64,000 nt of DNA, taken from positions 496,001-560,000 of the forward strand of contig NW_026570259.1 of assembly GCF_019649055.1 (NCBI RefSeq). The letters run 5' to 3'. The stretch is from Paramacrobiotus metropolitanus. Taxonomy: Eukaryota; Tardigrada; Eutardigrada; Parachela; Macrobiotidae. The notes under the pieces are model-generated. The model made no database searches, was not told the DNA's origin, and saw only the letters and a program-made list of their open reading frames with translations. Shown in pieces: positions 1 to 64,000 of this stretch. Positions within the stretch are counted from its first letter, which is position 1. The number at the start of each line of letters is the position of its first letter. Position numbers and translations under genes: made by a program.

Positions 1-398
1 CAATTGGCCATGTAAGGTCCTGAAGCACGGGCGGGCGCATTTTTGACACTGTTACAATTATGTATACTTCTATCGGATAAAGTCTTGTTGGCTCAGACTT
101 CTAACTTGCTCCACGTGGTTCTGTATGCCGGAAAACTCCCAAAATCGATTTAGTAGAGCGGTACCCGGGCGGTCGGCTACGGCACACAAGCGAACGAATC
201 GGTGGTTGCTTATGGACAACGAAGATTCCAAGATAACCGAACGTGGCAACCACGTCCCATAACCTGCAGTAGCGCATTCCTTCTATTCGGCATGAAAACC
301 CTGCAGTCGGCCCAGCCGATATACTGTGGTTTACGCCAACCGGACCTGCACCGCGCAAAAAATACGTCAGTCTCCTCTGTAGCCGTGGATAACAAAAA
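1..398. other. Left-edge sequence without a recognised gene
   Basis: Unique-looking sequence leading into the minisatellite. Open frames that cross it (for example the minus-strand frames ending near 101 and 210) are extensions of the open satellite frames and show no domain, splice signal or coding character. I see nothing functional here. Confidence 0.5.
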
Positions 399-2806
399 CG
401 GGTGGACAACGGATAACAACGGTTGGACAACGCCAGACAACGGGTGGACAACGTGTGGACAACGCAAGACAACGTGTGGACATAGCAAGACAACGGGTTT
501 ACAACGCAAGGCAACGGGTAGACAACGGAGGACAACGGGTGGATAACGGATGGACAACGGAGGACAACGGGTGGAGAACGGAAGACAACAGGTGGACAAC
601 GCAAGACAACGATTGGACGACGCAAGACAACGGATGGACAACGCAAGACAACGGGGACAACGTGTGGACAACGCAAGACAACGGTTGGACAACGGAAGAC
701 AACCGGTGGACAACGTAAGCCAACGGGTGGACAACGCAAGACAACGTGTGGACAACGCAAGATAACGGGTGGACAACGGAAGACAACCGGTAGACAACGC
801 AAGGCAACGGGTTGACAACGGAGGACAACGGATGTACAACGTAAGCCAACGGGTGGACAACGCAAGACAACGTTTGTACAACGCAAGACAACGGGTGGAC
901 AACGGAGAATAACGGGTGTACAACGGAAGACAACCGGTGGACAACGCAAGGCAACGGATGAACGGAGGACAACGGTGGACAACGCCAACGGGTGGACAAC
1001 GCAAGACAACGTTTGACAACGCAAGACAACGGAGGACAACGGAGGACAAATGGTGGAAAACGTAAGCCAACGGCAAGGAAAGTGTGGACAACGGAGACGG
1101 TTGACAACGGAGGAGAACGGTGACAACGGGCCAACGGGTGGACAACGGGGACAACGGAGGACAACGGTGGAAACGTAAGCCAACGGTGACAACGCAAGGC
1201 AACGACAAGGGAGGACAACGGGTGACAATTGGAGAACAACGGAGGACAACGGGTGGACAACGGAGGACAACGGATGGACAACGGAGGACAACGGATGGAC
1301 AACGGATGACAACCGGTAGACAACGCAAGGCAACGCGTGGACAACGCAAGACAACGGGTGGACAACTGAGGACGACGGGTGGACAACGCAAGCCAACGGG
1401 TGGACAACGCAAGGCAACGCGTGGACAACGGAGGACAACGTGTGGACAACGCAAGACAACGGGTGGACAACGGAGGACAACGGGTGGACAACGGAAATAA
1501 CGGGTGTACAACGGAAGACAACTGGTGGACAACGCAAGACAACGGATGGACAACGGAGGACAACGGGTGGACAACGGAGGATAACGGGTGGACAACGGAA
1601 GACAACCGGTAGACAACGCAAGGCAACGGGTGGACAACGGAGGACAACGGGTGGACAACGGAGGACAACGGGTGGACAACGCAAGCCAACGGGTGGACAA
1701 CGGAAGACAACCGGTGGACAACGGAGAATAACGGGTGTACAACGGAAGACAACCGGTGGACAACGCAAGGCAACGGATGGACAACGGAGGACAACGGGTG
1801 GACAACGGAGGATAACGGGTGGACAACGGAAGACAACCGGTGGACAACGCAAGGCAACGGTTGGACAACGGAGGAGAACGGGTGGACAACGTAAGCCAAC
1901 GGGTGGACAACGGGGGACAACGGAGGACAACGGGTGGAAAACGTAAGACAACGGGTGGACAACGCAAGGCAACGCGTGGACAAGGGAGGACAACGGGTGG
2001 ACAACGGAGGAGAACGGGTGGACAACGTAAGCCAACGGGTGGACAACGCAAGACAACGGGTGGACAACGGAGGACAACGGAGGACAACGGAGGACAACGG
2101 GTGGACAACGGAGGACAACGCAGGACAACGGGTGGACAACGTAAGCTAACGGGTGGACAACGCAAGACAACGGGTGGACAACGGAGGAGAACGGGTGGAC
2201 AACGTAAGCCAACGGGTGGACAACGCAAGACAACGGGTGGACAACGGAGGACAACGGGTGGACAACGCAAGCCAACGGGTGGACAACGGAAGACAACCGG
2301 TGGACAACGGAGAATAACGGGTGTACAACGGAAGACAACCGGTGGACAAACGCAACAAGACAACGAGGACAACGGTGGACAACGAGGACAACGGTGACAA
2401 CGGAAGACAACCGGTGGACAACGCAAGGCAACGGGTGGACAACGGAGGACAACGGGTGGACAACGTAAGCCAACGGGTGGACTACGCAAGGCAACGTGTG
2501 GACAACGGAGGACAACGCAAGCCAACGGGTGGACAACGGAGGACAACGGTTGGACAACGCAAAGCAACGGTTGGACAACGGAGGACAACGGTTGGACAAC
2601 GGAGGATAACGGGTGGACAACGGAAGACAACCGGTGGACAACGCAAGGCAACGGGTGGACAACGGAGGACAACGGGTGGACAACGTAAGCCAACGGGTGG
2701 ACTACGCAAGACAACGTGTGGACAACGCAAGACAACGGGTGGACAACGGAAGACAACGGGTGGACAACGCAAAGCAACAGGTTGACAACGGCGGTCAACG
2801 CAGACC
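399..2806. repeat. 21-bp (11+10) minisatellite array
   Basis: About 2.4 kb of tandem repeats built from an 11-mer of the GGTGGACAACG type alternating with a 10-mer drawn from a small set of variants (CAAGACAACG, GAGGACAACG, GAAGACAACC, TAAGCCAACG, CAAGGCAACG, GAGGATAACG). The 21-bp dimer is a multiple of three and lacks stop codons in most phases, so very long frames stay open on the minus strand (860, 866 and 546 codons) and shorter ones on plus. These encode monotonous heptads such as VVHPLSS or GGQRRTT and are an arithmetic consequence of the period, not genes. The order of 10-mer variants recurs in longer blocks, suggesting amplification of higher-order units. Confidence 0.95.
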
Positions 2807-2809
2807 ACA

Positions 2810-4640
2810 AGCGTGATTCCGCGTTCTAAAAATTTGACGTGTAGAAAACGTGCCATACCTATTCTTGTGGCCTGCGGTCGGTTTCTCGAATGATATTGAT
2901 TTTGGTGGGTGGTATACTGGTATTACTTCAGTTCTTCACCACCTATCACGATTTGCGCTCAAGAAAATAACGGTGATATGGTTACTCAAACTCTCAGTCG
3001 GCTCTGCGCGTTGGACCGTAATGGAAATTGGTCACTCACTATTTGCAGTTAACAGTAGTGATATTTTAGTTACTTATCACCACTCGCTTCGTTACGTACC
3101 CACCTAGCAAGGGTGCGCAATGGTTATTTTCAGTAGGTCGGTCACCCATTCGCCTACCGGCCTCCGTACACGAGAATAGTGGTACTTCGGTCACAAACTA
3201 ATGTACAGTTCCAGTAGTAGTAGCTCAGTTACTCGTTCGTTACCACTCGTTTGGTTACTCACTCACCTAACGAGCCCCGTGTACTGGAGAATAGCGGTAG
3301 TGCGGTTACCCATCCATATATCGGGCTAGTAATTTGGTCACTCAGTTTGTACACTAAATAGTAATGATAGTTCGGTAACCCGTTGATCCGAACCCCTGTG
3401 ACCGTACCCCCGTGACCGTAGTCTTCGAATTAATACCCGTTTCCTTAGGAATGATAGTTGTTTATGAGTCAGTTTTTATTTTTCTGAACTGTTCTGCGAG
3501 GCGATGTACTACAGCGGTAATACTTCGTAATTTATGTAATCGATATTTTTTTTATGTATGGTTATTTGATTTATTTCCAATGTGAACGCCACTGAACAGC
3601 CCTTTTTGTACTGATTGTGATCATTAATATCATACAGTTAGCCTTTATGATTCATTGCCGACGAGGATGCCGTTTATTTTTATGATGTTTTTTTGTAGGG
3701 AATTTAAATTTTCCGATCTGAGAAGTTCATTTGGTTTGGGATTTTCTGATCTAAAGGAACTAATTTATTCCGTATTATAAGGAATTATTAGTTTTACGGA
3801 ACGTATATGCTGATTAATCATTGCCCTTAGTTTTGCTCGGACTGTAGCTTCAGCTGCTTTCTAGTGGCTTTTAACGAGCGTTCTTATTCCTAAGACGTCA
3901 TGTTTTTTAGCGCTTTAAATTGTTAACGATCTACTGAAATAAAGCCATCCACTAGCAGCATCGTTTGTGTTACTGCTAACTGGCTAGTGAGTGGCTGTTT
4001 CAATTTTGTAGGAATAAAAGTTTAAACCTTTTTAATTTGCTGATCTAAAAAGGTGCCACTTTAAATTTACTGATTTTTTGCTCCATGCAACCGGACTCTG
4101 AAATTATTTTCAAGGTCACCTTGAGCTTTCAGCTCTACCGGCACCGGCGTCTGTGAACGAGAGCCGGAGCGGATAATTACCAAAACAAAATGTGACACAG
4201 TTTCCAGATATGCTGAATCGAATGGGGTTAGCAGTTTTTGGATAAATTTTTTTGTTTGTTCTGACCAGATCGTACGGGGTTTTCCGTTGTAATATAGATC
4301 TTTTCCTTGATAGAAGTACAGATAGATGTGCTTCTACTGATCTACACACGCACTGGGCTTAACAAGACTGTCCTTAGGCTACGATTATAGTGAGAAAATC
4401 GAACTCCCCGTTCTTCCTGCAACGTCGATTTTCAACAGTGTTTTTCAAGTGCAGCAGTATGTTTACGAGGTGCTTTGTGCTTTTGGAGGATTACGGCAAA
4501 AGAATGTGGATCAAACCAACTGGCACGCATACTTTTCTACGACTGCAGCATCATTACCATGATCGAAATACTGACCAACGTCGAAATATTAACCATATAT
4601 TGGCCGGTTGAAATACTTATATTCATTCGCCCAGCTGAAC
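2810..4640. other. AT-rich intergenic sequence
   Basis: No convincing gene. Around 3170-3320 there are diverged short repeats (GAGAATAGTGGTACTTCGG at 3172 and a related form near 3290, plus repeated GTTACTCACT-like words). The rest is AT-rich with only short, character-less open frames. Confidence 0.5.
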
Positions 4641-4831
4641 ATAACACTGAGCCATTCAAAATTTGAAGGACACTCAAAACTGAGAAAATCAAAAACCGGT
4701 TGCATTAGAAACTCTTGAGCTAATGCACGTACGATATTACGGTGCCTTTCGAAATGTTTGCTGGGTGACCGGAAAACAAGCATCTGCAGCAATGACAGAG
4801 GCGTCAGGTACATTGTGTGGCGTTACGAATC

Positions 4832-5989
4832 ATGACCACAGGCTTCGTTATATGGCAGGTTTTCATTTGTTGCTGTTTTGCTTGTACAATAAATAAGCAA
4901 GCGTGGATAGATCGCAATGCAGGTAGGATCGCAATGCTTGTCTAATGGTGCACTATGTGGCATTAATATTGTTCGTAAGTTGATTCTCCTATCACTAGCA
5001 ATTTCATGGTTATAGCCTGCATGGTTATTTCATGATTGTCAATCGCATCACAATGTTAGCAGTGACGTTGCATGTAGTCTGTCGATTATGGCTTGCATTT
5101 TCCTGCAGCGTCCCGCAAACTTGCAAGTGCACAAGAGAGTAGAAAGAATGGAATAGTCAATTTGGGACATTCACCTTCGTTTGAACTACCTAATCAGACG
5201 GAAAAACCTGCAATTATGCGTCCAGAAATCGGCTCCGCGGTTACGCTATCATGTATCATGCATTATCCAGAGCGTAGTGACAAAAATAATACCGGCAAAT
5301 ATCCAATATGGGATCATTCTGTCTTGGGAAACCTTTATAAAGATACTTCATTTAAATGCGGCTCAATAACAGATTGTTATATCTGTCATTGTAAGCGCAC
5401 CGTTCAACTCGGACCATATTATTTGAAATGGAACACAGTGACACTGGAGTTCGCCTCGCAACCGAACCGGCTGATGTCAACATTACACATAGCAGAAGCT
5501 ATTCAGTTCTTCGCTGGTTTATATACGTGTACGGAAAGAAACCCTCACAATGTATCAACTATCACTTCACGAATTCTGATGAGCCCACTTTATCAGCCGA
5601 AGGATGTTTTTGTTCCTGCAATGCAGAATGTCACCGCGCGCAAAGGTCAAGCAGCTGAGTTCCACTGTTACACACAGTTTGAATTGTTTAAAGGGACAGA
5701 CAAAGATTATAGCAATCGGTTCATCTGGTACCATGAGAAGGGCATCCTCTATGCCCCAAAGACGCATCCATTTAGCGTCCTTAAAATTGACGCTGAAACA
5801 CTGGGTAGTGATTACAAAGTTGATGGGATTTTATCCGAAAAAGGAACATGCTCGTGCTATTCAACTTTGACCATTCATAACACTTCACCAGTTTCGGCTG
5901 GACGTGTTGAGTGCTGGTTTCAGATTGATCCGTTTTTGGATGAATGGCTCATTCAGTCTGCTCATCTTATTGTCCACAAAGAAAACTGA
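4832..5989 (+). CDS. Secreted protein with two Ig-like domains, copy A
   Basis: Two-exon gene of about 323 residues. Exon 1 (4832-4922) starts at ATG and encodes a hydrophobic signal peptide (MTTGFVIWQVFICCCFA). The donor is GTAGGA, the acceptor TTTTCCTGCAG, and exon 2 runs 5109-5989; the junction is phase 1 in both copies, which supports the model. Ig domain 1 has Cys79 and Cys171, the latter in the typical context STLHIAEAIQFFAGLYTC. Ig domain 2 has Cys217, a Trp at 237 and Cys299. Extra cysteines (CGSITDCYICHC) may form additional disulphides. No transmembrane segment or GPI signal is visible after domain 2, so the product is probably secreted. It might act in recognition or adhesion, but no ligand can be inferred. 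It ends about 580 bp upstream of the AXDND1-like gene on the same strand. Confidence 0.8.
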
Positions 5990-6571
5990 TATTTTACGAG
6001 TATTGTGCGCAATATCGCAATTGTTTTATTATTCGCACTTAGAAAAAAGAATAGGTTGCCTTGCGATGTCATTAGGGAACATTCATAGTTTACGTACGCA
6101 GCGGATCAAGATATACTTACTGCAGCAGATATGTAAGTACTAGTACTTTATAAATCAGTGCAAGCACAGGTGCAGGAAAACGTTTACTGTAATGTAATCA
6201 TAATATGTGGCTGAATTTCTACCGGGTCGCTTGAACTGCATAACATTGATTCCCATGCGGAAATATCTTCTTCAAAACGCTGCTGCGTGTGACTTGTAGT
6301 GAACTAACATCATCTGAAATTATAGCTGTGATTAGGAACAGGCTTCTGCGCTATGCTGCTGACTAGCTTATGTTTGCTTATTAGATGTCACAATCTGACA
6401 AAGAATTGCTAACTGTTCCTACAGCCATGTCAGGCTGCTCCAAAAGAGATATATTTTGAATCTGGACTTGCAGACCCGTCACATGCAGTCTCCGCACTTT
6501 GCTGCGAAATCTTTTAATTTCGATTAAGTGCTGATCGCCAACGTCAAATCGATCTCGCGCCCCGTGTTAGG
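5990..6571. other. Intergenic between Ig and AXDND1-like genes (A)
   Basis: No gene seen. The homologous stretch in block B (27051-27857) is longer and contains extra short AT-rich sequence around 27170-27400, so this spacer has changed by insertion or deletion since the duplication. Confidence 0.5.
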
Positions 6572-9500
6572 ATGTCTCAGCGAACCAGTAATACGTCTAA
6601 CATATACCGAAAGCGCAAGAGTATGGGACGTACAAGCATGCAAAATATAGAATCTGTTCTATTCGACTCGCAACCCAAGGCTGACGACCGAAATACAGTG
6701 CGTTCTGATGCGGAGGGATATACAGCAGCACTCGCTCAAGTTCCTTTCGATACAGTGGCGCCAAAGGCCGTTTATGAGCGAGAAAGCGATGTAAATTTTA
6801 CATTTTTGCTCTGCAGCATTGTTGTTAAAGAATTCCATGGCTCCGTATTTAGTAGAAAAGTGGTCAGGGACGAGCGAGTTTACTTAACGAAGCGGAACTC
6901 CAGAAATATTATGTGAAAGATCCTGAACCTATTTGCCAGTGCGGCGCTGGGCCAGAGGATGTGTCTTACCGTCACGATGCTTGCTCTAGCGTCGCACGCT
7001 GTCAGTCCGCCAAGGAGAAGCGCACCAATCGGTTATCCAGTGTCATAACCGCTGATCGTGCCGAAAATGCAGATTTGCCTGACTTGTCCGTTCTTGGAGA
7101 TGTCAGTTCCCAGCTCCCACCTAATTCGCGCAGTCATCTGGAGAATCTGCGGAAAGATCTGCGACGTATCCAAAACCAATGGGTATTCGAGCAACGTGTT
7201 GGGAAAGTTGCTGATCCCGAGGATGTGGAGCGTTTGATCCACGAAGTGCAGAATGAAAAAGTTATATCCAATTCGGTGTTTCACGATGTGGCTCGGCAGG
7301 CAGCTGGCGAGTGTGAAGCTCGCGGTGACCTTTTGGACTCTATTCGAAAAAAATACAACTCACTGGTCAGCCAAATTCCTCCACCATTGGAACGCATTGC
7401 AAACGATCTGACCGAACAACGAAACCTCGATAAAGAACTGGCAACGGTGTTGTTGGACTATCAGATGTGGTGGCGACAAAGGTCGCTTCCATTGGAGAAG
7501 AGCCACCAGCAGAGTGAAAGTATGCATCACAATTTGGAAAAAGATATCGAAGGGCTAAACACCACTTTAACTACTTTGCACAGCGAAAGCTATCAACTGA
7601 AAAGCCTGATCACACTCCATGCTGCTTACCGCGCCCGATCTGGGCAGAACATGCAGGAATTGGTGCTGGCTCGGGAAGAATGGCAGGATTCAGCATATAA
7701 TGTTTGTGGCAAAGGTATCAAAGATCAGCGCCTGGTCAAACTAACGGAAATGCATGTCCTGCACCAAATGTGGTACATCGCAGCAAAGCGGCGATATAAG
7801 GACTTACAAGTCCTGGATGACAACGAACTAGCCCAGATCCAAACAGTAGAGAAAGAATTTCTCGGAACACTGAAAGCTCTGGAAGCCAGACTCATAGAAC
7901 AAGAGACTGGTACGGTGCAGCTCGTGCAGATTCTTCGGACTGATATCGACAAGAAACTCCATCATACGCTGTTTCGAAATTATAGACATATAGAAGTTTT
8001 GGAAAGCTTCTCTGCCTGGCAGCAGATCCTAAACGACATTGCCGGCTACTTTTCAGAGGAAAAAGAAGCCGATCACTTGATTTACGTACAGCGATTAGAA
8101 TTCCTCTTCGAGTCAGTTGTTCAAAGGACGTTGGTGCTGTATATTAAGTACCAGAAACGGGATGATTCCATAGCGTCTGATAATCCGCATAGCCAACTAC
8201 GGAAGTCCTTAAGGCAAGACGTCCTTTTCACGCACCTTGATCCGAACTACAGAAAGACGTCACCCATTGATAGGGATTTTGGTGCTTTTGTTGCCAGTCC
8301 CACTGAATCCCCGTTGTATTACTCTAATCCAGCGTCACCGCTACTGGAACCAGACGCTGCATTAACCGGGACAGAGTTCGAAGAATCGTTACAGTTATTC
8401 ACTGATCTACTGGCAAAGCAGTTGGACAATGCCAGCACAGTAGATTATCGGCGTGACCTTTCTGTTTTTTCTCAAAGCAAGCCATATGCAGAGTTGTTTC
8501 GCTTGTGGCAGATGTATAGTGACATCAAGCTGCATTTTGTTGATCGAATGCATGGCAGTGCTTCGTTGCGTAATTGGCTGTTGGAGATGAACCAGTCTAT
8601 TGATCTATTAAGAGCTGATACCGTCAGTGGATCGGCGTTCACTGAGAAGGTGTGCTTGTTGTTGGATCGCACCCATAATATGTTGACTCTGATGAAGAAC
8701 GATTTCTCGCTAACATCGGCTCCGAAATCACATAATATAATCAAGCGTTTTACGCATGCTGCCACCGCTTGGAGTCTGTTTTCCCAGAGTGCCCTGAATG
8801 CCGCTACGGCCTGTGTGTTGGAACGATTATCCCTTCTGTTTGTGGAGATGGTACGCTGCGGCTCGGAATTAATGCTGTTATTGTTTCCTAATCAGCTAAC
8901 GCAAAAAGAAGCAATCGAGAGCATTGATGTTTTGCGCGGCAGGACGGAAGCGACTGTCCACGATCTGGAGCGGATTTCTGCAGTCCTTGACGGCATCGTA
9001 CTACCTCCGCCTCAACACGAAGACGACGTAGAACTCCGCACCAGTTCGCGCGAAAGTTCTATAATGGAATTAGTGGAAAAGTGGAGAATTTATTCTGCCT
9101 TGTGTGTCAATTTCGCGTATGAGACCGTATCCAAAGATCTCATTACATTCCTTCCCATGTCGAAATTGGCAATCTACGATAAGAACACTTTAAAAGAAGA
9201 ACTAGCGTATGGCGATTCAGCTGCCAATTACGACAAAGCGCTCGATAACATCTTGGATATCCCACCGTGTCTCCACGGAGTAATTCGAGATTATTGGATA
9301 AAAGATGACCATGTAGAGATCGCCTGCGTAGGCGATGACGAAAATGTTTACGTTAAACCGTTTCGGCTGATGACGTCGGTGAACACTGATCGAACATTAT
9401 CGTCCGAATTAATGGAAGAATTCAGCAAGCTGTCTCAGGAATTAAGTGCCGAGAAGATTCGGACGGTTAAACTGACCCTAAAACTGATGGAGTTAGAAAG

Positions 9501-9774
9501 GGAGCTCGCCGAAATCAACCTTTCGAACCAAAACCTGGATCTGGATGTACAGTATTATCAAGCCAGAAAGCAACAGACAGCGCCACCAGAGATCGCGCTT
9601 CCGGCAATGCCATTGGTTGATTTGGAAGAGAAGATGTACCATGCAAAACTGCTGCCGCCATTGCTGTGTGTAACGGACGATGCCGAACCGCTTAACGCCA
9701 TGCAACCCTGGGATTACATCATCGACAAGACGTTCTACATTTCGGACACCGTTATTCTGTTTACTTCGCCGTAA
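6572..9774 (+). CDS. AXDND1-like: Axonemal dynein light chain domain-containing protein 1-like (AXDND1-like), copy A
   Basis: Two-exon gene of about 1045 residues, close to the usual length of animal AXDND1. Exon 1 is 6572-6790 (73 codons, from ATG). A 65-bp intron (6791-6855, GTAAAT...TTTAGTAG) joins it in phase 0 to exon 2 (6856-9774); without splicing the frame stops at 6914. Residues about 175-265 resemble the axonemal light chain domain (VARQAAGECEARGDLLDSIR, matching the 'cysteine/E-R-G-L-L' core of the p28/DNALI1 family). Long coiled-coil stretches follow to about residue 430, and the C-terminal half is helical. The family is linked to sperm and ciliary axonemes; its assignment here rests on pattern recognition, not a search. 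The gene is immediately downstream of the Ig gene and has an intact paralogous 5' half in block B. Confidence 0.7.
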
Positions 9775-12143
9775 CAATATCGCGTGTACATCATAGAAAT
9801 CTGGGCGCCATTTAACGGCTATGTTTTCTACGATAATACAACGTGATTATGTGTTGCAGTACTTATAAAATTGTGTGTTCGTAACATATCCTTCAGTGTT
9901 TATAGCAGCACAAGAAGATTTGAATAGCGGCAAAGCATTTCAGATTTACATGGAACTGCAAGTGGAATTAATATGCAAATTTCCGGAGTGTCCGTGTTTT
10001 TAATCAAATGCAGTACAGCTTTCTGTTATATTAATTTTCTTTTGTTAATTTTGTGATCGAAATTCTTTTAAATTTAGCAACGTTAAAGTTTTTATTGGAA
10101 AACGCAATGGTGTGTGGTATTATTTTAACGAAAGGCACTATCGAGAAGTCCCAGAATTTGCTTTATCGGACCTCGACGCGCGCCAACCAGAGTAGCGAAC
10201 CTTTCATTTTTTCCTGAACACGCAAAATTTATTACAGACATGAAGCATCGTCGAAATAATACCATCAAATTTTGTTAAATGGCAGTCAAGAGCGCCAAAT
10301 AAAGTGCGAACAATGGTTTTATTACTTGCTGGAAGTGACATCAATCAAAAATTTTCGCGCGTAAGTACAGTTATTACTACGAATTACAATTCTTTTGAAG
10401 GTTAATAATATTCAAAGCGTAGATGGCATAGTATGCGGTTCGCAGTCTCCATACAAAAGATTTAACCACGATGGTCAGTGGTTAATTTTGCACCATGTAC
10501 ACATATGTATGATGTATCATCGCCTTCGGATGCCGCCGCTATAATTCACAACTGATCACGCTTGATCGATTGCAAACAATCACCATAAACAGCGCATTAA
10601 AAGCCGTACACCAGCGGCAATTATACGCATGTACCGTTATAACTTACCGCTCCTCGTCACGGTCAACTACTGGTAAGTTGGAAATGACTTCAAGTAACTG
10701 GTTTACTGTACAAGTACTGGTATCCGGAAACATATCTTACCACGCAACATCAAGCAGATTTGGTTCAATATGCGCAAATTACATACATTGTGCGCTGTAG
10801 CTGCTTGATGTATCGTATCAAAATGACCGCCTCCGATGCCGGTGCGCTTTGAAGTGTTTGCAAAATACGTGTTACTGTTTGGCTGGCAAAAGTGTGCCGA
10901 ATGATAACAAAGCACGGAGGATGTTATTACTGGGAACGGGGAAGTTATGCAGTGCGTAGAATACAGGCGTTGCATCCGCATACTGTACTGTACTGTACAC
11001 ACTCCGCGATATTATATGTGGTTTTCGCTGCAAAGATAACAAACTATTTGCATTCCCAAATATATGAACAAGATGTGTGGAAAAAATTAAAATACGCACA
11101 GCCATTTTTAATGTATCTTGCGAAGAATTTTTAGTGTATGGCCCGGATCTGGAATAGCCGGCGTCTTATAAGACGTAGAAAGTGGTGTCACATAATTACA
11201 CGGTAAAATTAAAACGCACTTTCTTGTTAATCAAAAACCTAACCGTTGTGATTATTTACAAATTTTTACTTCCTCCGCCACGAAGTCAACCTAAATATTA
11301 GCTTTTAACGATGGAAATTTGACGTTAATAGACTTACATAACCGACTTTGTCAAGTGATTCTCACAAACAACAAAGTATTCTTTCTTTAATCGGCTTTGC
11401 GGATTATCAGGTCTTATACGCTAATATTTAAACAGATTTCGTGTAAATTGATCAACATGATAGACATGTTTGATAACAGAGATTTTCCCGCTCGTTTTGA
11501 ACACCTAAGCAAAAATAGCCAATTTAATTTGCCGATAAACGGAAATATTTGCGCCGTTTTGTGTGGTCATAAAAGCATTAGAGATCGTTTGTGCGCTGTA
11601 TTAAGTCAAGTACAGAGTTCGATTGCCAATGGTGTGAATGAGTGTAAATTTATTTGGTCAGTGACGTGGACTTGTCGAACAGGTAAGCCGTGATTATTTG
11701 CGCTCAAACTGACTCTGATCTGCCGTAGTGTATACCGCCGTATCAGCCGACGCGCCGATGATCTTGAGTTGCACGCCGACGTGCAACACTGTCTTTCGCG
11801 TTTTTCTTCCAACGTTACCCTCCGGATAACGCGGATATTAATGACCACACATTGAATTGTTTTCACATAACTGTACCAAATCATTTGTTCTGTGCGGAGG
11901 GAATTTTCGCCCATTAACGTTTTAGCTTTTGGCTTCTCATGTTGTATGATACTTCATCATTTTGATGATCATAGAACGGAGTTGCTTGTTTTCGTTGCAA
12001 ATATGTTCAATGGAAATTTAACTGCAAAATTTTATTGCTTTGCCGGGAATATGTTATTCCATTACGCTAAAAAGTCAGCAATCGACTATTATTTGAGCAC
12101 TCCATCGGAATAAGCCGACCAAACAGCCAATTTCATCAGGATA
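9775..12143. other. Intergenic between AXDND1-like and ANKFN1-like genes (A)
   Basis: About 2.4 kb with no gene I can support. An open frame at 11397-11693 ends at a good donor (CGAACAG|GTAAGCC at 11689) and is nearly identical in block B (32682-32978). Because the whole block is a recent duplicate, that conservation is not evidence of coding. It may hold 5' untranslated exons or the promoter of the ANKFN1-like gene. Confidence 0.45.
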
Positions 12144-15100
12144 ATGCAAGAGAATGTGGATCGATCGCGGTCTGTTGACCGCTACCAGTAAGTCGCGTGT
12201 CGGTTGCTCCAGCTTAACCAACGATATTTAATTTAAATTTATGCCTTCGATAATTATTTTGAATCATGACATATTATTGCTAATTTACGAATAATTTGTT
12301 TCAAATATTTATTTTGATTTTGCAAACATTAGTAAATAGGGAAACGTGTAGAAAGCATAATAAACTGCATGCTACCTATGCATACAGAATCAGAATTACA
12401 GATAATACTGTATTGCCATTTGAATGACCCAGAACTGACAGATGCCTGTTACAACATTAAGGCCAGTTTTTGCAATATACATAATAATACACACATAACT
12501 TTGCAACTATAAATAAAACAGCCTGAGGATGCAATCTAATTTTTACAACTTTTAGCTCGGATCAACGCCTAAATTTTCGCCGTTTGCCTCAAGCCAATGG
12601 AAGACAAGAAAGTGTAACAGTGATTCAAGTACCACCAAAGCAGTACAGGACCGGACGATCGCTGGTGGCTAACCGGGACATGAACAGAGACAGGACATCA
12701 CGCTGGAGATCACCATCTCTGAATACGCGTCTCCTCCAAAATTTTTACGGTTTTGTGACGAACATTTTTGAACGTGGAAACGGCGTAAAAAAGCGTCAGC
12801 TGGCTGAACAGTTGTTATGGACAGCCGCGCGTAAAAACGAGGTATGTTGGGCGTAGTTGGCGTGCTACGTAAATCAAAACGCCGATAAGTCAACTTCCGG
12901 TGAAGTATAATACATTTGGGCGCCAAAATGGAGCAACACATGTCGGCTAATTTTAGACAGAAATATTTGTTGACATCATGAAAAAACTGATGGAAAATGG
13001 ATACGACATTAACGCCCCTAATGAATGGGGATGGAATTTAGTGGACGAAGCGGTTATGCTCGGACATGCGGAAATCGCCGCGGATTTATTCAAGAACGGC
13101 GGTAAGGAGACGGAGTGGCTGTGTGAGTCCAAACAGCGTCGACAAGAAGTTCTGCGCAAAGCACTTCGCCGTCTTGAGGCCATTCAAGTGCCCTCTCGAA
13201 TTCGTGAGCATAGTGCCGACACCAGACAGCTGGTCGCCGATGTGGCCGTCGGGCCAACCATGGCCGTGTTGCAGAAGATGATGCAAAATGTAGAGCGAAC
13301 TAGTAAGTGCAAAATTAAACTCATTGCAGCATACCTTAATGAATTTAAGCGCATTTCATTTGGATTTTGGACATTGGTTTTATTTTTATTTAAACAGGAC
13401 CCCCAAGGAATTATCTGGACCGGGTTATTGTTGAACCTTGTGGAGACTGCTCGGTTGCTGTTTCATATGAGCCACGATCGATTCCCCCTGGAATTATATC
13501 CAGATTTAAGGGTTGGTCTAATTAATTGATAAGCATCGGTATCAACTTCTGTATTGTCCAGATACACTAACCTATGTGAAAAAGTTCGGTTGAAAACTGA
13601 CGGATATATAATTATAGTTTACACTATCTCTGCTAAGTAATTAATAACCAGTGAAAATAAATATTACTCAAATTTACCGGTTATTGTTGAACCTTGTGGA
13701 GACTGCTCGGTTTCCGAGCAGTCTCCACCGAGCAGTCTCCACATATGAGCCACGATCGATTCCCCCTGGAGTTATATCCAGATTTAAGGGTTGGTCTAAG
13801 CATGTTAAATTTTATTTGCAGTGGAGTGGTCCCGCGACAAGTCGTTCAAAGGGATTGTGGATTACCAAATTTTTTCTAACTTAATGAATCCTGAACGTCT
13901 GATAATATCGGAGCTGGACTGCGGCATCGAGTATCACATCCGGCTATCCGTTGCTAATTTATCAGGTTTTGGAATTCCACTAAACGCAACGCCATCTTCT
14001 GTGGTCATAACATGTACGCTTCGTTTTAACATTAAAACAAATCTCTTGTACAGCGGTTTCATGCTGCGCTTGTTGATTCAGCCTGGAGGGATGTAGATGG
14101 ACAAAGGACACGACTGGACACTACCACTGTTCACAACTTGGAGAAGATTTTGCAGAATATCAGAACGATTACAAAGTATATGCTGAACGATCCGGAGCGC
14201 CGACACACTCGGACACCGGAGAAACGTCAACATTTACACCGAGCCGTGCAGCGCAGGGCTAGCTTAAAAGATAGTATTCGCGATCTCATTCGACCTCATA
14301 TTCGGCCGGCTAATGCGGAAGACGAAGGCGGGATGTTTCTGTCGGTAAACTGGGTGGGAATTTCGGAATAACAAGAAAAAAATGTCATCTCAGATTTATT
14401 TTTAGTGTATGGTGATTGCGGACGATTCGATACTTTTGACCAATGAGTACACACTACCGTCGGTGGTCGTGCATTCTCCATTTATTGGCTCCATTAGCTC
14501 AAAGGATTACTTGTGGTTTCAAAAGGTAGCAGCCAGATTACAATAATTCGCTAGAAATCGCTTTAGTATTCCATACGTTTCGTAGTTAACAACTTGCTGG
14601 GATGCTGTCGCCGAAATAAAGGAGCTTCTGCACTCCTCCAAGGATTCATCGTCTGATTTACGGTACCGCATTGTCCGAGCTGTTTCTAATCTACAGGTAT
14701 TCTCCTCTTACTGGAAGGCAACATATCTTGTTTCCTGGTTGTGTAGAATTTTTAGGGAAGTAACTCTGTGTACATTTTTAGAACCTGCTGACGATGCCGA
14801 ATCTAGGAATAGCCTATTACCGACCGTTAAGGGATAAGCAGTTTACCTCCTGCATTTTGTTGTTAATACAAAAGGTCAACAAATCGGATGTTGGCAAATT
14901 GTCGGGGTTTCAATGGAAATCACTGAAGGAGGCCGACATAATGGCCATTGGCCACTCCCATCCGATCATGTCAGCTATTTCCACGGCAAGCACTGCGGTA
15001 AAGCTGCTGTAATTCAATTGCCGATGTCTGTGAATGTACGTATTCTTTATGATGTTCATTTCGTGCTTACAGGAAATATATTCCTGGTATCATGATATGC

Positions 15101-16562
15101 ACAAAGCCCTTCCTCCTGGACTGCATATGGCATACGCCGAATTGAGCCTTAACTTAGACAGTATTGCAGTAGTCACCGCGAAACAGTGGCCAAATATCCT
15201 TCCTTCAGCAAAGATACGTTCCAACGCTTACATTTCTAGGTATTATACGCAAACATTTTTCGCTCTCTATAGATAGGTTTTGATGTTATACTATAAATTC
15301 CCGAGGATCAATTTTAGTGATGAGTGGTATTTCATAACCCGGAAGGTAACCGGTGCGCCGAAACGTGTGCGTTACTTGGAGAGCCTACTTCAAGACAGTT
15401 GGCAGGCACTGAAGTCCAGCTTATCATTACGCAGTGTAGAGGAGTTGTTTCTCTTTCCGGAAGTGATCGAACTCGGACCGGAAACCTCGATACTAGTTGT
15501 TTATGGGGAGAAACGAGGCTTGTCGTCTCATCAGTCACTGGATGAAGAATTACGGAAAAACTGTAGTCTTGTCCCTGTTCAAATATTTGAAGCCGGTATA
15601 CCATACTGCAGTCATACCAAAGGTTTATAATTTAATTATCAGTACATTCCTGTTAGGGTTTCATTTTCGCTATCGAACGCTGGCCTGGTCAACGTATGCG
15701 CAGTCTTCTGTTATTCTCGAAGGTTTGGTTGTTCATCTACAGCAATTACTGCGCCAGGTAAGTGACGAAATCAGGGACATCATTCTGATATGAAATCGAT
15801 TAACACCGGACGTATTGCCATCAGGAACTGGAAACCAATGAAGAAGAGGAAACAGGTGCACTGCTTCATAAAGTGCAGTTACTACAAGAACGGCTGGAGA
15901 GTATTTGGGGAGAAACACGCTGGATGCCGAGCTTGATCCGCACCATGACACGTGACCGCTCGCCTGCAGGACGGATCTCACTGTTCAGCCCACTGCAGCC
16001 GCAGAAACCACCGCGCAAGAAAAATCAACGACCGAATGACAACAATCAGCCTGTGATTTACAATGATGACAAATCGGTCAGTATAATTATCGGTACTGCC
16101 AACTTCCGGGACCTGGAATCGCAGAACGAATTGCTTCATGAACTTGTAAAGAAAAATGTCAAGAGCACGGAGGTACTGTCCTTAGATTTACAGCTTTTAG
16201 TTAAGTAAATTTTAAAATTTCTAGTAAAGTGAATTTAAGTACAAAATTTTTTAAAGAAAGGATTATTTGCAGGTCGACCTCGAAGATCTCACTACCGCTG
16301 CAGATTCGCTGGTGCAAGTACTGTACTCACAATCAGCCGCTCGTACGTCGCCGCATATCTTACCAGCGCGCCTTCTTTCCCAGGTTAGTAATTAAGCCAG
16401 AAGCTTCCGGTTCAAAAGGTTTGTGGGCTACATATGAAAAGTTGAGAAAAATTTATCTATCCGCAGATATGCGGCGCTATTGAGTCTTCCTGTTCGGTAT
16501 ACCATTACTGCGCATTCTTGTTTCCCTATCTGCGGAACGACTGTATCTTCCGCTACGTATAA
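12144..16562 (+). CDS. ANKFN1-like: ANKFN1 / Wide-awake-like ankyrin and FN3 protein, copy A
   Basis: I resolve 15 exons, all in phase: 12144-12187, 12556-12841, 12957-13302, 13398-13511, 13822-14013, 14082-14344, 14406-14525, 14586-14696, 14782-14997, 15073-15239, 15318-15595, 15657-15757, 15825-16172, 16273-16383 and 16467-16562, for about 930 residues. Exon 3 encodes an ankyrin-type segment (DINAPNEWGWNLVDEAVMLG). Exons 4-5 encode a fibronectin type III domain (VEWSRDKSF...IEYHIRLSVANLSGFGIP). The remainder matches the family core, for example KDYLWFQK, MPNLGIAYYRPLRDK, LPPGLHMAYAEL, NILPSAKIRSN and a C-terminal helix containing LESIWGETRWMPSL. In flies this family (Wake) tunes clock-neuron excitability, and in mammals it affects vestibular and circadian behaviour. 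The last two exons are unique to copy A (see the breakpoint finding). The start ATG is chosen because it splices in phase to exon 2; further upstream untranslated exons are possible. Confidence 0.85.
13679..13797. repeat. Foldback-containing duplicate of an exon inside an intron (A only)
   Basis: Within the 310-bp intron after exon 4, a piece of that exon (13421-13522) recurs at 13679-13797. It is interrupted by an inverted repeat: 13696-13710 pairs with 13714-13728 (15 bp perfect, loop TTT), and the right arm is then repeated at 13728-13742. Block B lacks it and reads straight through at about 34967-34975. The copy has CTGGAGTTATATCC, like the exon of block B, where copy A's own exon reads CTGGAATTATATCC. 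Confidence 0.85.
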
Positions 16563-16739
16563 GTTGTGCCTGTTGTGGCAAGCGGTCGGGTACACACTGG
16601 ATAGTATCCTGTACATGTATATACAATAGCAGTAATTAACCGCATATTAATGGTAAAATCGGATATTTATTATGACTTTTTGCTCTACGTTGTATGCAGT
16701 ATTCACTGGGTTCCACGATCCTGAGACGTGACGTGATCC
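16563..16739. other. Downstream flank of ANKFN1-like copy A
   Basis: No homology to block B and no gene seen. This is presumably the 3' untranslated region of copy A. Confidence 0.4.
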
Positions 16740-17100
16740 ATAGAAAATTGAAAAATTTCCCTGGAAGTAATTATTCAACACTGACAGGATACACAATTAT
16801 CCGTCACGCACAGCCTTCTTTTTTGATGTTTACCAGATAATTTGCGCAAGGCCATCGGCAAATTTAATTACGGAGATTACCTTGTAAACACCAAAAAAGC
16901 GGGAAGTACGTGACAAATAATCGTTTGTCATCCTGTTCAAGACGTAAGTTTCGTCATTCACACTACGACATCCTGTGATGGTCTAATTAGTGTGATTAGG
17001 TGCAATTTCCCGAGACCTTCTCTTTGTCTTATTTATTACTTGATACTTTACATTAGTATTGATTGTTGCCGTTTAGAGAATGTCCGTTCAATCTTAATCG
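16740..17100. repeat. Diverged inverted-repeat (MITE-like) element, copy 1
   Basis: Similar over several hundred bases to 20565-20920. Both share a GGAAGTAATTAT word, an imperfect terminal-type inverted repeat starting CCGTCACG(C/T)ACAG and the matching arm ending GTACGTGAC, then a diverged TTTGT(C/G)TTATT-like tail. Copy 1 is the more decayed one. Confidence 0.6.
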
Positions 17101-17245
17101 ATGTTTTCTTATGTTTTCTATTTTATTTTATGTTATGCTGATGTTTTCTTATTTCCCATGTCTTCTTGTATTCTTATGTTTTCTTGTGTTTCCTTTTTTT
17201 ATGTTTTCTGATTTTTTCTTTTGTTTTCTTTTGTTTTAATAATAG
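17090..17245. repeat. T-rich TTATGTTTTC microsatellite
   Basis: Degenerate tandem iteration of TTATGTTTTC / TGATGTTTTC words. No coding content. Confidence 0.75.
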
Positions 17246-20200
17246 TTCCAAAATGATAAGCTACCGTTCACAGTGCAGTTTTATTAATAAGAGCCATCAT
17301 GTGATTTATTCAAGGTTTCCATTATATCTACTTCAGATACATATTCCGCGGCTTTCTTGTTTTAATTACGGTTCTGTTGGAACCTGTTGGTCGACTTCGA
17401 TTACATAAATTTAGTCATTCTGAAGATCTGATTAATTGTATCTTACTTAATTCAAGAACATTCATAATTATTAAGTGCTTCTATCTGCAACTTGTACAAA
17501 ACAGCAACAAGTTATCGATAAAATACGCAGCTTTCACTAACTACACTGTCTCAACCAGCAACGGAAATAGGCGGCCTAATCACTAAGAACATTGTATGTA
17601 AATTAGCCGGTGCTGGTGCTGTTCCCATGCATGACAGAGGACGCGTTTCCGCGTTAGACTTTAATGCGGATACGCTGACGCAGATACTCCATTGTTTTTT
17701 TTATACGTGCAACGGAATATCTGCGCCAGAGGTTCAGCATCGAGATCCAACGTGGAAACGCGGCATCCATCCTGGGAACGGCACCAGCCTCGGCTAATTT
17801 AGATGAAATGTTCTGTGTAATTCGGCCGCCGGTTTCCGCTGCCTGTTAAATTTATAACTTAATGTTTCTTTTGTGACTGCTAGATTGTTTTTTGTATTCG
17901 CTCATCAATAAATTCTCCATCGCTTGTATCGCGCCTGCTTCCTGTCGTATCGATCGATCATCTTTCGATCCGAATTCGGTGACCAAGCGAGGCGTCCGGC
18001 CCGGGTGCTTCGATGCCTACAGCAGGAAACATACTATCTTAGGCAATTTCCCGATACATCCCCTCATTATAAATTTATTGTACCGCGAGAAGTTCACGGC
18101 ATTCAGAACATGAATAAATAAAAAATTGCGCCCGGTTCAAACAAATAAATAGCTAAATACTGGGTAAATAAATGCAAATCAACTGGCTAGTTTCGCAATG
18201 TTAATCAAATCGGAGAACAGAAAACATGTGGAATCGAGGGTTATTAAAACTACCTGGTACAGGCTATCATCGGTGAAATGCTGTTTCCACTTCTCTGGGA
18301 TTGTTTGATAGTAATCTCCGAAGAGCTGGGCCTCGTCGTGGTTCGTCCACAGGCACGCTGGGTGCAGATTCTACACAACAACGGATATATATCATACATT
18401 ATCAGATAAGCCCATGGATTTTTACAATTTTAGATTAAACATTTAGCCGTAATCTCTGTCAATTGTCTGCCAATGACCAAATGTTTAAAATGTATGTGAA
18501 AAAGTGACCATTGTTCAGAAATCTCGAAGTATCGATGGAGGCGCCGAAATATTATATTATGTAAGTGCATTTTACTGCGGCCGGCCCCATAGTCAACCAT
18601 TTTCCAAAAGACGGAAAAAAAGTTTCCTAAGGAGACGGTGTTGACGCAATTCCCGTGATCACGGAGTGTCGACGACACGGTCTCTCGGACTGACCGTCAC
18701 GTGGGGGTTGATCAAAATGTGTATCCTCATAGTTGACCATGCTTCGACAAAATTAGTGACGCCATTCTGGCTGGCAAGTAATTGAGTGAAAGCAGCATCC
18801 GCCCGCTGCAACGGTAGGAAGTCACCGCCCAGGGCGGTCGAGTGTTGCATTATGGCAAGCCGGCATCAGGCTTATGGCAAGCCGACATTAGGCTTATGGC
18901 AAGCCGGGTATTATTCGGTCAGACATATATGCACGTGTGCCTGCAAGATGTACACATGTACAGATACATTTAATAATTGTACTTACGATAATTACGACGT
19001 TAATTTTATTAATTGTACTTACGTTAATACAACTGGTCTCAAATACAACTGGTCGCGCTAGCGCGCGACCAGTTGTATTTGAGCTAGGTATGAAGTTATG
19101 ATTGAGAAAACAGAAATGTGGAAAAATTCGTGTAAATTATGTAAAACGTAGAAATGCTACACTATAGAGATATTGCGGTGCCAGCTTTAGAAATGCTTTA
19201 AAAGACTTCTAATCAGGAAAGTGCACTCGCTTTTTGCGGGTACTGCAAGACCGAAGCGTAGCAGGACCATATCTTAGCAAATGTCTAATCGTACTACTTT
19301 TTCTCCCTGTTTTCATCTCTACATGTGGCACAAAATGTTTAGGTAGAAAAATCTGGAGGCTGCCAGAGCACATACATCCAACGAAACTCACCGTAACATA
19401 AAAACCGTAGTCCAGAGCTGCCTGGCAGCTCTGGACAGTGGACGTCATAAATGTGGTTACACCGATAGCCGATAGCGCTATGTAAGCACACAGCTACCTA
19501 TCTGTGTAACTACATCTGAGGCGTCCACTATAACTTACACGTAACGAATTGTCATTTATGCATTGCTCGCACATTTTCGGTACCCTAACTCGGTGCAGCT
19601 GAATGAAACTCATCCTACACACTTTAACGTAACAAGCAAGTGTATTCTCGCGCCACCGGTTTCTTGTCCTAATTGGGAAAAATTTTCAGAATTTCTTATC
19701 ATTGCGTATCCGCAGAATTTCTTACCATTGCGCACAATTTCATTACTGGTGTGTCTCAATTTAACGCTTAGAATTTTTAATTTCTAGATTTAAGTGTTCT
19801 TATTAGTTTTCTTAATTTCATTTTCAATTTTTTTCGCAAAATTAAATATGCGAGTATTGAGTTCCGTGAAAACACAATAAGCTATATGAAGTTCATTGAG
19901 ATGTGCCGAATCCTGCAAGTTACAAACGTAACTTTCCGCTAAGTTTCTTTGGGTTACGTTGAGCAACTTGGGCGACATTGATTTTCTGTGTTTTTATGCG
20001 TTCTCTTATCCTGGGTTCCGTTAAGCTTCGTTGTGCATTTGGTGGCGGTGACCAACAAGCGGACACCACGAGTTACATGGGATGTGAGTATGTACAGCCG
20101 CCGTCCATCTATGGAAATATAAACACTGGTACGACCGGAGTATGTCTATGAAAGTCAGTATGAGTATGGAGTTTTGATTATGATAAGGAGTACGCGAACG

Positions 20201-20564
20201 ATTATCAGCATTAGGTTCATCACTGGTCCATTTTTTTTCAGAGGCTGGTATGTAGGTGCGACGACCAGTGCGACGCGCTATGGTCATGCATGTAAGTACA
20301 AATATATAAGTCCTAAACAGTGCGATATTAGGACGTCTGCTAATGGTAAGCCAATTGCACTATAATAATAAGTTGACTTGTACGTGCAATTTGCGTGCGA
20401 GAGTTGTACTCATCTACAGAATGCACAACTGATTGGCTGAGCGCTTGCGGCTAATAGCATTAGTTTTCTAGAGTAGAGTCTGTGTCCTGTAGCCAATTTG
20501 TGCTCCGAAAGTGGCTCCGAAAGGAATATGTATAAACGTAAGACGTGATTTGACATCCGTAGAA
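17246..20564. other. Gene-poor spacer with small repeats
   Basis: No gene that I can support. It holds a threefold repeat of about 24 bp (GGCAAGCCGRCATYAGGCTTAT-like) at 18852-18912 and a palindrome at 19038-19083, listed separately. Short open frames here lack domains and splice support. Confidence 0.5.
19038..19083. repeat. Perfect 21-bp palindrome
   Basis: The left arm 19038-19058 and right arm 19063-19083 are perfect reverse complements separated only by TAGC. A partial direct copy of the arm (AATACAACTGGT) lies just upstream at 19026. No gene is associated. Confidence 0.95.
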
Positions 20565-20920
20565 ACGTGGAAATTTCTATGGAAGTAATTATCACAGCTA
20601 ATAACAGGATCACAATTACCCGTCACGTACAGCTTGCTTTTTTTGTGTTTACCAGGCAATTTTCGCGGGCATATTGGCAGTTTTAATTACGTAGATTTCC
20701 TTGCAAATACAAAAAAAGCAAGCTGTACGTGACGACGATTAATCACGAGGTGACGAGTAATCACGACACCTGCATCCTGCTGAAGACGCTGGTTCCGTGA
20801 TACCCCAATTGACGGCGTAATTTGCCGTGCCTTTTCCTTGTGTTATTAGTTATTTTGGTATTTGGTATTTTTCCATACAGTAGCATTTTGTGTTGTCGTT
20901 TAACTTTTCTTGTTAATACG
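20565..20920. repeat. MITE-like element with 30-bp inverted repeats, copy 2
   Basis: The arms 20621-20650 and 20705-20734 are reverse complements with one mismatch, flanking 54 bp. The core is GTCACGTACAGCTTGC plus an A/T run. Flanking sequence on both sides also matches copy 1 at 16740-17100, so the mobile or duplicated unit is larger than the hairpin. No transposase is present. Confidence 0.7.
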
Positions 20921-21358
20921 TATATGGACACACTCATGGTTAAACCACTTCATCATTGTTATTATTCTTATTATTTCTTACATAAAGTTTTGCGATTGGT
21001 AAAACATCAGAAAAAACCAGGCATAATCACACACCAAAATTATTACACTTGCTGTAAATCAGATTACACAGAGTAAGCTTTTCGGAAAGATTACAGTTTC
21101 ACAATGGCGTGTTTAAATGGAATTTACCTAATTTAACAAGATGTACCATTCAGACTGTAACAACAACGCTCTAAAAAACACGGCGCAGCAACTTATTAGG
21201 CGCCCCGGGGCAATAATTTCGGGGGGCTTCTATTATTTCGAGAGCTTTGGGAGGGGGCGTTTAAAACCGCAAGGGGCGTTAATTTCGGGGGGCGTTAATA
21301 TCGGGTTCTAAGGTATATGCGTATAATAAAATCAGCTGACATGGTTTCCGGTCCTACG
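20921..21358. other. Spacer with G-rich short repeats
   Basis: At 21195-21305 the word TTTCGGGGGGC and GGGGCGTTAAT-like variants recur. No gene is visible. Confidence 0.4.
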
Positions 21359-21939
21359 CTACAGCGTTGTCTCGTCTTCGCTTCTTGGGCATGTGGAGAA
21401 GTATTTCTGGAGAGCAGGCGATTGTCTTTTTGGTGCCGCTCGTTCTTCCAAAGCAGCGACGCCTGAATATAAATAATACAGATTTATTATATAATAGATC
21501 AGATGAAGAGACAAATCCAAGAATGCAACTCCACAACAATGAAAAATAATAAATTAACGATATTCAAGAATTACCTTTTGAGGAAAACTGATGAAGAGTT
21601 GGAAAACATGTTAATATGCTATAACAATTTTTTTTAATACTGTATGCTGATAAAAATGCTTTACTTTTACTTACGCTTTCTGTTCCACAGGTACTGGCAT
21701 ATTATAATGATTAACAGTATGGGTACAAAGATGCAGGAGACAATCATGAACGGCGTATAATAACGATCAGAACAGTTACTAGCACTGTTACTGTTGACCT
21801 TATTACGCCAGTCGTTGTTTTCGGCACCATATGAACAGTTTGAAATGTTTTTAATGGCCGCTTCATTCTCAACGCTATCAGTTGATATTCCACATCTTAC
21901 TAATATGAAAACTAAAAAAATAATTGTGATTTTGTCCAT
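21359..21939 (-). CDS. Small type I membrane protein, two exons
   Basis: Predicted 122-residue protein. Exon 1 (21939-21675) starts at ATG with a clear signal peptide (MDKITIIFLVFILVRCG). A short Asn-rich ectodomain follows with three N-glycosylation sequons (NIS and two NCS) and several cysteines, then a strong transmembrane helix (FMIVSCIFVPILLIIIICQY) and a basic stop-transfer sequence WNRKR. A consensus donor (GTAAGT, 21674-21669) and an acceptor preceded by TTATTTATATTCAG join it in phase 1 to exon 2 (21462-21359), which encodes a charged cytoplasmic tail ending ...SEDETTL before TAG. Unspliced, the frame ends three codons later, so splicing adds the tail. I do not recognise a family; a small receptor, co-receptor or membrane adaptor is possible. 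No second copy is in the window. Confidence 0.6.
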
Positions 21940-22195
21940 AGTTTTAATCAAAAAGTCAAATCTGGAATCAAGGATGGAGATAAATGCCAAATCTCTGCAG
22001 AGATTGCCATAATATGTGTAAGTACTAGCTAAATGTTGTGTATTGGCTATACCGATTACCGTCGAGCGATATAATAAGAGCCGCCACCCTCATCCGTAGT
22101 CCGTACCAAAGGCAGTCTGCGTACTTACTTAATAATCCACTTTAATACAGCACGTACATATCATATACATAAGGAAATATTGTACTTACGTGTTA
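21940..22195. other. Upstream region of the small membrane protein gene
   Basis: Possible promoter for the minus-strand gene. A TATA-like TTATTATATCG on the minus strand lies near 22065, about 130 bp before the ATG. No other support. Confidence 0.3.
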
Positions 22196-22378
22196 TAAGT
22201 CTTATACAGTTAAACCTGTCTTTTACATACACCGGTAAATACATGCACCTGGAAATTACATACGCGGAAAGTTTAACCGGCGCGTCCCATAGACTGTAAT
22301 AATTATAACCCTGTGTAATACATACACCTGGATAATACATACGGTTTTGCTTTAACCGAAGGTGTATTTAGTAAACAG
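22196..22378. mobile_element. Possible pogo/Tigger-type DNA transposon remnant
   Basis: It starts TACAGTTAAACCTG after a TA dinucleotide and contains repeated TAATACATACACCTGG words and internal TTTAACCG-like motifs, the layout typical of non-autonomous pogo/Tigger-like elements. The right terminus is not clear and no transposase is present. Confidence 0.35.
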
Positions 22379-23931
22379 TTTTCACTGTAACTGTTATCTT
22401 ACTTGCATACTAGGAAGCTATACCTTTATTTATAGAAGTAAGTACTGTAAGACCGAGTTACCGTTACCATAAATCGATAGTCATGCGCGTGTTTGTGTGA
22501 CATGGCCAGATACCAAAAATCGACAGCGATGATTAAACGCATTAAAACTATACTTTATTTCTGCAGTCAACGTAACGCACCAAAACTTTCAGTTAATTCG
22601 AGCTTAAAAATGTTCGTTAAATATTTACGTACAGATTTTGCAACTGGTGCTGTCGTCTCTTGGTGGTTGACAGCGCGCCAACCACGAGCACGGCTATCGA
22701 TTGGCTGTTACGTCGATTGGCTGTAACGGCAAGTCGGTACATCGATAACTGACGGTATATTCTTCGTGTGTACATTGTACGTATGTGAAGTTGTGAACAC
22801 ATCTATAATACCGATAGATGCGAATCGTTATCGCGAATGCAATTTTATCTAGACGCATCAATATCTAAATTTTATTGAAGCGATATGTTGCTGTTGCAAC
22901 AACCAAGAGGTGCACGCAAACAAAGGGCCGAAATAATCTCCTTGAACAGTTCACACCCAGCAAACAAACAAACAGCATTAGCAACTGGCAGTACAGGGAC
23001 TTTTTTTGGATTGAATACCGCATTGTGTAAATTTGTGTTCAATCAGAATTACCGGATTTTTCGGTGTTTGCTAATTAGAAAGCAGCTTCATTTTCAACTC
23101 CCGAACAAAAAATACGGTTCTTAATGTTCTCTGTAGTGATACCTACAATATAATCTTAGGAACACTTTAGTTCGGCTTTTAAATTGCGTTGCGCAAAGGA
23201 GAATTTTGCCACCACGATTCTTCATGTACATTTTCATGTCATTGAGATCAAATTAATACCGGCACTACAGTACAATATAATAGCGAAAAACGAGCACTGC
23301 TTGGTGGTCATTAAAACTGCCTGGTGGCCGGAGTTGCCGAAGTTGTAATCTACTGTATTACACGTATCTGTTTAGAGAAAGAAGCGGGCAAGCAAAAAAA
23401 CGCCATAAAAATTCTCCAGTGAAGAATTCTAAACCAGCTGACCCTTCAATAAAGTCCTTTTGAAGTCTTTATAAGTGTAAGCCATTTCTCTAATGTTCCC
23501 AGTACGAAGAGAGAAACGAACAACGACTACGGGTGAATCGACCGACCATAACCAAAAGAAATTTATTGTTACCTGAAAACTTTAAATTACCTAGATCCAT
23601 AAATCTCAGTATTTTAGGCTTTCACATTTTAAAAAGTGAACCTGATCAAACAGGTTCTTCGTGCTAAACAGCTTTCAAAAAATGTTAATAATAGCGTTCG
23701 GCAACGTTCTCCAGAAATTCGATAGTAGCAGCTAAACGAATTGTCCCTTTACATCTCTTATTAAGGGGATGCTATCTTTCATTGCATTCCTGCACCGAAC
23801 CGTGCTTTGTTGATTTACGAGTATTTTAATGCCATTTGATAGGTTTCTTTTCAATGCTGCACATGCCATTTATGTGCAACCGACTGCTATAACAATTGTT
23901 TCGCAATTGTATCTGTACCGGAAGCGGTATT
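22379..23931. other. Spacer without recognised genes
   Basis: Short open frames at 22493-22726 and 22885-23124 show no signal peptide, domain or splice logic. I see nothing I can support. Confidence 0.45.
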
Positions 23932-23996
23932 AACACTACGGTGCGATGGGAAAGCCACTAATTGCATTAGTGGCTTTCCCATCGCACCGTAGTGTT
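23932..23996. repeat. Perfect 31-bp palindrome
   Basis: The arms 23932-23962 and 23966-23996 are perfect reverse complements with a 3-nt spacer (TGC). Confidence 0.95.
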
Positions 23997-24036
23997 GTTG
24001 GTGTTAATTCGACGTTGTTTGTTGGTATTAATTATT

Positions 24037-24116
24037 AAATTAATTGTTGGTATTAATTCGACGCTTCCAGGCCCAATTGGGCTTGGAAGCGTCGAATTAA
24101 TACCAACAATTAATTT
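24037..24116. repeat. 40-bp near-perfect palindrome, no spacer
   Basis: The arms 24037-24076 and 24077-24116 are reverse complements with one mismatch and no spacer. The arm word GGTATTAATTCGACG also recurs in partial direct copies between this palindrome and the 23932 one. Confidence 0.93.
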
Positions 24117-25679
24117 CCTGTTGCAAGACACTTAAAAATATTTAGCTAAATATATTAATTTTCTGAAATTACTTGACTTACGATGCCGTGCTGGAAGTTG
24201 GGAGAATTGCATTTTGCAACCTATCAGATGGATTGTTTACTGTATGTGTATATACAGTCCTTACTCACACCGTGTGAGTCACACGCACTAGTAGAGATCA
24301 GCAGAGGTATCTGAATTCCTCTATACCTCATAGAGCGGGGCCCTTTAGACCTCATAGCGCGGGGCGCTTTAACATGTACGACGAAAGTTCCCGATGAGTT
24401 CGCTGTTTATTGTGGGACAGCCGAACGAGATCTGTAAATATCTTAATGGAGTAACAATCTGGGAGTGCTTTCATAACTTAGCCTACTGCACTATAATATT
24501 GCCGCGCACTGCTGTTTATCCGTTCCGCGGGTCGTCGTTGTTCCCGTGAAAACATAGAAGGAAAGTAACTCCTAACTTGGAATGCGGTTTCTTTTAACTA
24601 CGTACACTAATAACTGTCTTGACTGGCTTGAGCTAATAAAAATCACGGTAAGTAAGCTTCGCGCGTTCGCGCTCGGCACGTTTGTATGGGAAACTTCAGC
24701 TTTGAATTTATGGACTGTTCGAGCAGTCATGTTTAATGTTTTGTGTGAATTAACTGCACTGGAAATTTTTCGGATAATATATGTAAGCATAAAAGCATTA
24801 AGTAAATACAAATTACGGGAAGTACGCTTTGGAAATCTAATGACAGGCGGTAAATTGTATGAATCGAAGAGATTTAATAATCAGGGTAGTAAGAAAAATA
24901 ATTCCGTTGGTTTTGATATAGTTGTCTGGTATTGGCTTCGTCGTTTCCAGAGTGTTCGGATAGGTTCCAGTATGAGGCGGTAATATCCCTCACAAGGCTG
25001 CCTTTCCGGTTATTCCTGAGAAGGGTAACCCTTGTCGGTCGGATACGCAGCTGTCATTAGGGCACACCAAAAATTTACTGACCGCTACACTGCCGACTGA
25101 CAAGTAGCCGACGACTTTTTGCTGACCGACAAAATGTTTACCCGACAGTTTATCAAAGCAACAAGCAGGATTTGTTGATGGCTGAAAGCCTATCTGCCGA
25201 ACACCGACATTTCGCTGACGACATTCTGATGAAATAAAACACAAGAAAACGTATAATATAAGCAATCTAAGAAAACTTACGATAAGCACCAAGAAACCTA
25301 AGCAATTTTAGGAAAACAACAAAAACTTTAGAAAAATACTAAGAAAGCTCAAAGAGTTCTCTGTAAGTGATTCTAAGACATTTAAGCAATCAACAAAGCC
25401 CAAGAGAACCAGAAAATCTAACCATAATATTATGGTTATTATGGTTATACAGTCTGTACAGACAGACGCTTTTCATTTTGCCTGAATAAGAGGGAGGACC
25501 TTCGCTGCGCTGCGGCGGTCAATAGTTTTGCATCAAGCGGTCAAATCTACTCCCGTGAACACTTTTCCAACGGTTGCTGCATCACTTCCAGCAGCTTCAC
25601 GATCGGATTAGTGACGACGTCCAAGAGTGAAACAATTTCATGCCCAGCCGAATACATTATTAATTACTGCGTCGCTGGG
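24117..25679. other. Spacer with small tandem repeats
   Basis: A 24-bp tandem pair (ACCTCATAG(A/C)GCGGGGC...) lies at 24327-24372, and degenerate AAGAAAAC/TAAGCAA words at 25235-25400. The open frame at 24582-24983 (133 codons) contains a strong internal donor (ATCACG|GTAAGTAAGC near 24650) and may include one exon of an unidentified gene, but no partner exon is evident. Confidence 0.4.
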
Positions 25680-25847
25680 TATCTGAAGGACATTCAAAAT
25701 TCCAAGAAAATAAAAAATACGGTTGCATTAGGAACGATGCATAATAACGCGGTTAAAAACGTTTTGCGGTTAAAATGTTTTGCGGTGCTGGGAAACAAGC
25801 AGGTGCATAACACAGGTTTCAGGTAGCATCGTGTAATGTTAGTAATC

Positions 25848-27050
25848 ATGACCACCGGCTTCTTTATAGGGCAAACTTTTATTTGTTGCAGTTTTGCTTG
25901 TACAATAAACAAACAAGCATGGATACATTACAAGACAGGTGAGGCATCAGACAATCATCCAAAGTATCACAATGATTATAAATATTGTTATGATAATTAT
26001 CAAGCAAACGATGTTTTAGCTTTTGCACTTTAGATTAAATAAATGATCTTCCTAAATAAGTGGAGTAGTTGTGCATTGTGTGGTATTGGATTTATTATGA
26101 CTGTCATGATTTTCTAATGCATCACAACGTTAGCCACGTTGAATGTAACTTGGCAATGAAGGTTTGCGTTTCTTGCAGTGTCCGGCAAGCTTGTGCACGC
26201 CCAAGAGAACAGCAAGAATGGAATAATCAATCTGGGACTTTTACCTTCGTTCGAGCAACCTATTCAGACGGCAAAGACTGCAATTATGCGCCCAGAATTC
26301 GGCTCCGCGGTTACGTTATCATGTATATCGCATTATCCGAGTGAGAAAAATAGTACCGAAAAATATCCGAGATGGGATCATTCTGTCTTGGGAAACCTTA
26401 ATGAAGTAGTTTCTCCTGTCTGCGGTTTAACAGACTGCTATGGCTGTCGTTGCAAACGTGCTGTCGACCTCGGACCCTATTACTGGAAAATCAACACCGA
26501 GACACTGAAGTCCGCGTCGCAACCGATCCGGTTGGTGTCAACATTACATATAGCAGAAGCTACTCAGTTCTTCGCCGGTAAATACACTTGCACGGAAAGG
26601 ACCCCTAACAACGTTTCGTCTATCACTACACGAATTCTGATGAGCCCTCTTTATCAGCCGAAGGATGTTTTTGTTCCTGCAATGCAAAATGTCACCGTAC
26701 TCAAAGGTCAAGCAGCCGAGTTTCGCTGTTACACACAGTTCGAACTGTTTAAAGGAACACACAAAGATTATAGCAATCGGTTCATCTGGTACCATGAGAA
26801 GGGCATCCTCTATGCCCCCAACACACATCCACTTAGCGTCCTTGAAATTGACGCTGAAACACTGGACAGTGGTTACAAAGTTAATGGGAATTTATCCGAA
26901 AACGGAACATGCTCGTGTTATTCAACCCTGACCATTAAAAGCGCATCGCAAATTTCGGCTGGGCGTATTGAATGCTGGTTTCAGATTGATCCGTTTTTGG
27001 ATGAATGGCTCATTCAGTCTGCTCATCTTATTATCCACAATGAATACTGA
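25848..27050 (+). CDS. Secreted protein with two Ig-like domains, copy B
   Basis: Two-exon paralogue of the 4832-5989 gene, about 320 residues. Exon 1 (25848-25938) encodes a signal peptide (MTTGFFIGQTFICCSFA); donor GTGAGG; exon 2 is 26179-27050 after TTTCTTGCAG. Intron phase and exon 1 length equal those of copy A. An in-frame ATG also lies 12 bp upstream at 25836. Both Ig domains keep their core cysteines and the WYHEKGILYAP segment. Copy B is shorter by a few residues in domain 1 and differs at many positions there (SEKNSTEKYPRW, VSPVCGLTDCYGCRC), whereas domain 2 is closer to copy A. No membrane anchor is seen. It is probably secreted; its partner is unknown. Confidence 0.8.
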
Positions 27051-27857
27051 TATTTTATCATGCGCAGTATCGCATTAATTTAGGGCAATTATTTTATTCG
27101 CACTTAGGAAATGGAATAAGTTGCCTTGCAATGTTATTAGGGAACATCCATAACCTGCGTACGACTGCAGTAGACATGATGAGTGGATAATAATCAAACG
27201 CGGTGCTCTTGACTAAACAATAAAAGAAAACGCTGAAATCGGGCAGCAAAATTCCCGCAGACATGGTAGGAAATCATGGCAAACTACCAGGAGGGAACCG
27301 CGCAGGTTAGAGGAACAAGAAATTCAAACAAGAAAACCGAACAGTGAAAGCATAGATATGTATGTACTGCAGTATGTATGTATGTACCAGTAATTTATAA
27401 AACAGTGCAGGCATAGAAAAGGATAATGGTTGTACCGTGGTGCAGGCACAGTGCAGTTAAACGTTTAATCATAACATGTGGTCCATTTTCTACCTGTACG
27501 CTTGAACTGGATAACTTTAATTCCCATGCGGAAATATCTTCTTTAAAACGCTACTGCGTGTGACTTGTTGTGAACCAAGTTCATTTGAAATTATAGCTGT
27601 GATTAGAAACAGGCTTATGTGTTATGCTTCTGACTAGTTGATGCTTCCTTATTAGATCTCCCAATTTGACAAAGAATTGCTGACTGCTCCTGCATTTATG
27701 TCACGCTGCTGCAAAAGAATATTGTTTTGCATCTGGACCTCCAGACTCGACACTCGCAGTCTCCACACTTTGGTGCGAAAGCTTTTCATTTCGATTAAGT
27801 GCTGTCGTAAGATGTAACTATTACCAAGGTTAAATCGATCTCGCGCCCCGTGTCGGG
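27051..27857. other. Intergenic between Ig and AXDND1-like genes (B)
   Basis: No gene seen. It includes about 220 bp (27170-27400) without a counterpart in block A, containing ATGTATGTA-type repeats. Confidence 0.45.
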
Positions 27858-30800
27858 ATGTCTCAACGAACCAGTGACACGTCTAACCTATACCGAAAGC
27901 GCAAGAGTATGAGGCGTACAAGCATGCAAAATATAGAGTCCGTTCTATTCGACTCACAACCCAAGGCTGACGACCGGAAAACGGTTCGTTCTGATGCGGA
28001 TGGATATACACCATCACTCGCTCAAGTTCCATTCGACACAGTGGCGCCAAAGGCCGTTTATGAACGAGAAAGCGATGTAAATTTTATATATTTGCTCTAC
28101 AGCATTATTGTTAAAGAAATCCATGGTACCATATTTAGTAGAAAAGTGGTCAGGGACGAGCGAGTTTACTTAACGAAGCCGAACTCCAAAAATATTATGT
28201 GAAAGATCCTGAACCTATCTGTCAGTGCGGTGCTGGACCAGAGGATGTGTCCTACCGTCACGATGCCTTCTCTAACGTCGCCCTGTGTCAGTCTGCTAAG
28301 GAGAAGCGCATTAATCGGTTATCCAGTGTCATAGCCGCTGATCATGTCGAAAGCGCAGATTTACCTGACTTGTCCGTTCTTGGAGATGCCAGTTCCCAGC
28401 TCCCGTCTAATTCGCGCAGTCATCTGGAGAACCTGCGGAATGATCTGCGACGTATCCAGAACCAATGGGTATTCGAGCAACGTGTTGGGAAGGTTGCTGA
28501 TCCCGAGGATGTGGATCGTTTGATCCACGAAGTGCAGACTGAAAAAGTCATATCGAATTCGGTGTTTTACGATGTGACTCGGCAGGCAGCTGGTGAGTGT
28601 GAAGCTCGCGGTGACCTTTTAGACTCTATTCGGAAAAAATACAACTCACTGGTCGGCCAAGTTTCTCCACCCCTGGAACGCATTGCAAATGAGCTGGAAG
28701 CACAAAGAAATCTGGATAAAGAACTGGCCACGGTGTTATTAGACTATCAGATGTGGTGGCGACAAAGGTCGCTTCCACTGGAAGAGAGCCACCAGCAGAG
28801 CGAGAGTATGCATCTCAATGTGGAAAAGGATATCAAAGGGCTAAATACCACTTTAACTGCTTTGCACAGCGAAAGCTATCATCTGAAAAGCCTGATCACA
28901 CTCCATGCTGCTTACCGCGCCCGATCTGAGCAGAACATGCAAGAATTGGTGCTGGCTCGGGAAGATTGGCAGGATTTAGCATATAATGTTTGTGGCAAAG
29001 GTATCAAAGATCAGCGCCTGGTCAAGCTAACGGAAATGCATGTCCTGCACCAAATGTGGTACATCGCAGCAAAGCGGCGATATAAGGACTTACAAGTCCT
29101 GGATGACAACGAACTGGCCCAGATCCAAACAGTAGAGAAAGAATTTCTCGGAACACTGAAAGCTCTTGAAGCCAGACTCCTAGAACAAGAGACTGGTACG
29201 GTGCACCTCGTGCAGATCCTTCGGACTGATATCGACAAGAAACTCCATCATACGTTGTTTCGAAATTTTAGACACACAGGAATTATGGAAAGCTTCTCTG
29301 CCTGGCAGCAGATCCTAAATGAAATTGCCGGCTACTTTTCACAGGAAACAGAAGCCAATCACTTGATTTACGTACAGCGATTGGAATTCCTCTTCGAGTC
29401 AGTTGTTCAAAGAACCTTGGTGCTGTACATTAGGTACCAGAAACGGGATGATTCCATAGCGTCTAATAGTCCGCATAGCCAGTTACGGAAGTCCGTAAGG
29501 CAGGACGTCCTTTTCACGCACCTCGATCCGAACTACAGAAAGACGTCACCCATTGATAGGGATTTTGGTGCTTTTGTTGCCAGTCCCACTGAATCCCCGT
29601 TGTATTACTCTAATCCAGCGTCACCGCTACTGGAACCAGACGCTGCATTAACCGGGACAGAGTTCGAAGAATCGTTACAGTTATTCACTGATCTACTGGC
29701 AAAGCAGTTGGACAATGCCAGCACAGTAGATTATCGGCGTGACCTTTCTGTTTTTTCTCAAAGCAAGCCATATGCAGAGTTGTTTCGCTTGTGGCAGATG
29801 TATAGTGACATCAAGCTGCATTTTGTTGATCGAATGCATGGCAGTGCTTCGTTGCGTAATTGGCTGTTGGAGATGAACCAGTCTATTGATCTATTAAGAG
29901 CTGATACCGTCAGTGGATCGGCGTTCACTGAGAAGGTGTGCTTGTTGTTGGATCGCACCCATAATATGTTGACTCTGATGAAGAACGATTTCTCGCTAAC
30001 ATCGGCTCCGAAATCACATAATATAATCAAGCGTTTTACGCATGCTGCCACCGCTTGGAGTCTGTTTTCCCAGAGTGCCCTGAATGCCGCTACGGCCTGT
30101 GTGTTGGAACGATTATCCCTTCTGTTTGTGGAGATGGTACGCTGCGGCTCGGAATTAATGCTGTTATTGTTTCCTAATCAGCTAACGCAAAAGAAGCAAT
30201 CGAGAGCATTGATGTTTTGCGCGGCAGGACGGAAGCGACTGTCCACGATCTGGAGCGGATTTCTGCAGTCCTTGACGGCATCGTACTACCTCCGCCTCAA
30301 CACGAAGACGACGTAGAACTCCGCACCAGTTCGCGCGAAAGTTCTATAATGGAATTAGTGGAAAAGTGGAGAATTTATTCTGCCTTGTGTGTCAATTTCG
30401 CGTATGAGACCGTATCCAAAGATCTCATTACATTCCTTCCCATGTCGAAATTGGCAATCTACGATAAGAACACTTTAAAAGAAGAACTAGCGTATGGCGA
30501 TTCAGCTGCCAATTACGACAAAGCGCTCGATAACATCTTGGATATCCCACCGTGTCTCCACGGAGTAATTCGAGATTATTGGATAAAAGATGACCATGTA
30601 GAGATCGCCTGCGTAGGCGATGACGAAAATGTTTACGTTAAACCGTTTCGGCTGATGACGTCGGTGAACACTGATCGAACATTATCGTCCGAATTAATGG
30701 AAGAATTCAGCAAGCTGTCTCAGGAATTAAGTGCCGAGAAGATTCGGACGGTTAAACTGACCCTAAAACTGATGGAGTTAGAAAGGGAGCTCGCCGAAAT

Positions 30801-31059
30801 CAACCTTTCGAACCAAAACCTGGATCTGAATGTACAGTATTATCAAGCCAGAAAGCAACAGACAGCGCCACCAGAGATCGCGCTTCCGGCAATGCCATTG
30901 GTTGATTTGGAAGAGAAGATGTACCATGCAAAACTGCTGCCGCCATTGCTGTGTGTAACGGACGATGCCGAACCGCTTAACGCCATGCAACCCTGGGATT
31001 ACATCATCGACAAGACGTTCTACATTTCGGACACCGTTATTTTGTTTACTTCGCAGTAA
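27858..31059 (+). pseudogene. AXDND1-like: AXDND1-like, copy B, with one-base frameshift
   Basis: Paralogue of 6572-9774. Exon 1 27858-28076, intron 28077-28141 (65 bp, same junctions), exon 2 from 28142. The frame breaks at 30189-30192, where block A has AAAAA (8903-8907) and block B AAAA. The first frame then runs off to a stop at 30316, while the original frame resumes and stays open to 31059 (280 codons), differing from copy A at only two residues by eye. The light-chain-like core (VTRQAAGECEARGDLLDSIR) and coiled coils are intact. Either the gene is newly inactivated, or it makes a truncated protein, or the deletion is an assembly error in a homopolymer. The intactness of everything downstream favours a very recent event or an error. 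Confidence 0.75.
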
Positions 31060-33429
31060 CAATATCGCGTGTACATCATAGAAATCTGGGCGCCATTTAA
31101 CGGCTATGTTCTCTACGATAATACAACTTGATTATGTGTTGCAGTACTTATAAAATTGTGTGTTCGTAACATATCCTTCAGTGTTTATAGCAGCACAAGA
31201 AGATTTGAATAGCGGCAAAGCATTTCAGATTTACATGAACTGCAAGTGGAATTAATATGCAAATTTCCGGAGTGTGGCGTGTTTTTAATCAAATGCAGTA
31301 CAGCTTTCTGTTATATTAATTTTCTTTTGTTAATTTTGTGATCGAAATTCTTTTAAATTTAGCAACTTTAAAGTTTTTATTGGAAAACGCAATGGTGTGT
31401 GGTATTATTTTAACGAAAGGCACTATCGAGAAGTCCCAGAACTTGCTTTATCGGACCTCGACGCGCGCCAGCCAGAGTAGCGAACCTTTCATTTTTTCTG
31501 AACACACAAAATTTATTACAGACATGAAGCATCGTCGAAATAATACCATCAAATTTTGTTTAAGGGCAGTCAAGAGCGCCAAATAAAGTGCGAACAATAG
31601 TTTTATTACCTGCTGGAAGTGATATCAGTCAAAAATTTTCGCGCGTAAGTATAGTTATTACTACAAATTACAATTCTTCTGCAGGTCAACAATATTCAAA
31701 ATGTAGATGGCATAGTATGCGGTTTGCAAGCTTCATACAAAAGATTTAACCAGGATGGTCAGTGGTTAATATTACAGCATCTACAGCATCTACACATCGC
31801 CTTCGGATGCCGCCACCATAATTCACAACTGATCACGCTTGATCGATTGCAAACAATCACCATAAACAGCGCATTAAAAGCCGTACACTAGCGGCAATTA
31901 TACGCATGTACCGTTATAACTTACCGCTCCTCGTCACGGTTAACTACTGGTAAGTTGGAAATGACTTCAAGTAACTGGTTTACTGTACAAGTACTGGTAT
32001 CCGGAAACATATCTTACCACGCAACATCAAGCAGATTTGGTTCAATATGCGCAAATTACATACATTGTGCGCTGTAGCTGCTTGATGTATCGTATCAAAT
32101 TGACCGCCTCCGATGCCGGTGCGCTTTGAAGTGTTTGCAAAATAAGTGTTACTGTTTGGCTGGCAAAAGTGTGCCGAATGATAACAAAGCACGGAGGATG
32201 TTATTACTGGGAACGGGGAAGTTATGCAGTGCGTAGAATACAGGCGTTGCATCCGCATACTGTACTATACTGTACACACTCCGCGATATTATATGTGGTT
32301 TTCGCTGCAAAGATAACAAACTATTTGCATTCCCAAATATATGAACAAGATGTGTGGAAAAAATTAAAATACGCACAGCCATTTTTAATGTATCTTGCGA
32401 AGAATTTTTAGTGTATGGCCCGGATCTGGAATAGCCGGCGTCTTATAAGACGTAGAAAGTGGTGTCACATAATTATACGGTAAAATTAAAACGCACTTTC
32501 TTGTTAATCAAAAACCTAACCGTTGTGATTATTTACAAATTTTTACATCCTCCGCCACGAAGTCACGAAGTCAACCTAAATATTAGCTTTTAACGATGGA
32601 AATTTGACGTTAATAGACTTACATAACCGACTTTGTCAAGTGATTCTCACAAACAACAAAGTATTCTTTCTTTAAACGACTTTGCGGATTATCAGGTCTT
32701 ATACGCTAATATTTAAACAGATTTCGTGTAAATTGATCAACATGATAAACATGTTTGATAACAGAGATTTTCCCGCTCGTTTTGAACACCTAAGCAAAAA
32801 TAGCCAATTTAATTTGCCGATAAACGGAAATATTTGCGCCGTTTTGTGTGGTCATAAAAGCATTAGAGATCGTTTGTGCGCTGTATTAAGTCAAGTACAG
32901 AGTTCGATTGCCAATGGTGTGAATGAGTGTAAATTTATTTGGTCAGTGACGTGGACTTGTCGAACAGGTAAGCCGTGATTATTTGCGATCAAACTGACTC
33001 TGATCTGCCGTAGTGTATACCGCCGTATCAGCCGACGCGCCGATGATCTTGAGTTGCACGCCGACGTGCAACACTGTCTTTCGCGTTTTTCTTCCAACGT
33101 TACCCTCCGGATAACGCGGATATTAATGACCACACATTGAATTGTTTTCACATAACTGTACCAAATCATTTGTTCTGTGCGGAGCGGAATTTTCGCCCAT
33201 TAACGTTTTAGCTTTTGGCTTCTTATGTTGTATGATACTTCATCATTTTGATGATCATAGAACGGAGTTGCTTGTTTTCGTTGCAAATATGTACAATGGA
33301 AATTTAACTGCAAAATTTTATTGCTTTGCCGGGAGTATGTTATTCCATTACGCTAAAAAGTCAGCAAGCGACTATTATTTGAGCATTCCATCGGAATAAG
33401 CCGACCAAACAGCCAATTTCATCAGGATA
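31060..33429. other. Intergenic between AXDND1-like and ANKFN1-like genes (B)
   Basis: Counterpart of 9775-12143, with only scattered substitutions and small indels by eye. No gene can be supported. Confidence 0.45.
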
Positions 33430-36400
33430 ATGCAAGAGAATGTGGATCGATCGCGGTCTGTTGACCGCTACCAGTAAGTCGCGTGTCGGTTGCTCCAGCT
33501 TAACCAACGATATTTAATTTAAATTCATGCCTTTGATAATTATTTTGAAGCATAACATATTATTGCTAATTTACGAATAATTTGTTTCAAATATTTATTT
33601 TGATTTTGCAAACATTAGTAAATAGGGAAACGTGTAGAAAGCATAATAAACTGCATGCTACCTATGCATACAGAATCAGAATTACAGATAATACTGTATT
33701 GCCATTTGAATGACCCACAACTGACAGATGCCTGTTACAACATTAAGGCCAGTTTTTGCAATTTACATAATAATACATACATAACTTTGCAACTATAAAT
33801 AAAACAGCCTGAGGATGCAATCTAATTTTTACAACTTTTTAGCTCGGATCAACGCCTAAATTTTCGCCGTTTGCCTCAAGCCAATGGAAGACAAGAAAGT
33901 GTAACAGTGATTCAAGTACCACCAAAGCAGTACAGGACCGGACGATCGCTGGTGGCTAACCGGGACACGAACAGAGACAGGACATCACGCTGGAGATCAC
34001 CATCTCTGAATACGCGTCTCCTCCAAAATTTTTACGGTTTTGTGACGAACATTTTTGAACGTGGAAACGACGTAAAAAAGCGTCAGCTGGCTGAACAGTT
34101 GTTATGGACAGCCGCGCGTAAAAACGAGGTATGTTGGGCGTAGTTAGCGTGCTACGTAAATCAAAACGCCGGTAAGTCAACTTCCGGTGAAGTATAATAC
34201 ATTTGGGCGCCAAAATGGAGCAACACATGTCGGCTAATTTTAGACAGAAATATTCGTTGACATCATGAAAAAACTGATGGAAAATGGATACGACATTAAC
34301 GCCCCTAATGAATGGGGATGGAATTTAGTGGACGAAGCGGTTATGCTCGGATATGCGGAAATCGCCGCGGAATTATTCAAGAACGGCGGTAAGGAGACGG
34401 AGTGGCTGTGTGAGTCCAAACAGCGTCGACAAGAAGTTCTGCGCAAAGCACTTCGCCGTCTTGAGGCCATTCAAGTGCCCTCTCGAATTCGTGAGCATAG
34501 TGCCGACACCAGACAGCTGGTCGCCGATGTGGCCGTCGGGCCAACCATGGCCGTGTTGCAGAAGATGATGCAAAATGTAGAGAGAACTAGTAAGTGCAAA
34601 ATTAAACTCATTGCAGCATACCTTAATGAATTTAAGCGCATTTCATTTGGATTTTGGACATTGGTTTTATTTTTATTTCAACAGGACCTCCAAGGAATTA
34701 TCTGGACCGGGTTATTGTTGAACCTTGTGGAGACTGCTCGGTTGCTGTTTCATATGAGCCACGATCGATTCCCCCTGGAGTTATATCCAGATTTAAGGGT
34801 TGGTCTAATTAATTGATAAGCATCGGTATCAACTTCTGTATTGTGCAGATACACTAACCTATGTGAAAAAGTTCGGTTGAAAACTGACGGATATATAATT
34901 ATAGTTTACAAAATCTCTGCTAAGTAATTAATAACCAGTGAAGATAAATATTACTCAAATTTACCGATATAAAGCATGTTAAATTTTATTTGCAGTGGAG
35001 TGGTCCCGCGACACGTCGTTCAAAGGGATTGTGGATTACCAAATTTTTTCTAACTTGATGAATCCTGAACGTCTGATAATATCGGAGCTGGACTGCGGCA
35101 TCGAGTATCACTTCCGGCTATCCGTTGCTAATTTATCAGGTTTTGGAATTCCACTAAACGCAACGCCATCTTCTGTGGTCATAACATGTACGCTTCGTTT
35201 TAACATTAAAACAAATCTCTTGTACAGCGGTTTCATGCTGCGCTTGTTGATTCAGCCTGGAGGGATGTAGATGGACAAAGGACACGACTGGACACTACCA
35301 CTGTTCACAACTTGGAGAAGATTTTGCAGAATATCAGAACGATTACAAAGTATATGCTGAACTATCCGGAGCGCCGACACACTCGGACACCGGAGAAACG
35401 TCAACATTTACACCGAGCCGTGCAGCGCAGGGCTAGCTTAAAAGATAGTATTCGCGATCTCATTCGACCTCATATTCGGCCGGCTAATGCGGAAGACGAA
35501 GGCGGGATGTTTCTGTCGGTAAACTGGGTGGGAATTTCGGAATAACAAGAAAAAAATGTCATCTCAAATTTATTTTTAGTGTATGGTGATTGCGGACGAT
35601 TCGATACTTTTGACCAATGAGTACACACTACCGTCGGTGGTCGTGCATTCTCCATTTATTGGCTCCATTAGCTCAAAGGATTACTTGTGGTTTCAAAAGG
35701 TAGCAGCCAGATTACAATAATTCGCTAGAAATCGCTTTAGTATTCCATACGTTTCGTAGTTAACAACTTGCTGGGATGCTGTCGCCGAAATAAAGGAGCT
35801 TCTGCACTCCTCCAAGGATTCATCGTCTGATTTACGGTACCGCATTGTCCGAGCTGTTTCTAATCTACAGGTATTCTCCTCTTACTGGAAGGCAACATAT
35901 CTTGTTTCCTGGTTGTGTAGAATTTTTAGTGAAGTAACTCTGTGTACATTTTTAGAACCTGCTGACGATGCCGAATCTAGGAATAGCCTATTACCGACCG
36001 TTAAGGGATAAGCAGTTTACCTCCTGCATTTTGTTGTTAATACAAAAGGTCAACAAATCGGATGTTGGCAAATTGTCGGGGTTTCAATGGAAATCACTGA
36101 AGGAGGCCGACATAATGGCCACTGGCCACTCCCATCCGATCATGTCTGCTATTTCCACGGCAAGCACTGCGGTAAAGCTGCTGTAATTCAATTGCCGATG
36201 TCTGTGAATGTACGTATTCTTTATGCTGTCCATTTCGTGCTTACAGGAAATATATTCCTGGTATCATGATATGCACAAAGCCCTTCCTCCTGGACTGCAT
36301 ATGGCATACGCCGAATTGAGCCTTAACTTAGACAGTATTGCAGTAGTCACCGCGAAACAGTGGCCAAATATTCTTCCTTCAGCAAAGATACGTTCCAACG

Positions 36401-37667
36401 CTTACATTTCTAGGTATTATACGCAAACATTTTTCGCTCTCTATAGATAGGTTTTGATGTTATACTATAAATTCCCGAGGATCAATTTTAGTGATGAGTG
36501 GTATTTCATAACCCGGAAGGTAACCGGTGCGCCGAAACGTGTGCGTTACTTGGAGAGCCTACTTCAAGACAGTTGGCAGGCACTGAAGTCCAGCTTATCA
36601 TTACGCAGTGTAGAGGAGTTGTTTCTCTTTCCGGAAGTGATCGAACTCGGACCGGAAACCTCGATACTAGTTGTTTATGGGGAGAAACGAGGCTTGTCGT
36701 CTCATCAGTCACTGGATGAAGAATTACGGAAAAACTGTAGTCTTGTTCCTGTTCAAATATTTGAAGCCGGTATACCATACTGCAGTTATACCAAAGGTTT
36801 ATAATTTAATTATCAGTGCATTCCTGTTAGGGTTTCATTTTCGCTATCGAACGCTGGCCTGGTCAACGTATGCGCAGTCTTCTGTTATTCTCGAAGGTTT
36901 GGTCGTTCATCTACAGCAATTACTGCGCCAGGTAAGTGACGAAATCAGGGACATCATTCTGATATGAAATCGATTAACACCGGACGTATTGCCATCAGGA
37001 ACTGGAAACCAATGAAGAAGAGGAAACAGGTGCACTGCTTCATAAAGTGCAGTTACTACAAGAACGGCTGGAGAGTATTTGGGGAGAAACACGCTGGATG
37101 CCGAGCTTGATCCGCACCATGACACGTGACCGCTCGCCTGCAGGACGGATCTCACTGTTCAGCCCACTGCAGCCGCTGAAACCACCGCGCAAGAAAAACC
37201 ACCGACCGAATGACAACAATCAGCCTGTGATTTACAATGATGACAAATCGGTCAGTATAATTATCGGTACTGCCAACTTCCGGGACCTGGAAACGCAGAA
37301 CGAATCGCTTCATGAACTTGTAAAGAAAAATGTCAAGAGCACGGAGGTACTGTCCTTAGATTTACAGCTTTTAATTAAGTAAATTTTAAAATTTCTAGTA
37401 AAGTGAATTTAAATACAAAATTTTTAAAGAAAGGATTATTTGCAGGTCGACCTCGAAGATCTCACTACCGCTGCAAACGTTGTCTTTGCCATCTTGTCCC
37501 GATCACTTGGTTCACTAACAAACGTTGTTGCCAAAAGCTACTGTTTGAGAGCTGTTACATCCGATACAGATGCCGTTTTAGAGGATCATGTTCGGATAAA
37601 GGAATTCCTGACCCATCAACCCGAAGCACAACTGCACTTGGTGCCACGAAGCCGTCGTTTGAATTAA
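33430..37667 (+). CDS. ANKFN1-like: ANKFN1 / Wide-awake-like ankyrin and FN3 protein, copy B
   Basis: I resolve 14 exons: 33430-33473, 33843-34128, 34244-34589, 34685-34798, 34996-35187, 35256-35518, 35580-35699, 35760-35870, 35956-36171, 36247-36413, 36492-36769, 36831-36931, 36999-37346 and 37446-37667, for about 935 residues. All junctions keep the phases found in copy A and no stop interrupts them. The ankyrin-like and FN3 segments and the helical family core are the same as in copy A with a few substitutions. The final exon begins identically (VDLEDLTTAA) but then diverges completely, ending with a unique 63-residue tail and TAA at 37667, in place of the two alternative last exons of copy A. 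Both copies therefore look functional but with different C-termini. Confidence 0.83.
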
Positions 37668-38087
37668 CTGACCGGATACTAAAGCTTGCCAGTGTTTTTG
37701 TGGCTGATCACATACAGATTGCCTGTATATATGATGTGACACAATACCGTGTTAAATACGAGTAAATGCTTCACCCAAGCGATAAAGTTTTGTTTTATTG
37801 GTGATCGTGAGATATTGACTTCAACAGGGACAGCATTCAACTTTGTTAGTATATTTTATTTTTACTATTAAAATTAGGAAAGGAATATTGCAGGATGTGC
37901 CAACTCAACCCATTAATTGGCTTTCTGTTATATTATGAGACTACATGTACACTCGTTCAGAAATTTTGGAACACAACGTTCCGGCCGGCCCTTTCTCGAA
38001 GGGAACTTATGATTGATCTGCGCTTAGTGCGCTACAATCGCAATCCTGATAAATCAGTGTTCGTCCAATCACGAACACGTTTCATCG
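37668..38087. other. Convergent intergenic region
   Basis: 420 bp between the end of ANKFN1-like copy B (+) and the stop of the calcineurin B gene (-). No gene seen; it presumably contains both 3' ends. Confidence 0.45.
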
Positions 38088-38597
38088 CTAAAGGGTCACT
38101 CCCAGTTTATCTCCTTGCGATCCCAACATGCCTATCGTGTCTTTAAATTCGGAAAACGACAGCTTCCCATCACCGTCTTTATCGTGGTAAATTATGCTTT
38201 TGTCGACGGTCTGCTGCAGTTGCACATCTGTAAGGTTATCTCCGACCATCATTTTTAATACCCGAAAGCAGTCCGCATTGGAAATGAATCCATCTCGGTC
38301 CATGTCGTAGATGCTGAAGATTACCCGCAGTTTCTGCTCGATATTGGCTTTGCTGCTGAATAATGTCATGCCCTGCGCAAACTCCCGGAAATCAATTAAC
38401 CCATTGCCATCTCGATCGAAAACCTCTAGAACGCGCGTGGCCAAAGGGTTCGCTCGCACTTGTGGTAGAGCGGTGAATTCCTCCAGGGAGATATAGCCAT
38501 TGTTGTCTGAGTCCAGCTTGAAAAACCGAAGATATAATCGTCTTATTTGGTCTGGATCAAATTCTGGTGGTAATTCTGATGAGATGTCGTTACCCAT
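38088..38597 (-). CDS. CanB-like: Calcineurin subunit B-like EF-hand protein
   Basis: Intronless, 169 residues, the usual length of calcineurin B. It is the regulatory Ca2+-binding subunit that partners the calcineurin A phosphatase. The start is placed at the internal ATG (38597) giving MGND, an N-myristoylation-type start; 24 codons upstream are open but not family-like. Four EF-hands: DSDNNGYISLEEF, DRDGNGLIDFREF, DMDRDGFISNAD and DKDGDGKLSFSEF. The third loop ends in Asp instead of the usual Glu at position 12, which may weaken or alter Ca2+ selectivity. The linker RVLKMMVGDNLTDVQLQQ is the family hallmark. It could be the main gene or a retrocopy; lack of introns alone does not decide, since some animals have intronless CanB. 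Confidence 0.9.
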   Translation of the reverse strand: MGNDISSELPPEFDPDQIRRLYLRFFKLDSDNNGYISLEEFTALPQVRANPLATRVLEVFDRDGNGLIDFREFAQGMTLFSSKANIEQKLRVIFSIYDMDRDGFISNADCFRVLKMMVGDNLTDVQLQQTVDKSIIYHDKDGDGKLSFSEFKDTIGMLGSQGDKLGVTL

Positions 38598-39062
38598 TTT
38601 GAAACATTCAGTTACGCAAGTTGTCAACTGCGTCCACGAAGCCTTGTTTAGTGCTTGTCGTTGTGTCACCGCATGACAACATTAAGCACTTAGTGAAGTA
38701 CAGTAACGACGCGAGTGCTTTTCATCTCATAATAATTATTACTTAAACCAAAGTACGAGCGTTGTAATACTAATCAGTAGTCAAGTACGTACTAAATGTA
38801 ATTTGTAATAATATGGTACTAAATGTGTTAAGTGTAATTTGTAATAGCTAAGTATGTACTAAATGCAAATAAGTACTAAGCTATTTACTAAAGCCTAAAT
38901 GTAATTTATAATTTGGTAATTATTGCAAATTTAAAAATTATGCCCATAGCCTTTCATGAATTTACAGCTGCAGATTACAGATACGTATGCAATAAGCACG
39001 TTATCCAGTACGCGGTTAGCCAGAACCAAATCGTGGGAAGGCTGTCTATCGAAGTATCTGGA
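38598..39062. other. Upstream of CanB-like gene
   Basis: AT-rich, with repeated GTAATTTGTAATA / TACTAAATG words at 38790-38900. It probably contains the minus-strand promoter; no defined element is seen. Confidence 0.35.
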
Positions 39063-39226
39063 AATAGCTGATTGTTTGATGGCCGTGAGTCCAACAGCTT
39101 TGCTAGACATAACATACCACAAGCAACATAAGCTGGCGCTAGAGAAACCGGAACTGCTACGACCATATCCGTAATTATTCAAGAAACTCGAAAAACTCTC
39201 CACAAGATAAGGATTTTCAACTTTTT
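39063..39226. repeat. Duplicated leader-like segment, copy 1
   Basis: About 165 bp nearly identical to 39898-40080. On the minus strand it encodes, from an ATG at about 39166, a hydrophobic leader-like stretch (MVVAVPVSLAPAYVACGMLC) that continues into unrelated sequence and stops at 38975. Confidence 0.7.
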
Positions 39227-39590
39227 ATAAAACGTTAAAGTATATCGTCGCAGTTTGTTAAGTAAACTAGATCGTCGCAGACAGAAAATTCTAATACATA
39301 GACATCTATTATAAAGGACAGGCAAACGAGATTCGGACTTTTGAAAGAATAATATGTAGCAATATTTTTATATGCAGTACAACAAGAGGTTGCCTACTTT
39401 ACCGATGAGAGTTTATACGAGTATTATATGTAAATGCTGCACCAAAGGTCAGCGCATGACATTGTTGTCAACCTATTAATCCGTTGTTACCAGGATCATG
39501 CGCCGTTCATTTCTAAATAAACATTACCTGCCATGACCGGAAAACGGCCAAAACGGGAAGAAGTTCTCTTTATTCTGATTAGTGCAAATG

Positions 39591-39914
39591 CTAAGCATCA
39601 TATATGCACAATCGCCGACTGAAGCGCGGATCCGCAAGATAAACAGGAAAAGTTAAAAGAGTGTATATATACTGTTCAAGGTCCCGTAAAACATGACATT
39701 CTCCTTTATCGCCTTTGTTGAAGATGCAGCGCATGCCGGGACCACATTTAGATTTATCCTTGGAACATTCGGGACCGGGAATAGCCCGTCTGTCTCTTGC
39801 TAGTTTGCTGGATTCTTCTACGGCAGCACAGCGCACCGCGTTAGGCAGCCGGGCCATCTGTAACAAATCGTTTTCAAAATCGTATAAGCCATGGCACAAT
39901 AGCTGATTGTTTGA
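39591..39914 (-). CDS. Cysteine-rich ORF, possibly a broken secreted protein gene
   Basis: Minus-strand frame open to 39591. It encodes a compact cysteine-rich segment (CHGLYDF..., then VRC, GPEC, SKCGPGMRC, KGEC; six cysteines in all) typical of small secreted disulphide-bonded domains. The preceding leader-like sequence is the duplicated segment at 39898-40080. There a 26-bp partial duplication shifts the leader ATG out of frame, so the first in-frame ATG (39950) gives only a weak leader. It may be a pseudogene, or splicing may restore a start. Family not recognised. Confidence 0.3.
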   Translation of the reverse strand, partial: SNNQLLCHGLYDFENDLLQMARLPNAVRCAAVEESSKLARDRRAIPGPECSKDKSKCGPGMRCIFNKGDKGECHVLRDLEQYIYTLLTFPVYLADPRFSRRLCIYDA

Positions 39915-40080
39915 TGGCCGTGAGTCCAACAGCTTTGCTAGACATAACATACCACAAGCAACATAAGCTGGCGCTAGAGAAACCGACCATATCCGTAATC
40001 CGAGGAACTGCTACGACCATATCCGTAATTATTCAAGAAAACCGAAAAACTCTCCACAAGATAAGGATTTTCAACTTTTT
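39898..40080. repeat. Duplicated leader-like segment, copy 2 with internal 26-bp duplication
   Basis: Same as 39063-39226 but with GACCATATCCGTAAT doubled. The 26-bp change is not a multiple of three and so disrupts the leader frame present in copy 1. Confidence 0.75.
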
Positions 40081-40560
40081 TTTTTCAAATATGTGGAAGC
40101 AATGTGTTTTTATTTGTTGCTCTGGGAAATTTCAAACCAGTGTAAATTACTGCTTACACTGCCTTACAGTTACAGTACGAATTAATTTGCAGCAAACGGT
40201 TTGTGATGAATGTACGTGCACCATTAATAATGCGCCGGTATTGACAATGGGTGGAGGCAATCAGATCTGAAATGTACTAGTACTTGCATAATCGAACTAC
40301 CTTAGAAATAATGGTAGATCTTTATTTTAATAAATTGCGAACAACAGTACTTTTACGTTTTTGTATTCAGGACCATGGATCAACATCGATTACGCAAAAC
40401 ACTGTGACAGCTGGCGAACAAAGGCTCACGATAGTGAGAGAAGGCTTTATTGTGATAGCAATAAAGTGAAGAACCAACACACAAAGGCTCGAGGTGCGAG
40501 CAGTATCGTGAAAGTACAGTGAATGATAATGCTAGTGAAACAGAATGAACGGCACATCGA
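40081..40560. other. Host to retroelement transition
   Basis: AT-rich host-like sequence gives way to GC-rich sequence between about 40400 and 40600. An 8-bp inverted repeat (CTTTATTG...CAATAAAG, 40443-40464) occurs here. The exact element boundary cannot be set without the opposite terminus. Confidence 0.4.
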
Positions 40561-40624
40561 GCCAAAGCATGGAAAAAGCCTAATGCGGCACTGGGCAGAT
40601 CCAACACGAGCGAATCGAACGCTA

Positions 40625-40735
40625 ATAGGCCGAGATGTAGAGATGGGGCGTAGCTCCGCCTACATCGAGGCCGATGATTAGCCGAGACGTAAGGCTGGGC
40701 GGAAAGCTGCCTGAGTCGAGGCCGATCTAGCGCTC
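40625..40735. repeat. Pair of diverged hairpin units with GA/GA internal loops
   Basis: Two adjacent units. Unit 1 folds GGCC-GA-GATGTAG with CTACATC-GA-GGCC; unit 2 folds GCC-GA-GAC with GTC-GA-GGC. Stem bases differ but pairing and the GA/GA step are kept. Each also has an inner stem. Confidence 0.6.
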
Positions 40736-41079
40736 GACAGCGAGTGCGACTCGGTGTGAGTCAGCACACCGGAAGCGGGACCGTCGCTGGCTGCCTACTC
40801 GTAGGCTGCCATAGCGACTGGCCCAACATGCCTCTGGGCGGGAGTCCGAGCCCCTGCGAAGGACCGGCCTCATACCGCTCCAGTGCCCGCTCCGCACACG
40901 ACCCTATTGGGGTCGGTGGCTGCGTCTCGGAGGTATCCGATGATGGGGGTGTCTCGTGCCGCGTTCTCCTCCGGACCCGTGGTGGCGATACAACTCACGG
41001 CCGAAATCCGAAGGTCGGTCGGTGGTATTGTTGGACCGGTGTAGGCATCTGTTGGTCGCGTCCGTAACGGCGAAAAAGT

Positions 41080-41215
41080 AAAAAAATGAAGTATTATTCC
41101 GTCTGTCTCTCTCTCTAGTAAAATAACATCACAATTCCTGGTGAGCGGGTTAAAAAAAGATCAATAAAATGAGAACATCATTTCGAGATTAATAATAAAA
41201 AAAAGTAAACTCAAA
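41080..41215. other. AT-rich island within the GC-rich element
   Basis: Contains CTCTCTCTCTAG on plus (a purine tract on minus) and A-rich runs on plus. This could mark the 3' terminus, a polypurine tract or a polyadenylation region, but no option is confirmed. Confidence 0.3.
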
Positions 41216-41749
41216 GTCTTTGGTCCGGGGCTTTGGGCCGGGTGCTTATTCCGACTAGAGCTCGTCCGCTTCACGGGGGCTCCAGTCCACTGGAAGTCCG
41301 GTCGTCTAGGTCCGAGGCATCAATTCTCGGGATACCCAATGGTGCCGGTTCAATTCACCGAGGGTCGAAGGTTTGACCCTATTGACTTCGGGTAAGAGTA
41401 TGGATCTCCGTTGTCGGGTGCGAAACGGGCGTGAAACACACTTTCCGACCGGGATCCTCCGGTAAAAGTTTGCTTGGAACCTTCGTAGCCGGGTCAGACG
41501 GTCGTCCTTACATCCAGCCAGGGTTCATCGGGTAAGGTTGATGGAGAGGCACTGTCGCATTCGCGAATACCATAAGGTACCCTCTCTGAGTGCAGAATAA
41601 GACCTATTGGGTCTACTGGTCGGTGGATCGTCCGAAATGTCCGGTGATCCGAGGTTTCATCCGGGCAAAACCGTAATGTCATGTCCTGTCACCTATTGGG
41701 TAACAAGGACCGGTTGATGCCTGGTCTCCAAAAGGTTGAATGGTCGGTG

Positions 41750-41788
41750 GACGTGGTTTACACTGCACTGTGCAGTGTAAACCACGTC
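41750..41788. repeat. Perfect 19-bp palindrome
   Basis: The arms 41750-41768 and 41770-41788 are perfect reverse complements around a single T. It is not part of the TATTG family. Confidence 0.95.
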
Positions 41789-43229
41789 TGGTCCAAATGA
41801 CTCTGTGCAGGAGTCCGATCCCTCATCCGGTTGGCTTCAAGTTTTGAAGTCCGATGATAGCCTCGGTGACCGAGGGTCACCTCCGGTTGCAAAATCAGAA
41901 TCCAGGCTCAGCCTCGGTTGCTGAGTCTAAGTCCATTAGTAGCCTCGGTACTCGAGTTAGAGTCCGGGTGGTACCCTCGGCTGTACTGGCAATTGGGTAC
42001 GGTGGTGTTCCGCCCGGCTGAAAATCCTATGTTCGTCTCCTGTCACCTATTGGGCCACTCGGAGAGGGTATTTGCCAGGTTCGAAGGGTTGATAGATGCA
42101 GCCTCGGTACTCGAGGTAAAGTCCCGGTGTACCCTCGCTGTGCTGGCAGATCGTGATTACGCGATGTGCTGGGTGTTCTGTCCGGTCAGAGATCCCAAAT
42201 CCCTCTCTGGTTACCTATTGGGTAACACGTGAAGGGTGGGTTCCGGACTTTGAAGGTTGAAGTCCGAGGGTCCAAGGGTCGGTTGGCCTCGGTTGATTGA
42301 TAGTTGACGGTCTGATGGTCGCTTCCTCCCGGTAAAACCCTTATTAACGGTGTAGGTCACCTATTGGGCAACCCTACCGAGGGTTTCACCGGTAAGATGA
42401 AGTTACTACCCGGGCCATCCCCCATGTCCGGGGTAGCCTCGGTGGTGAGGTAGTCAGCATCCAGTAAGGCTGGTCCTAAGGCATTCTGCCCGGGCAAAAA
42501 CCCTTTTTAACGTCTCCCGTCACCTATTGGGTAACATGGAGAGGGTTAATGCCTCTGGACAGGGTCCGAGTAGGTGTCCGAGGGTCAGTTAGCCTCGGTG
42601 TCCGGGGTCCAAACCTCGGTAACGAGACTGGCCCAACATGCTCTGGTGGGAGTCCGCTTGATGCTCGAGATGTCCACCGAGTGACTAGCAAAAATCATGC
42701 AAAAGAGGCTCCTCAGCGGCTGTATAAGACCTAATTGGGTCTGAGCCACGAGGTAGACACTCTAAGTTTTAAAGACGGAATCCATGCTGGTCCGTTCCAC
42801 GGCTGGTCCCGTGCTTCCACTTAGGCGGAAACACCCGGGATGCCGGAATGATGCTGGGGCTAAAGGCCTATTGGGCCTATTGGCGTAGTTATGGGCGTCC
42901 GTAGCCTCCGTCAGGGGTTCAGTCATGTCGGACGCGGAAGAATGCTTATATACTGGTGTTGTATATACGCATTCACCCGTGTACCCTAATGTCCTGGTAC
43001 ATCCTTCCGGTGACCAAGGTCCGATTCGCGGTGAAATGGTCATGCCGGTCACTCATACCATTACTCCAACACAGCTTCGTGAGCAGGGGTAAGGGCATGA
43101 GTGTGCCCTAATGTCCCACTTCCTCCGTTTCGTTCCGGGGTGGAAGGGAGGCCTATTGGGCCTCGATGGGCATCCTTGGTGGAGTAGAGATCGTGGTTAT
43201 ACGCGATCTGCGATGGCTTGCATCCTCCG

Positions 43230-44640
43230 AGGGTCCTTCTGCCGGAGGGACAGGCCGGTGGAGCGAAGCGGATCGCGCCGCGCAGCACCGTCCCGTCGCT
43301 TTTCGTACGACGGATTCCGCCGGAGTTATGCTGCCGAGGCCTATTGGGCTCTCGTGCTGACTTTGAGTGACGGTCAGTCAGCCAGCTATTACTCCGATTC
43401 CCGGGGTGTCCATGGGTCGTTGGCAAACACGGTGCTGAAAAGAGCGGTCGCTTTTTCGGCACCATGTTAGCGGAATCCTCTTGAATTGAGTTCCGGAAAT
43501 TAGGTCATATGGGTTCGCTGACCGAGGAGGTATCTTTTCCTGGGTCCACGTAATCCATACTCAGTTGAGTCGATGAGTCGTGCGGATCGGGTTGTCAGGA
43601 GGTATAGCTTCCTGTACCACACGGTCCGCATTCTGTTGAAGATTAGGAGCCTATTGGGCTCCGAGGGCTGGAGTTATGGAACTGTGGTTCCACCAGGTCC
43701 TTCTGCCGGCTGGGTTTGAGCAGGAGTTCTCAGCAGATCATGCTGGGAACCCCTGGACAACCTCCTTTCGTGCGAAGGGTCCGATACTGAGGCTGTCACC
43801 AGGGCCTGGCTGATATAGGACTTTTCGCTGCCTATGTCAACGAGGTCCGGGCTAATAGGATCCGAGGGTAAGAGCCTATTGGGCTCTATGGTCCGAGTTA
43901 CGGAACGGATTAGCCGGGATTCCTCTGTCGGAGGGACCTGAGCAAGGACAACTGTGTGTTGCGCAGTTGTGCTTGTCCAGTCGCTATTCGTACGATTCGT
44001 CCCGGTGTGACGTTCCATGGGTCGTACTTTCATCCGGGGGTCGGCCTCCAGGATCCTTCTGCCGGAGTGGCTGACGAGAGACGAACTGTGTAGTCACAGT
44101 TCACCGCTAGCCAGCCGCTATTCGTACGAGTTATCCCGGTGAACTGGGGTTTCCTTTAGGTTCGACCCTTCTAGTCCGAGGGTCGAAGGGTTGGAGGGTT
44201 AGACGTCGGGGTATCCCTATTGGGGTATACTCCCTAAGTCAATGGCGGGTCGGGCTTCTACCACGGCCTATGATGTTCCCTTTTAGCTCCGGGGATAGCA
44301 GATCGGCGGAGTCGCTGATTCAGCTGAAGCCAGCTAACCGTCGGGGGTCGGCTAACCCTTTAGTTCGGTTGCATCCCCTCGCTGCTTGGCTCGGTTCGCC
44401 TCCCGTCATTGTCGCCGGAGACCAGAACATTCCGTCCGGTTCATCCAGGGGAAACCAGGGGAGACGTCCGGTATGGTCCAGGTTGAACTCGTACTTATCG
44501 GATCTATCCGAGGGATCCATCCAAAGTTCGACTCCAGGTTCTTCTGCCGGAGTGGATTATCTGTGCAGGGCATCGGGTCGTGCTGTACTGCGCAGATAAA
44601 CCGCTTTTTGTGCGAAGGTCCGGACTAACGTGGTTTAGGA
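43230..44640. repeat. Five-copy structured module
   Basis: Copies begin near 43230, 43700, 43920, 44055 and 44540 with (C/T)CTTCTGCCGGAG or a variant. Each carries a copy-specific stem-loop and ends with CGCT(A/T)TTCGTACGA-like sequence followed in some by TCCCGGTG. Stem-loops differ in sequence but remain paired (for example ACAACTGTG/CGCAGTTGT, GAACTGTG/CACAGTTC, TTATCTGTGCAG/CTGCGCAGATAA). Confidence 0.6.
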
Positions 44641-45379
44641 GGCTTCTCTTCCAGAACTACGGTAGTCCGAGGGTTGCCGGTTCGGTTATCCTCTACTGAC
44701 GACGAGGTCGAAGTTCTGCCTCAGTCGTCCGTGGGGGATCAGGCTCCGCTAACTTTCTAAGGTGAGATCCGTATTTTGGTGGTGCTGGCCAGAGCGGTCA
44801 GGTTCCAAGTCGGCCAAACCTGCTCTGGCCAGGGCCTAAAGGTTCATCAGGCCTAGCTGGGCACTTGCCTCGGACCCTATTGGGTTCACAAGGTAGTTGT
44901 TAAGCCTTTCATGGGGTGAAGTCCGGTCAGGTCCGATTCCTTGGACTCTGTCTTTCGATCCGAGGTATTTCCGTTCCCGCGATGTAGGTACCGTTGCTTC
45001 CCACGTCGGAGGGACGGAACTTAGAATTTTCATCCACAGGTGGAGGCCTGTTGGGCCTCGTATCCCGGAGCCTTTAGGGTCCGGTGAGGTATTGAGCAGT
45101 CTGCTCGGATCGAAAGACAGGTTGCTTGGTCGTAACAACATCGTAGTTAAGTGCGGTCCGCAGGTTGCCTTCCTCACTGAGATCACCACGGACAGCCGTA
45201 CTTGTGGCTGACTCTGTAAGCTTCAATGGTAGCAGGACGTGGTTAAAGCTGCGATCTGCAGGAGGGTGAGGTCGTGGTTAAGGCTTGTTACTGCCGCGAT
45301 CTGCGGTGCAATGGGAATCGGCTCGGGTGGAAGTTATGTTCCGAGCCGATTGGACGCAGTACAGGGTCAAGTCTACCGC

Positions 45380-45590
45380 CGTGTCCCTTATTGAGGGTCC
45401 GGTTTAGGTAGCTGATCGTGGTTAATGCGGTCTGCGCTGCCCTTGGACCGTTTCCCTTATTGAGGGTGCGGCCTGGTAGCAGATGTGGTTATCGGGCGCG
45501 GTCTGCGGGCTTTACCTCCGTATCCCTTACTGAGGGTCCGGTTTAGGTAGCTGATCGTGGTTGATAGACGCGGTCTGCGTTAGTGGCTTG
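45380..45590. repeat. 70-bp tandem repeat with two hairpins per unit
   Basis: Three units. Each has CCCT-TATTG-AGGG (45385, 45454; TACTG in the third at 45524) followed by GATCGTGGTTA...GCGGTCTGCG, whose ends also pair. Confidence 0.7.
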
Positions 45591-45744
45591 TCGTGGTCCG
45601 AACTGCAAGGTGGTTGGCCAGCGATCTGCGGCTCCTCTGTTGGGTTCCATCTGGGGTATACGTCTCTATTGGAGACGTCGTCATGTCCATGTGACCGGTT
45701 TTACGGTTAGCCTAACCCTATTGGGGTCCAGCTACCGGTCTTTC

Positions 45745-46878
45745 TTATTCTAAGTCCACGTTGACCGGGGCTCCACCGCCGAAGTGGGAGCCTTCCGAGT
45801 CATCATCCTTATCCCGTTCCCTTCGTCCTGGGTGGTTCGAGGATGTAGCCTCCTGGGTACATGTTGACTGCGATTCCGAGGCTTCCTGTCCGGACTTTTC
45901 AGCTTTAGTTCGGTGGGCTTCACGTCTTCGGCGGTTCCTGCCCGAGGATGATGAACCAGGCCACATGTTATACCTGTAGGATGACTTGCCTTCGGGCATC
46001 GGTGGTGATGTAAACCCAGGTGGCGAGTGGCGATGGATCCGGCACCACTCCGAGAGGGTCGAAGCCTCGTCGACATCCTTTTCGTCGTCCGGATGGTATA
46101 GTCGGGGCGGAATGTTGTTGTTCCGGTACGCGCAGTACAGGGTGTAATGGCTGTGATGGTGGCCAAGTCGGGCCGCGAAAATCAGTCGCAAAGCCGTCTG
46201 GAAAGCCATCGGAGCATCTCCGCGGGCTTCGGGTTCGATGTTGCCAAGGTATTCAGGCAAACCCTGGGCAGCTCTGGCTGCAGTAATCACCATGGCTGCT
46301 TGTGCCTCGGTGAGTACAAACTGCGCCACCCATTCCGTATGGTCCGTGACCTCTCGTTCTGAGGCATACAACGGAAGCTGACTCAGCTGAGACCAGTCGA
46401 GATGGTCGAGTGGCAGTCCCAATATTGCTGGGTCGGTTGCGCTAGGCAAGCCGTTCGTCCGGTAGTACGGGAATCCTATGCCATAGGCCAACCGATCGTT
46501 CATCTCAAAGTCCTCGGACCATTGCCGATGTTCAAACATCTGTTGGTATCCGGAGTGGTTGAGGAAGATTCGAAGGTCGTTGACTAGGTGCCACACTTGA
46601 TTACGTCGATCTTCCCGGTACTGCATGGTTCCCATGATGTAATTCGTCCGTTCCGTCGGATGTGGGATTTCCACCGCAATGCCCTGTCGGCGTGCATGGT
46701 CGTACCGAGGGTCATGCTGGCCTGGCACTATCGGGTCTGGGTCGGGTAGTGGGCGCTGTGGCACCGGCAACTCGTCCGTCCGGCAAAGGTGGGGGTGGTC
46801 GCAGGGCTGGGTGTCGAGCCGTCTGATGTCGGGGCACGGGCCGAGTAAGGTTACGCCGGGACTTACTGTTAGAGTCAA
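45745..46878 (-). CDS. Retroelement accessory ORF, C-terminal part
   Basis: Last coding frame of the element before the non-coding region. It has coherent protein-like composition: a Pro-rich start, a folded-looking middle (QVWHLVNDLRIFLNHSGYQQ and AQAAMVITAARAAQGLPEYL), a His-rich patch (ARLGHHHSHYTLY) and a charged, Ser-rich tail with RRRRE-type basic and DKDDDSE acidic runs. Function not recognised. It overlaps the upstream frame 46712-47884 and is related to it by a +1 change near 46880, so the two are probably one protein in an intact element. Confidence 0.55.
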   Translation of the reverse strand: MTLTVSPGVTLLGPCPDIRRLDTQPCDHPHLCRTDELPVPQRPLPDPDPIVPGQHDPRYDHARRQGIAVEIPHPTERTNYIMGTMQYREDRRNQVWHLVNDLRIFLNHSGYQQMFEHRQWSEDFEMNDRLAYGIGFPYYRTNGLPSATDPAILGLPLDHLDWSQLSQLPLYASEREVTDHTEWVAQFVLTEAQAAMVITAARAAQGLPEYLGNIEPEARGDAPMAFQTALRLIFAARLGHHHSHYTLYCAYRNNNIPPRLYHPDDEKDVDEASTLSEWCRIHRHSPPGFTSPPMPEGKSSYRYNMWPGSSSSGRNRRRREAHRTKAEKSGQEASESQSTCTQEATSSNHPGRRERDKDDDSEGSHFGGGAPVNVDLE

Positions 46879-47998
46879 CGACGAGCCCGTTATCCTCTGA
46901 TCCGGATCGCTTACCGGGGGAGGGTCGGGTCCGATCCTTCGAAGCCCGGTCCGCTGGCTGTTGCACGGTCGCGGGCCTATTCTGAGCCTCCAGCTTATGT
47001 CGTAAGTCCCTTCCCAGCCTATGACGCAGGTCGCCAGGGGTCAAGTCTGAGACACTCTGGGTTCTTCGGTAAGACGGAGTGGACCCTGTTGGGGTCACTG
47101 CTGCCGTCGCCGGTTGTTCTGCTGAGCAAACCACTGGTTGGGTTGATGGCTGCAAAAGTGGAACCGGGGGCTGCAGGGGTAAGCTGCCCATTTGCTGCGG
47201 TAAGCCACCTTCTTGTGGGGCTACCAGCTGCTGTTCCACTTGGCTCCGCTGAATTGCCGCCGGAGCTTCCATCTGGTGGGGGTCAAGGATTTGAGCCGTG
47301 TATTGTCGGCCGTCAGGTCCGGTGAGGGTTACCGTCATCCCGGTGAGTGGTGCGGGACCGACCTGGAATGCACTCGTGGTGCTGGGTATGTTTGCAGTCC
47401 CATCCGGGTTTAGCACTTCCGCAAAGGCATTAAGGGGTGCTGAAGGCTCGTCCGGTAACCTGTTGGGTTCCGCCATGAGTCGAGCCTGTGAGCAGCCAGC
47501 TACGCCCAAGGATGGGAGTTTATCCTCCTTCTGGCGTGTCCGTTTGTCGTGCTCACGCTGGGCTCTGGCGATCCGTCGGTCGGCTGCCTCTACTTCTCGG
47601 CGGTCGTCCTCACGTTCTTGCTCCCGTCGTTGTTCGCGGGCATGGACCAGTCGGGCGTTGTCCGGGACTGCTGGGGTGTTATCCCAACCAGGCTCGTGGG
47701 TACGTCTGCGGTAGCGTTGCATGTCCCACATATGGAGCAACTCCCGGCCTTCCAACTGGTCGAAGACTCTGCTGTTGTGGATTAAGTACGTATACGCACT
47801 CAAGTTTCCGGTAACGACTTGGAGATACAGGGCATTAGCCTGGTCCCGTCGTGTAACTCGGTTCTCCCCGGCCTGTCTGTCCATATGTCGTAACAGGCAG
47901 TCCGCGCAGGGTTGGCGTGTCCGGGGTAAGTTATTGTTGGCTCGGCACGTCTGGCAACCTGAGTCATAGGGTTCCGTCCGGGGTTGAGGAGGCTGTGG
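46712..47998 (-). CDS. Retroelement accessory ORF with CxxC-CxxC motif
   Basis: Open from 47998, with the first ATG at 47884. Before that ATG the frame encodes CQTC (47956-47945) and, 12 residues later, CADC (47908-47897), a classical zinc-binding arrangement; losing it to an internal start seems unlikely, so a non-ATG start, upstream splicing or an altered start codon is possible. Then come a helical Arg/Glu-rich stretch (REQEREDDRREVEAADRR), a beta-rich segment (MTVTLTGPDGRQYTAQILD) and a Pro/Gln-rich tail. It may bind nucleic acid like a nucleocapsid, but this is inference. Confidence 0.5.
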   Translation of the reverse strand, partial: PQPPQPRTEPYDSGCQTCRANNNLPRTRQPCADCLLRHMDRQAGENRVTRRDQANALYLQVVTGNLSAYTYLIHNSRVFDQLEGRELLHMWDMQRYRRRTHEPGWDNTPAVPDNARLVHAREQRREQEREDDRREVEAADRRIARAQREHDKRTRQKEDKLPSLGVAGCSQARLMAEPNRLPDEPSAPLNAFAEVLNPDGTANIPSTTSAFQVGPAPLTGMTVTLTGPDGRQYTAQILDPHQMEAPAAIQRSQVEQQLVAPQEGGLPQQMGSLPLQPPVPLLQPSTQPVVCSAEQPATAAVTPTGSTPSYRRTQSVSDLTPGDLRHRLGRDLRHKLEAQNRPATVQQPADRASKDRTRPSPGKRSGSEDNGLVVDSNSKSRRNLTRPVPRHQTARHPALRPPPPLPDGRVAGATAPTTRPRPDSARPA

Positions 47999-48236
47999 TC
48001 AGAAACACTTAACTTAATATTGTTAAGTTATTTTTGTTTTTAAACCTTTTGGGTCATTACGTAAACCTATTGGGTTAAACGTTCTATGGACTTAGGTGTA
48101 AGCTTAAACGGTCGGGTACGGTCAGGTCTTGTCCGATCCTTTTCCTTCTCGCCTATTGGGCAAGAGAAACATCCCCGTTACGGAGGTTATAGGGTCTCGC
48201 CTATTGGGCAAGGAACCTCCGGTGATGTACTTCCGT
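47999..48236. other. Non-coding gap between accessory ORFs, with hairpins
   Basis: Contains four of the conserved-loop hairpins: 48010-48030 (TAACTTAA/TTAAGTTA, loop TATTG), 48064-48076, about 48146-48168 and about 48199-48209. The last is enclosed in a larger stem pairing 48181-48188 with 48214-48221. The upstream frame ends at a TAA here, so this looks like a true gap between coding units. Confidence 0.6.
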
Positions 48237-49169
48237 TTAGCTCTTCTTCTTCGGCAGGTCAGCCGGGTTGGTCGACTTAGCCCGTGCTAACCGCTTCTGG
48301 GCTTCCGTTTCGGCTAATGTGGGAGCCTTCGCCGGGCTCGCCGAGCTTGCCCGCGTCTTTGGCAGGTGCTGTCTAAAGTCTTCAGGTAGATAGAAGACGG
48401 AGAAACGCTGCCCGTGGGTCTTGTAAACCTCACTCGATCCGAGAACTTTCTGTCGGCAGGCTTGCTCCAAGACATACTCCAGCTCATCGGCCAGATGGAA
48501 CAGGTTACTTTCCTTTCGTCGGACCGGTCGGTACCGTGCGTCTTCCAGTTGAGGGTAGGCGGACATCAGGATGAACTCAAACCGACCTATTAGGTGGCTC
48601 GCAATCTCCCGGCGAGTTAATCCTTCCGGGTGTCGATCCGTCTGCAGGCAGGCGATCACTGCGTCCCGCCATCCGAGGTAAGTCTTCGGTGCTGGGTCTT
48701 GTTCCTCCCTTGGAAAGACGTAGTATGCCCGTTCGGTTTTAGTATATACCCGGAGGATGGCACCGGTCTCGTATGCCATCCGACAGTAGATCTTAACTCT
48801 GTCCAGGCTAAGGTCGAACCAGCTTCCGTCCTTGTCGACGCGCCAATGCTTCAACAGCTGGTAAGCCAACTCCGGGGTTGCATAGGTTGGGCCCGACCAG
48901 GACAGCGACTTGAGTGCAGCGTGCACGTGCACCCATCCAGGGTCAGTATCGGAGATCTGAGGCTTCGGTCTCGAAGCCCGCATGGTTGCCGGCTGCTTGG
49001 GCCGGGAAAGCCGAATGATAGGCTTCGGTGGGATCTCCCGAGGCAAGACTTGCGCTGTATCCTCGTGCCACTTCATAAGTAGCTGGTCGGCCGGAGGGCT
49101 CGGGGTCCTTTGGTCGAAAAGGCCCGAGGCTTGTTGTTGAGAGGGTACTTTTGACCCCGCTTCCTCCAT
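48237..49169 (-). CDS. Retroelement accessory ORF with two winged-helix-like domains
   Basis: Residues 79-153 (48935-48711) and 166-262 (48674-48384) each have the helix-helix-helix-wing pattern of linker-histone-like winged helices. The first contains ATPELAYQLLKHW and ends YYVFP; the second contains LTRREIASHLIG and ends RFSVFYLP. The tail is basic (NPADLPKKKS) and ends with TAA. An acidic/Pro-rich linker precedes it in the same frame. The upstream frame 49073-50275 joins it by a -1 change near 49385. Winged helices usually bind DNA or chromatin; here they could tether the element to chromatin or coat its nucleic acid. This is inference. Confidence 0.55.
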   Translation of the reverse strand: MEEAGSKVPSQQQASGLFDQRTPSPPADQLLMKWHEDTAQVLPREIPPKPIIRLSRPKQPATMRASRPKPQISDTDPGWVHVHAALKSLSWSGPTYATPELAYQLLKHWRVDKDGSWFDLSLDRVKIYCRMAYETGAILRVYTKTERAYYVFPREEQDPAPKTYLGWRDAVIACLQTDRHPEGLTRREIASHLIGRFEFILMSAYPQLEDARYRPVRRKESNLFHLADELEYVLEQACRQKVLGSSEVYKTHGQRFSVFYLPEDFRQHLPKTRASSASPAKAPTLAETEAQKRLARAKSTNPADLPKKKS

Positions 49170-50275
49170 CGGATCGTCCGTGTCATCTGCCGGAGGCTGT
49201 CCCTGGTTATCAGGCTCATCATCCGGTTCTGGATGTTCGGGTGCCGCTGTTGGCGGCTTCCCTTTTCCATCTTCATTGTCGTCATCATCGCCATCCGAGT
49301 CATCGGATTTGTCAGAGTCTTGATCTGACTTGGCGTCCTTATCATCGTCATCCTCCGAGGAGGGTTCTTTTCCTCCTCGAGGGACTGGGCATTCCGCGAT
49401 GTCCTACCCTTGTCCTTACGTTTCTTGGTCTTAGTCACAGACTGGCCCCTTGTTGAGGTTCCGGCCTGTGAAGACGACAAGTCCATGGGTGATGGAGGTT
49501 GAGATCCCGGAGGGGCCGGCTGTGTGTCTTTGACGAATTTGCCTCTCCTGTCCCGGGCCGAATGCTTTATGCGCTTACTGCCGGAGTCTTGATCGGCTGT
49601 AGCAAGGATCTTCGGATCGCCCGGGGCTCTTGGTCGCTCCAGGGGGAACCTGCTACCGGAGGAGGCCGCTGTTGATCTGGCCAACTCCAACCATACTCTG
49701 GCCTGGGGCGCAGGGTCTTCCGCTGGTCTGATCTGAGTATCCACACCTTCTGGGTCATAGGTCTTTGCGTGGATATAAGACATCCGAAGCTTCTGTTGTC
49801 TCCGGGTCTTTTCAGGAATGAAGTTCGGCACGGTGTACCGGAGATGACGTCCCCGCTGCGCGTTGGTGGTCTGCAGCTCTCTACGTTCCACCATTGCCTT
49901 GAGGATGGGGTTCACATTCTTCATAATGTCCTCAATCTCGGCTTCCCCTTTGGGTGTGTCGCCGTAGGTGTACATTTTGTTTAAGAACCGGGCTATCTGG
50001 AGACGGGTGGAACCTCTTGGGTTCCGATAGTAGCCAATGGCTCGAACTATCCGTTCTTCGGGCGTCTCCTGCTCATGTAGCTTACTCGGTGGTTTCGGGA
50101 ACACCAGTTCGCCCATTCGATCCCAGGATCGGTGGAGTACCAAGACTAGACACTCATCCTTGATCCAGGTGACTATCTTCCGCATAAGTTGTGCCGTGAG
50201 GAAGTGTCCTTCTTCCACCTCATATTCTTCGATAAGTTTCTCTACCAATGTCTGGTAGACATCCTTCCGCTCCAT
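49073..50275 (-). CDS. Retroelement accessory ORF, first pair of winged-helix-like domains
   Basis: From MERKDVYQ, residues 1-62 (50275-50090) and about 73-150 (50059-49826) look like two more winged helices. The second resembles linker histone H1 globular domains, with ERIVRAIGYYRNPRGST followed by a recognition-helix-like VNPILKAMVERRELQTT and a strand RGRHLRYTVP. A basic, disordered segment follows (KRIKHSARDRRGKFVKD, TKTKKRKDKGRT). Beyond about 49385 this frame is only the out-of-phase reading of the acidic linker of the next ORF. The upstream frame 50242-50796 joins by a -1 change near 50330. Confidence 0.55.
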   Translation of the reverse strand: MERKDVYQTLVEKLIEEYEVEEGHFLTAQLMRKIVTWIKDECLVLVLHRSWDRMGELVFPKPPSKLHEQETPEERIVRAIGYYRNPRGSTRLQIARFLNKMYTYGDTPKGEAEIEDIMKNVNPILKAMVERRELQTTNAQRGRHLRYTVPNFIPEKTRRQQKLRMSYIHAKTYDPEGVDTQIRPAEDPAPQARVWLELARSTAASSGSRFPLERPRAPGDPKILATADQDSGSKRIKHSARDRRGKFVKDTQPAPPGSQPPSPMDLSSSQAGTSTRGQSVTKTKKRKDKGRTSRNAQSLEEEKNPPRRMTMIRTPSQIKTLTNPMTRMAMMTTMKMEKGSRQQRHPNIQNRMMSLITRDSLRQMTRTIRWRKRGQKYPLNNKPRAFSTKGPRALRPTSYL

Positions 50276-50796
50276 ATCAGCTTTGGCGATAATGCGCCGG
50301 ACGTCCTCTTTGAAAACTGTTTTTGGAAAGGTTGGTTCCGGCTCCGAAGGTTGTCGGTCCGGCAGCCTACTTCGGACATTATCCGGGGCTGATAGATCGG
50401 ACTCGTCGGTGGCGGAGGCTGGATAGCGGTCATACTGGGTAACCGGTTCGGTTGAGACAGAGCCCTAGTTGGGGACACCTGTTTCACCGGGGACCTGCTT
50501 CGTCCACTAGTTGACCGAGGCTCAGTTGAGAGTCTTGATGTTGACCGAAGATCGTTTAACAGGGCTTGTTGCCACTGTCGCTCCTCGTCGCTATCCTCCG
50601 CACCATAGACGTTAGGGTTATCATCATTACCTCCCGAGTTGTCGGGTTCGGTTTCGCGGATAAGGTCGATTTTGACTTGGCCTTCCTCCAGGGGTGGTTC
50701 ACGGATGTATACGGCCGGGTTGATCCTCGGGTTCCGTAACAACTGGACGTAGTCTAAAACCACCCTCGGTAACCTCTGTTGACGAAGTACCTGCAT
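50242..50796 (-). CDS. Retroelement accessory ORF, linker segment
   Basis: Coherent from about 50790 to 50330: a short helical start (VLRQQRLPRVVLDYVQLLRN), an acidic stretch (NVYGAEDSDEERQWQQALL), then a Ser/Pro/Arg-rich disordered tail. Past about 50330 it is out of phase with the winged-helix ORF. Probably an internal linker of a larger polyprotein. Confidence 0.45.
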   Translation of the reverse strand: MQVLRQQRLPRVVLDYVQLLRNPRINPAVYIREPPLEEGQVKIDLIRETEPDNSGGNDDNPNVYGAEDSDEERQWQQALLNDLRSTSRLSTEPRSTSGRSRSPVKQVSPTRALSQPNRLPSMTAIQPPPPTSPIYQPRIMSEVGCRTDNLRSRNQPFQKQFSKRTSGALSPKLIWSGRMSTRHW

Positions 50797-51032
50797 GCTG
50801 TCCGGAGGGCCATAAGTCTCCGTATAATAGTGTCTCGGTCGGCCGCAAAGTCCAAGATCTTTTGAGTTATGCGGTTCCGATCTCTTGAGGACATCTTGTG
50901 TTCCAGCTGTCCACCGGTAAGTTCCCCCTCCTGGATGACTCGGTAGAATTCAGCCTGCTTAACCTGGTCCACCAGTTGGTTGTAGTAGGCTAGCGCTTCT
51001 CGTTCCGTGGCGGTTAAGTCCGGCTGGATCAC
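50754..51032 (-). CDS. Retroelement accessory ORF, helical module
   Basis: Helical segment (TEREALAYYNQLVDQVKQAE ... DRNRITQKILDFAADRD) of the repeated helical type seen at 51.0-55.5 kb. It is separated from the large upstream ORF by a single in-frame TAG (51039) and from the downstream ORF by a -1 change near 50800. Confidence 0.45.
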   Translation of the reverse strand: MIQPDLTATEREALAYYNQLVDQVKQAEFYRVIQEGELTGGQLEHKMSSRDRNRITQKILDFAADRDTIIRRLMALRTACRYFVNRGYRGWF

Positions 51033-51038
51033 CCAGTA

Positions 51039-52922
51039 CTAACTGAGGCTGGGGCCGCTCCAGGCTCTCACCCGGCGTCGGTCGTACCTTTGACGGGACT
51101 TTGGTGGGTCCGAAGTTGTATCCCGCATCATGATCTCTCGGACCTGTTCGAGGGTCCGGACTTGTCTCGGTGGTGATGAGAACAGCTTCCGTTTAGGGCC
51201 TTGATCCTCATCCCTGTCCTTAGATCGAGGCTTACTCGCGAACTTAGGCGAATCTGGGCCTCCGGGCTGATGGATAGCTCTACCATCCGGGGTTCTCTCC
51301 GGGTCATCTGACTGTTCGGTCGGACGTCGGATGACTAGCACCTGTTCCGTTCGTTTTGGCCGAGCCGAACCGCCTATTGGGGGTACCGGCAATGTTGTTG
51401 GCCTCGGTGCCTTACTTGTACTCGGTCGCTCCGGGGTTAAGTCCCGTGTCCGAGCATAGGCTTCCCGTTCCGCTGTGGAGGGCTCAAGGTTCTGTTCTTC
51501 GCCTTCCAGGGGTGGAACATCCATGGGCTCACCGGGTTCATCGGGCGGCGTAGCTGGTCCCGCAGGTGGCTTAGCCTGTTGGGCTTTACGCTCTGCAGCT
51601 TCACGTCGCTTGTTACGGTAGTAACCCTCGGTGATCCGCTTTATGTCTTGCAGCGCCTGTATTAGGGTCTCCTCGGTGTCCGGAGATCTCGCTGCCGATA
51701 GGGTAAGTATGGTGGCAATGGTCTTTCGGCTCGTATCCAAGGTTTTGGTGTCAACATCGAGCCTTGCCGCCCTAGGGTCCCAGGCGTTCATAGCATGCAG
51801 TTGAGCATGCATCTCATGACTGGCATCCTCGGCTCGCTGAAGTGCGCGCCGAATGGTTTCCTCCATTCCGGGTACTGCCAGTGGCCAATTTCCTGACGGT
51901 GGGGTAGCCGTTGAGGGTGGCTTAATGGTCGGTCTCCGGGTCGATTGGGCAGATGTACCCTGCTCTGGGGGTTCAATCTGCCTGATCCGAGACTGGTCCT
52001 TGGAGGCTCGGTCTGCCTCTCGCTGTTCTTTGGCCTGTTTTTCTTCTTCATAATCCCGGATGTAGCCTGAGAGCCAAAGCACGCATGATTGAAGCTGAGC
52101 TTGGCTGTACTGATGCTTCGGAGTCTCCGGGTGGAGAAGTATTCGGGTTGCCCGGGTGTGATTCTCGACTCCGGTAATGTCACCATCCAATTTAAAGAAT
52201 TCCGCGCTGTGACGGTCGCAAAAGTCTCGGCGAGTCCGCATCTCAGTCAAGATATTGTTTGCCCGAGTCATAGCTTCGACTATGTAAGGTTGAGCGTCGG
52301 GTGGCAGGACTCCCGGGTCCGATATATTTTCCATCGTCCGCACTACTGAGCGTGGTAAAAGACGCTGAGTCGGTGCAACCTGTTGGGTCGCTACCGGCCG
52401 TTCCGGTTGCTGCGGTGAATTCGCAGGGGTTTGAGTCGGCGGGTTAGCCGGAGGCTGAGTTGCCTGGTTTGCCGAGGCTTGGGTCGGCTGAGTGGCCGGA
52501 GGCTGAGGTGGAACCGTTTTGCGGCTCTCTTCCTCATGCTTCCTTTTTGCTAATGCCACTTCCAAGTCGGCTTTTAAGCTCTCAAGGTCCATTGTGGCCA
52601 CCTTATGCTGGTCTTGAATCCGCTCCTTCAGCTTCTTCTGAGCCGGGGTCCGATCCTCCAATTGGTTAGCCTGAGCAAGTAAGTCCCGAGCATAGCCTTC
52701 ATTGAGGGCTATGTCATCACGGATGGCTTGGATTTCCTGCTCCGTCGGGGCTGGTTCAGGTTGGACTGGCCCAGGTGGGTTGGCCTGTGAAGGTCCGGGG
52801 GTCCGAGGCTGAGGTGGCCCCGGTGGATTAGCCTGTTGAGGTCCTGGGGTCCGAGGTTGAGCCTCCTTGTGGCTTCTTTCCTCTAACTTCCTCCGGAGTT
52901 TTTCGGCATGTCCACGGGCCAT
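51039..52922 (-). CDS. Retroelement accessory ORF, Pro-rich with helical modules
   Basis: The longest accessory frame (627 codons). It alternates disordered Pro/Gln/Thr linkers (TPGPQQANPPGPPQP repeats near the start) with at least three helical modules, around residues 60-120, 215-295 and 355-440 (for example IVEAMTRANNILTEMRTRRD and METIRRALQRAEDASHE-like). The C-terminus is basic (SRQRYDRRRVRAW). A single in-frame TAG (52929) separates it from the upstream frame and another (51039) from the downstream one, so it may be the middle of one polyprotein. Function unknown; a structural, capsid-associated or scaffold role is possible. Confidence 0.5.
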   Translation of the reverse strand: MARGHAEKLRRKLEERSHKEAQPRTPGPQQANPPGPPQPRTPGPSQANPPGPVQPEPAPTEQEIQAIRDDIALNEGYARDLLAQANQLEDRTPAQKKLKERIQDQHKVATMDLESLKADLEVALAKRKHEEESRKTVPPQPPATQPTQASANQATQPPANPPTQTPANSPQQPERPVATQQVAPTQRLLPRSVVRTMENISDPGVLPPDAQPYIVEAMTRANNILTEMRTRRDFCDRHSAEFFKLDGDITGVENHTRATRILLHPETPKHQYSQAQLQSCVLWLSGYIRDYEEEKQAKEQREADRASKDQSRIRQIEPPEQGTSAQSTRRPTIKPPSTATPPSGNWPLAVPGMEETIRRALQRAEDASHEMHAQLHAMNAWDPRAARLDVDTKTLDTSRKTIATILTLSAARSPDTEETLIQALQDIKRITEGYYRNKRREAAERKAQQAKPPAGPATPPDEPGEPMDVPPLEGEEQNLEPSTAEREAYARTRDLTPERPSTSKAPRPTTLPVPPIGGSARPKRTEQVLVIRRPTEQSDDPERTPDGRAIHQPGGPDSPKFASKPRSKDRDEDQGPKRKLFSSPPRQVRTLEQVREIMMRDTTSDPPKSRQRYDRRRVRAWSGPSLS

Positions 52923-52928
52923 ATCACG

Positions 52929-53537
52929 CTATTCGGTGATAGTCCGTCGGGTAACTTCGTCACCCGGCTCCAACGTAGTAATCCGTTGGGTCAGAAGGTC
53001 CGCTGTTAGCTCAGTTTCGGCTAAGTCCCTCCGCAATTCTTCGGTAGTTATAGTAATACCGAAATCCATTTCCGGTGGGTCATCGAACATCTCGATGTCC
53101 GGTGAGGGTATCGGTGACGGAGGTTCTGACATTGGTGATGGACTCCTTGCTATCGGTGGGGTGTCCAGATCTACCACATTAGGGGGTGGGCCAAAGCCGG
53201 GGATCACTATTGGTTCTCCCTCTCGGCTGTGGCTTTGACTGTGGGTTGGGGTGTACTCGGAATACTCGTCGGAGTCCAAGTCACCCTCTTCGGCGATGCG
53301 TCGCCCAAGGTATCCTAGTATCACATCTAGTTCTCGGACGTCGGCCGGTGCTGTTGGCATTCCGGCCTCGGTGAGCCTGGCCACTTGACGGAGGTTACTC
53401 TCCAGGTTACACCGGTCATTGAACCATTTTGATTGTTCCGGGTCACCGTGTAGGGCTTTCCTTGCCATTGATCTGCTCGTTCCAAGGTGGTCTTGAGCTT
53501 GTGGCCTTTCTCTAAGGTCTTTCTGACGTATTGCCAT
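52929..53537 (-). CDS. Retroelement accessory ORF, helical module plus acidic/Pro linker
   Basis: Starts in a helical module (KWFNDRCNLESNLRQVARL ... DVILGYLGRRIAEE), then an acidic linker (DLDSDEYSEY) and Pro/Ser repeats, then another helix (TTEELRRDLAETELTADLL). It ends at an in-frame TAG. Joined upstream to 53327-53632 by a -1 change near 53460. Confidence 0.45.
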   Translation of the reverse strand: MAIRQKDLRERPQAQDHLGTSRSMARKALHGDPEQSKWFNDRCNLESNLRQVARLTEAGMPTAPADVRELDVILGYLGRRIAEEGDLDSDEYSEYTPTHSQSHSREGEPIVIPGFGPPPNVVDLDTPPIARSPSPMSEPPSPIPSPDIEMFDDPPEMDFGITITTEELRRDLAETELTADLLTQRITTLEPGDEVTRRTITE

Positions 53538-53656
53538 TTTTGAGGTTTGGCTTCGGCTTCATCGGGCCGGTTTGATGGGTCGTCGGAGAGGACTATGCCG
53601 TAATTGTCGGCACGTCGCTCAATGGAAAACAAAAGTCTCGGGAGCTCGCGGGTTTC
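53327..53656 (-). CDS. Retroelement accessory ORF fragment
   Basis: Open after the in-frame TGA at 53657-53659. The coherent part (ERRADNYGIVLSDDPSNRPD ... KWQYVRKTLEKGHKLKTTL) runs to about 53460, after which the frame is out of phase with the next ORF. Probably an internal piece of the accessory polyprotein. Confidence 0.35.
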   Translation of the reverse strand, partial: ETRELPRLLFSIERRADNYGIVLSDDPSNRPDEAEAKPQKWQYVRKTLEKGHKLKTTLERADQWQGKPYTVTRNNQNGSMTGVTWRVTSVKWPGSPRPECQQHRPTSEN

Positions 53657-53857
53657 TCAGGGTCCTGTTGGGATCCCTTCCCAGACTAAACCTGCGATGT
53701 CAGCTGTCTCCCGGTTGACTTCAGTAATTAAGTCAGAAACTCGTCGGGCGGCCTCCTGTCCACCGAGTCCGTAGGCCTGTTCTCGGCGTTTTATCAGCAT
53801 CGTTATGATGTTATCGCTGAGCCTTCTCACTCGGTTGACTCTTTCCCAGAGCTGCAT
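53657..53857 (-). CDS. Retroelement accessory ORF fragment, helical module
   Basis: Helical module (MQLWERVNRVRRLSDNIITM ... RRVSDLITEVNRETADIAGL) ending at an in-frame TGA (53657). It connects to 53827-54870 by a -1 change near 53850. Confidence 0.4.
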   Translation of the reverse strand: MQLWERVNRVRRLSDNIITMLIKRREQAYGLGGQEAARRVSDLITEVNRETADIAGLVWEGIPTGP

Positions 53858-55008
53858 CTTGTCTCTGGCTCGGTCATACGCTTGGCGGGTTGCGGGGCTC
53901 GGCTGTTGTCCTTCCGGTCCGGCTCCCTCAGATTAAAAGCCGCTATCTGCTGCTCCACGTATGCTACCGCGCCTTCTAAGAGCCATCTATCGCGGAATCC
54001 TATTGGGATTCTGTCGTGGCTCAGGCGGTGTATTTCCCCGAGCTTCAATTGGATCTCGATAATGAGTTTCTCGGTTTCTGCCCACTGTTCCGATTCGAAG
54101 GGGTATCGGTCTCGGCGCCGCCGTAGTTCCGTTAGGAGCACGAGTCCTTGTTGCCGAGTTTTACGAGTAGCCACCAGTGCGTCTGACTTGGCTACATCGC
54201 GCGGGGTCGGTGATGCCGGGTTTTGGTTGTCATCATTGATCCTACGCAAGTTCCGGAATGCTTGCCGGGACTGCTGAATCTGCTGTGGGGTTAAGTTATC
54301 GGTCTCGGTTGATCGACGAAGCATGTAGGAGTCATGGATGATACGGTTGATGGCCAGTTCCTGATCCAGGTATCGAGGATCGGTTGGCAAGGTTTCACGG
54401 TGCTCGCGGTTGAGACGTACCGCCAAATCGTCCGACTCCCTCAGGGTGGCGGAAACCTGTAGCCGGCTTGGGCTCGCTTCTCGGTTATCCGGGGTCCTTG
54501 TTGTTCCAGCCGAAGCCCCCGTACTTGTGGTTGCGACGGCTGATCCCCGTTCCGTTCCTCGGCTCGTCAATCCGGGCACGTTATCCACTGTTCTAGGATG
54601 TGCCAGAGGGTGTTCGTTTCGAGCCTCTTCTATCTGGGCCTTCAGGACCCAGTAATGAGTGTGAAGTAACTGCAGTTGGTCTCGTAGTAAAGGGGTCTGC
54701 GCTAACAATTTCCGGAGTACTTCGGCTCCGAGGGTCAGAGTGCCGACCCACGTCCGTATGTTTCGATGTGATTCCTTCTCCGCATTTTCCAAGCCTTCGA
54801 TTCGCATCTGGTCCCGCATTTGCTTCACCAGAGCTTCGGTGTGACCGAGCAATGTATGTACTTCAGTCATCGAAGGGTTAGGGGGAGGGTTGGTCGATCC
54901 AGCCGAAGCCCCCGTAATTGCGGTTGCTAAGGCTGGCCCTCTTTCTAAGGCTGGAGTCTCGGGGGTTGACTGTCGGGCTTTTAAGGTCCAGTAGTAATCA
55001 GAAGCCTT
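53827..55008 (-). CDS. Retroelement accessory ORF, tandem repeat and helical modules
   Basis: Open from just after an in-frame TGA (55009-55011); the first ATG is at 54870. Its N-terminal part repeats, at clear similarity, the preceding ORF (GASAGSTNPP, then TEVHTLLGHTEALVKQM and TLTLGAEVLRKLLAQTPLL), and a third partial copy follows (GASAGTTRTPDNRE). Two more helical modules come after (ATRKTRQQGLVLLTELRRRR and a WAETEKLIIEIQLKLGEI-type helix). No known domain. Confidence 0.5.
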   Translation of the reverse strand, partial: KASDYYWTLKARQSTPETPALERGPALATAITGASAGSTNPPPNPSMTEVHTLLGHTEALVKQMRDQMRIEGLENAEKESHRNIRTWVGTLTLGAEVLRKLLAQTPLLRDQLQLLHTHYWVLKAQIEEARNEHPLAHPRTVDNVPGLTSRGTERGSAVATTSTGASAGTTRTPDNREASPSRLQVSATLRESDDLAVRLNREHRETLPTDPRYLDQELAINRIIHDSYMLRRSTETDNLTPQQIQQSRQAFRNLRRINDDNQNPASPTPRDVAKSDALVATRKTRQQGLVLLTELRRRRDRYPFESEQWAETEKLIIEIQLKLGEIHRLSHDRIPIGFRDRWLLEGAVAYVEQQIAAFNLREPDRKDNSRAPQPAKRMTEPETRCSSGKESTE

Positions 55009-55515
55009 TCACATTTGGGAGTCTAAGGTCCTGTAATAAGCTCGGAGTAGCTGGAGTTGGTCTCCTATTAATGGGGTTTGAGCCGCCAGCTTCCTAAGTA
55101 CTTCGACTCCCATGGTCAGGGTGTCGGTCCAGGCCTTTAGGTCTCGTCTCGGTTTGTCCCCCGAGGCTTCAACCGGGAGCAGCCTCTGGTCCTGCATCTG
55201 TTCGATCAGGGCTCCAGTATGTCCGAGTAATGCGTCTACTTCGGTCGTCGAAGGGTGGAGAGGAGGGTTGGTCGATCCAGCCGAAGCCCCCGTAGTTGCG
55301 GTTGCTAAGGCTGGGCCTCTCTCCGAGGCTGGGGTTTCAGAGGTTGACTTCCGGGCTTGAAGTATGGCCCGGGTATCCTGGATGTATTGTTCCAGCTCCT
55401 TCATCTCCGAGTTCAGTCGGGTCAATTCCTGCGCGAAGTTAGGGTCGCTCAACTTGAGAGCTTCTATCTTGCGCTGGACGATGGTCCATTCGCTTTCTGC
55501 TTCCATTAGACCCAA
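55009..55515 (-). CDS. Retroelement accessory ORF, first repeat unit
   Basis: Contains a coiled-coil-like start (SEWTIVQRKIEALKLSDPNF ... LTRLNSEMKELEQYIQDTRA), a low-complexity linker (TTGASAGSTNPP) and a helical block (TEVDALLGHTGALIEQM ... TLTMGVEVLRKLAAQTPLI) that is repeated in the next frame. It ends at TGA, with reading continuing in the same frame. Confidence 0.45.
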   Translation of the reverse strand: MGLMEAESEWTIVQRKIEALKLSDPNFAQELTRLNSEMKELEQYIQDTRAILQARKSTSETPASERGPALATATTGASAGSTNPPLHPSTTEVDALLGHTGALIEQMQDQRLLPVEASGDKPRRDLKAWTDTLTMGVEVLRKLAAQTPLIGDQLQLLRAYYRTLDSQM

Positions 55516-56461
55516 TGTGAGTTCCTCCGAGGGTCGGATCTGCCTTCGCGATCCAGCCGAGGATGCGGCTGAGATCGGTTCAACCGTAATTGCGGTTGAC
55601 TGACAGTAAAAGGTCTGACAGTAAAAGGTCCAGGTGTCGAGGGTCCGGCTGTCGGTTGTGCCGGACTTGCCTCTGCTGATGATGTCGGAGGCTTCGGTCG
55701 TTTCAACATATGGACCGAAAAGGCTTTCGTTCCGTCCTCGTAGTATCGAGTGAACGGGGATGGTGTCCGTTGACGTTCCGGTCGAGCCGTCGCTGATACC
55801 ACCGGAGGCATATTTGTGCCGTCCTGACGTGGCGCCGCTGGTAAAGTCGGCTGCTGCGAGGCTCCAATTGGTTTAGTGACCAAGGGGTATCCCATCAGAG
55901 GGTTGACCGCGCCGCCTTGTGGCTGGTTCATACCCATCTGGTTATACCATTGTTGGAACACGGCGAACATTTGGTTCGGCATGGGGTTCATCCCGGCTTG
56001 AGTCATCGGCGGCCCTATTGGGGCCGGCTGGATGCTCGTCACCGTGATCGGGATGTATGGTACCGTCGGTGGCATAACTGGTCCGGGGATGAATGGTCCC
56101 GGTAGAAGTGGCGGGCGGATCTGACCTATTGGGTCGATCGGTATTGCCGGCGCATTCTGACCGGTGGCCGCGCTCACATTCACCAAAAGTCCAGTTTCAT
56201 CGAGCATAGTGCCCGGTGGCAAGGTCTGAGGGGGATCGTCCGGGGTTGAGTGACCATCCGTGACCCGACCGTTAAACCTGCCAAAGAATCTGCCGCTATG
56301 TTCGCATGCGGGTTTGTTACCTGTGGGATTGGGGTTTGGGTGGCTGAACGCGTTTCAGCCCGTGAACCCGATCAGTCGTGCGGGTACGGCTGGGATCGTC
56401 GGTTGTCGCGTCGGCTGCTGTTCGATCCGCTCGATGGAGGGTCACGTCGTCGGTCAGACAT
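55506..56461 (-). CDS. Retroelement accessory ORF, Pro-rich N-terminal region
   Basis: The coherent part 56222-55506 is very Pro-rich (GPFIPGPVMPPTVPYIPITV; PIG occurs where conserved-loop hairpins lie in the RNA), with a short conserved-looking core (MFAVFQQWYNQMG) and an Arg-rich end. A plausible start is the ATG at 56461 (MSDRRRDPPSSG), followed by one in-frame TGA near 56374 and a -1 change near 56235. If so, this is the N-terminus of a second, post-pol polyprotein. Confidence 0.45.
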
Positions 56462-56635
56462 CGTGATAGGAGGCTATTAGGATAAAGGAGATACGGCTCG
56501 TTAGCATTCTGATAAGGCCAAATAAGTTCAACTGAAGATTCCATGCACAACTGAAGAGGTTCCATTCCGACACCAAAGGTCCATTCTTAACTAAGTCCTA
56601 GCTAAGCCCTAACTTATTCTAAGTTAACTATGGCC
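56462..56635. other. Gap between pol and accessory coding units
   Basis: Contains several stops in all minus frames and short direct repeats of TAAGTCCTAGCTAAGCCCTAA type. It probably separates the two coding units. Confidence 0.45.
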
Positions 56636-56986
56636 CTATATTTGTGGTGTGGTGGGTTTTGTTGTTTTGGGCTTCTTTGTTGGTTTGGTCGATTTGACCG
56701 GTTCTGCCCTTCCTTCAGCGATCCTGTCGAGGATGTCCTTGTGTGCTTCATCTTCGGCCACTTGAGCTTCTTCAAGTACCTCCTGAGCCGTTAACTTAGG
56801 CTTCTTGACCGTCCCGTACTTCCGTTTCGGAGCCGGGGGTTCAACCGCATTGCTGGTTGATGCTGCCGGAACCGGTGTGTCAGGTCGCTTCTTCACCGGT
56901 TTCCTCACTTTTGTCGGCTTTTCCTTCGGTGTCTTAGGCTCCTTAGGCTTGGTTGAGGTAGCCTCGGTATTCGCGGCTAAGTCCAC
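56636..56986 (-). CDS. Basic C-terminal tail of pol
   Basis: Lys/Pro/Thr-rich, disordered, highly basic (TKVRKPVKKRPDTPVP, KRKYGTVKKPKL), with one helix (EEAQVAEDEAHKDILDRIAE). It follows the integrase tail after a single in-frame TAG and ends with TAG plus TAA in close succession, likely the real end of pol. Confidence 0.45.
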   Translation of the reverse strand: MDLAANTEATSTKPKEPKTPKEKPTKVRKPVKKRPDTPVPAASTSNAVEPPAPKRKYGTVKKPKLTAQEVLEEAQVAEDEAHKDILDRIAEGRAEPVKSTKPTKKPKTTKPTTPQI

Positions 56987-56989
56987 CGA

Positions 56990-57572
56990 CTACTTCGGGC
57001 TAGCCTCGGATGATCCGGCCAAGTCCTTAGGCTTCTCCGGGACAGCTTCGGGTTCATCCTCTATCACAGCCTGCTTCTGCAATTCCTGCAGAGCTGGTGT
57101 CTCGAAGTCCGACGGGGGTTTCTTCCTCGGTCGGCCACGTTTTTCTTTTGGTTTGGGGGGTTTCTCGGGACTTAGTTTGTCGGACGGATCCTTATTCGAG
57201 TCCTGAACCGACGTTAAGTCCGGTTTCTGAGGTTCTTTTGCCGGTTCCTTCGGCTTTTCTTCGGCTGGATTTGCCTTTCGGGCCCGGGTATTGCGAGCGG
57301 GCTGACCCTCATGGGGGTACGGCACCGTTGCAAGGGTGTTACCCGGGGTTCCCTCGGCTTTCTTCTGGCCGTAGGATCGGGTGATCCGCCGACGCTTGTT
57401 GCTTGGATGATGTTTGCATCTATCCACGGCGACGACGTCTTTCTTTCCGGTTTCGACGTTACGGAGCCACAAGTTGTTGGGTCCTTTATAGTTGAGTACC
57501 GTCCATACTCCATCGTACCGTTCCTTCCTGGTAGGATCCTTATTGGGATACTCTACCAGGACAAGGTCTCTC
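56990..57572 (-). CDS. Integrase C-terminal domain and basic tail
   Basis: In the same frame as the integrase core but after a TAG at 57575-57577. The start (KRDLVLVEYPNK...) and GVWTVLNYKG...LWLRNVETGKK match the SH3-like C-terminal domain of Ty3/gypsy integrases. A Pro/Lys-rich tail with an AT-hook-like KEKRGRPRKKP follows, which could target chromatin. It ends in an in-frame TAG. Confidence 0.6.
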
Positions 57573-57574
57573 TT

Positions 57575-58252
57575 CTAAAAGTCCGGTACCGATTTCTTCT
57601 TGTTGTAGAGTTCGGCGGCTTTCTCGAAGGCTTCATCGATATTCGTCTTCGCGATGTCGTGAGCCCTCTGGAGCCGTTCGTTCATCCTTCTGATGTATTG
57701 TTCCTTATCGGTGTAATGTTCCGGTGCGTTGGTTCCGGTGATGACGTCCTGGGGTATGGTCAGCTCTCGTCCGTACAGCATGTAGTAGGGTGAGAACCCG
57801 GTGGTTGCGTGTTTCGCTCGGTTGATTCCGCACACTACGTACTGTAGGTTCCGGTGCCATCGGTGACCATCCTTAGCGTCGCATTCCTTCCTGATTCCAT
57901 CCCAAATCGTCTGCATGGAACGTTCGACTTGGCCTTGACCCTCTGCGTGGTAGGCTGTTCCAAAGGTATGCTTGATTCCGAAGATCCTAGCCACTTTGGC
58001 GAAGGTCTTAGCCGTAAAGTGGGATCCTTGGTCGGTGTGAAGGTGGGTCGGCATGCCGTACTTCAAGACGACATCCTCCACGAAGAATTTTTCGAATTCC
58101 TTTGCCGAGTTAGTCTTGGTCGCTCGAGCTATGGTGAACTTGGTGAACTGGTCGGTAACGACCGCAATGTACTGGTAACCTTTCGACTCAGTCCGAGGTA
58201 AAGGTCCTTTAAAGTCCGCATAGATTCGGAACCAAGGTTCACCTACTTCCAA
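57575..58252 (-). CDS. pol (IN): Integrase catalytic core
   Basis: rve-type integrase core. The DD-E residues are in YADFKGPLPR (near 58205), HTDQGSHF (near 58035) and YHAEGQGQVERS (near 57945). The downstream GKO-like region (ATTGFSPYYMLYGRELTIP) is typical of Ty3/gypsy integrases. The frame is broken from the zinc-binding N-domain by a short GGAAGTAG-type repeat insertion near 58240-58275, and it ends at TAG before the C-terminal domain. Confidence 0.9.
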   Translation of the reverse strand: MEVGEPWFRIYADFKGPLPRTESKGYQYIAVVTDQFTKFTIARATKTNSAKEFEKFFVEDVVLKYGMPTHLHTDQGSHFTAKTFAKVARIFGIKHTFGTAYHAEGQGQVERSMQTIWDGIRKECDAKDGHRWHRNLQYVVCGINRAKHATTGFSPYYMLYGRELTIPQDVITGTNAPEHYTDKEQYIRRMNERLQRAHDIAKTNIDEAFEKAAELYNKKKSVPDF

Positions 58253-59084
58253 CTTCCATCTTCCTACTTCTTACTTCGAGTTTACCGGGTGGTTTAGTCC
58301 GGGGCTTGTTCACCAAGGTACACCGGGGGCAGTTATCCACGTAGTCGTGAATGTCAGATAGCATCCGATCCCAGTAGTACTGAAGCTTCGCTGCCTCCAA
58401 TGTCTTCACGCGGCCGAAGTGGTTACCGGTTTTTCCGTCGTGAAGTGCTCGGATGATGCCTTTTCGCATGAAGAGCGGGACCACGAACCGTCGTTCCAGC
58501 TTGGTGTTGTGGGTGGTCAACCGGTACAGTAGACCTCCGCTCATCTGGTAGTGTTCCAGCAATGGGGATTTATGATCGAGCTGGTCCTGGTTTTCGAGTT
58601 CATCGATCTTCTTCCGAAGGTGAGGGTCCCGGAGTTGCAGTCTGCGTAACTCCTTGTTGGACTCCATCGGTTTCTCCTCTTCATCCTCGGGTTCGCCTTG
58701 TGAACCCGGAACCTCCGGTCCGTTGACTTCGGTAGTCCGTACGTTTGCGGTTCCGACCCTCGACTCGCCTTGTGAGCCCGGATCGTCCGGTACGACTACG
58801 TTGACTACCCGTACATCTGGGGTGGACAGGTCGTTCCAGTCGGAAATAACCTTACATCCGGGCAGCGGGGTTGCTTTCGGAACAGGGCGACGCATATTTG
58901 TGGTCTGCCTCCATTCAGCTGCCAATCGGAGAGACCTAACTTTAGCCTCATCCGTCCGGCTTCGGGGCTCCAGTATGGGGTCCGGGTTTCTTCGGCTCTT
59001 TTCCTTTATTTCATGTCTTTGTACCCGGAGAGACCTTATTCTAATCTCATCCTTGAAATCCTCAAAGTTGGGTACCTGGTCCAA
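58239..59084 (-). CDS. pol (IN N-terminal): Pol linker and integrase zinc-binding domain
   Basis: The N-terminal two thirds are a charged linker. The C-terminal part has the HHCC zinc finger (LHDGKTGNHFG then NCPRCTLVNK) that precedes integrase cores. It joins RNase H by a -1 change near 59060 and the integrase core across the small insertion near 58250. Confidence 0.8.
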   Translation of the reverse strand: MDQVPNFEDFKDEIRIRSLRVQRHEIKEKSRRNPDPILEPRSRTDEAKVRSLRLAAEWRQTTNMRRPVPKATPLPGCKVISDWNDLSTPDVRVVNVVVPDDPGSQGESRVGTANVRTTEVNGPEVPGSQGEPEDEEEKPMESNKELRRLQLRDPHLRKKIDELENQDQLDHKSPLLEHYQMSGGLLYRLTTHNTKLERRFVVPLFMRKGIIRALHDGKTGNHFGRVKTLEAAKLQYYWDRMLSDIHDYVDNCPRCTLVNKPRTKPPGKLEVRSRKMEVGSR

Positions 59085-62000
59085 TTCTTCATGGGGTCAT
59101 TATCATCAGGTCGTTCAAGGGGCCATCGAGACAGAGCATCCGCATTGTCGCAGAAGACTCCGGGCTTGTACTCGATGGTGATGTCCTTCCCTTGCAGAGC
59201 CAAAGCCCACCCAGTTAGCCGGGGGTTGATGCCGGGTCTATTGGACTCACAGCGCATCAGGTTCTGCAAGGCTCGATGATCCGTTCTAACGGTAAAGGGT
59301 CCATGGTCAATAAAGTGTTTAAACTTCTGGACGGCCCAAACTACGGCTAGGCATTCCCATTCGGTGACTCCGTAGTTCTTTTCGGCTCCGTGGAGTACTC
59401 GACTGGCAAATGCTACCGGGTGTCCATCTTGTGACAACACCGCACCAAGTCCGGCTCCACTGGCATCGCATTCGATTACCGTCTTCTTGGTCGGGTCGAA
59501 CTTTGCTAGTACCGGGGCTATAGTTAAAGCCTCCTTGATGCCGTTGAACTCCGCTGTATGGTCGTCCGTCCAATCTGTCCGGATGGAGTTAGTCTTCCGG
59601 AGGAGTTCGTACATCCTCGATGTCCGCTGAGCGTAGTTGCGGATGAACTTCCAATAGTAGTTGGCCAACCCGAGGAACGACCGCAATTGGCGTTCTGTTC
59701 GCGGGGGTTGGTGTTGCGCAATAGCCGCTACCTTTTCGTCGTCGGTCTGGACTCCGGCTTTGCTGAGGACATATCCGAGGAACGGTAGCTTGTCCGTTCC
59801 GACCTCGCACTTCGAGGGTTTAATGGTGAACCCGGCCTCAAGAAGGCAGTCCAGGGTGGCTCGGAAGGCTTCTTTGAATTCTTCGAAGGTCCGGCCAAAG
59901 AAGATGATGTCATCGATGTACGCAAAAACGCTTTTCTTGCGGGCTTTTGCGGTTATCTTGTCGACATGCATCTGGAAGGTTGCGGGTCCGTTGCAGACTC
60001 CGAACGGCATCCGGTTGAACCTGTACATGCCTTCTGGCGTAACGAAGGTTGTCATGTCCTTCGAGGCTTCGTCCATTGGGATCTGCCAGAAACCGGATTG
60101 GCAATCCACCTTGCCGTAGTATTCCATCCCGGCGCACTTGTCCAGTAGTTCATCCGGGTTCGGAAGGGTGTAATTGTTCTTCTTAGTTACCGCGTTCAAC
60201 TTAATGTAGTTGATGCAGAACCTTGTTCCGACGGAGCCATCCGGGTTTCTCTTGGCTGCCAAGACCACGGGGAAGCTCCACTTCGCGTCTTGAACATCAA
60301 TGACGTGGGTGACTCCCTTGACGTCACCGTAGGGTCGCTTTGAAGTTGGGAAAACAAGCCGATACTCCCATGCGATGTCCCGTAGAACTTGTCGCTGCTC
60401 GTCGGTTAGGTTCTCTCCGAGCTTCATGGAGTTTATGGCTTTCTTCTGTTCCTCGATGGTTGCCGGGTCTTCGTCACCTTCTTGGGTAAGTCTGACCCGG
60501 GCCTTTCGGTCGTCCGTCATGTGTTCATACGGCTCGACTCGACCCATTGGGGTTCCTTTCCGGATAGTTATGTCCTTATTGGTGTGGTTTGCCACAAGGA
60601 TGGTGAACTTCTTCCCGTCATGTGGGGTCGGACCATCCCTCATCTCGATACCTTCCGCTAAGGCTTCCTCTGAGCCGAGGTACATTAAGTACTTGTTCTT
60701 AGCGGGGTCGACCTCTATGTCGAGGGTTACCGTAACTTCGACGATAGCCCTGGGAAGTAGCTGGACCTTCTGTTGGGTCCGTACCGTAGTAGCGTCATAT
60801 TGTGTCGCCCTCGGTAAGCTGTATGGTCGGTCTCCATGCTTTGAGACTCGGGCTACTCCCATCGGGATTTCCCATTCGATCCCCTCATTATCAGGTTCGA
60901 AGTCGTAAGTGTCACTGTAGTGCATGTATCCGATCTTCGCACCCCTTCGGAGTACCTGGTTGTACTCGGTCGCGTTCTGGACCTTGATCCATGCGGTATC
61001 GCAAGTTGGTCGGATCTCAATCGTGTCTTCGATCGGCCGAACTCCGGAGTGCTTCCGCCGGAAGGATTCGAAATGGATGTCCCGCTTAGGGTCCATGCTC
61101 TTGAGGGTTCGTACCAGTACGGCACAGGTTGAGAAGGGTGGTAAGGTGCACTTATTCTCAACGAATACAGGTTGCCGATCCTCGCTCTTGTCCTCAGTGT
61201 GGAGCTGAAGGCGATTCACGGTTGGGCCTGTTGCTATTGGCTTCGGCCTCCGTACTCGTTTCCATGGGTTATAGACGGTGCTCTCTGACTTAGTCTGTCG
61301 AAACGAGGCTGTCTTCGGTTTAGCCGAGGCTCCGTCAGGACTTGTATTTTTATCGGGTTCAACGGGGTTACCTCCGACGAATGTCGCCTGTTGGGCAATC
61401 TGTTCGTCGTCGGTCTGAGATACCCGTTGTCCCGCCGCACGGACGTCGTACGTGGGGCTTCCTTCCGAGGATTCAGCTTCAGAGGTGTTAGGGTCCTGTT
61501 CTAGGCCCGTATCGCTGGACGTAGCCGAGGTTGATAGGCTGTCAGCCGGGTGAGAAACCGTGATTGCGGTTAACTCAGCCCGTCGTTGGCCCGAGCCTCC
61601 ATTTTGGGGTTGCTGGGCTTCCTTTGAGGGTTCGTTACCGGACGATCCCACTTTTGGGGGTTCGTCCAGGGGTGCGTCGATTCCCATCCATCGAACCCAA
61701 GGGTCGAAGCCGATGTCGTTGTCATCGTCGTCGTCGGAAGTATCCGATGAGTTGCCTTCTGAAGGGTCGGGTGGCTCGTTATCGGAGTCAGTGTCCGGTG
61801 AGTCGCTTGTGCTCTGAACATCCGAGGCTTCCGAGTCCCAATCTTCGAACTCGTTGGCTTCTCCTTCCTCCGCTGTTCCAGCGGATGGTCCAAGTAGACC
61901 GTCAGTAACCCTAATTGGGGTCTGCTGAGTCGGTCCTTCCCACCTTTCCGGTTCGGGAGGTCCAGGGGATGATGGCCTACCATGCTCCCAGACTTCTTCA

Positions 62001-63256
62001 TTCCGAGTTCTGAGGGCTTGGACAATCGCTCCATTATTGTCGTGGCAGATCGGGCATTCTAAGGCCATGTATTGTTGATCCGGGGCATGTTCCCGTATGT
62101 TAGCTAGGCGGCCCCCTTCTTGTGGGTGCACAGCCCCTGCTAACCTTACTTTCTTGGCCTGGTGCCAGTTGCAAGGCTCGATCGGAGGTTCGGAGTCCGG
62201 CACAACCCTATTTATTCGGGTGTCTTCGCCGTATCGACTCCAGAATGAGGCTGTATCCAAGGTACCGAAGTGAGAAGGGTCTCGGAAGTGCCACATGAGT
62301 CGTCGGCCCAATTCGTGGGACTGGATTTCCAATATTGCCGGTATGGGGAGCTGATGTTCCACAAATTGTGCGTGGAGTACAATTCGCTCTTCTTCCCATT
62401 CGACGATTTCCTCTTCTAGGGCTTCGGTTAGGTTAATTACCTCCTGGCATTCCTCCCGTGCGGCTCGGATCTGATCGTTCGTCCTTGCACCGACTCGTTC
62501 GAGTGCAATTCTTATGCCAACCGTTCGGGTTTCGAGGAAGTGTCGAATGCCGGAAAACCAAGTTCGGTACCTTTGGTTGAGTATACCAGAGGCCGATGCC
62601 TCTGGTATCGGGATAGACTTTAGTATTCCTCGGACTGGTTCCAATCGGGTCGTCCGTACCTTTGCCAAGTATTGTTCGATGGCGTTATGGATTTGCAGCT
62701 CCGTTACGAGGCTTCGTTCGGTGTCCGAGCATTGCGGGCAGATCGGGGGTCCGGGGTTCATCGGGTGATCAAGCCGATTTATCCGAGCCTCATTCGCTGC
62801 CGTGCCCGATGCCTCTGGTATCGGGATAGGCTGCACTACACCCGAAGATGGGTTCCGCTGACCCTTGTTGGGGGTCGTCGGCGCCCGGGTGAAGACAAAC
62901 TTAGAATGCAGGTAGTCGCATCCAAGGAGTACGGGAACGTCCGAATTATTGGGTTGGACGTGGAATGTATGGGGGCTGCTGAATCCTTGCAAGGTTACCG
63001 GTACGGTACAGCAATGGGTTACCATGAAGGCGACTTGTCCGCCGACACCGAGTATTTTGGTGAAATAGGCCAGGGATTCAAGTTTAAGGTTGTTGGCCCG
63101 GCAGAAACGCTCCTCTATTAGGGATGTTTCGGCTCCGGTGTCCAACATAGCCATGGTTGTGGCTGGTCCAATCTGGACTTCATGTGTCCATGCCCGGACT
63201 ACCTTCAGTCGTCCGGTGGTCTGTAACGGTTCAATCGTTACCTCCCTAATAGTCAC
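59036..63256 (-). CDS. pol (PR-RT-RH): Ty3/gypsy protease, insert, reverse transcriptase and RNase H
   Basis: 1406-codon frame. A retropepsin-like protease near the N-terminus has MLDTGAETSLIEE (about 63150-63110) and a flap-like LGVGG. RT follows from about residue 950: VDCQSGFWQIPM and the catalytic YIDD (59897-59920), then FLGLANYYWKFI. RNase H has ECDASGAGLG, WECLAVVWAV and RTDHRAL. Between protease and RT lie about 800 residues instead of the usual short linker. That insert holds two CxxC modules (ICPQC, ECPIC), a long acidic stretch (SDTSDDDDDNDIGFD) and two beta-rich repeats ending IKVQNATEYNQVLRRGAKIG and ILVANHTNKDITIRKGTPMG. No stop interrupts it. Confidence 0.92.
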   Translation of the reverse strand: MTIREVTIEPLQTTGRLKVVRAWTHEVQIGPATTMAMLDTGAETSLIEERFCRANNLKLESLAYFTKILGVGGQVAFMVTHCCTVPVTLQGFSSPHTFHVQPNNSDVPVLLGCDYLHSKFVFTRAPTTPNKGQRNPSSGVVQPIPIPEASGTAANEARINRLDHPMNPGPPICPQCSDTERSLVTELQIHNAIEQYLAKVRTTRLEPVRGILKSIPIPEASASGILNQRYRTWFSGIRHFLETRTVGIRIALERVGARTNDQIRAAREECQEVINLTEALEEEIVEWEEERIVLHAQFVEHQLPIPAILEIQSHELGRRLMWHFRDPSHFGTLDTASFWSRYGEDTRINRVVPDSEPPIEPCNWHQAKKVRLAGAVHPQEGGRLANIREHAPDQQYMALECPICHDNNGAIVQALRTRNEEVWEHGRPSSPGPPEPERWEGPTQQTPIRVTDGLLGPSAGTAEEGEANEFEDWDSEASDVQSTSDSPDTDSDNEPPDPSEGNSSDTSDDDDDNDIGFDPWVRWMGIDAPLDEPPKVGSSGNEPSKEAQQPQNGGSGQRRAELTAITVSHPADSLSTSATSSDTGLEQDPNTSEAESSEGSPTYDVRAAGQRVSQTDDEQIAQQATFVGGNPVEPDKNTSPDGASAKPKTASFRQTKSESTVYNPWKRVRRPKPIATGPTVNRLQLHTEDKSEDRQPVFVENKCTLPPFSTCAVLVRTLKSMDPKRDIHFESFRRKHSGVRPIEDTIEIRPTCDTAWIKVQNATEYNQVLRRGAKIGYMHYSDTYDFEPDNEGIEWEIPMGVARVSKHGDRPYSLPRATQYDATTVRTQQKVQLLPRAIVEVTVTLDIEVDPAKNKYLMYLGSEEALAEGIEMRDGPTPHDGKKFTILVANHTNKDITIRKGTPMGRVEPYEHMTDDRKARVRLTQEGDEDPATIEEQKKAINSMKLGENLTDEQRQVLRDIAWEYRLVFPTSKRPYGDVKGVTHVIDVQDAKWSFPVVLAAKRNPDGSVGTRFCINYIKLNAVTKKNNYTLPNPDELLDKCAGMEYYGKVDCQSGFWQIPMDEASKDMTTFVTPEGMYRFNRMPFGVCNGPATFQMHVDKITAKARKKSVFAYIDDIIFFGRTFEEFKEAFRATLDCLLEAGFTIKPSKCEVGTDKLPFLGYVLSKAGVQTDDEKVAAIAQHQPPRTERQLRSFLGLANYYWKFIRNYAQRTSRMYELLRKTNSIRTDWTDDHTAEFNGIKEALTIAPVLAKFDPTKKTVIECDASGAGLGAVLSQDGHPVAFASRVLHGAEKNYGVTEWECLAVVWAVQKFKHFIDHGPFTVRTDHRALQNLMRCESNRPGINPRLTGWALALQGKDITIEYKPGVFCDNADALSRWPLERPDDNDPMKNWTRYPTLRISRMRLE
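62583..62608. repeat. 11-bp palindrome in the protease-RT insert
   Basis: The arms 62583-62593 and 62598-62608 are perfect, with loop CGAT. The right arm and following bases (GATGCCTCTGGTATCGGGATAG) recur exactly at about 62807, giving two PIPIPEAS peptides. Confidence 0.85.
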
Positions 63257-63348
63257 TTCGACCAGGATTAAAGGTGTTGTTGATCCGCCGGAGACACTAT
63301 TGGTGTCTTCGCGCGGCGGTGATGAGATTCTGTCCGGCCTCGGTAGGT

Positions 63349-63552
63349 CTACTCCTTCTTGTGGGTAGCCATTCGAGGGTCAGTGTGGCCTAGTGGCCCG
63401 GATGGAACTTCCTTAACCGAGTGATTCGCCTCTGAACGTTTAGCTACTCCGTCCATCAACGATTCGGCGGTTTCCACCGGGTATATCCGGCTTGCTATCC
63501 GTTCTTCCATGGATGGTTGACCTTCTCGCAGGGTTGAGAGGTTATACTGCAT
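63349..63552 (-). CDS. Possible gag-end fragment
   Basis: Short frame from ATG (MQYNLSTLREGQPSMEERIA) upstream of the protease in element sense. Its position suggests gag or gag-pol linker, but there is no zinc knuckle or capsid motif to prove it. A conserved-loop hairpin (63292-63308) lies just after it, in the gap before the protease frame. Confidence 0.35.
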   Translation of the reverse strand: MQYNLSTLREGQPSMEERIASRIYPVETAESLMDGVAKRSEANHSVKEVPSGPLGHTDPRMATHKKE

Positions 63553-63648
63553 GTTGAAGAACGTACGCGATCCGGTTGCAGTTCTGGCCGGTTGTCGCTG
63601 GAAGAGGTCCGCTTCCTACTGCAGACAGTAGGCGGGCACCTGTGCCTC

Positions 63649-64000
63649 CTAAGGTACTGTTTCCCAGTCTTCGAAGTACTCCGTTACTTCGTCGGTCGGA
63701 GCCTCCGGCCGTCTACCTGGTTGGCCTACCAAGGGCGGTTCAGGCGTCATTCTGGCGTCCTGTGAGATTGCGGGTCGGCGTCCCGATTCTCCGCTTAGCC
63801 CGTGGCTCGTAATGCCTAATTGGGCACTGAGCCGTCCGGGCAGCCTGGTGACGTTTCTCGTCCCGGCTGGTCGGGTCCGGTTTCTCCGGCCGACATCCCC
63901 GGCTTCACCTTCTGGGCTTGGGGGTCCGGGCACGTTCTGTGTCCCGGCTGCCGATCGGATCCAGGTTCCTTGGCCGATCCTCCCAGGTACCTGTTCTGGT
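63649..64000 (-). CDS. Partial Pro/Arg-rich ORF at the window edge
   Basis: Open from the right edge to a stop at 63649. It is rich in Pro, Gly and Arg, with a repeated pattern (GTQNVPGPPS / GTRNVTRLPG). Probably part of a gag-like protein extending outside the window; truncated by the window edge. Confidence 0.35.
   Translation of the reverse strand, partial: PEQVPGRIGQGTWIRSAAGTQNVPGPPSPEGEAGDVGRRNRTRPAGTRNVTRLPGRLSAQLGITSHGLSGESGRRPAISQDARMTPEPPLVGQPGRRPEAPTDEVTEYFEDWETVP

Follow-up and report, generated by a model that had tools for sequence, protein, structure and literature searches.

Proteins are known to bind short stems with an invariant small loop, as the phage lambda N protein does with boxB hairpins and the MS2 coat protein with its own hairpins; such RNAs carry a single site or a few. 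Passages of two papers on RNA viruses and hepatitis B virus (HBV) describe many stem-loops on one genomic RNA that carry a common short loop motif in packaging signal (PS)-mediated assembly, for example, RGAG loops in HBV (PMC6281560, PMC7612645). An excerpt of a review states that the structure of Ty3 RNA is uncharacterized and its packaging sequences are not precisely defined, and it places those of Ty1 in the 5'-terminal 580 nt of the RNA; the excerpt makes no mention of a dispersed loop family in Ty3 or Ty1 (PMC4974528). Burro of planarians and Ogre of plants are giant Ty3/gypsy elements in which the internal region is unusually long and carries additional coding sequence, and the Burro polyprotein has 4,873 aa with BIR, BCL2, MATH, and ankyrin parts; the available part of the source has no mention of dispersed hairpins in either (PMC6431247). 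In literature searches, no title or abstract opening described such hairpins in an LTR element or a giant element in the genus Paramacrobiotus.

A giant Ty3/gypsy element in the window

The window analyzed here is a 64,000-nt stretch of contig NW_026570259.1 of the tardigrade Paramacrobiotus metropolitanus, the genome of which has a size of 170 Mb. From 40.4 kb on, it is occupied by most of a giant Ty3/gypsy element (about 25 to 32 kb), the sense of which is the minus strand. The Ty3/gypsy assignment, already made by the first-pass annotation, is well supported: protease (PR), reverse transcriptase (RT), and RNase H domains, followed by integrase, were found in the order typical of Ty3/gypsy (Metaviridae), together with TG...CA long terminal repeats (LTRs) of about 432 bp, recognized through putative LTR pairs of other copies. 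Related copies were assigned to tiers by identity alone, with tier 2 as the sister lineage. The main parts of the element are as follows.

40397..40828, minus strand: 3' LTR, ~432 bp, TG...CA in sense, AATAAA within
40829..45744, minus strand: 3' noncoding region, dense structured RNA with CAAYA and AGAYC hairpins and modules B and C
45745..46878, minus strand: final accessory ORF (377 aa), with tier 1 and tier 2 relatives among the matches listed
48237..49169, minus strand: accessory ORF (310 aa), with relatives in each of the three tiers
49073..50275, minus strand: accessory ORF, 400 aa, N terminus with sub-threshold linker-histone similarity
57575..58252, minus strand: integrase core (rve), downstream of the pol ORF in sense
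58239..59084, minus strand: integrase zinc-binding part (H2C2), downstream of the pol ORF in sense
59036..63256, minus strand: pol ORF, 1406 aa, with aspartic protease, RT (RVT_1), and RNase H

The LTR boundary was placed where seven short matches end, at query position 432-433. Same-strand LTR matches that putatively pair in other copies extend over 25.3 kb in C1 and over 31.7 kb in C50. Up to C39:574000, the window copy showed no 5' LTR, and it may be truncated on its 5' side. A Gag domain (CCHC knuckles or retrotrans_gag) was not found in the three upstream ORFs of this possibly 5'-truncated copy; the upstream ORF of 612 aa gave weak coiled-coil-type matches and nothing else. The accessory ORFs scanned had no Pfam domain above the cutoff, and BIR, BCL2, MATH, and ankyrin were absent from the 18 ORFs of the scan (15 minus-strand element ORFs and the 3 upstream ones, with the 116-aa ORF at 56636-56986 left out). 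The 310-aa accessory ORF had no homologue in a large protein set, and its structure model was poor (pLDDT of 37). A search of solved structures for two accessory proteins gave nothing of worth, a search of viral contigs with the pol protein confirmed no relative, and a phage search found none.

A family of hairpins with a constant CAAUA loop

The first-pass annotation had described short inverted repeats around an invariant TATTG. We confirmed a family of small hairpins with a constant loop and variable paired stems in the element. Since the sense strand is the minus strand, the loop in RNA is CAAUA, with CAACA and CAAUUA as rarer forms. At the 20 places cited earlier, arms and loops were present as described, except for the pairing at 43957, where the TGTTG loop exists as the apex of a larger, imperfectly paired module B hairpin (see below). 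Short hairpins of this kind are listed here.

40899..40915, minus: CAAUA hairpin, 6 bp
41600..41614, minus: CAAUA hairpin, 5 bp
41685..41707, minus: CAAUA hairpin, 9 pairs, 2 G-U
42210..42226, minus: CAAUA hairpin, 6 bp; related sites guuauc/gauaac and gucacc/ggugac
42354..42374, minus: CAAUA hairpin, 8 pairs, 3 G-U
42518..42536, minus: CAAUA hairpin, 7 pairs, 2 G-U
42727..42742, minus: CAAUUA hairpin, 5 bp
42864..42878, minus: CAAUA hairpin, 5 bp
43148..43164, minus: CAAUA hairpin, 6 bp
43646..43662, minus: CAAUA hairpin, 6 bp
43871..43887, minus: CAAUA hairpin, 6 bp
45043..45059, minus: CAACA hairpin, 6 bp; remaining 7 group members CAAUA
45385..45397, minus: CAAUA hairpin, 4 bp
45454..45466, minus: CAAUA hairpin, 4 bp
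45524..45536, minus: CAGUA-loop hairpin, 4 bp
45660..45678, minus: CAAUA hairpin, 7 bp; acgucuc/gagacgu in the window, acauccc/gggaugu in L040
45714..45728, minus: CAAUA hairpin, 5 pairs, 1 G-U
46418..46432, minus: CAAUA hairpin, 5 pairs, 1 G-U, within ORF 45745-46878
47082..47096, minus: CAACA hairpin, within ORF 46712-47884
47457..47469, minus: CAACA hairpin, within ORF 46712-47884
48010..48030, minus: CAAUA hairpin, 8 bp, A/U-rich
48064..48076, minus: CAAUA hairpin, 4 bp
48147..48165, minus: CAAUA hairpin, 7 pairs, 1 G-U
48196..48212, minus: CAAUA hairpin, 6 pairs, 1 G-U
49243..49257, minus: CAACA hairpin, within ORF 49073-50275
50009..50025, minus: CAAGA-loop hairpin, 6 bp, within ORF 49073-50275
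51573..51585, minus: CAACA hairpin, within ORF 51039-52922
52375..52391, minus: CAACA hairpin, within ORF 51039-52922
53995..54011, minus: CAAUA hairpin, within ORF 53827-54870
55580..55599, minus: CAAUUA hairpin, 7 bp, within ORF 55506-56222
56010..56026, minus: CAAUA hairpin, 6 bp, within ORF 55506-56222
56123..56135, minus: CAAUA hairpin, 4 bp, within ORF 55506-56222
61384..61398, minus: CAACA hairpin, within the pol ORF
61907..61922, minus: CAAUUA hairpin, within the pol ORF
63292..63308, minus: CAAUA hairpin, 6 bp, directly upstream of the pol ORF
63811..63828, minus: CAAUUA hairpin, 6 pairs, 1 G-U

The proposed excess over dinucleotide shuffles and over the host half was borne out. The element had 12 perfect stems of ≥5 bp enclosing TATTG against a mean of 0.01 in 100 shuffles and 10 of ≥6 bp against a mean of 0, and the host part (1-40.5 kb) had none of either length; the runner-up pentaloop, TGTTG, had 3 stems of at least 5 bp. 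Counting stems of at least 4 bp, hairpins formed at 17/52 CAATA (corrected P = 8e-21), 4/7 CAATTA (corrected P = 3e-4), and 5/54 CAACA (corrected P = 0.03). When all 52 sense CAATA were taken with no stem filter, Watson-Crick pairs occurred at pairs 1 to 6 in 36, 35, 31, 28, 26, and 27 cases, compared with shuffled-partner means of 13-21 (P ≤ 0.0004 at each pair), and pairing ended beyond pair 6, with pairs 7-12 at chance level. By this unfiltered pairing, CAATA ranked first of 344 pentamers (0.587; mean, 0.249; SD, 0.041). On these grounds (shuffle counts, unfiltered pairing, corrected loop P values, and pentamer ranking), a chance origin was rejected. In predicted folds of 125-nt contexts, 23/24 CAATA hairpins formed.

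As first described, the hairpins were densest in the noncoding part, with 16 of the 36 counted in the 4.9-kb 3' noncoding region and 20/36 elsewhere, including pol; 14/36 lie inside ORFs. By frame, the latter numbered 5, 7, and 2, and because all three frames were represented, a protein-coding motif was rejected. A known RNA family was likewise rejected, as a search of 40-64 kb against Rfam release 15 gave nothing at the gathering score and one chance-level match, to mir-598 (E value of 0.89; 23 bits versus 69).

A second hairpin class and larger modules

The 3' noncoding region also holds a second short class, with an AGAYC loop, and larger modules.

43202..43212, minus: AGAUC hairpin, 3 bp
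45249..45261, minus: AGAUC hairpin, 4 bp
45294..45306, minus: AGAUC hairpin, 4 bp
45497..45507, minus: AGACC hairpin, 3 bp
45568..45580, minus: AGACC hairpin, 4 bp
43223..43321, minus: module B, constant CGYACGAAWAGCGR / CCGGCAGAAGG flanking a free hairpin
43687..43786, minus: module B
43909..44006, minus: module B
44043..44140, minus: module B
44528..44626, minus: module B
43422..43480, minus: module C, GAGGAUUMCGCUAACAUG ... CAUGUUUGCC enclosing a variable hairpin

Module B is a large constant internal loop that encloses a free hairpin of about 50 nt, with a near-constant insert length. It was present in 5/9 tier 1 pieces; 88.9% of its cells were paired, versus 67.8% after shuffling, and double-change cells numbered 118 versus 45.9. 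Module C was found in the window copy, L032, L038, L043, and L067 (tier 1) and in L068, L069, and L070 (tier 2). The 3' region as a whole folded better than column-shuffled alignments (mean z of -4.7 over 93 overlapping windows); the z-scores were equal on both strands and thus give no strand evidence. The earlier view of a single hairpin family was right about the CAAUA family and too narrow, since there are at least two short classes and a larger module, with other loops in sister pieces.

Stems often compensate among copies

We compared 38 groups of related sites, out of 53 reference sites. The sites came from the window copy together with eight further 3' pieces and 19 ORF loci, not all from separate copies (L033 overlaps L055, and L032 overlaps L053), and the groups mix related and duplicated sites. 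At pairs 1-6, the distinct variants comprised 12 double Watson-Crick changes, 22 G-U, 9 A-C, and 21 other, pair-breaking ones. The corresponding numbers at pairs 1-4 were 6, 15, 2, and 13, and at pairs 5-6, G-U and A-C were equal (7 versus 7). Against a background of matching substitutions of 250 to 228, the excess of G-U over A-C had a P value of 0.027 over all six pairs and of 0.002 over the four inner pairs, a split chosen after looking at the data. This excess at the inner four pairs points to selection on the sense RNA. As the first-pass annotation had predicted, the stems often compensated in related sites of other copies rather than losing their pairing. Its "freely covarying" stems were indeed compensated; freely was too strong for the first two pairs, since, where paired, C-G predominated at pair 1 (28/36) and pair 2 (26/35). 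Several sites at 41.6-42.5 kb are duplicates with common flanks. Pairs 3-6 showed complementarity only, with no fixed bases.

Over 225 site comparisons, divergence was 0.046 in the loop, 0.059 in the stem, and 0.170 in the adjacent flanks, i.e., about 3-fold higher in the flanks, a value inflated because it was taken without gaps. In the diverged copy L067, 16/23 CAATA were hairpins. Selection on RNA structure, as originally proposed, is thus well supported, for the sense strand.

Among the 14 tier 1 pieces retrieved to cover the 3' region, 5 had no hairpins and were read as off target, which was checked for one. Five of the 20 fetched stretches (L034, L039, L041, L042, and L045), with no paired CAATA and a GC content of 0.37-0.45, were left out before the counts as lying outside the element; the LTR position supports this for L039 only and it is a guess for the other four, so there may be hairpin-free copies.

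Different loops in pieces of the sister lineage

Three tier 2 pieces, with loop sets picked after looking, had ACAHA and AGAAH hairpins and no CAAYA or AGAYC ones. In L068, stems of at least 4 bp enclosed ACAHA in 6/23 cases and AGAAH in 5/18 (shuffle means of 0.05 and 0.07), versus 0/14 for CAAYA and 0/12 for AGAYC. Related stems were compensated in L069 and L070, and ACAHA was paired in 0/3 cases in L070. A hexaloop, CACATT, was also seen in L068 (3/4; P = 0.005). In L036 and L037 (tiers 2 and 3, largely coding), no loop had a corrected P value of <0.05. That sister elements within one genome seem to use different loops suggests address tags read by a protein, and the loop would then act as a lineage address.

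Possible functions of the hairpins

In the reading that we favor, to which we give about even credence, the hairpins are multivalent sites with a lineage-specific loop, and the protein bound there serves to mark the element RNA or to package it. They would be functional RNA elements in the sense transcript of the giant element, each displaying one and the same unpaired pentaloop, with a stem of some 4 to 7 bp that is interchangeable. An RNA-binding protein, probably element encoded (Gag or an accessory ORF), would recognize the loop when borne by a stem of any sequence, at roughly 30 sites or more that are most concentrated in the 3' noncoding region, and occupancy of many sites would mark the RNA as the element's own and condense it or recruit it into the particle. 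Binding, the identity of the protein, and the marking or packaging role are what we infer here. A more elaborate version can be offered tentatively: CAAYA and AGAYC in tier 1 and ACAHA and AGAAH in tier 2, plus the larger modules, might form a code that tags genomic RNA, with a coevolving element-encoded reader that tells its cognate RNA apart from the RNA of a sister element present in that cell; a change of specificity would then have gone along with the rewriting of dozens of sites in step.

Cellular proteins recognize short-loop hairpins in 3' untranslated regions (UTRs) (cf. Roquin). The concentration of 16/36 hairpins in the 3' noncoding region would fit sites for a host RNA-binding protein that controls the transcript, be it by its export from the nucleus, its stability, the translation of the many downstream ORFs, or the avoidance of long-3'-UTR decay, with the sites multiplied for expression and not for packaging. 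We regard this as rather doubtful, since 20/36 hairpins lie outside that region, some in pol, hairpins of this kind with stems of 5 bp or more are absent from the host part of the window, and the differing loops of sister elements in one genome are not obviously explained. Less probable still is that the loops make RNA-RNA or tertiary contacts, by docking or scaffolding, that compact an RNA of 25-32 kb with no dedicated protein. The folding of the 3' region speaks for it, as does module B, because tertiary motifs often have a large constant internal loop and a near-constant insert length; against it, the docking partner would have to change at each loop switch, and the CAAUA loop has no known complementary partner.

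Pairing could also have a mutational origin, in that template switching on imperfect palindromes, frequent in reverse transcription, corrects the arms and duplication spreads the copies, or the palindrome could act as double-stranded DNA. The plain duplicates with common flanks and the equality of G-U and A-C at pairs 5-6 are in line with this, which we nevertheless rejected as very improbable: it leaves unexplained the constant loop amid diverging flanks, the bias to G-U at pairs 1-4, and the stop at six pairs, and the loop is asymmetric and strand specific, with TATTG 51 times and CAATA 6 times on the plus strand of 40.5-64 kb. CCAAT is an NF-Y-type promoter motif, and the sense CCCAATAGG contains it because C-G at pair 1 forms CCAAT, so that the excess might reflect promoter elements in DNA. 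We give this almost no credence and rejected it, given that the uaacuuaa/uuaaguua, cccu/aggg (twice), and cccag/uuggg sites keep pairing and loop class and lose CCAAT, that CAACA sites do the same, and that pairs 3-6 rely on complementarity alone.

Comparison with known systems

Several RNA viruses have already been proposed to carry dispersed loop-tagged hairpins, and the tardigrade element adds a strong signal, several copies, and a natural comparison with a sister lineage in which the loops have apparently changed. If the favored reading is true, the recognition by a retroelement of its own very long RNA becomes directly testable, and new hairpin-protein pairs of differing specificity are on offer. 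With Burro and Ogre, the element shares a gypsy-type pol and a long internal region with extra coding matter; it differs in its short LTR (432 bp) and, from Burro, in the absence of the Burro-type Pfam matches from the ORFs scanned. It belongs to the same superfamily as Ty3, and Ty3 and Ty1 package their RNA selectively into particles. Its hairpins are densest at the 3' side, unlike the 5' packaging sequences of Ty1, which counts against packaging. The fixed small loop on a short stem is as in boxB and MS2, whereas the dozens of sites and the setting in an animal retroelement are not. Like dispersed viral packaging signals, the hairpins are many stem-loops with a shared loop across one genomic RNA; they differ in a whole constant pentaloop, their 3' noncoding density, several motif classes, and other loops in sister pieces, and as protein-binding sites they are candidates.

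Constant-loop hairpins in the element

From position 40397 to its end, the window is occupied by the greater part of a giant Ty3/gypsy element that reads in sense on the minus strand. The first-pass annotation had described dispersed hairpins here with a constant TATTG loop (CAATA in sense) and covarying stems. The loop in the sense RNA is CAAUA. When all 52 CAATA in the element were taken, without a stem filter, the Watson-Crick counts at pairs 1 to 6 were 36, 35, 31, 28, 26 and 27, with shuffled-partner means of 13 to 21, and pairs 7 to 12 were at chance level. Among the 344 pentamers that occur 25 times or more, CAATA ranked first by pairing, CAACA fourth and CAAGA fifth, and CAAUUA was enriched independently (4 of 7 in hairpins; corrected P, 3e-4). 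Hence a few changes of the loop are tolerated.

With a threshold of at least four pairs, G-U allowed, the element has 36 CAAYA or CAAUUA hairpins. The 3' non-coding region holds 16 of them and the ORFs hold 14 (5, 7 and 2 in the three frames), while 6 lie between ORFs. Two of the 36 are weak (loops at 62337 and 46243) and were left off the parts table. The constant-loop observation was sound, and the phenomenon is larger than stated, with more motif classes and lineages. In the piece L031, two nearly duplicate CAACA hairpins of 5 bp stand 45 nt apart.

Main parts of the element, in sense order
59036-63256, minus strand: pol ORF, 1406 aa, with aspartic protease, reverse transcriptase (RT) and RNase H
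After the last ORF in sense: 3' non-coding region, 4.9 kb
40397-40828, minus strand: long terminal repeat (LTR), 432 bp, TG...CA

Stem covariation and the strand under selection

Hairpin sites of the window copy were matched to those of other copies, which are about 69 to 93% identical to it. The covariation of the stems was borne out in these copies, where variant stems at related sites were often paired again. For example, in sense, acgucuc/gagacgu became acauccc/gggaugu and agacc/ggucu became aggcc/ggccu, and guuacc/gguaac, guuauc/gauaac and gucacc/ggugac were found at related sites. Variants were counted in 38 groups of at least two members, which mix orthologous and duplicated sites, so that the counts are of distinct variants and not of independent events: pairs 1 to 6 gave 12 double Watson-Crick, 22 G-U, 9 A-C and 21 other variants, and pairs 1 to 4 gave 6, 15, 2 and 13, respectively. 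At pairs 5 and 6, G-U and A-C were equal (7 versus 7). The G-U excess had a P value of 0.027 at six pairs and of 0.002 at the inner four, a split chosen post hoc.

A DNA palindrome, or copying of one arm from the other, would give as many G-U as A-C variants. Mutation bias was rejected as the source of the excess because regional substitutions able to make G-U and A-C were about equally frequent (250 versus 228). The G-U excess is what selection on the sense RNA predicts. Divergence was 0.046 in loops, 0.059 in stems and 0.170 in flanks over 225 ungapped comparisons, in which some loci overlap and indels raise the flank value.

Loop classes in sister lineages

A second short class in the 3' region has AGAYC loops on stems of 3 to 5 bp. 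With at least 3 bp, it accounted for 5 of 13 AGAYC in the window (shuffle mean, 0.28) and 6 of 23 in L067, a piece of another copy (shuffle mean, 0.26).

Copies fall into three tiers, by RT protein identity alone (about 89 to 96%, 82 to 87% and 78 to 81%; at least 102 copies scored) and by integrase identity (about 90 to 100%, 74 to 84% and 67 to 71%). Tier 1 includes the window copy. Nine tier 1 pieces showed hairpins, among them L040 and L067 of the diverged subfamily B; five more tier 1 pieces fetched for the 3' region gave none and were read as off target. The first 3.7 kb of L068, from the sister lineage of tier 2, had no CAAYA (0/14) or AGAYC (0/12) hairpins. On stems of 4 bp or longer, 6 of 23 ACAHA and 5 of 18 AGAAH formed hairpins there (shuffle means, 0.05 and 0.07), these tier 2 loop sets having been chosen post hoc from three pieces. 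L070, also of tier 2, had AGAAH hairpins at 4 of 10 (shuffle mean, 0.01) and ACAHA hairpins at 0 of 3. The tier 1 values were 1/7 (window copy) and 0/4 (L067) for ACAHA and 0/9 and 0/27 for AGAAH. Related tier 2 sites kept their loops and had compensated stems (gcugacu/agucagc to gccgacu/aguuggc, with one G-U; gccg/cggc to gcug/cagc). The loop classes may correspond across tiers, CA-AYA to AC-AHA and AGA-YC to AGA-AH.

The hexaloop CACATT had stems of at least 4 bp at three of its four occurrences in L068 (corrected P, 0.005) and may be either a local repeat or a third motif of tier 2. Tier 3, the most distant, was sampled as coding DNA only; in its piece L037, pol is followed downstream by long open frames, one of at least 1192 aa and one of at least 803 aa, and no loop was enriched at a corrected P of 0.05.

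Larger modules and regional folding

Module B of the 3' region consists of the constant strands CGYACGAAWAGCGR and CCGGCAGAAGG flanking an insert of 49 to 51 nt, which was predicted to form a single hairpin in all 24 instances read (from the window copy, L032, L038, L043 and L067). It occurs in 5 of 9 tier 1 pieces; a pattern search found none in L033, L035, L040 and L044. BLAST matches of L033 and L035 to the window pass over the stretch, which suggests its deletion in these two. In the five window instances, the inserts are 35% identical to one another and the constant strands 79% and 87%. Double changes were seen at 18 of 22 pairs; 88.9% of cells paired, versus 67.8% when shuffled and no more than 44% after sliding. 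Cells with double changes numbered 118 versus 45.9 in shuffles. Further pair types showed no excess (42 versus 41.0). A covariance model gave five matches in the window and six in L067. At an E value below 1e-3, it found no further module B in ten sources besides one antisense echo of a window copy (E, 1e-6); a second echo had an E value of 0.0015.

Module C
43422-43480: present, with changed stems, in five pieces of tier 1 and three of tier 2

Folding of a five-copy alignment gave a mean z-score of -4.7, the score being under -2 in 81 of the 93 overlapping windows, and 380 compensated pairs (overlaps counted) versus 232.6 in column shuffles, which do not preserve dinucleotides. The opposite strand was equally strong, giving no strand signal in this analysis. 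A near-perfect palindrome at 41751-41787 in the 3' region, with 18-nt arms and one central base, is far longer than the other hairpins, and alignment windows covering it have z-scores among the lowest.

Organization of the element and its copies

The zinc-binding part and then the core of integrase follow the 1406-aa ORF in sense, and 12 more minus-strand ORFs (116 to 627 aa) lie downstream; the 11 of these that were scanned gave no Pfam match above the cut-off. The 627-aa ORF had one protein relative, from the tardigrade Paramacrobiotus metropolitanus (62% identity over 96%), which makes this species or a relative of it the probable host. No 5' LTR was found up to position 574000 of the contig (C39), and the window copy may therefore be truncated. 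Same-strand LTR matches in other copies span 25.3 and 31.7 kb and presumably form pairs, each bounding one element. Genome-wide (169.8 Mb, 533 contigs), CCTATTGGG occurred 1360 times on both strands versus 710 for the reversed pattern, and its occurrences were clustered.

In many other copies, the match to the ORF at 45745-46878 is split in two, with about 100 nt of DNA between the parts and no break in the query (29-261 and 260-377), which suggests an intron or insertion absent from the window copy. Diverged repeats of 70 to 177 nt, spaced 378 to 393 nt apart, lie at 54483-55358, partly inside the accessory ORFs 53827-54870 and 55009-55515 and partly between them. The host DNA just beyond the 3' end of the element carries, at 39063-40080, two direct repeats, one of 88 nt (100%) with a spacing of 835 nt and one of 77 nt (97%) with a spacing of 854 nt. 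In L031, two overlapping minus-strand ORFs of 326 and 331 aa (106-1547) lie upstream of pol.

Candidate readers and comparison with known families

Two accessory ORFs, of 310 and 400 aa, are candidates for the protein that reads the hairpins, because both have relatives outside tier 1. Those of the 310-aa ORF are about 43% identical in tier 2 and 37% identical in tier 3, and that of the 400-aa ORF, in one tier 3 piece, is 38% identical. Similarity of the 400-aa ORF to linker histone stayed below threshold (best E, 0.004; seen in 2 of 11 members), and the structure predicted for the 310-aa ORF was of unusably low quality.

An Rfam search returned nothing resembling these hairpins, and no comparable family was found in the portions of the open-licence literature consulted. 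Most likely, the hairpins serve multivalent binding by a loop-reading RNA-binding protein, which would need just such a fixed loop, shown dozens of times on interchangeable stems. Different loop sets in sister elements of one genome would fit self-recognition. Packaging, marking and regulation, which would look alike at the sequence level, are candidate roles for such a family.
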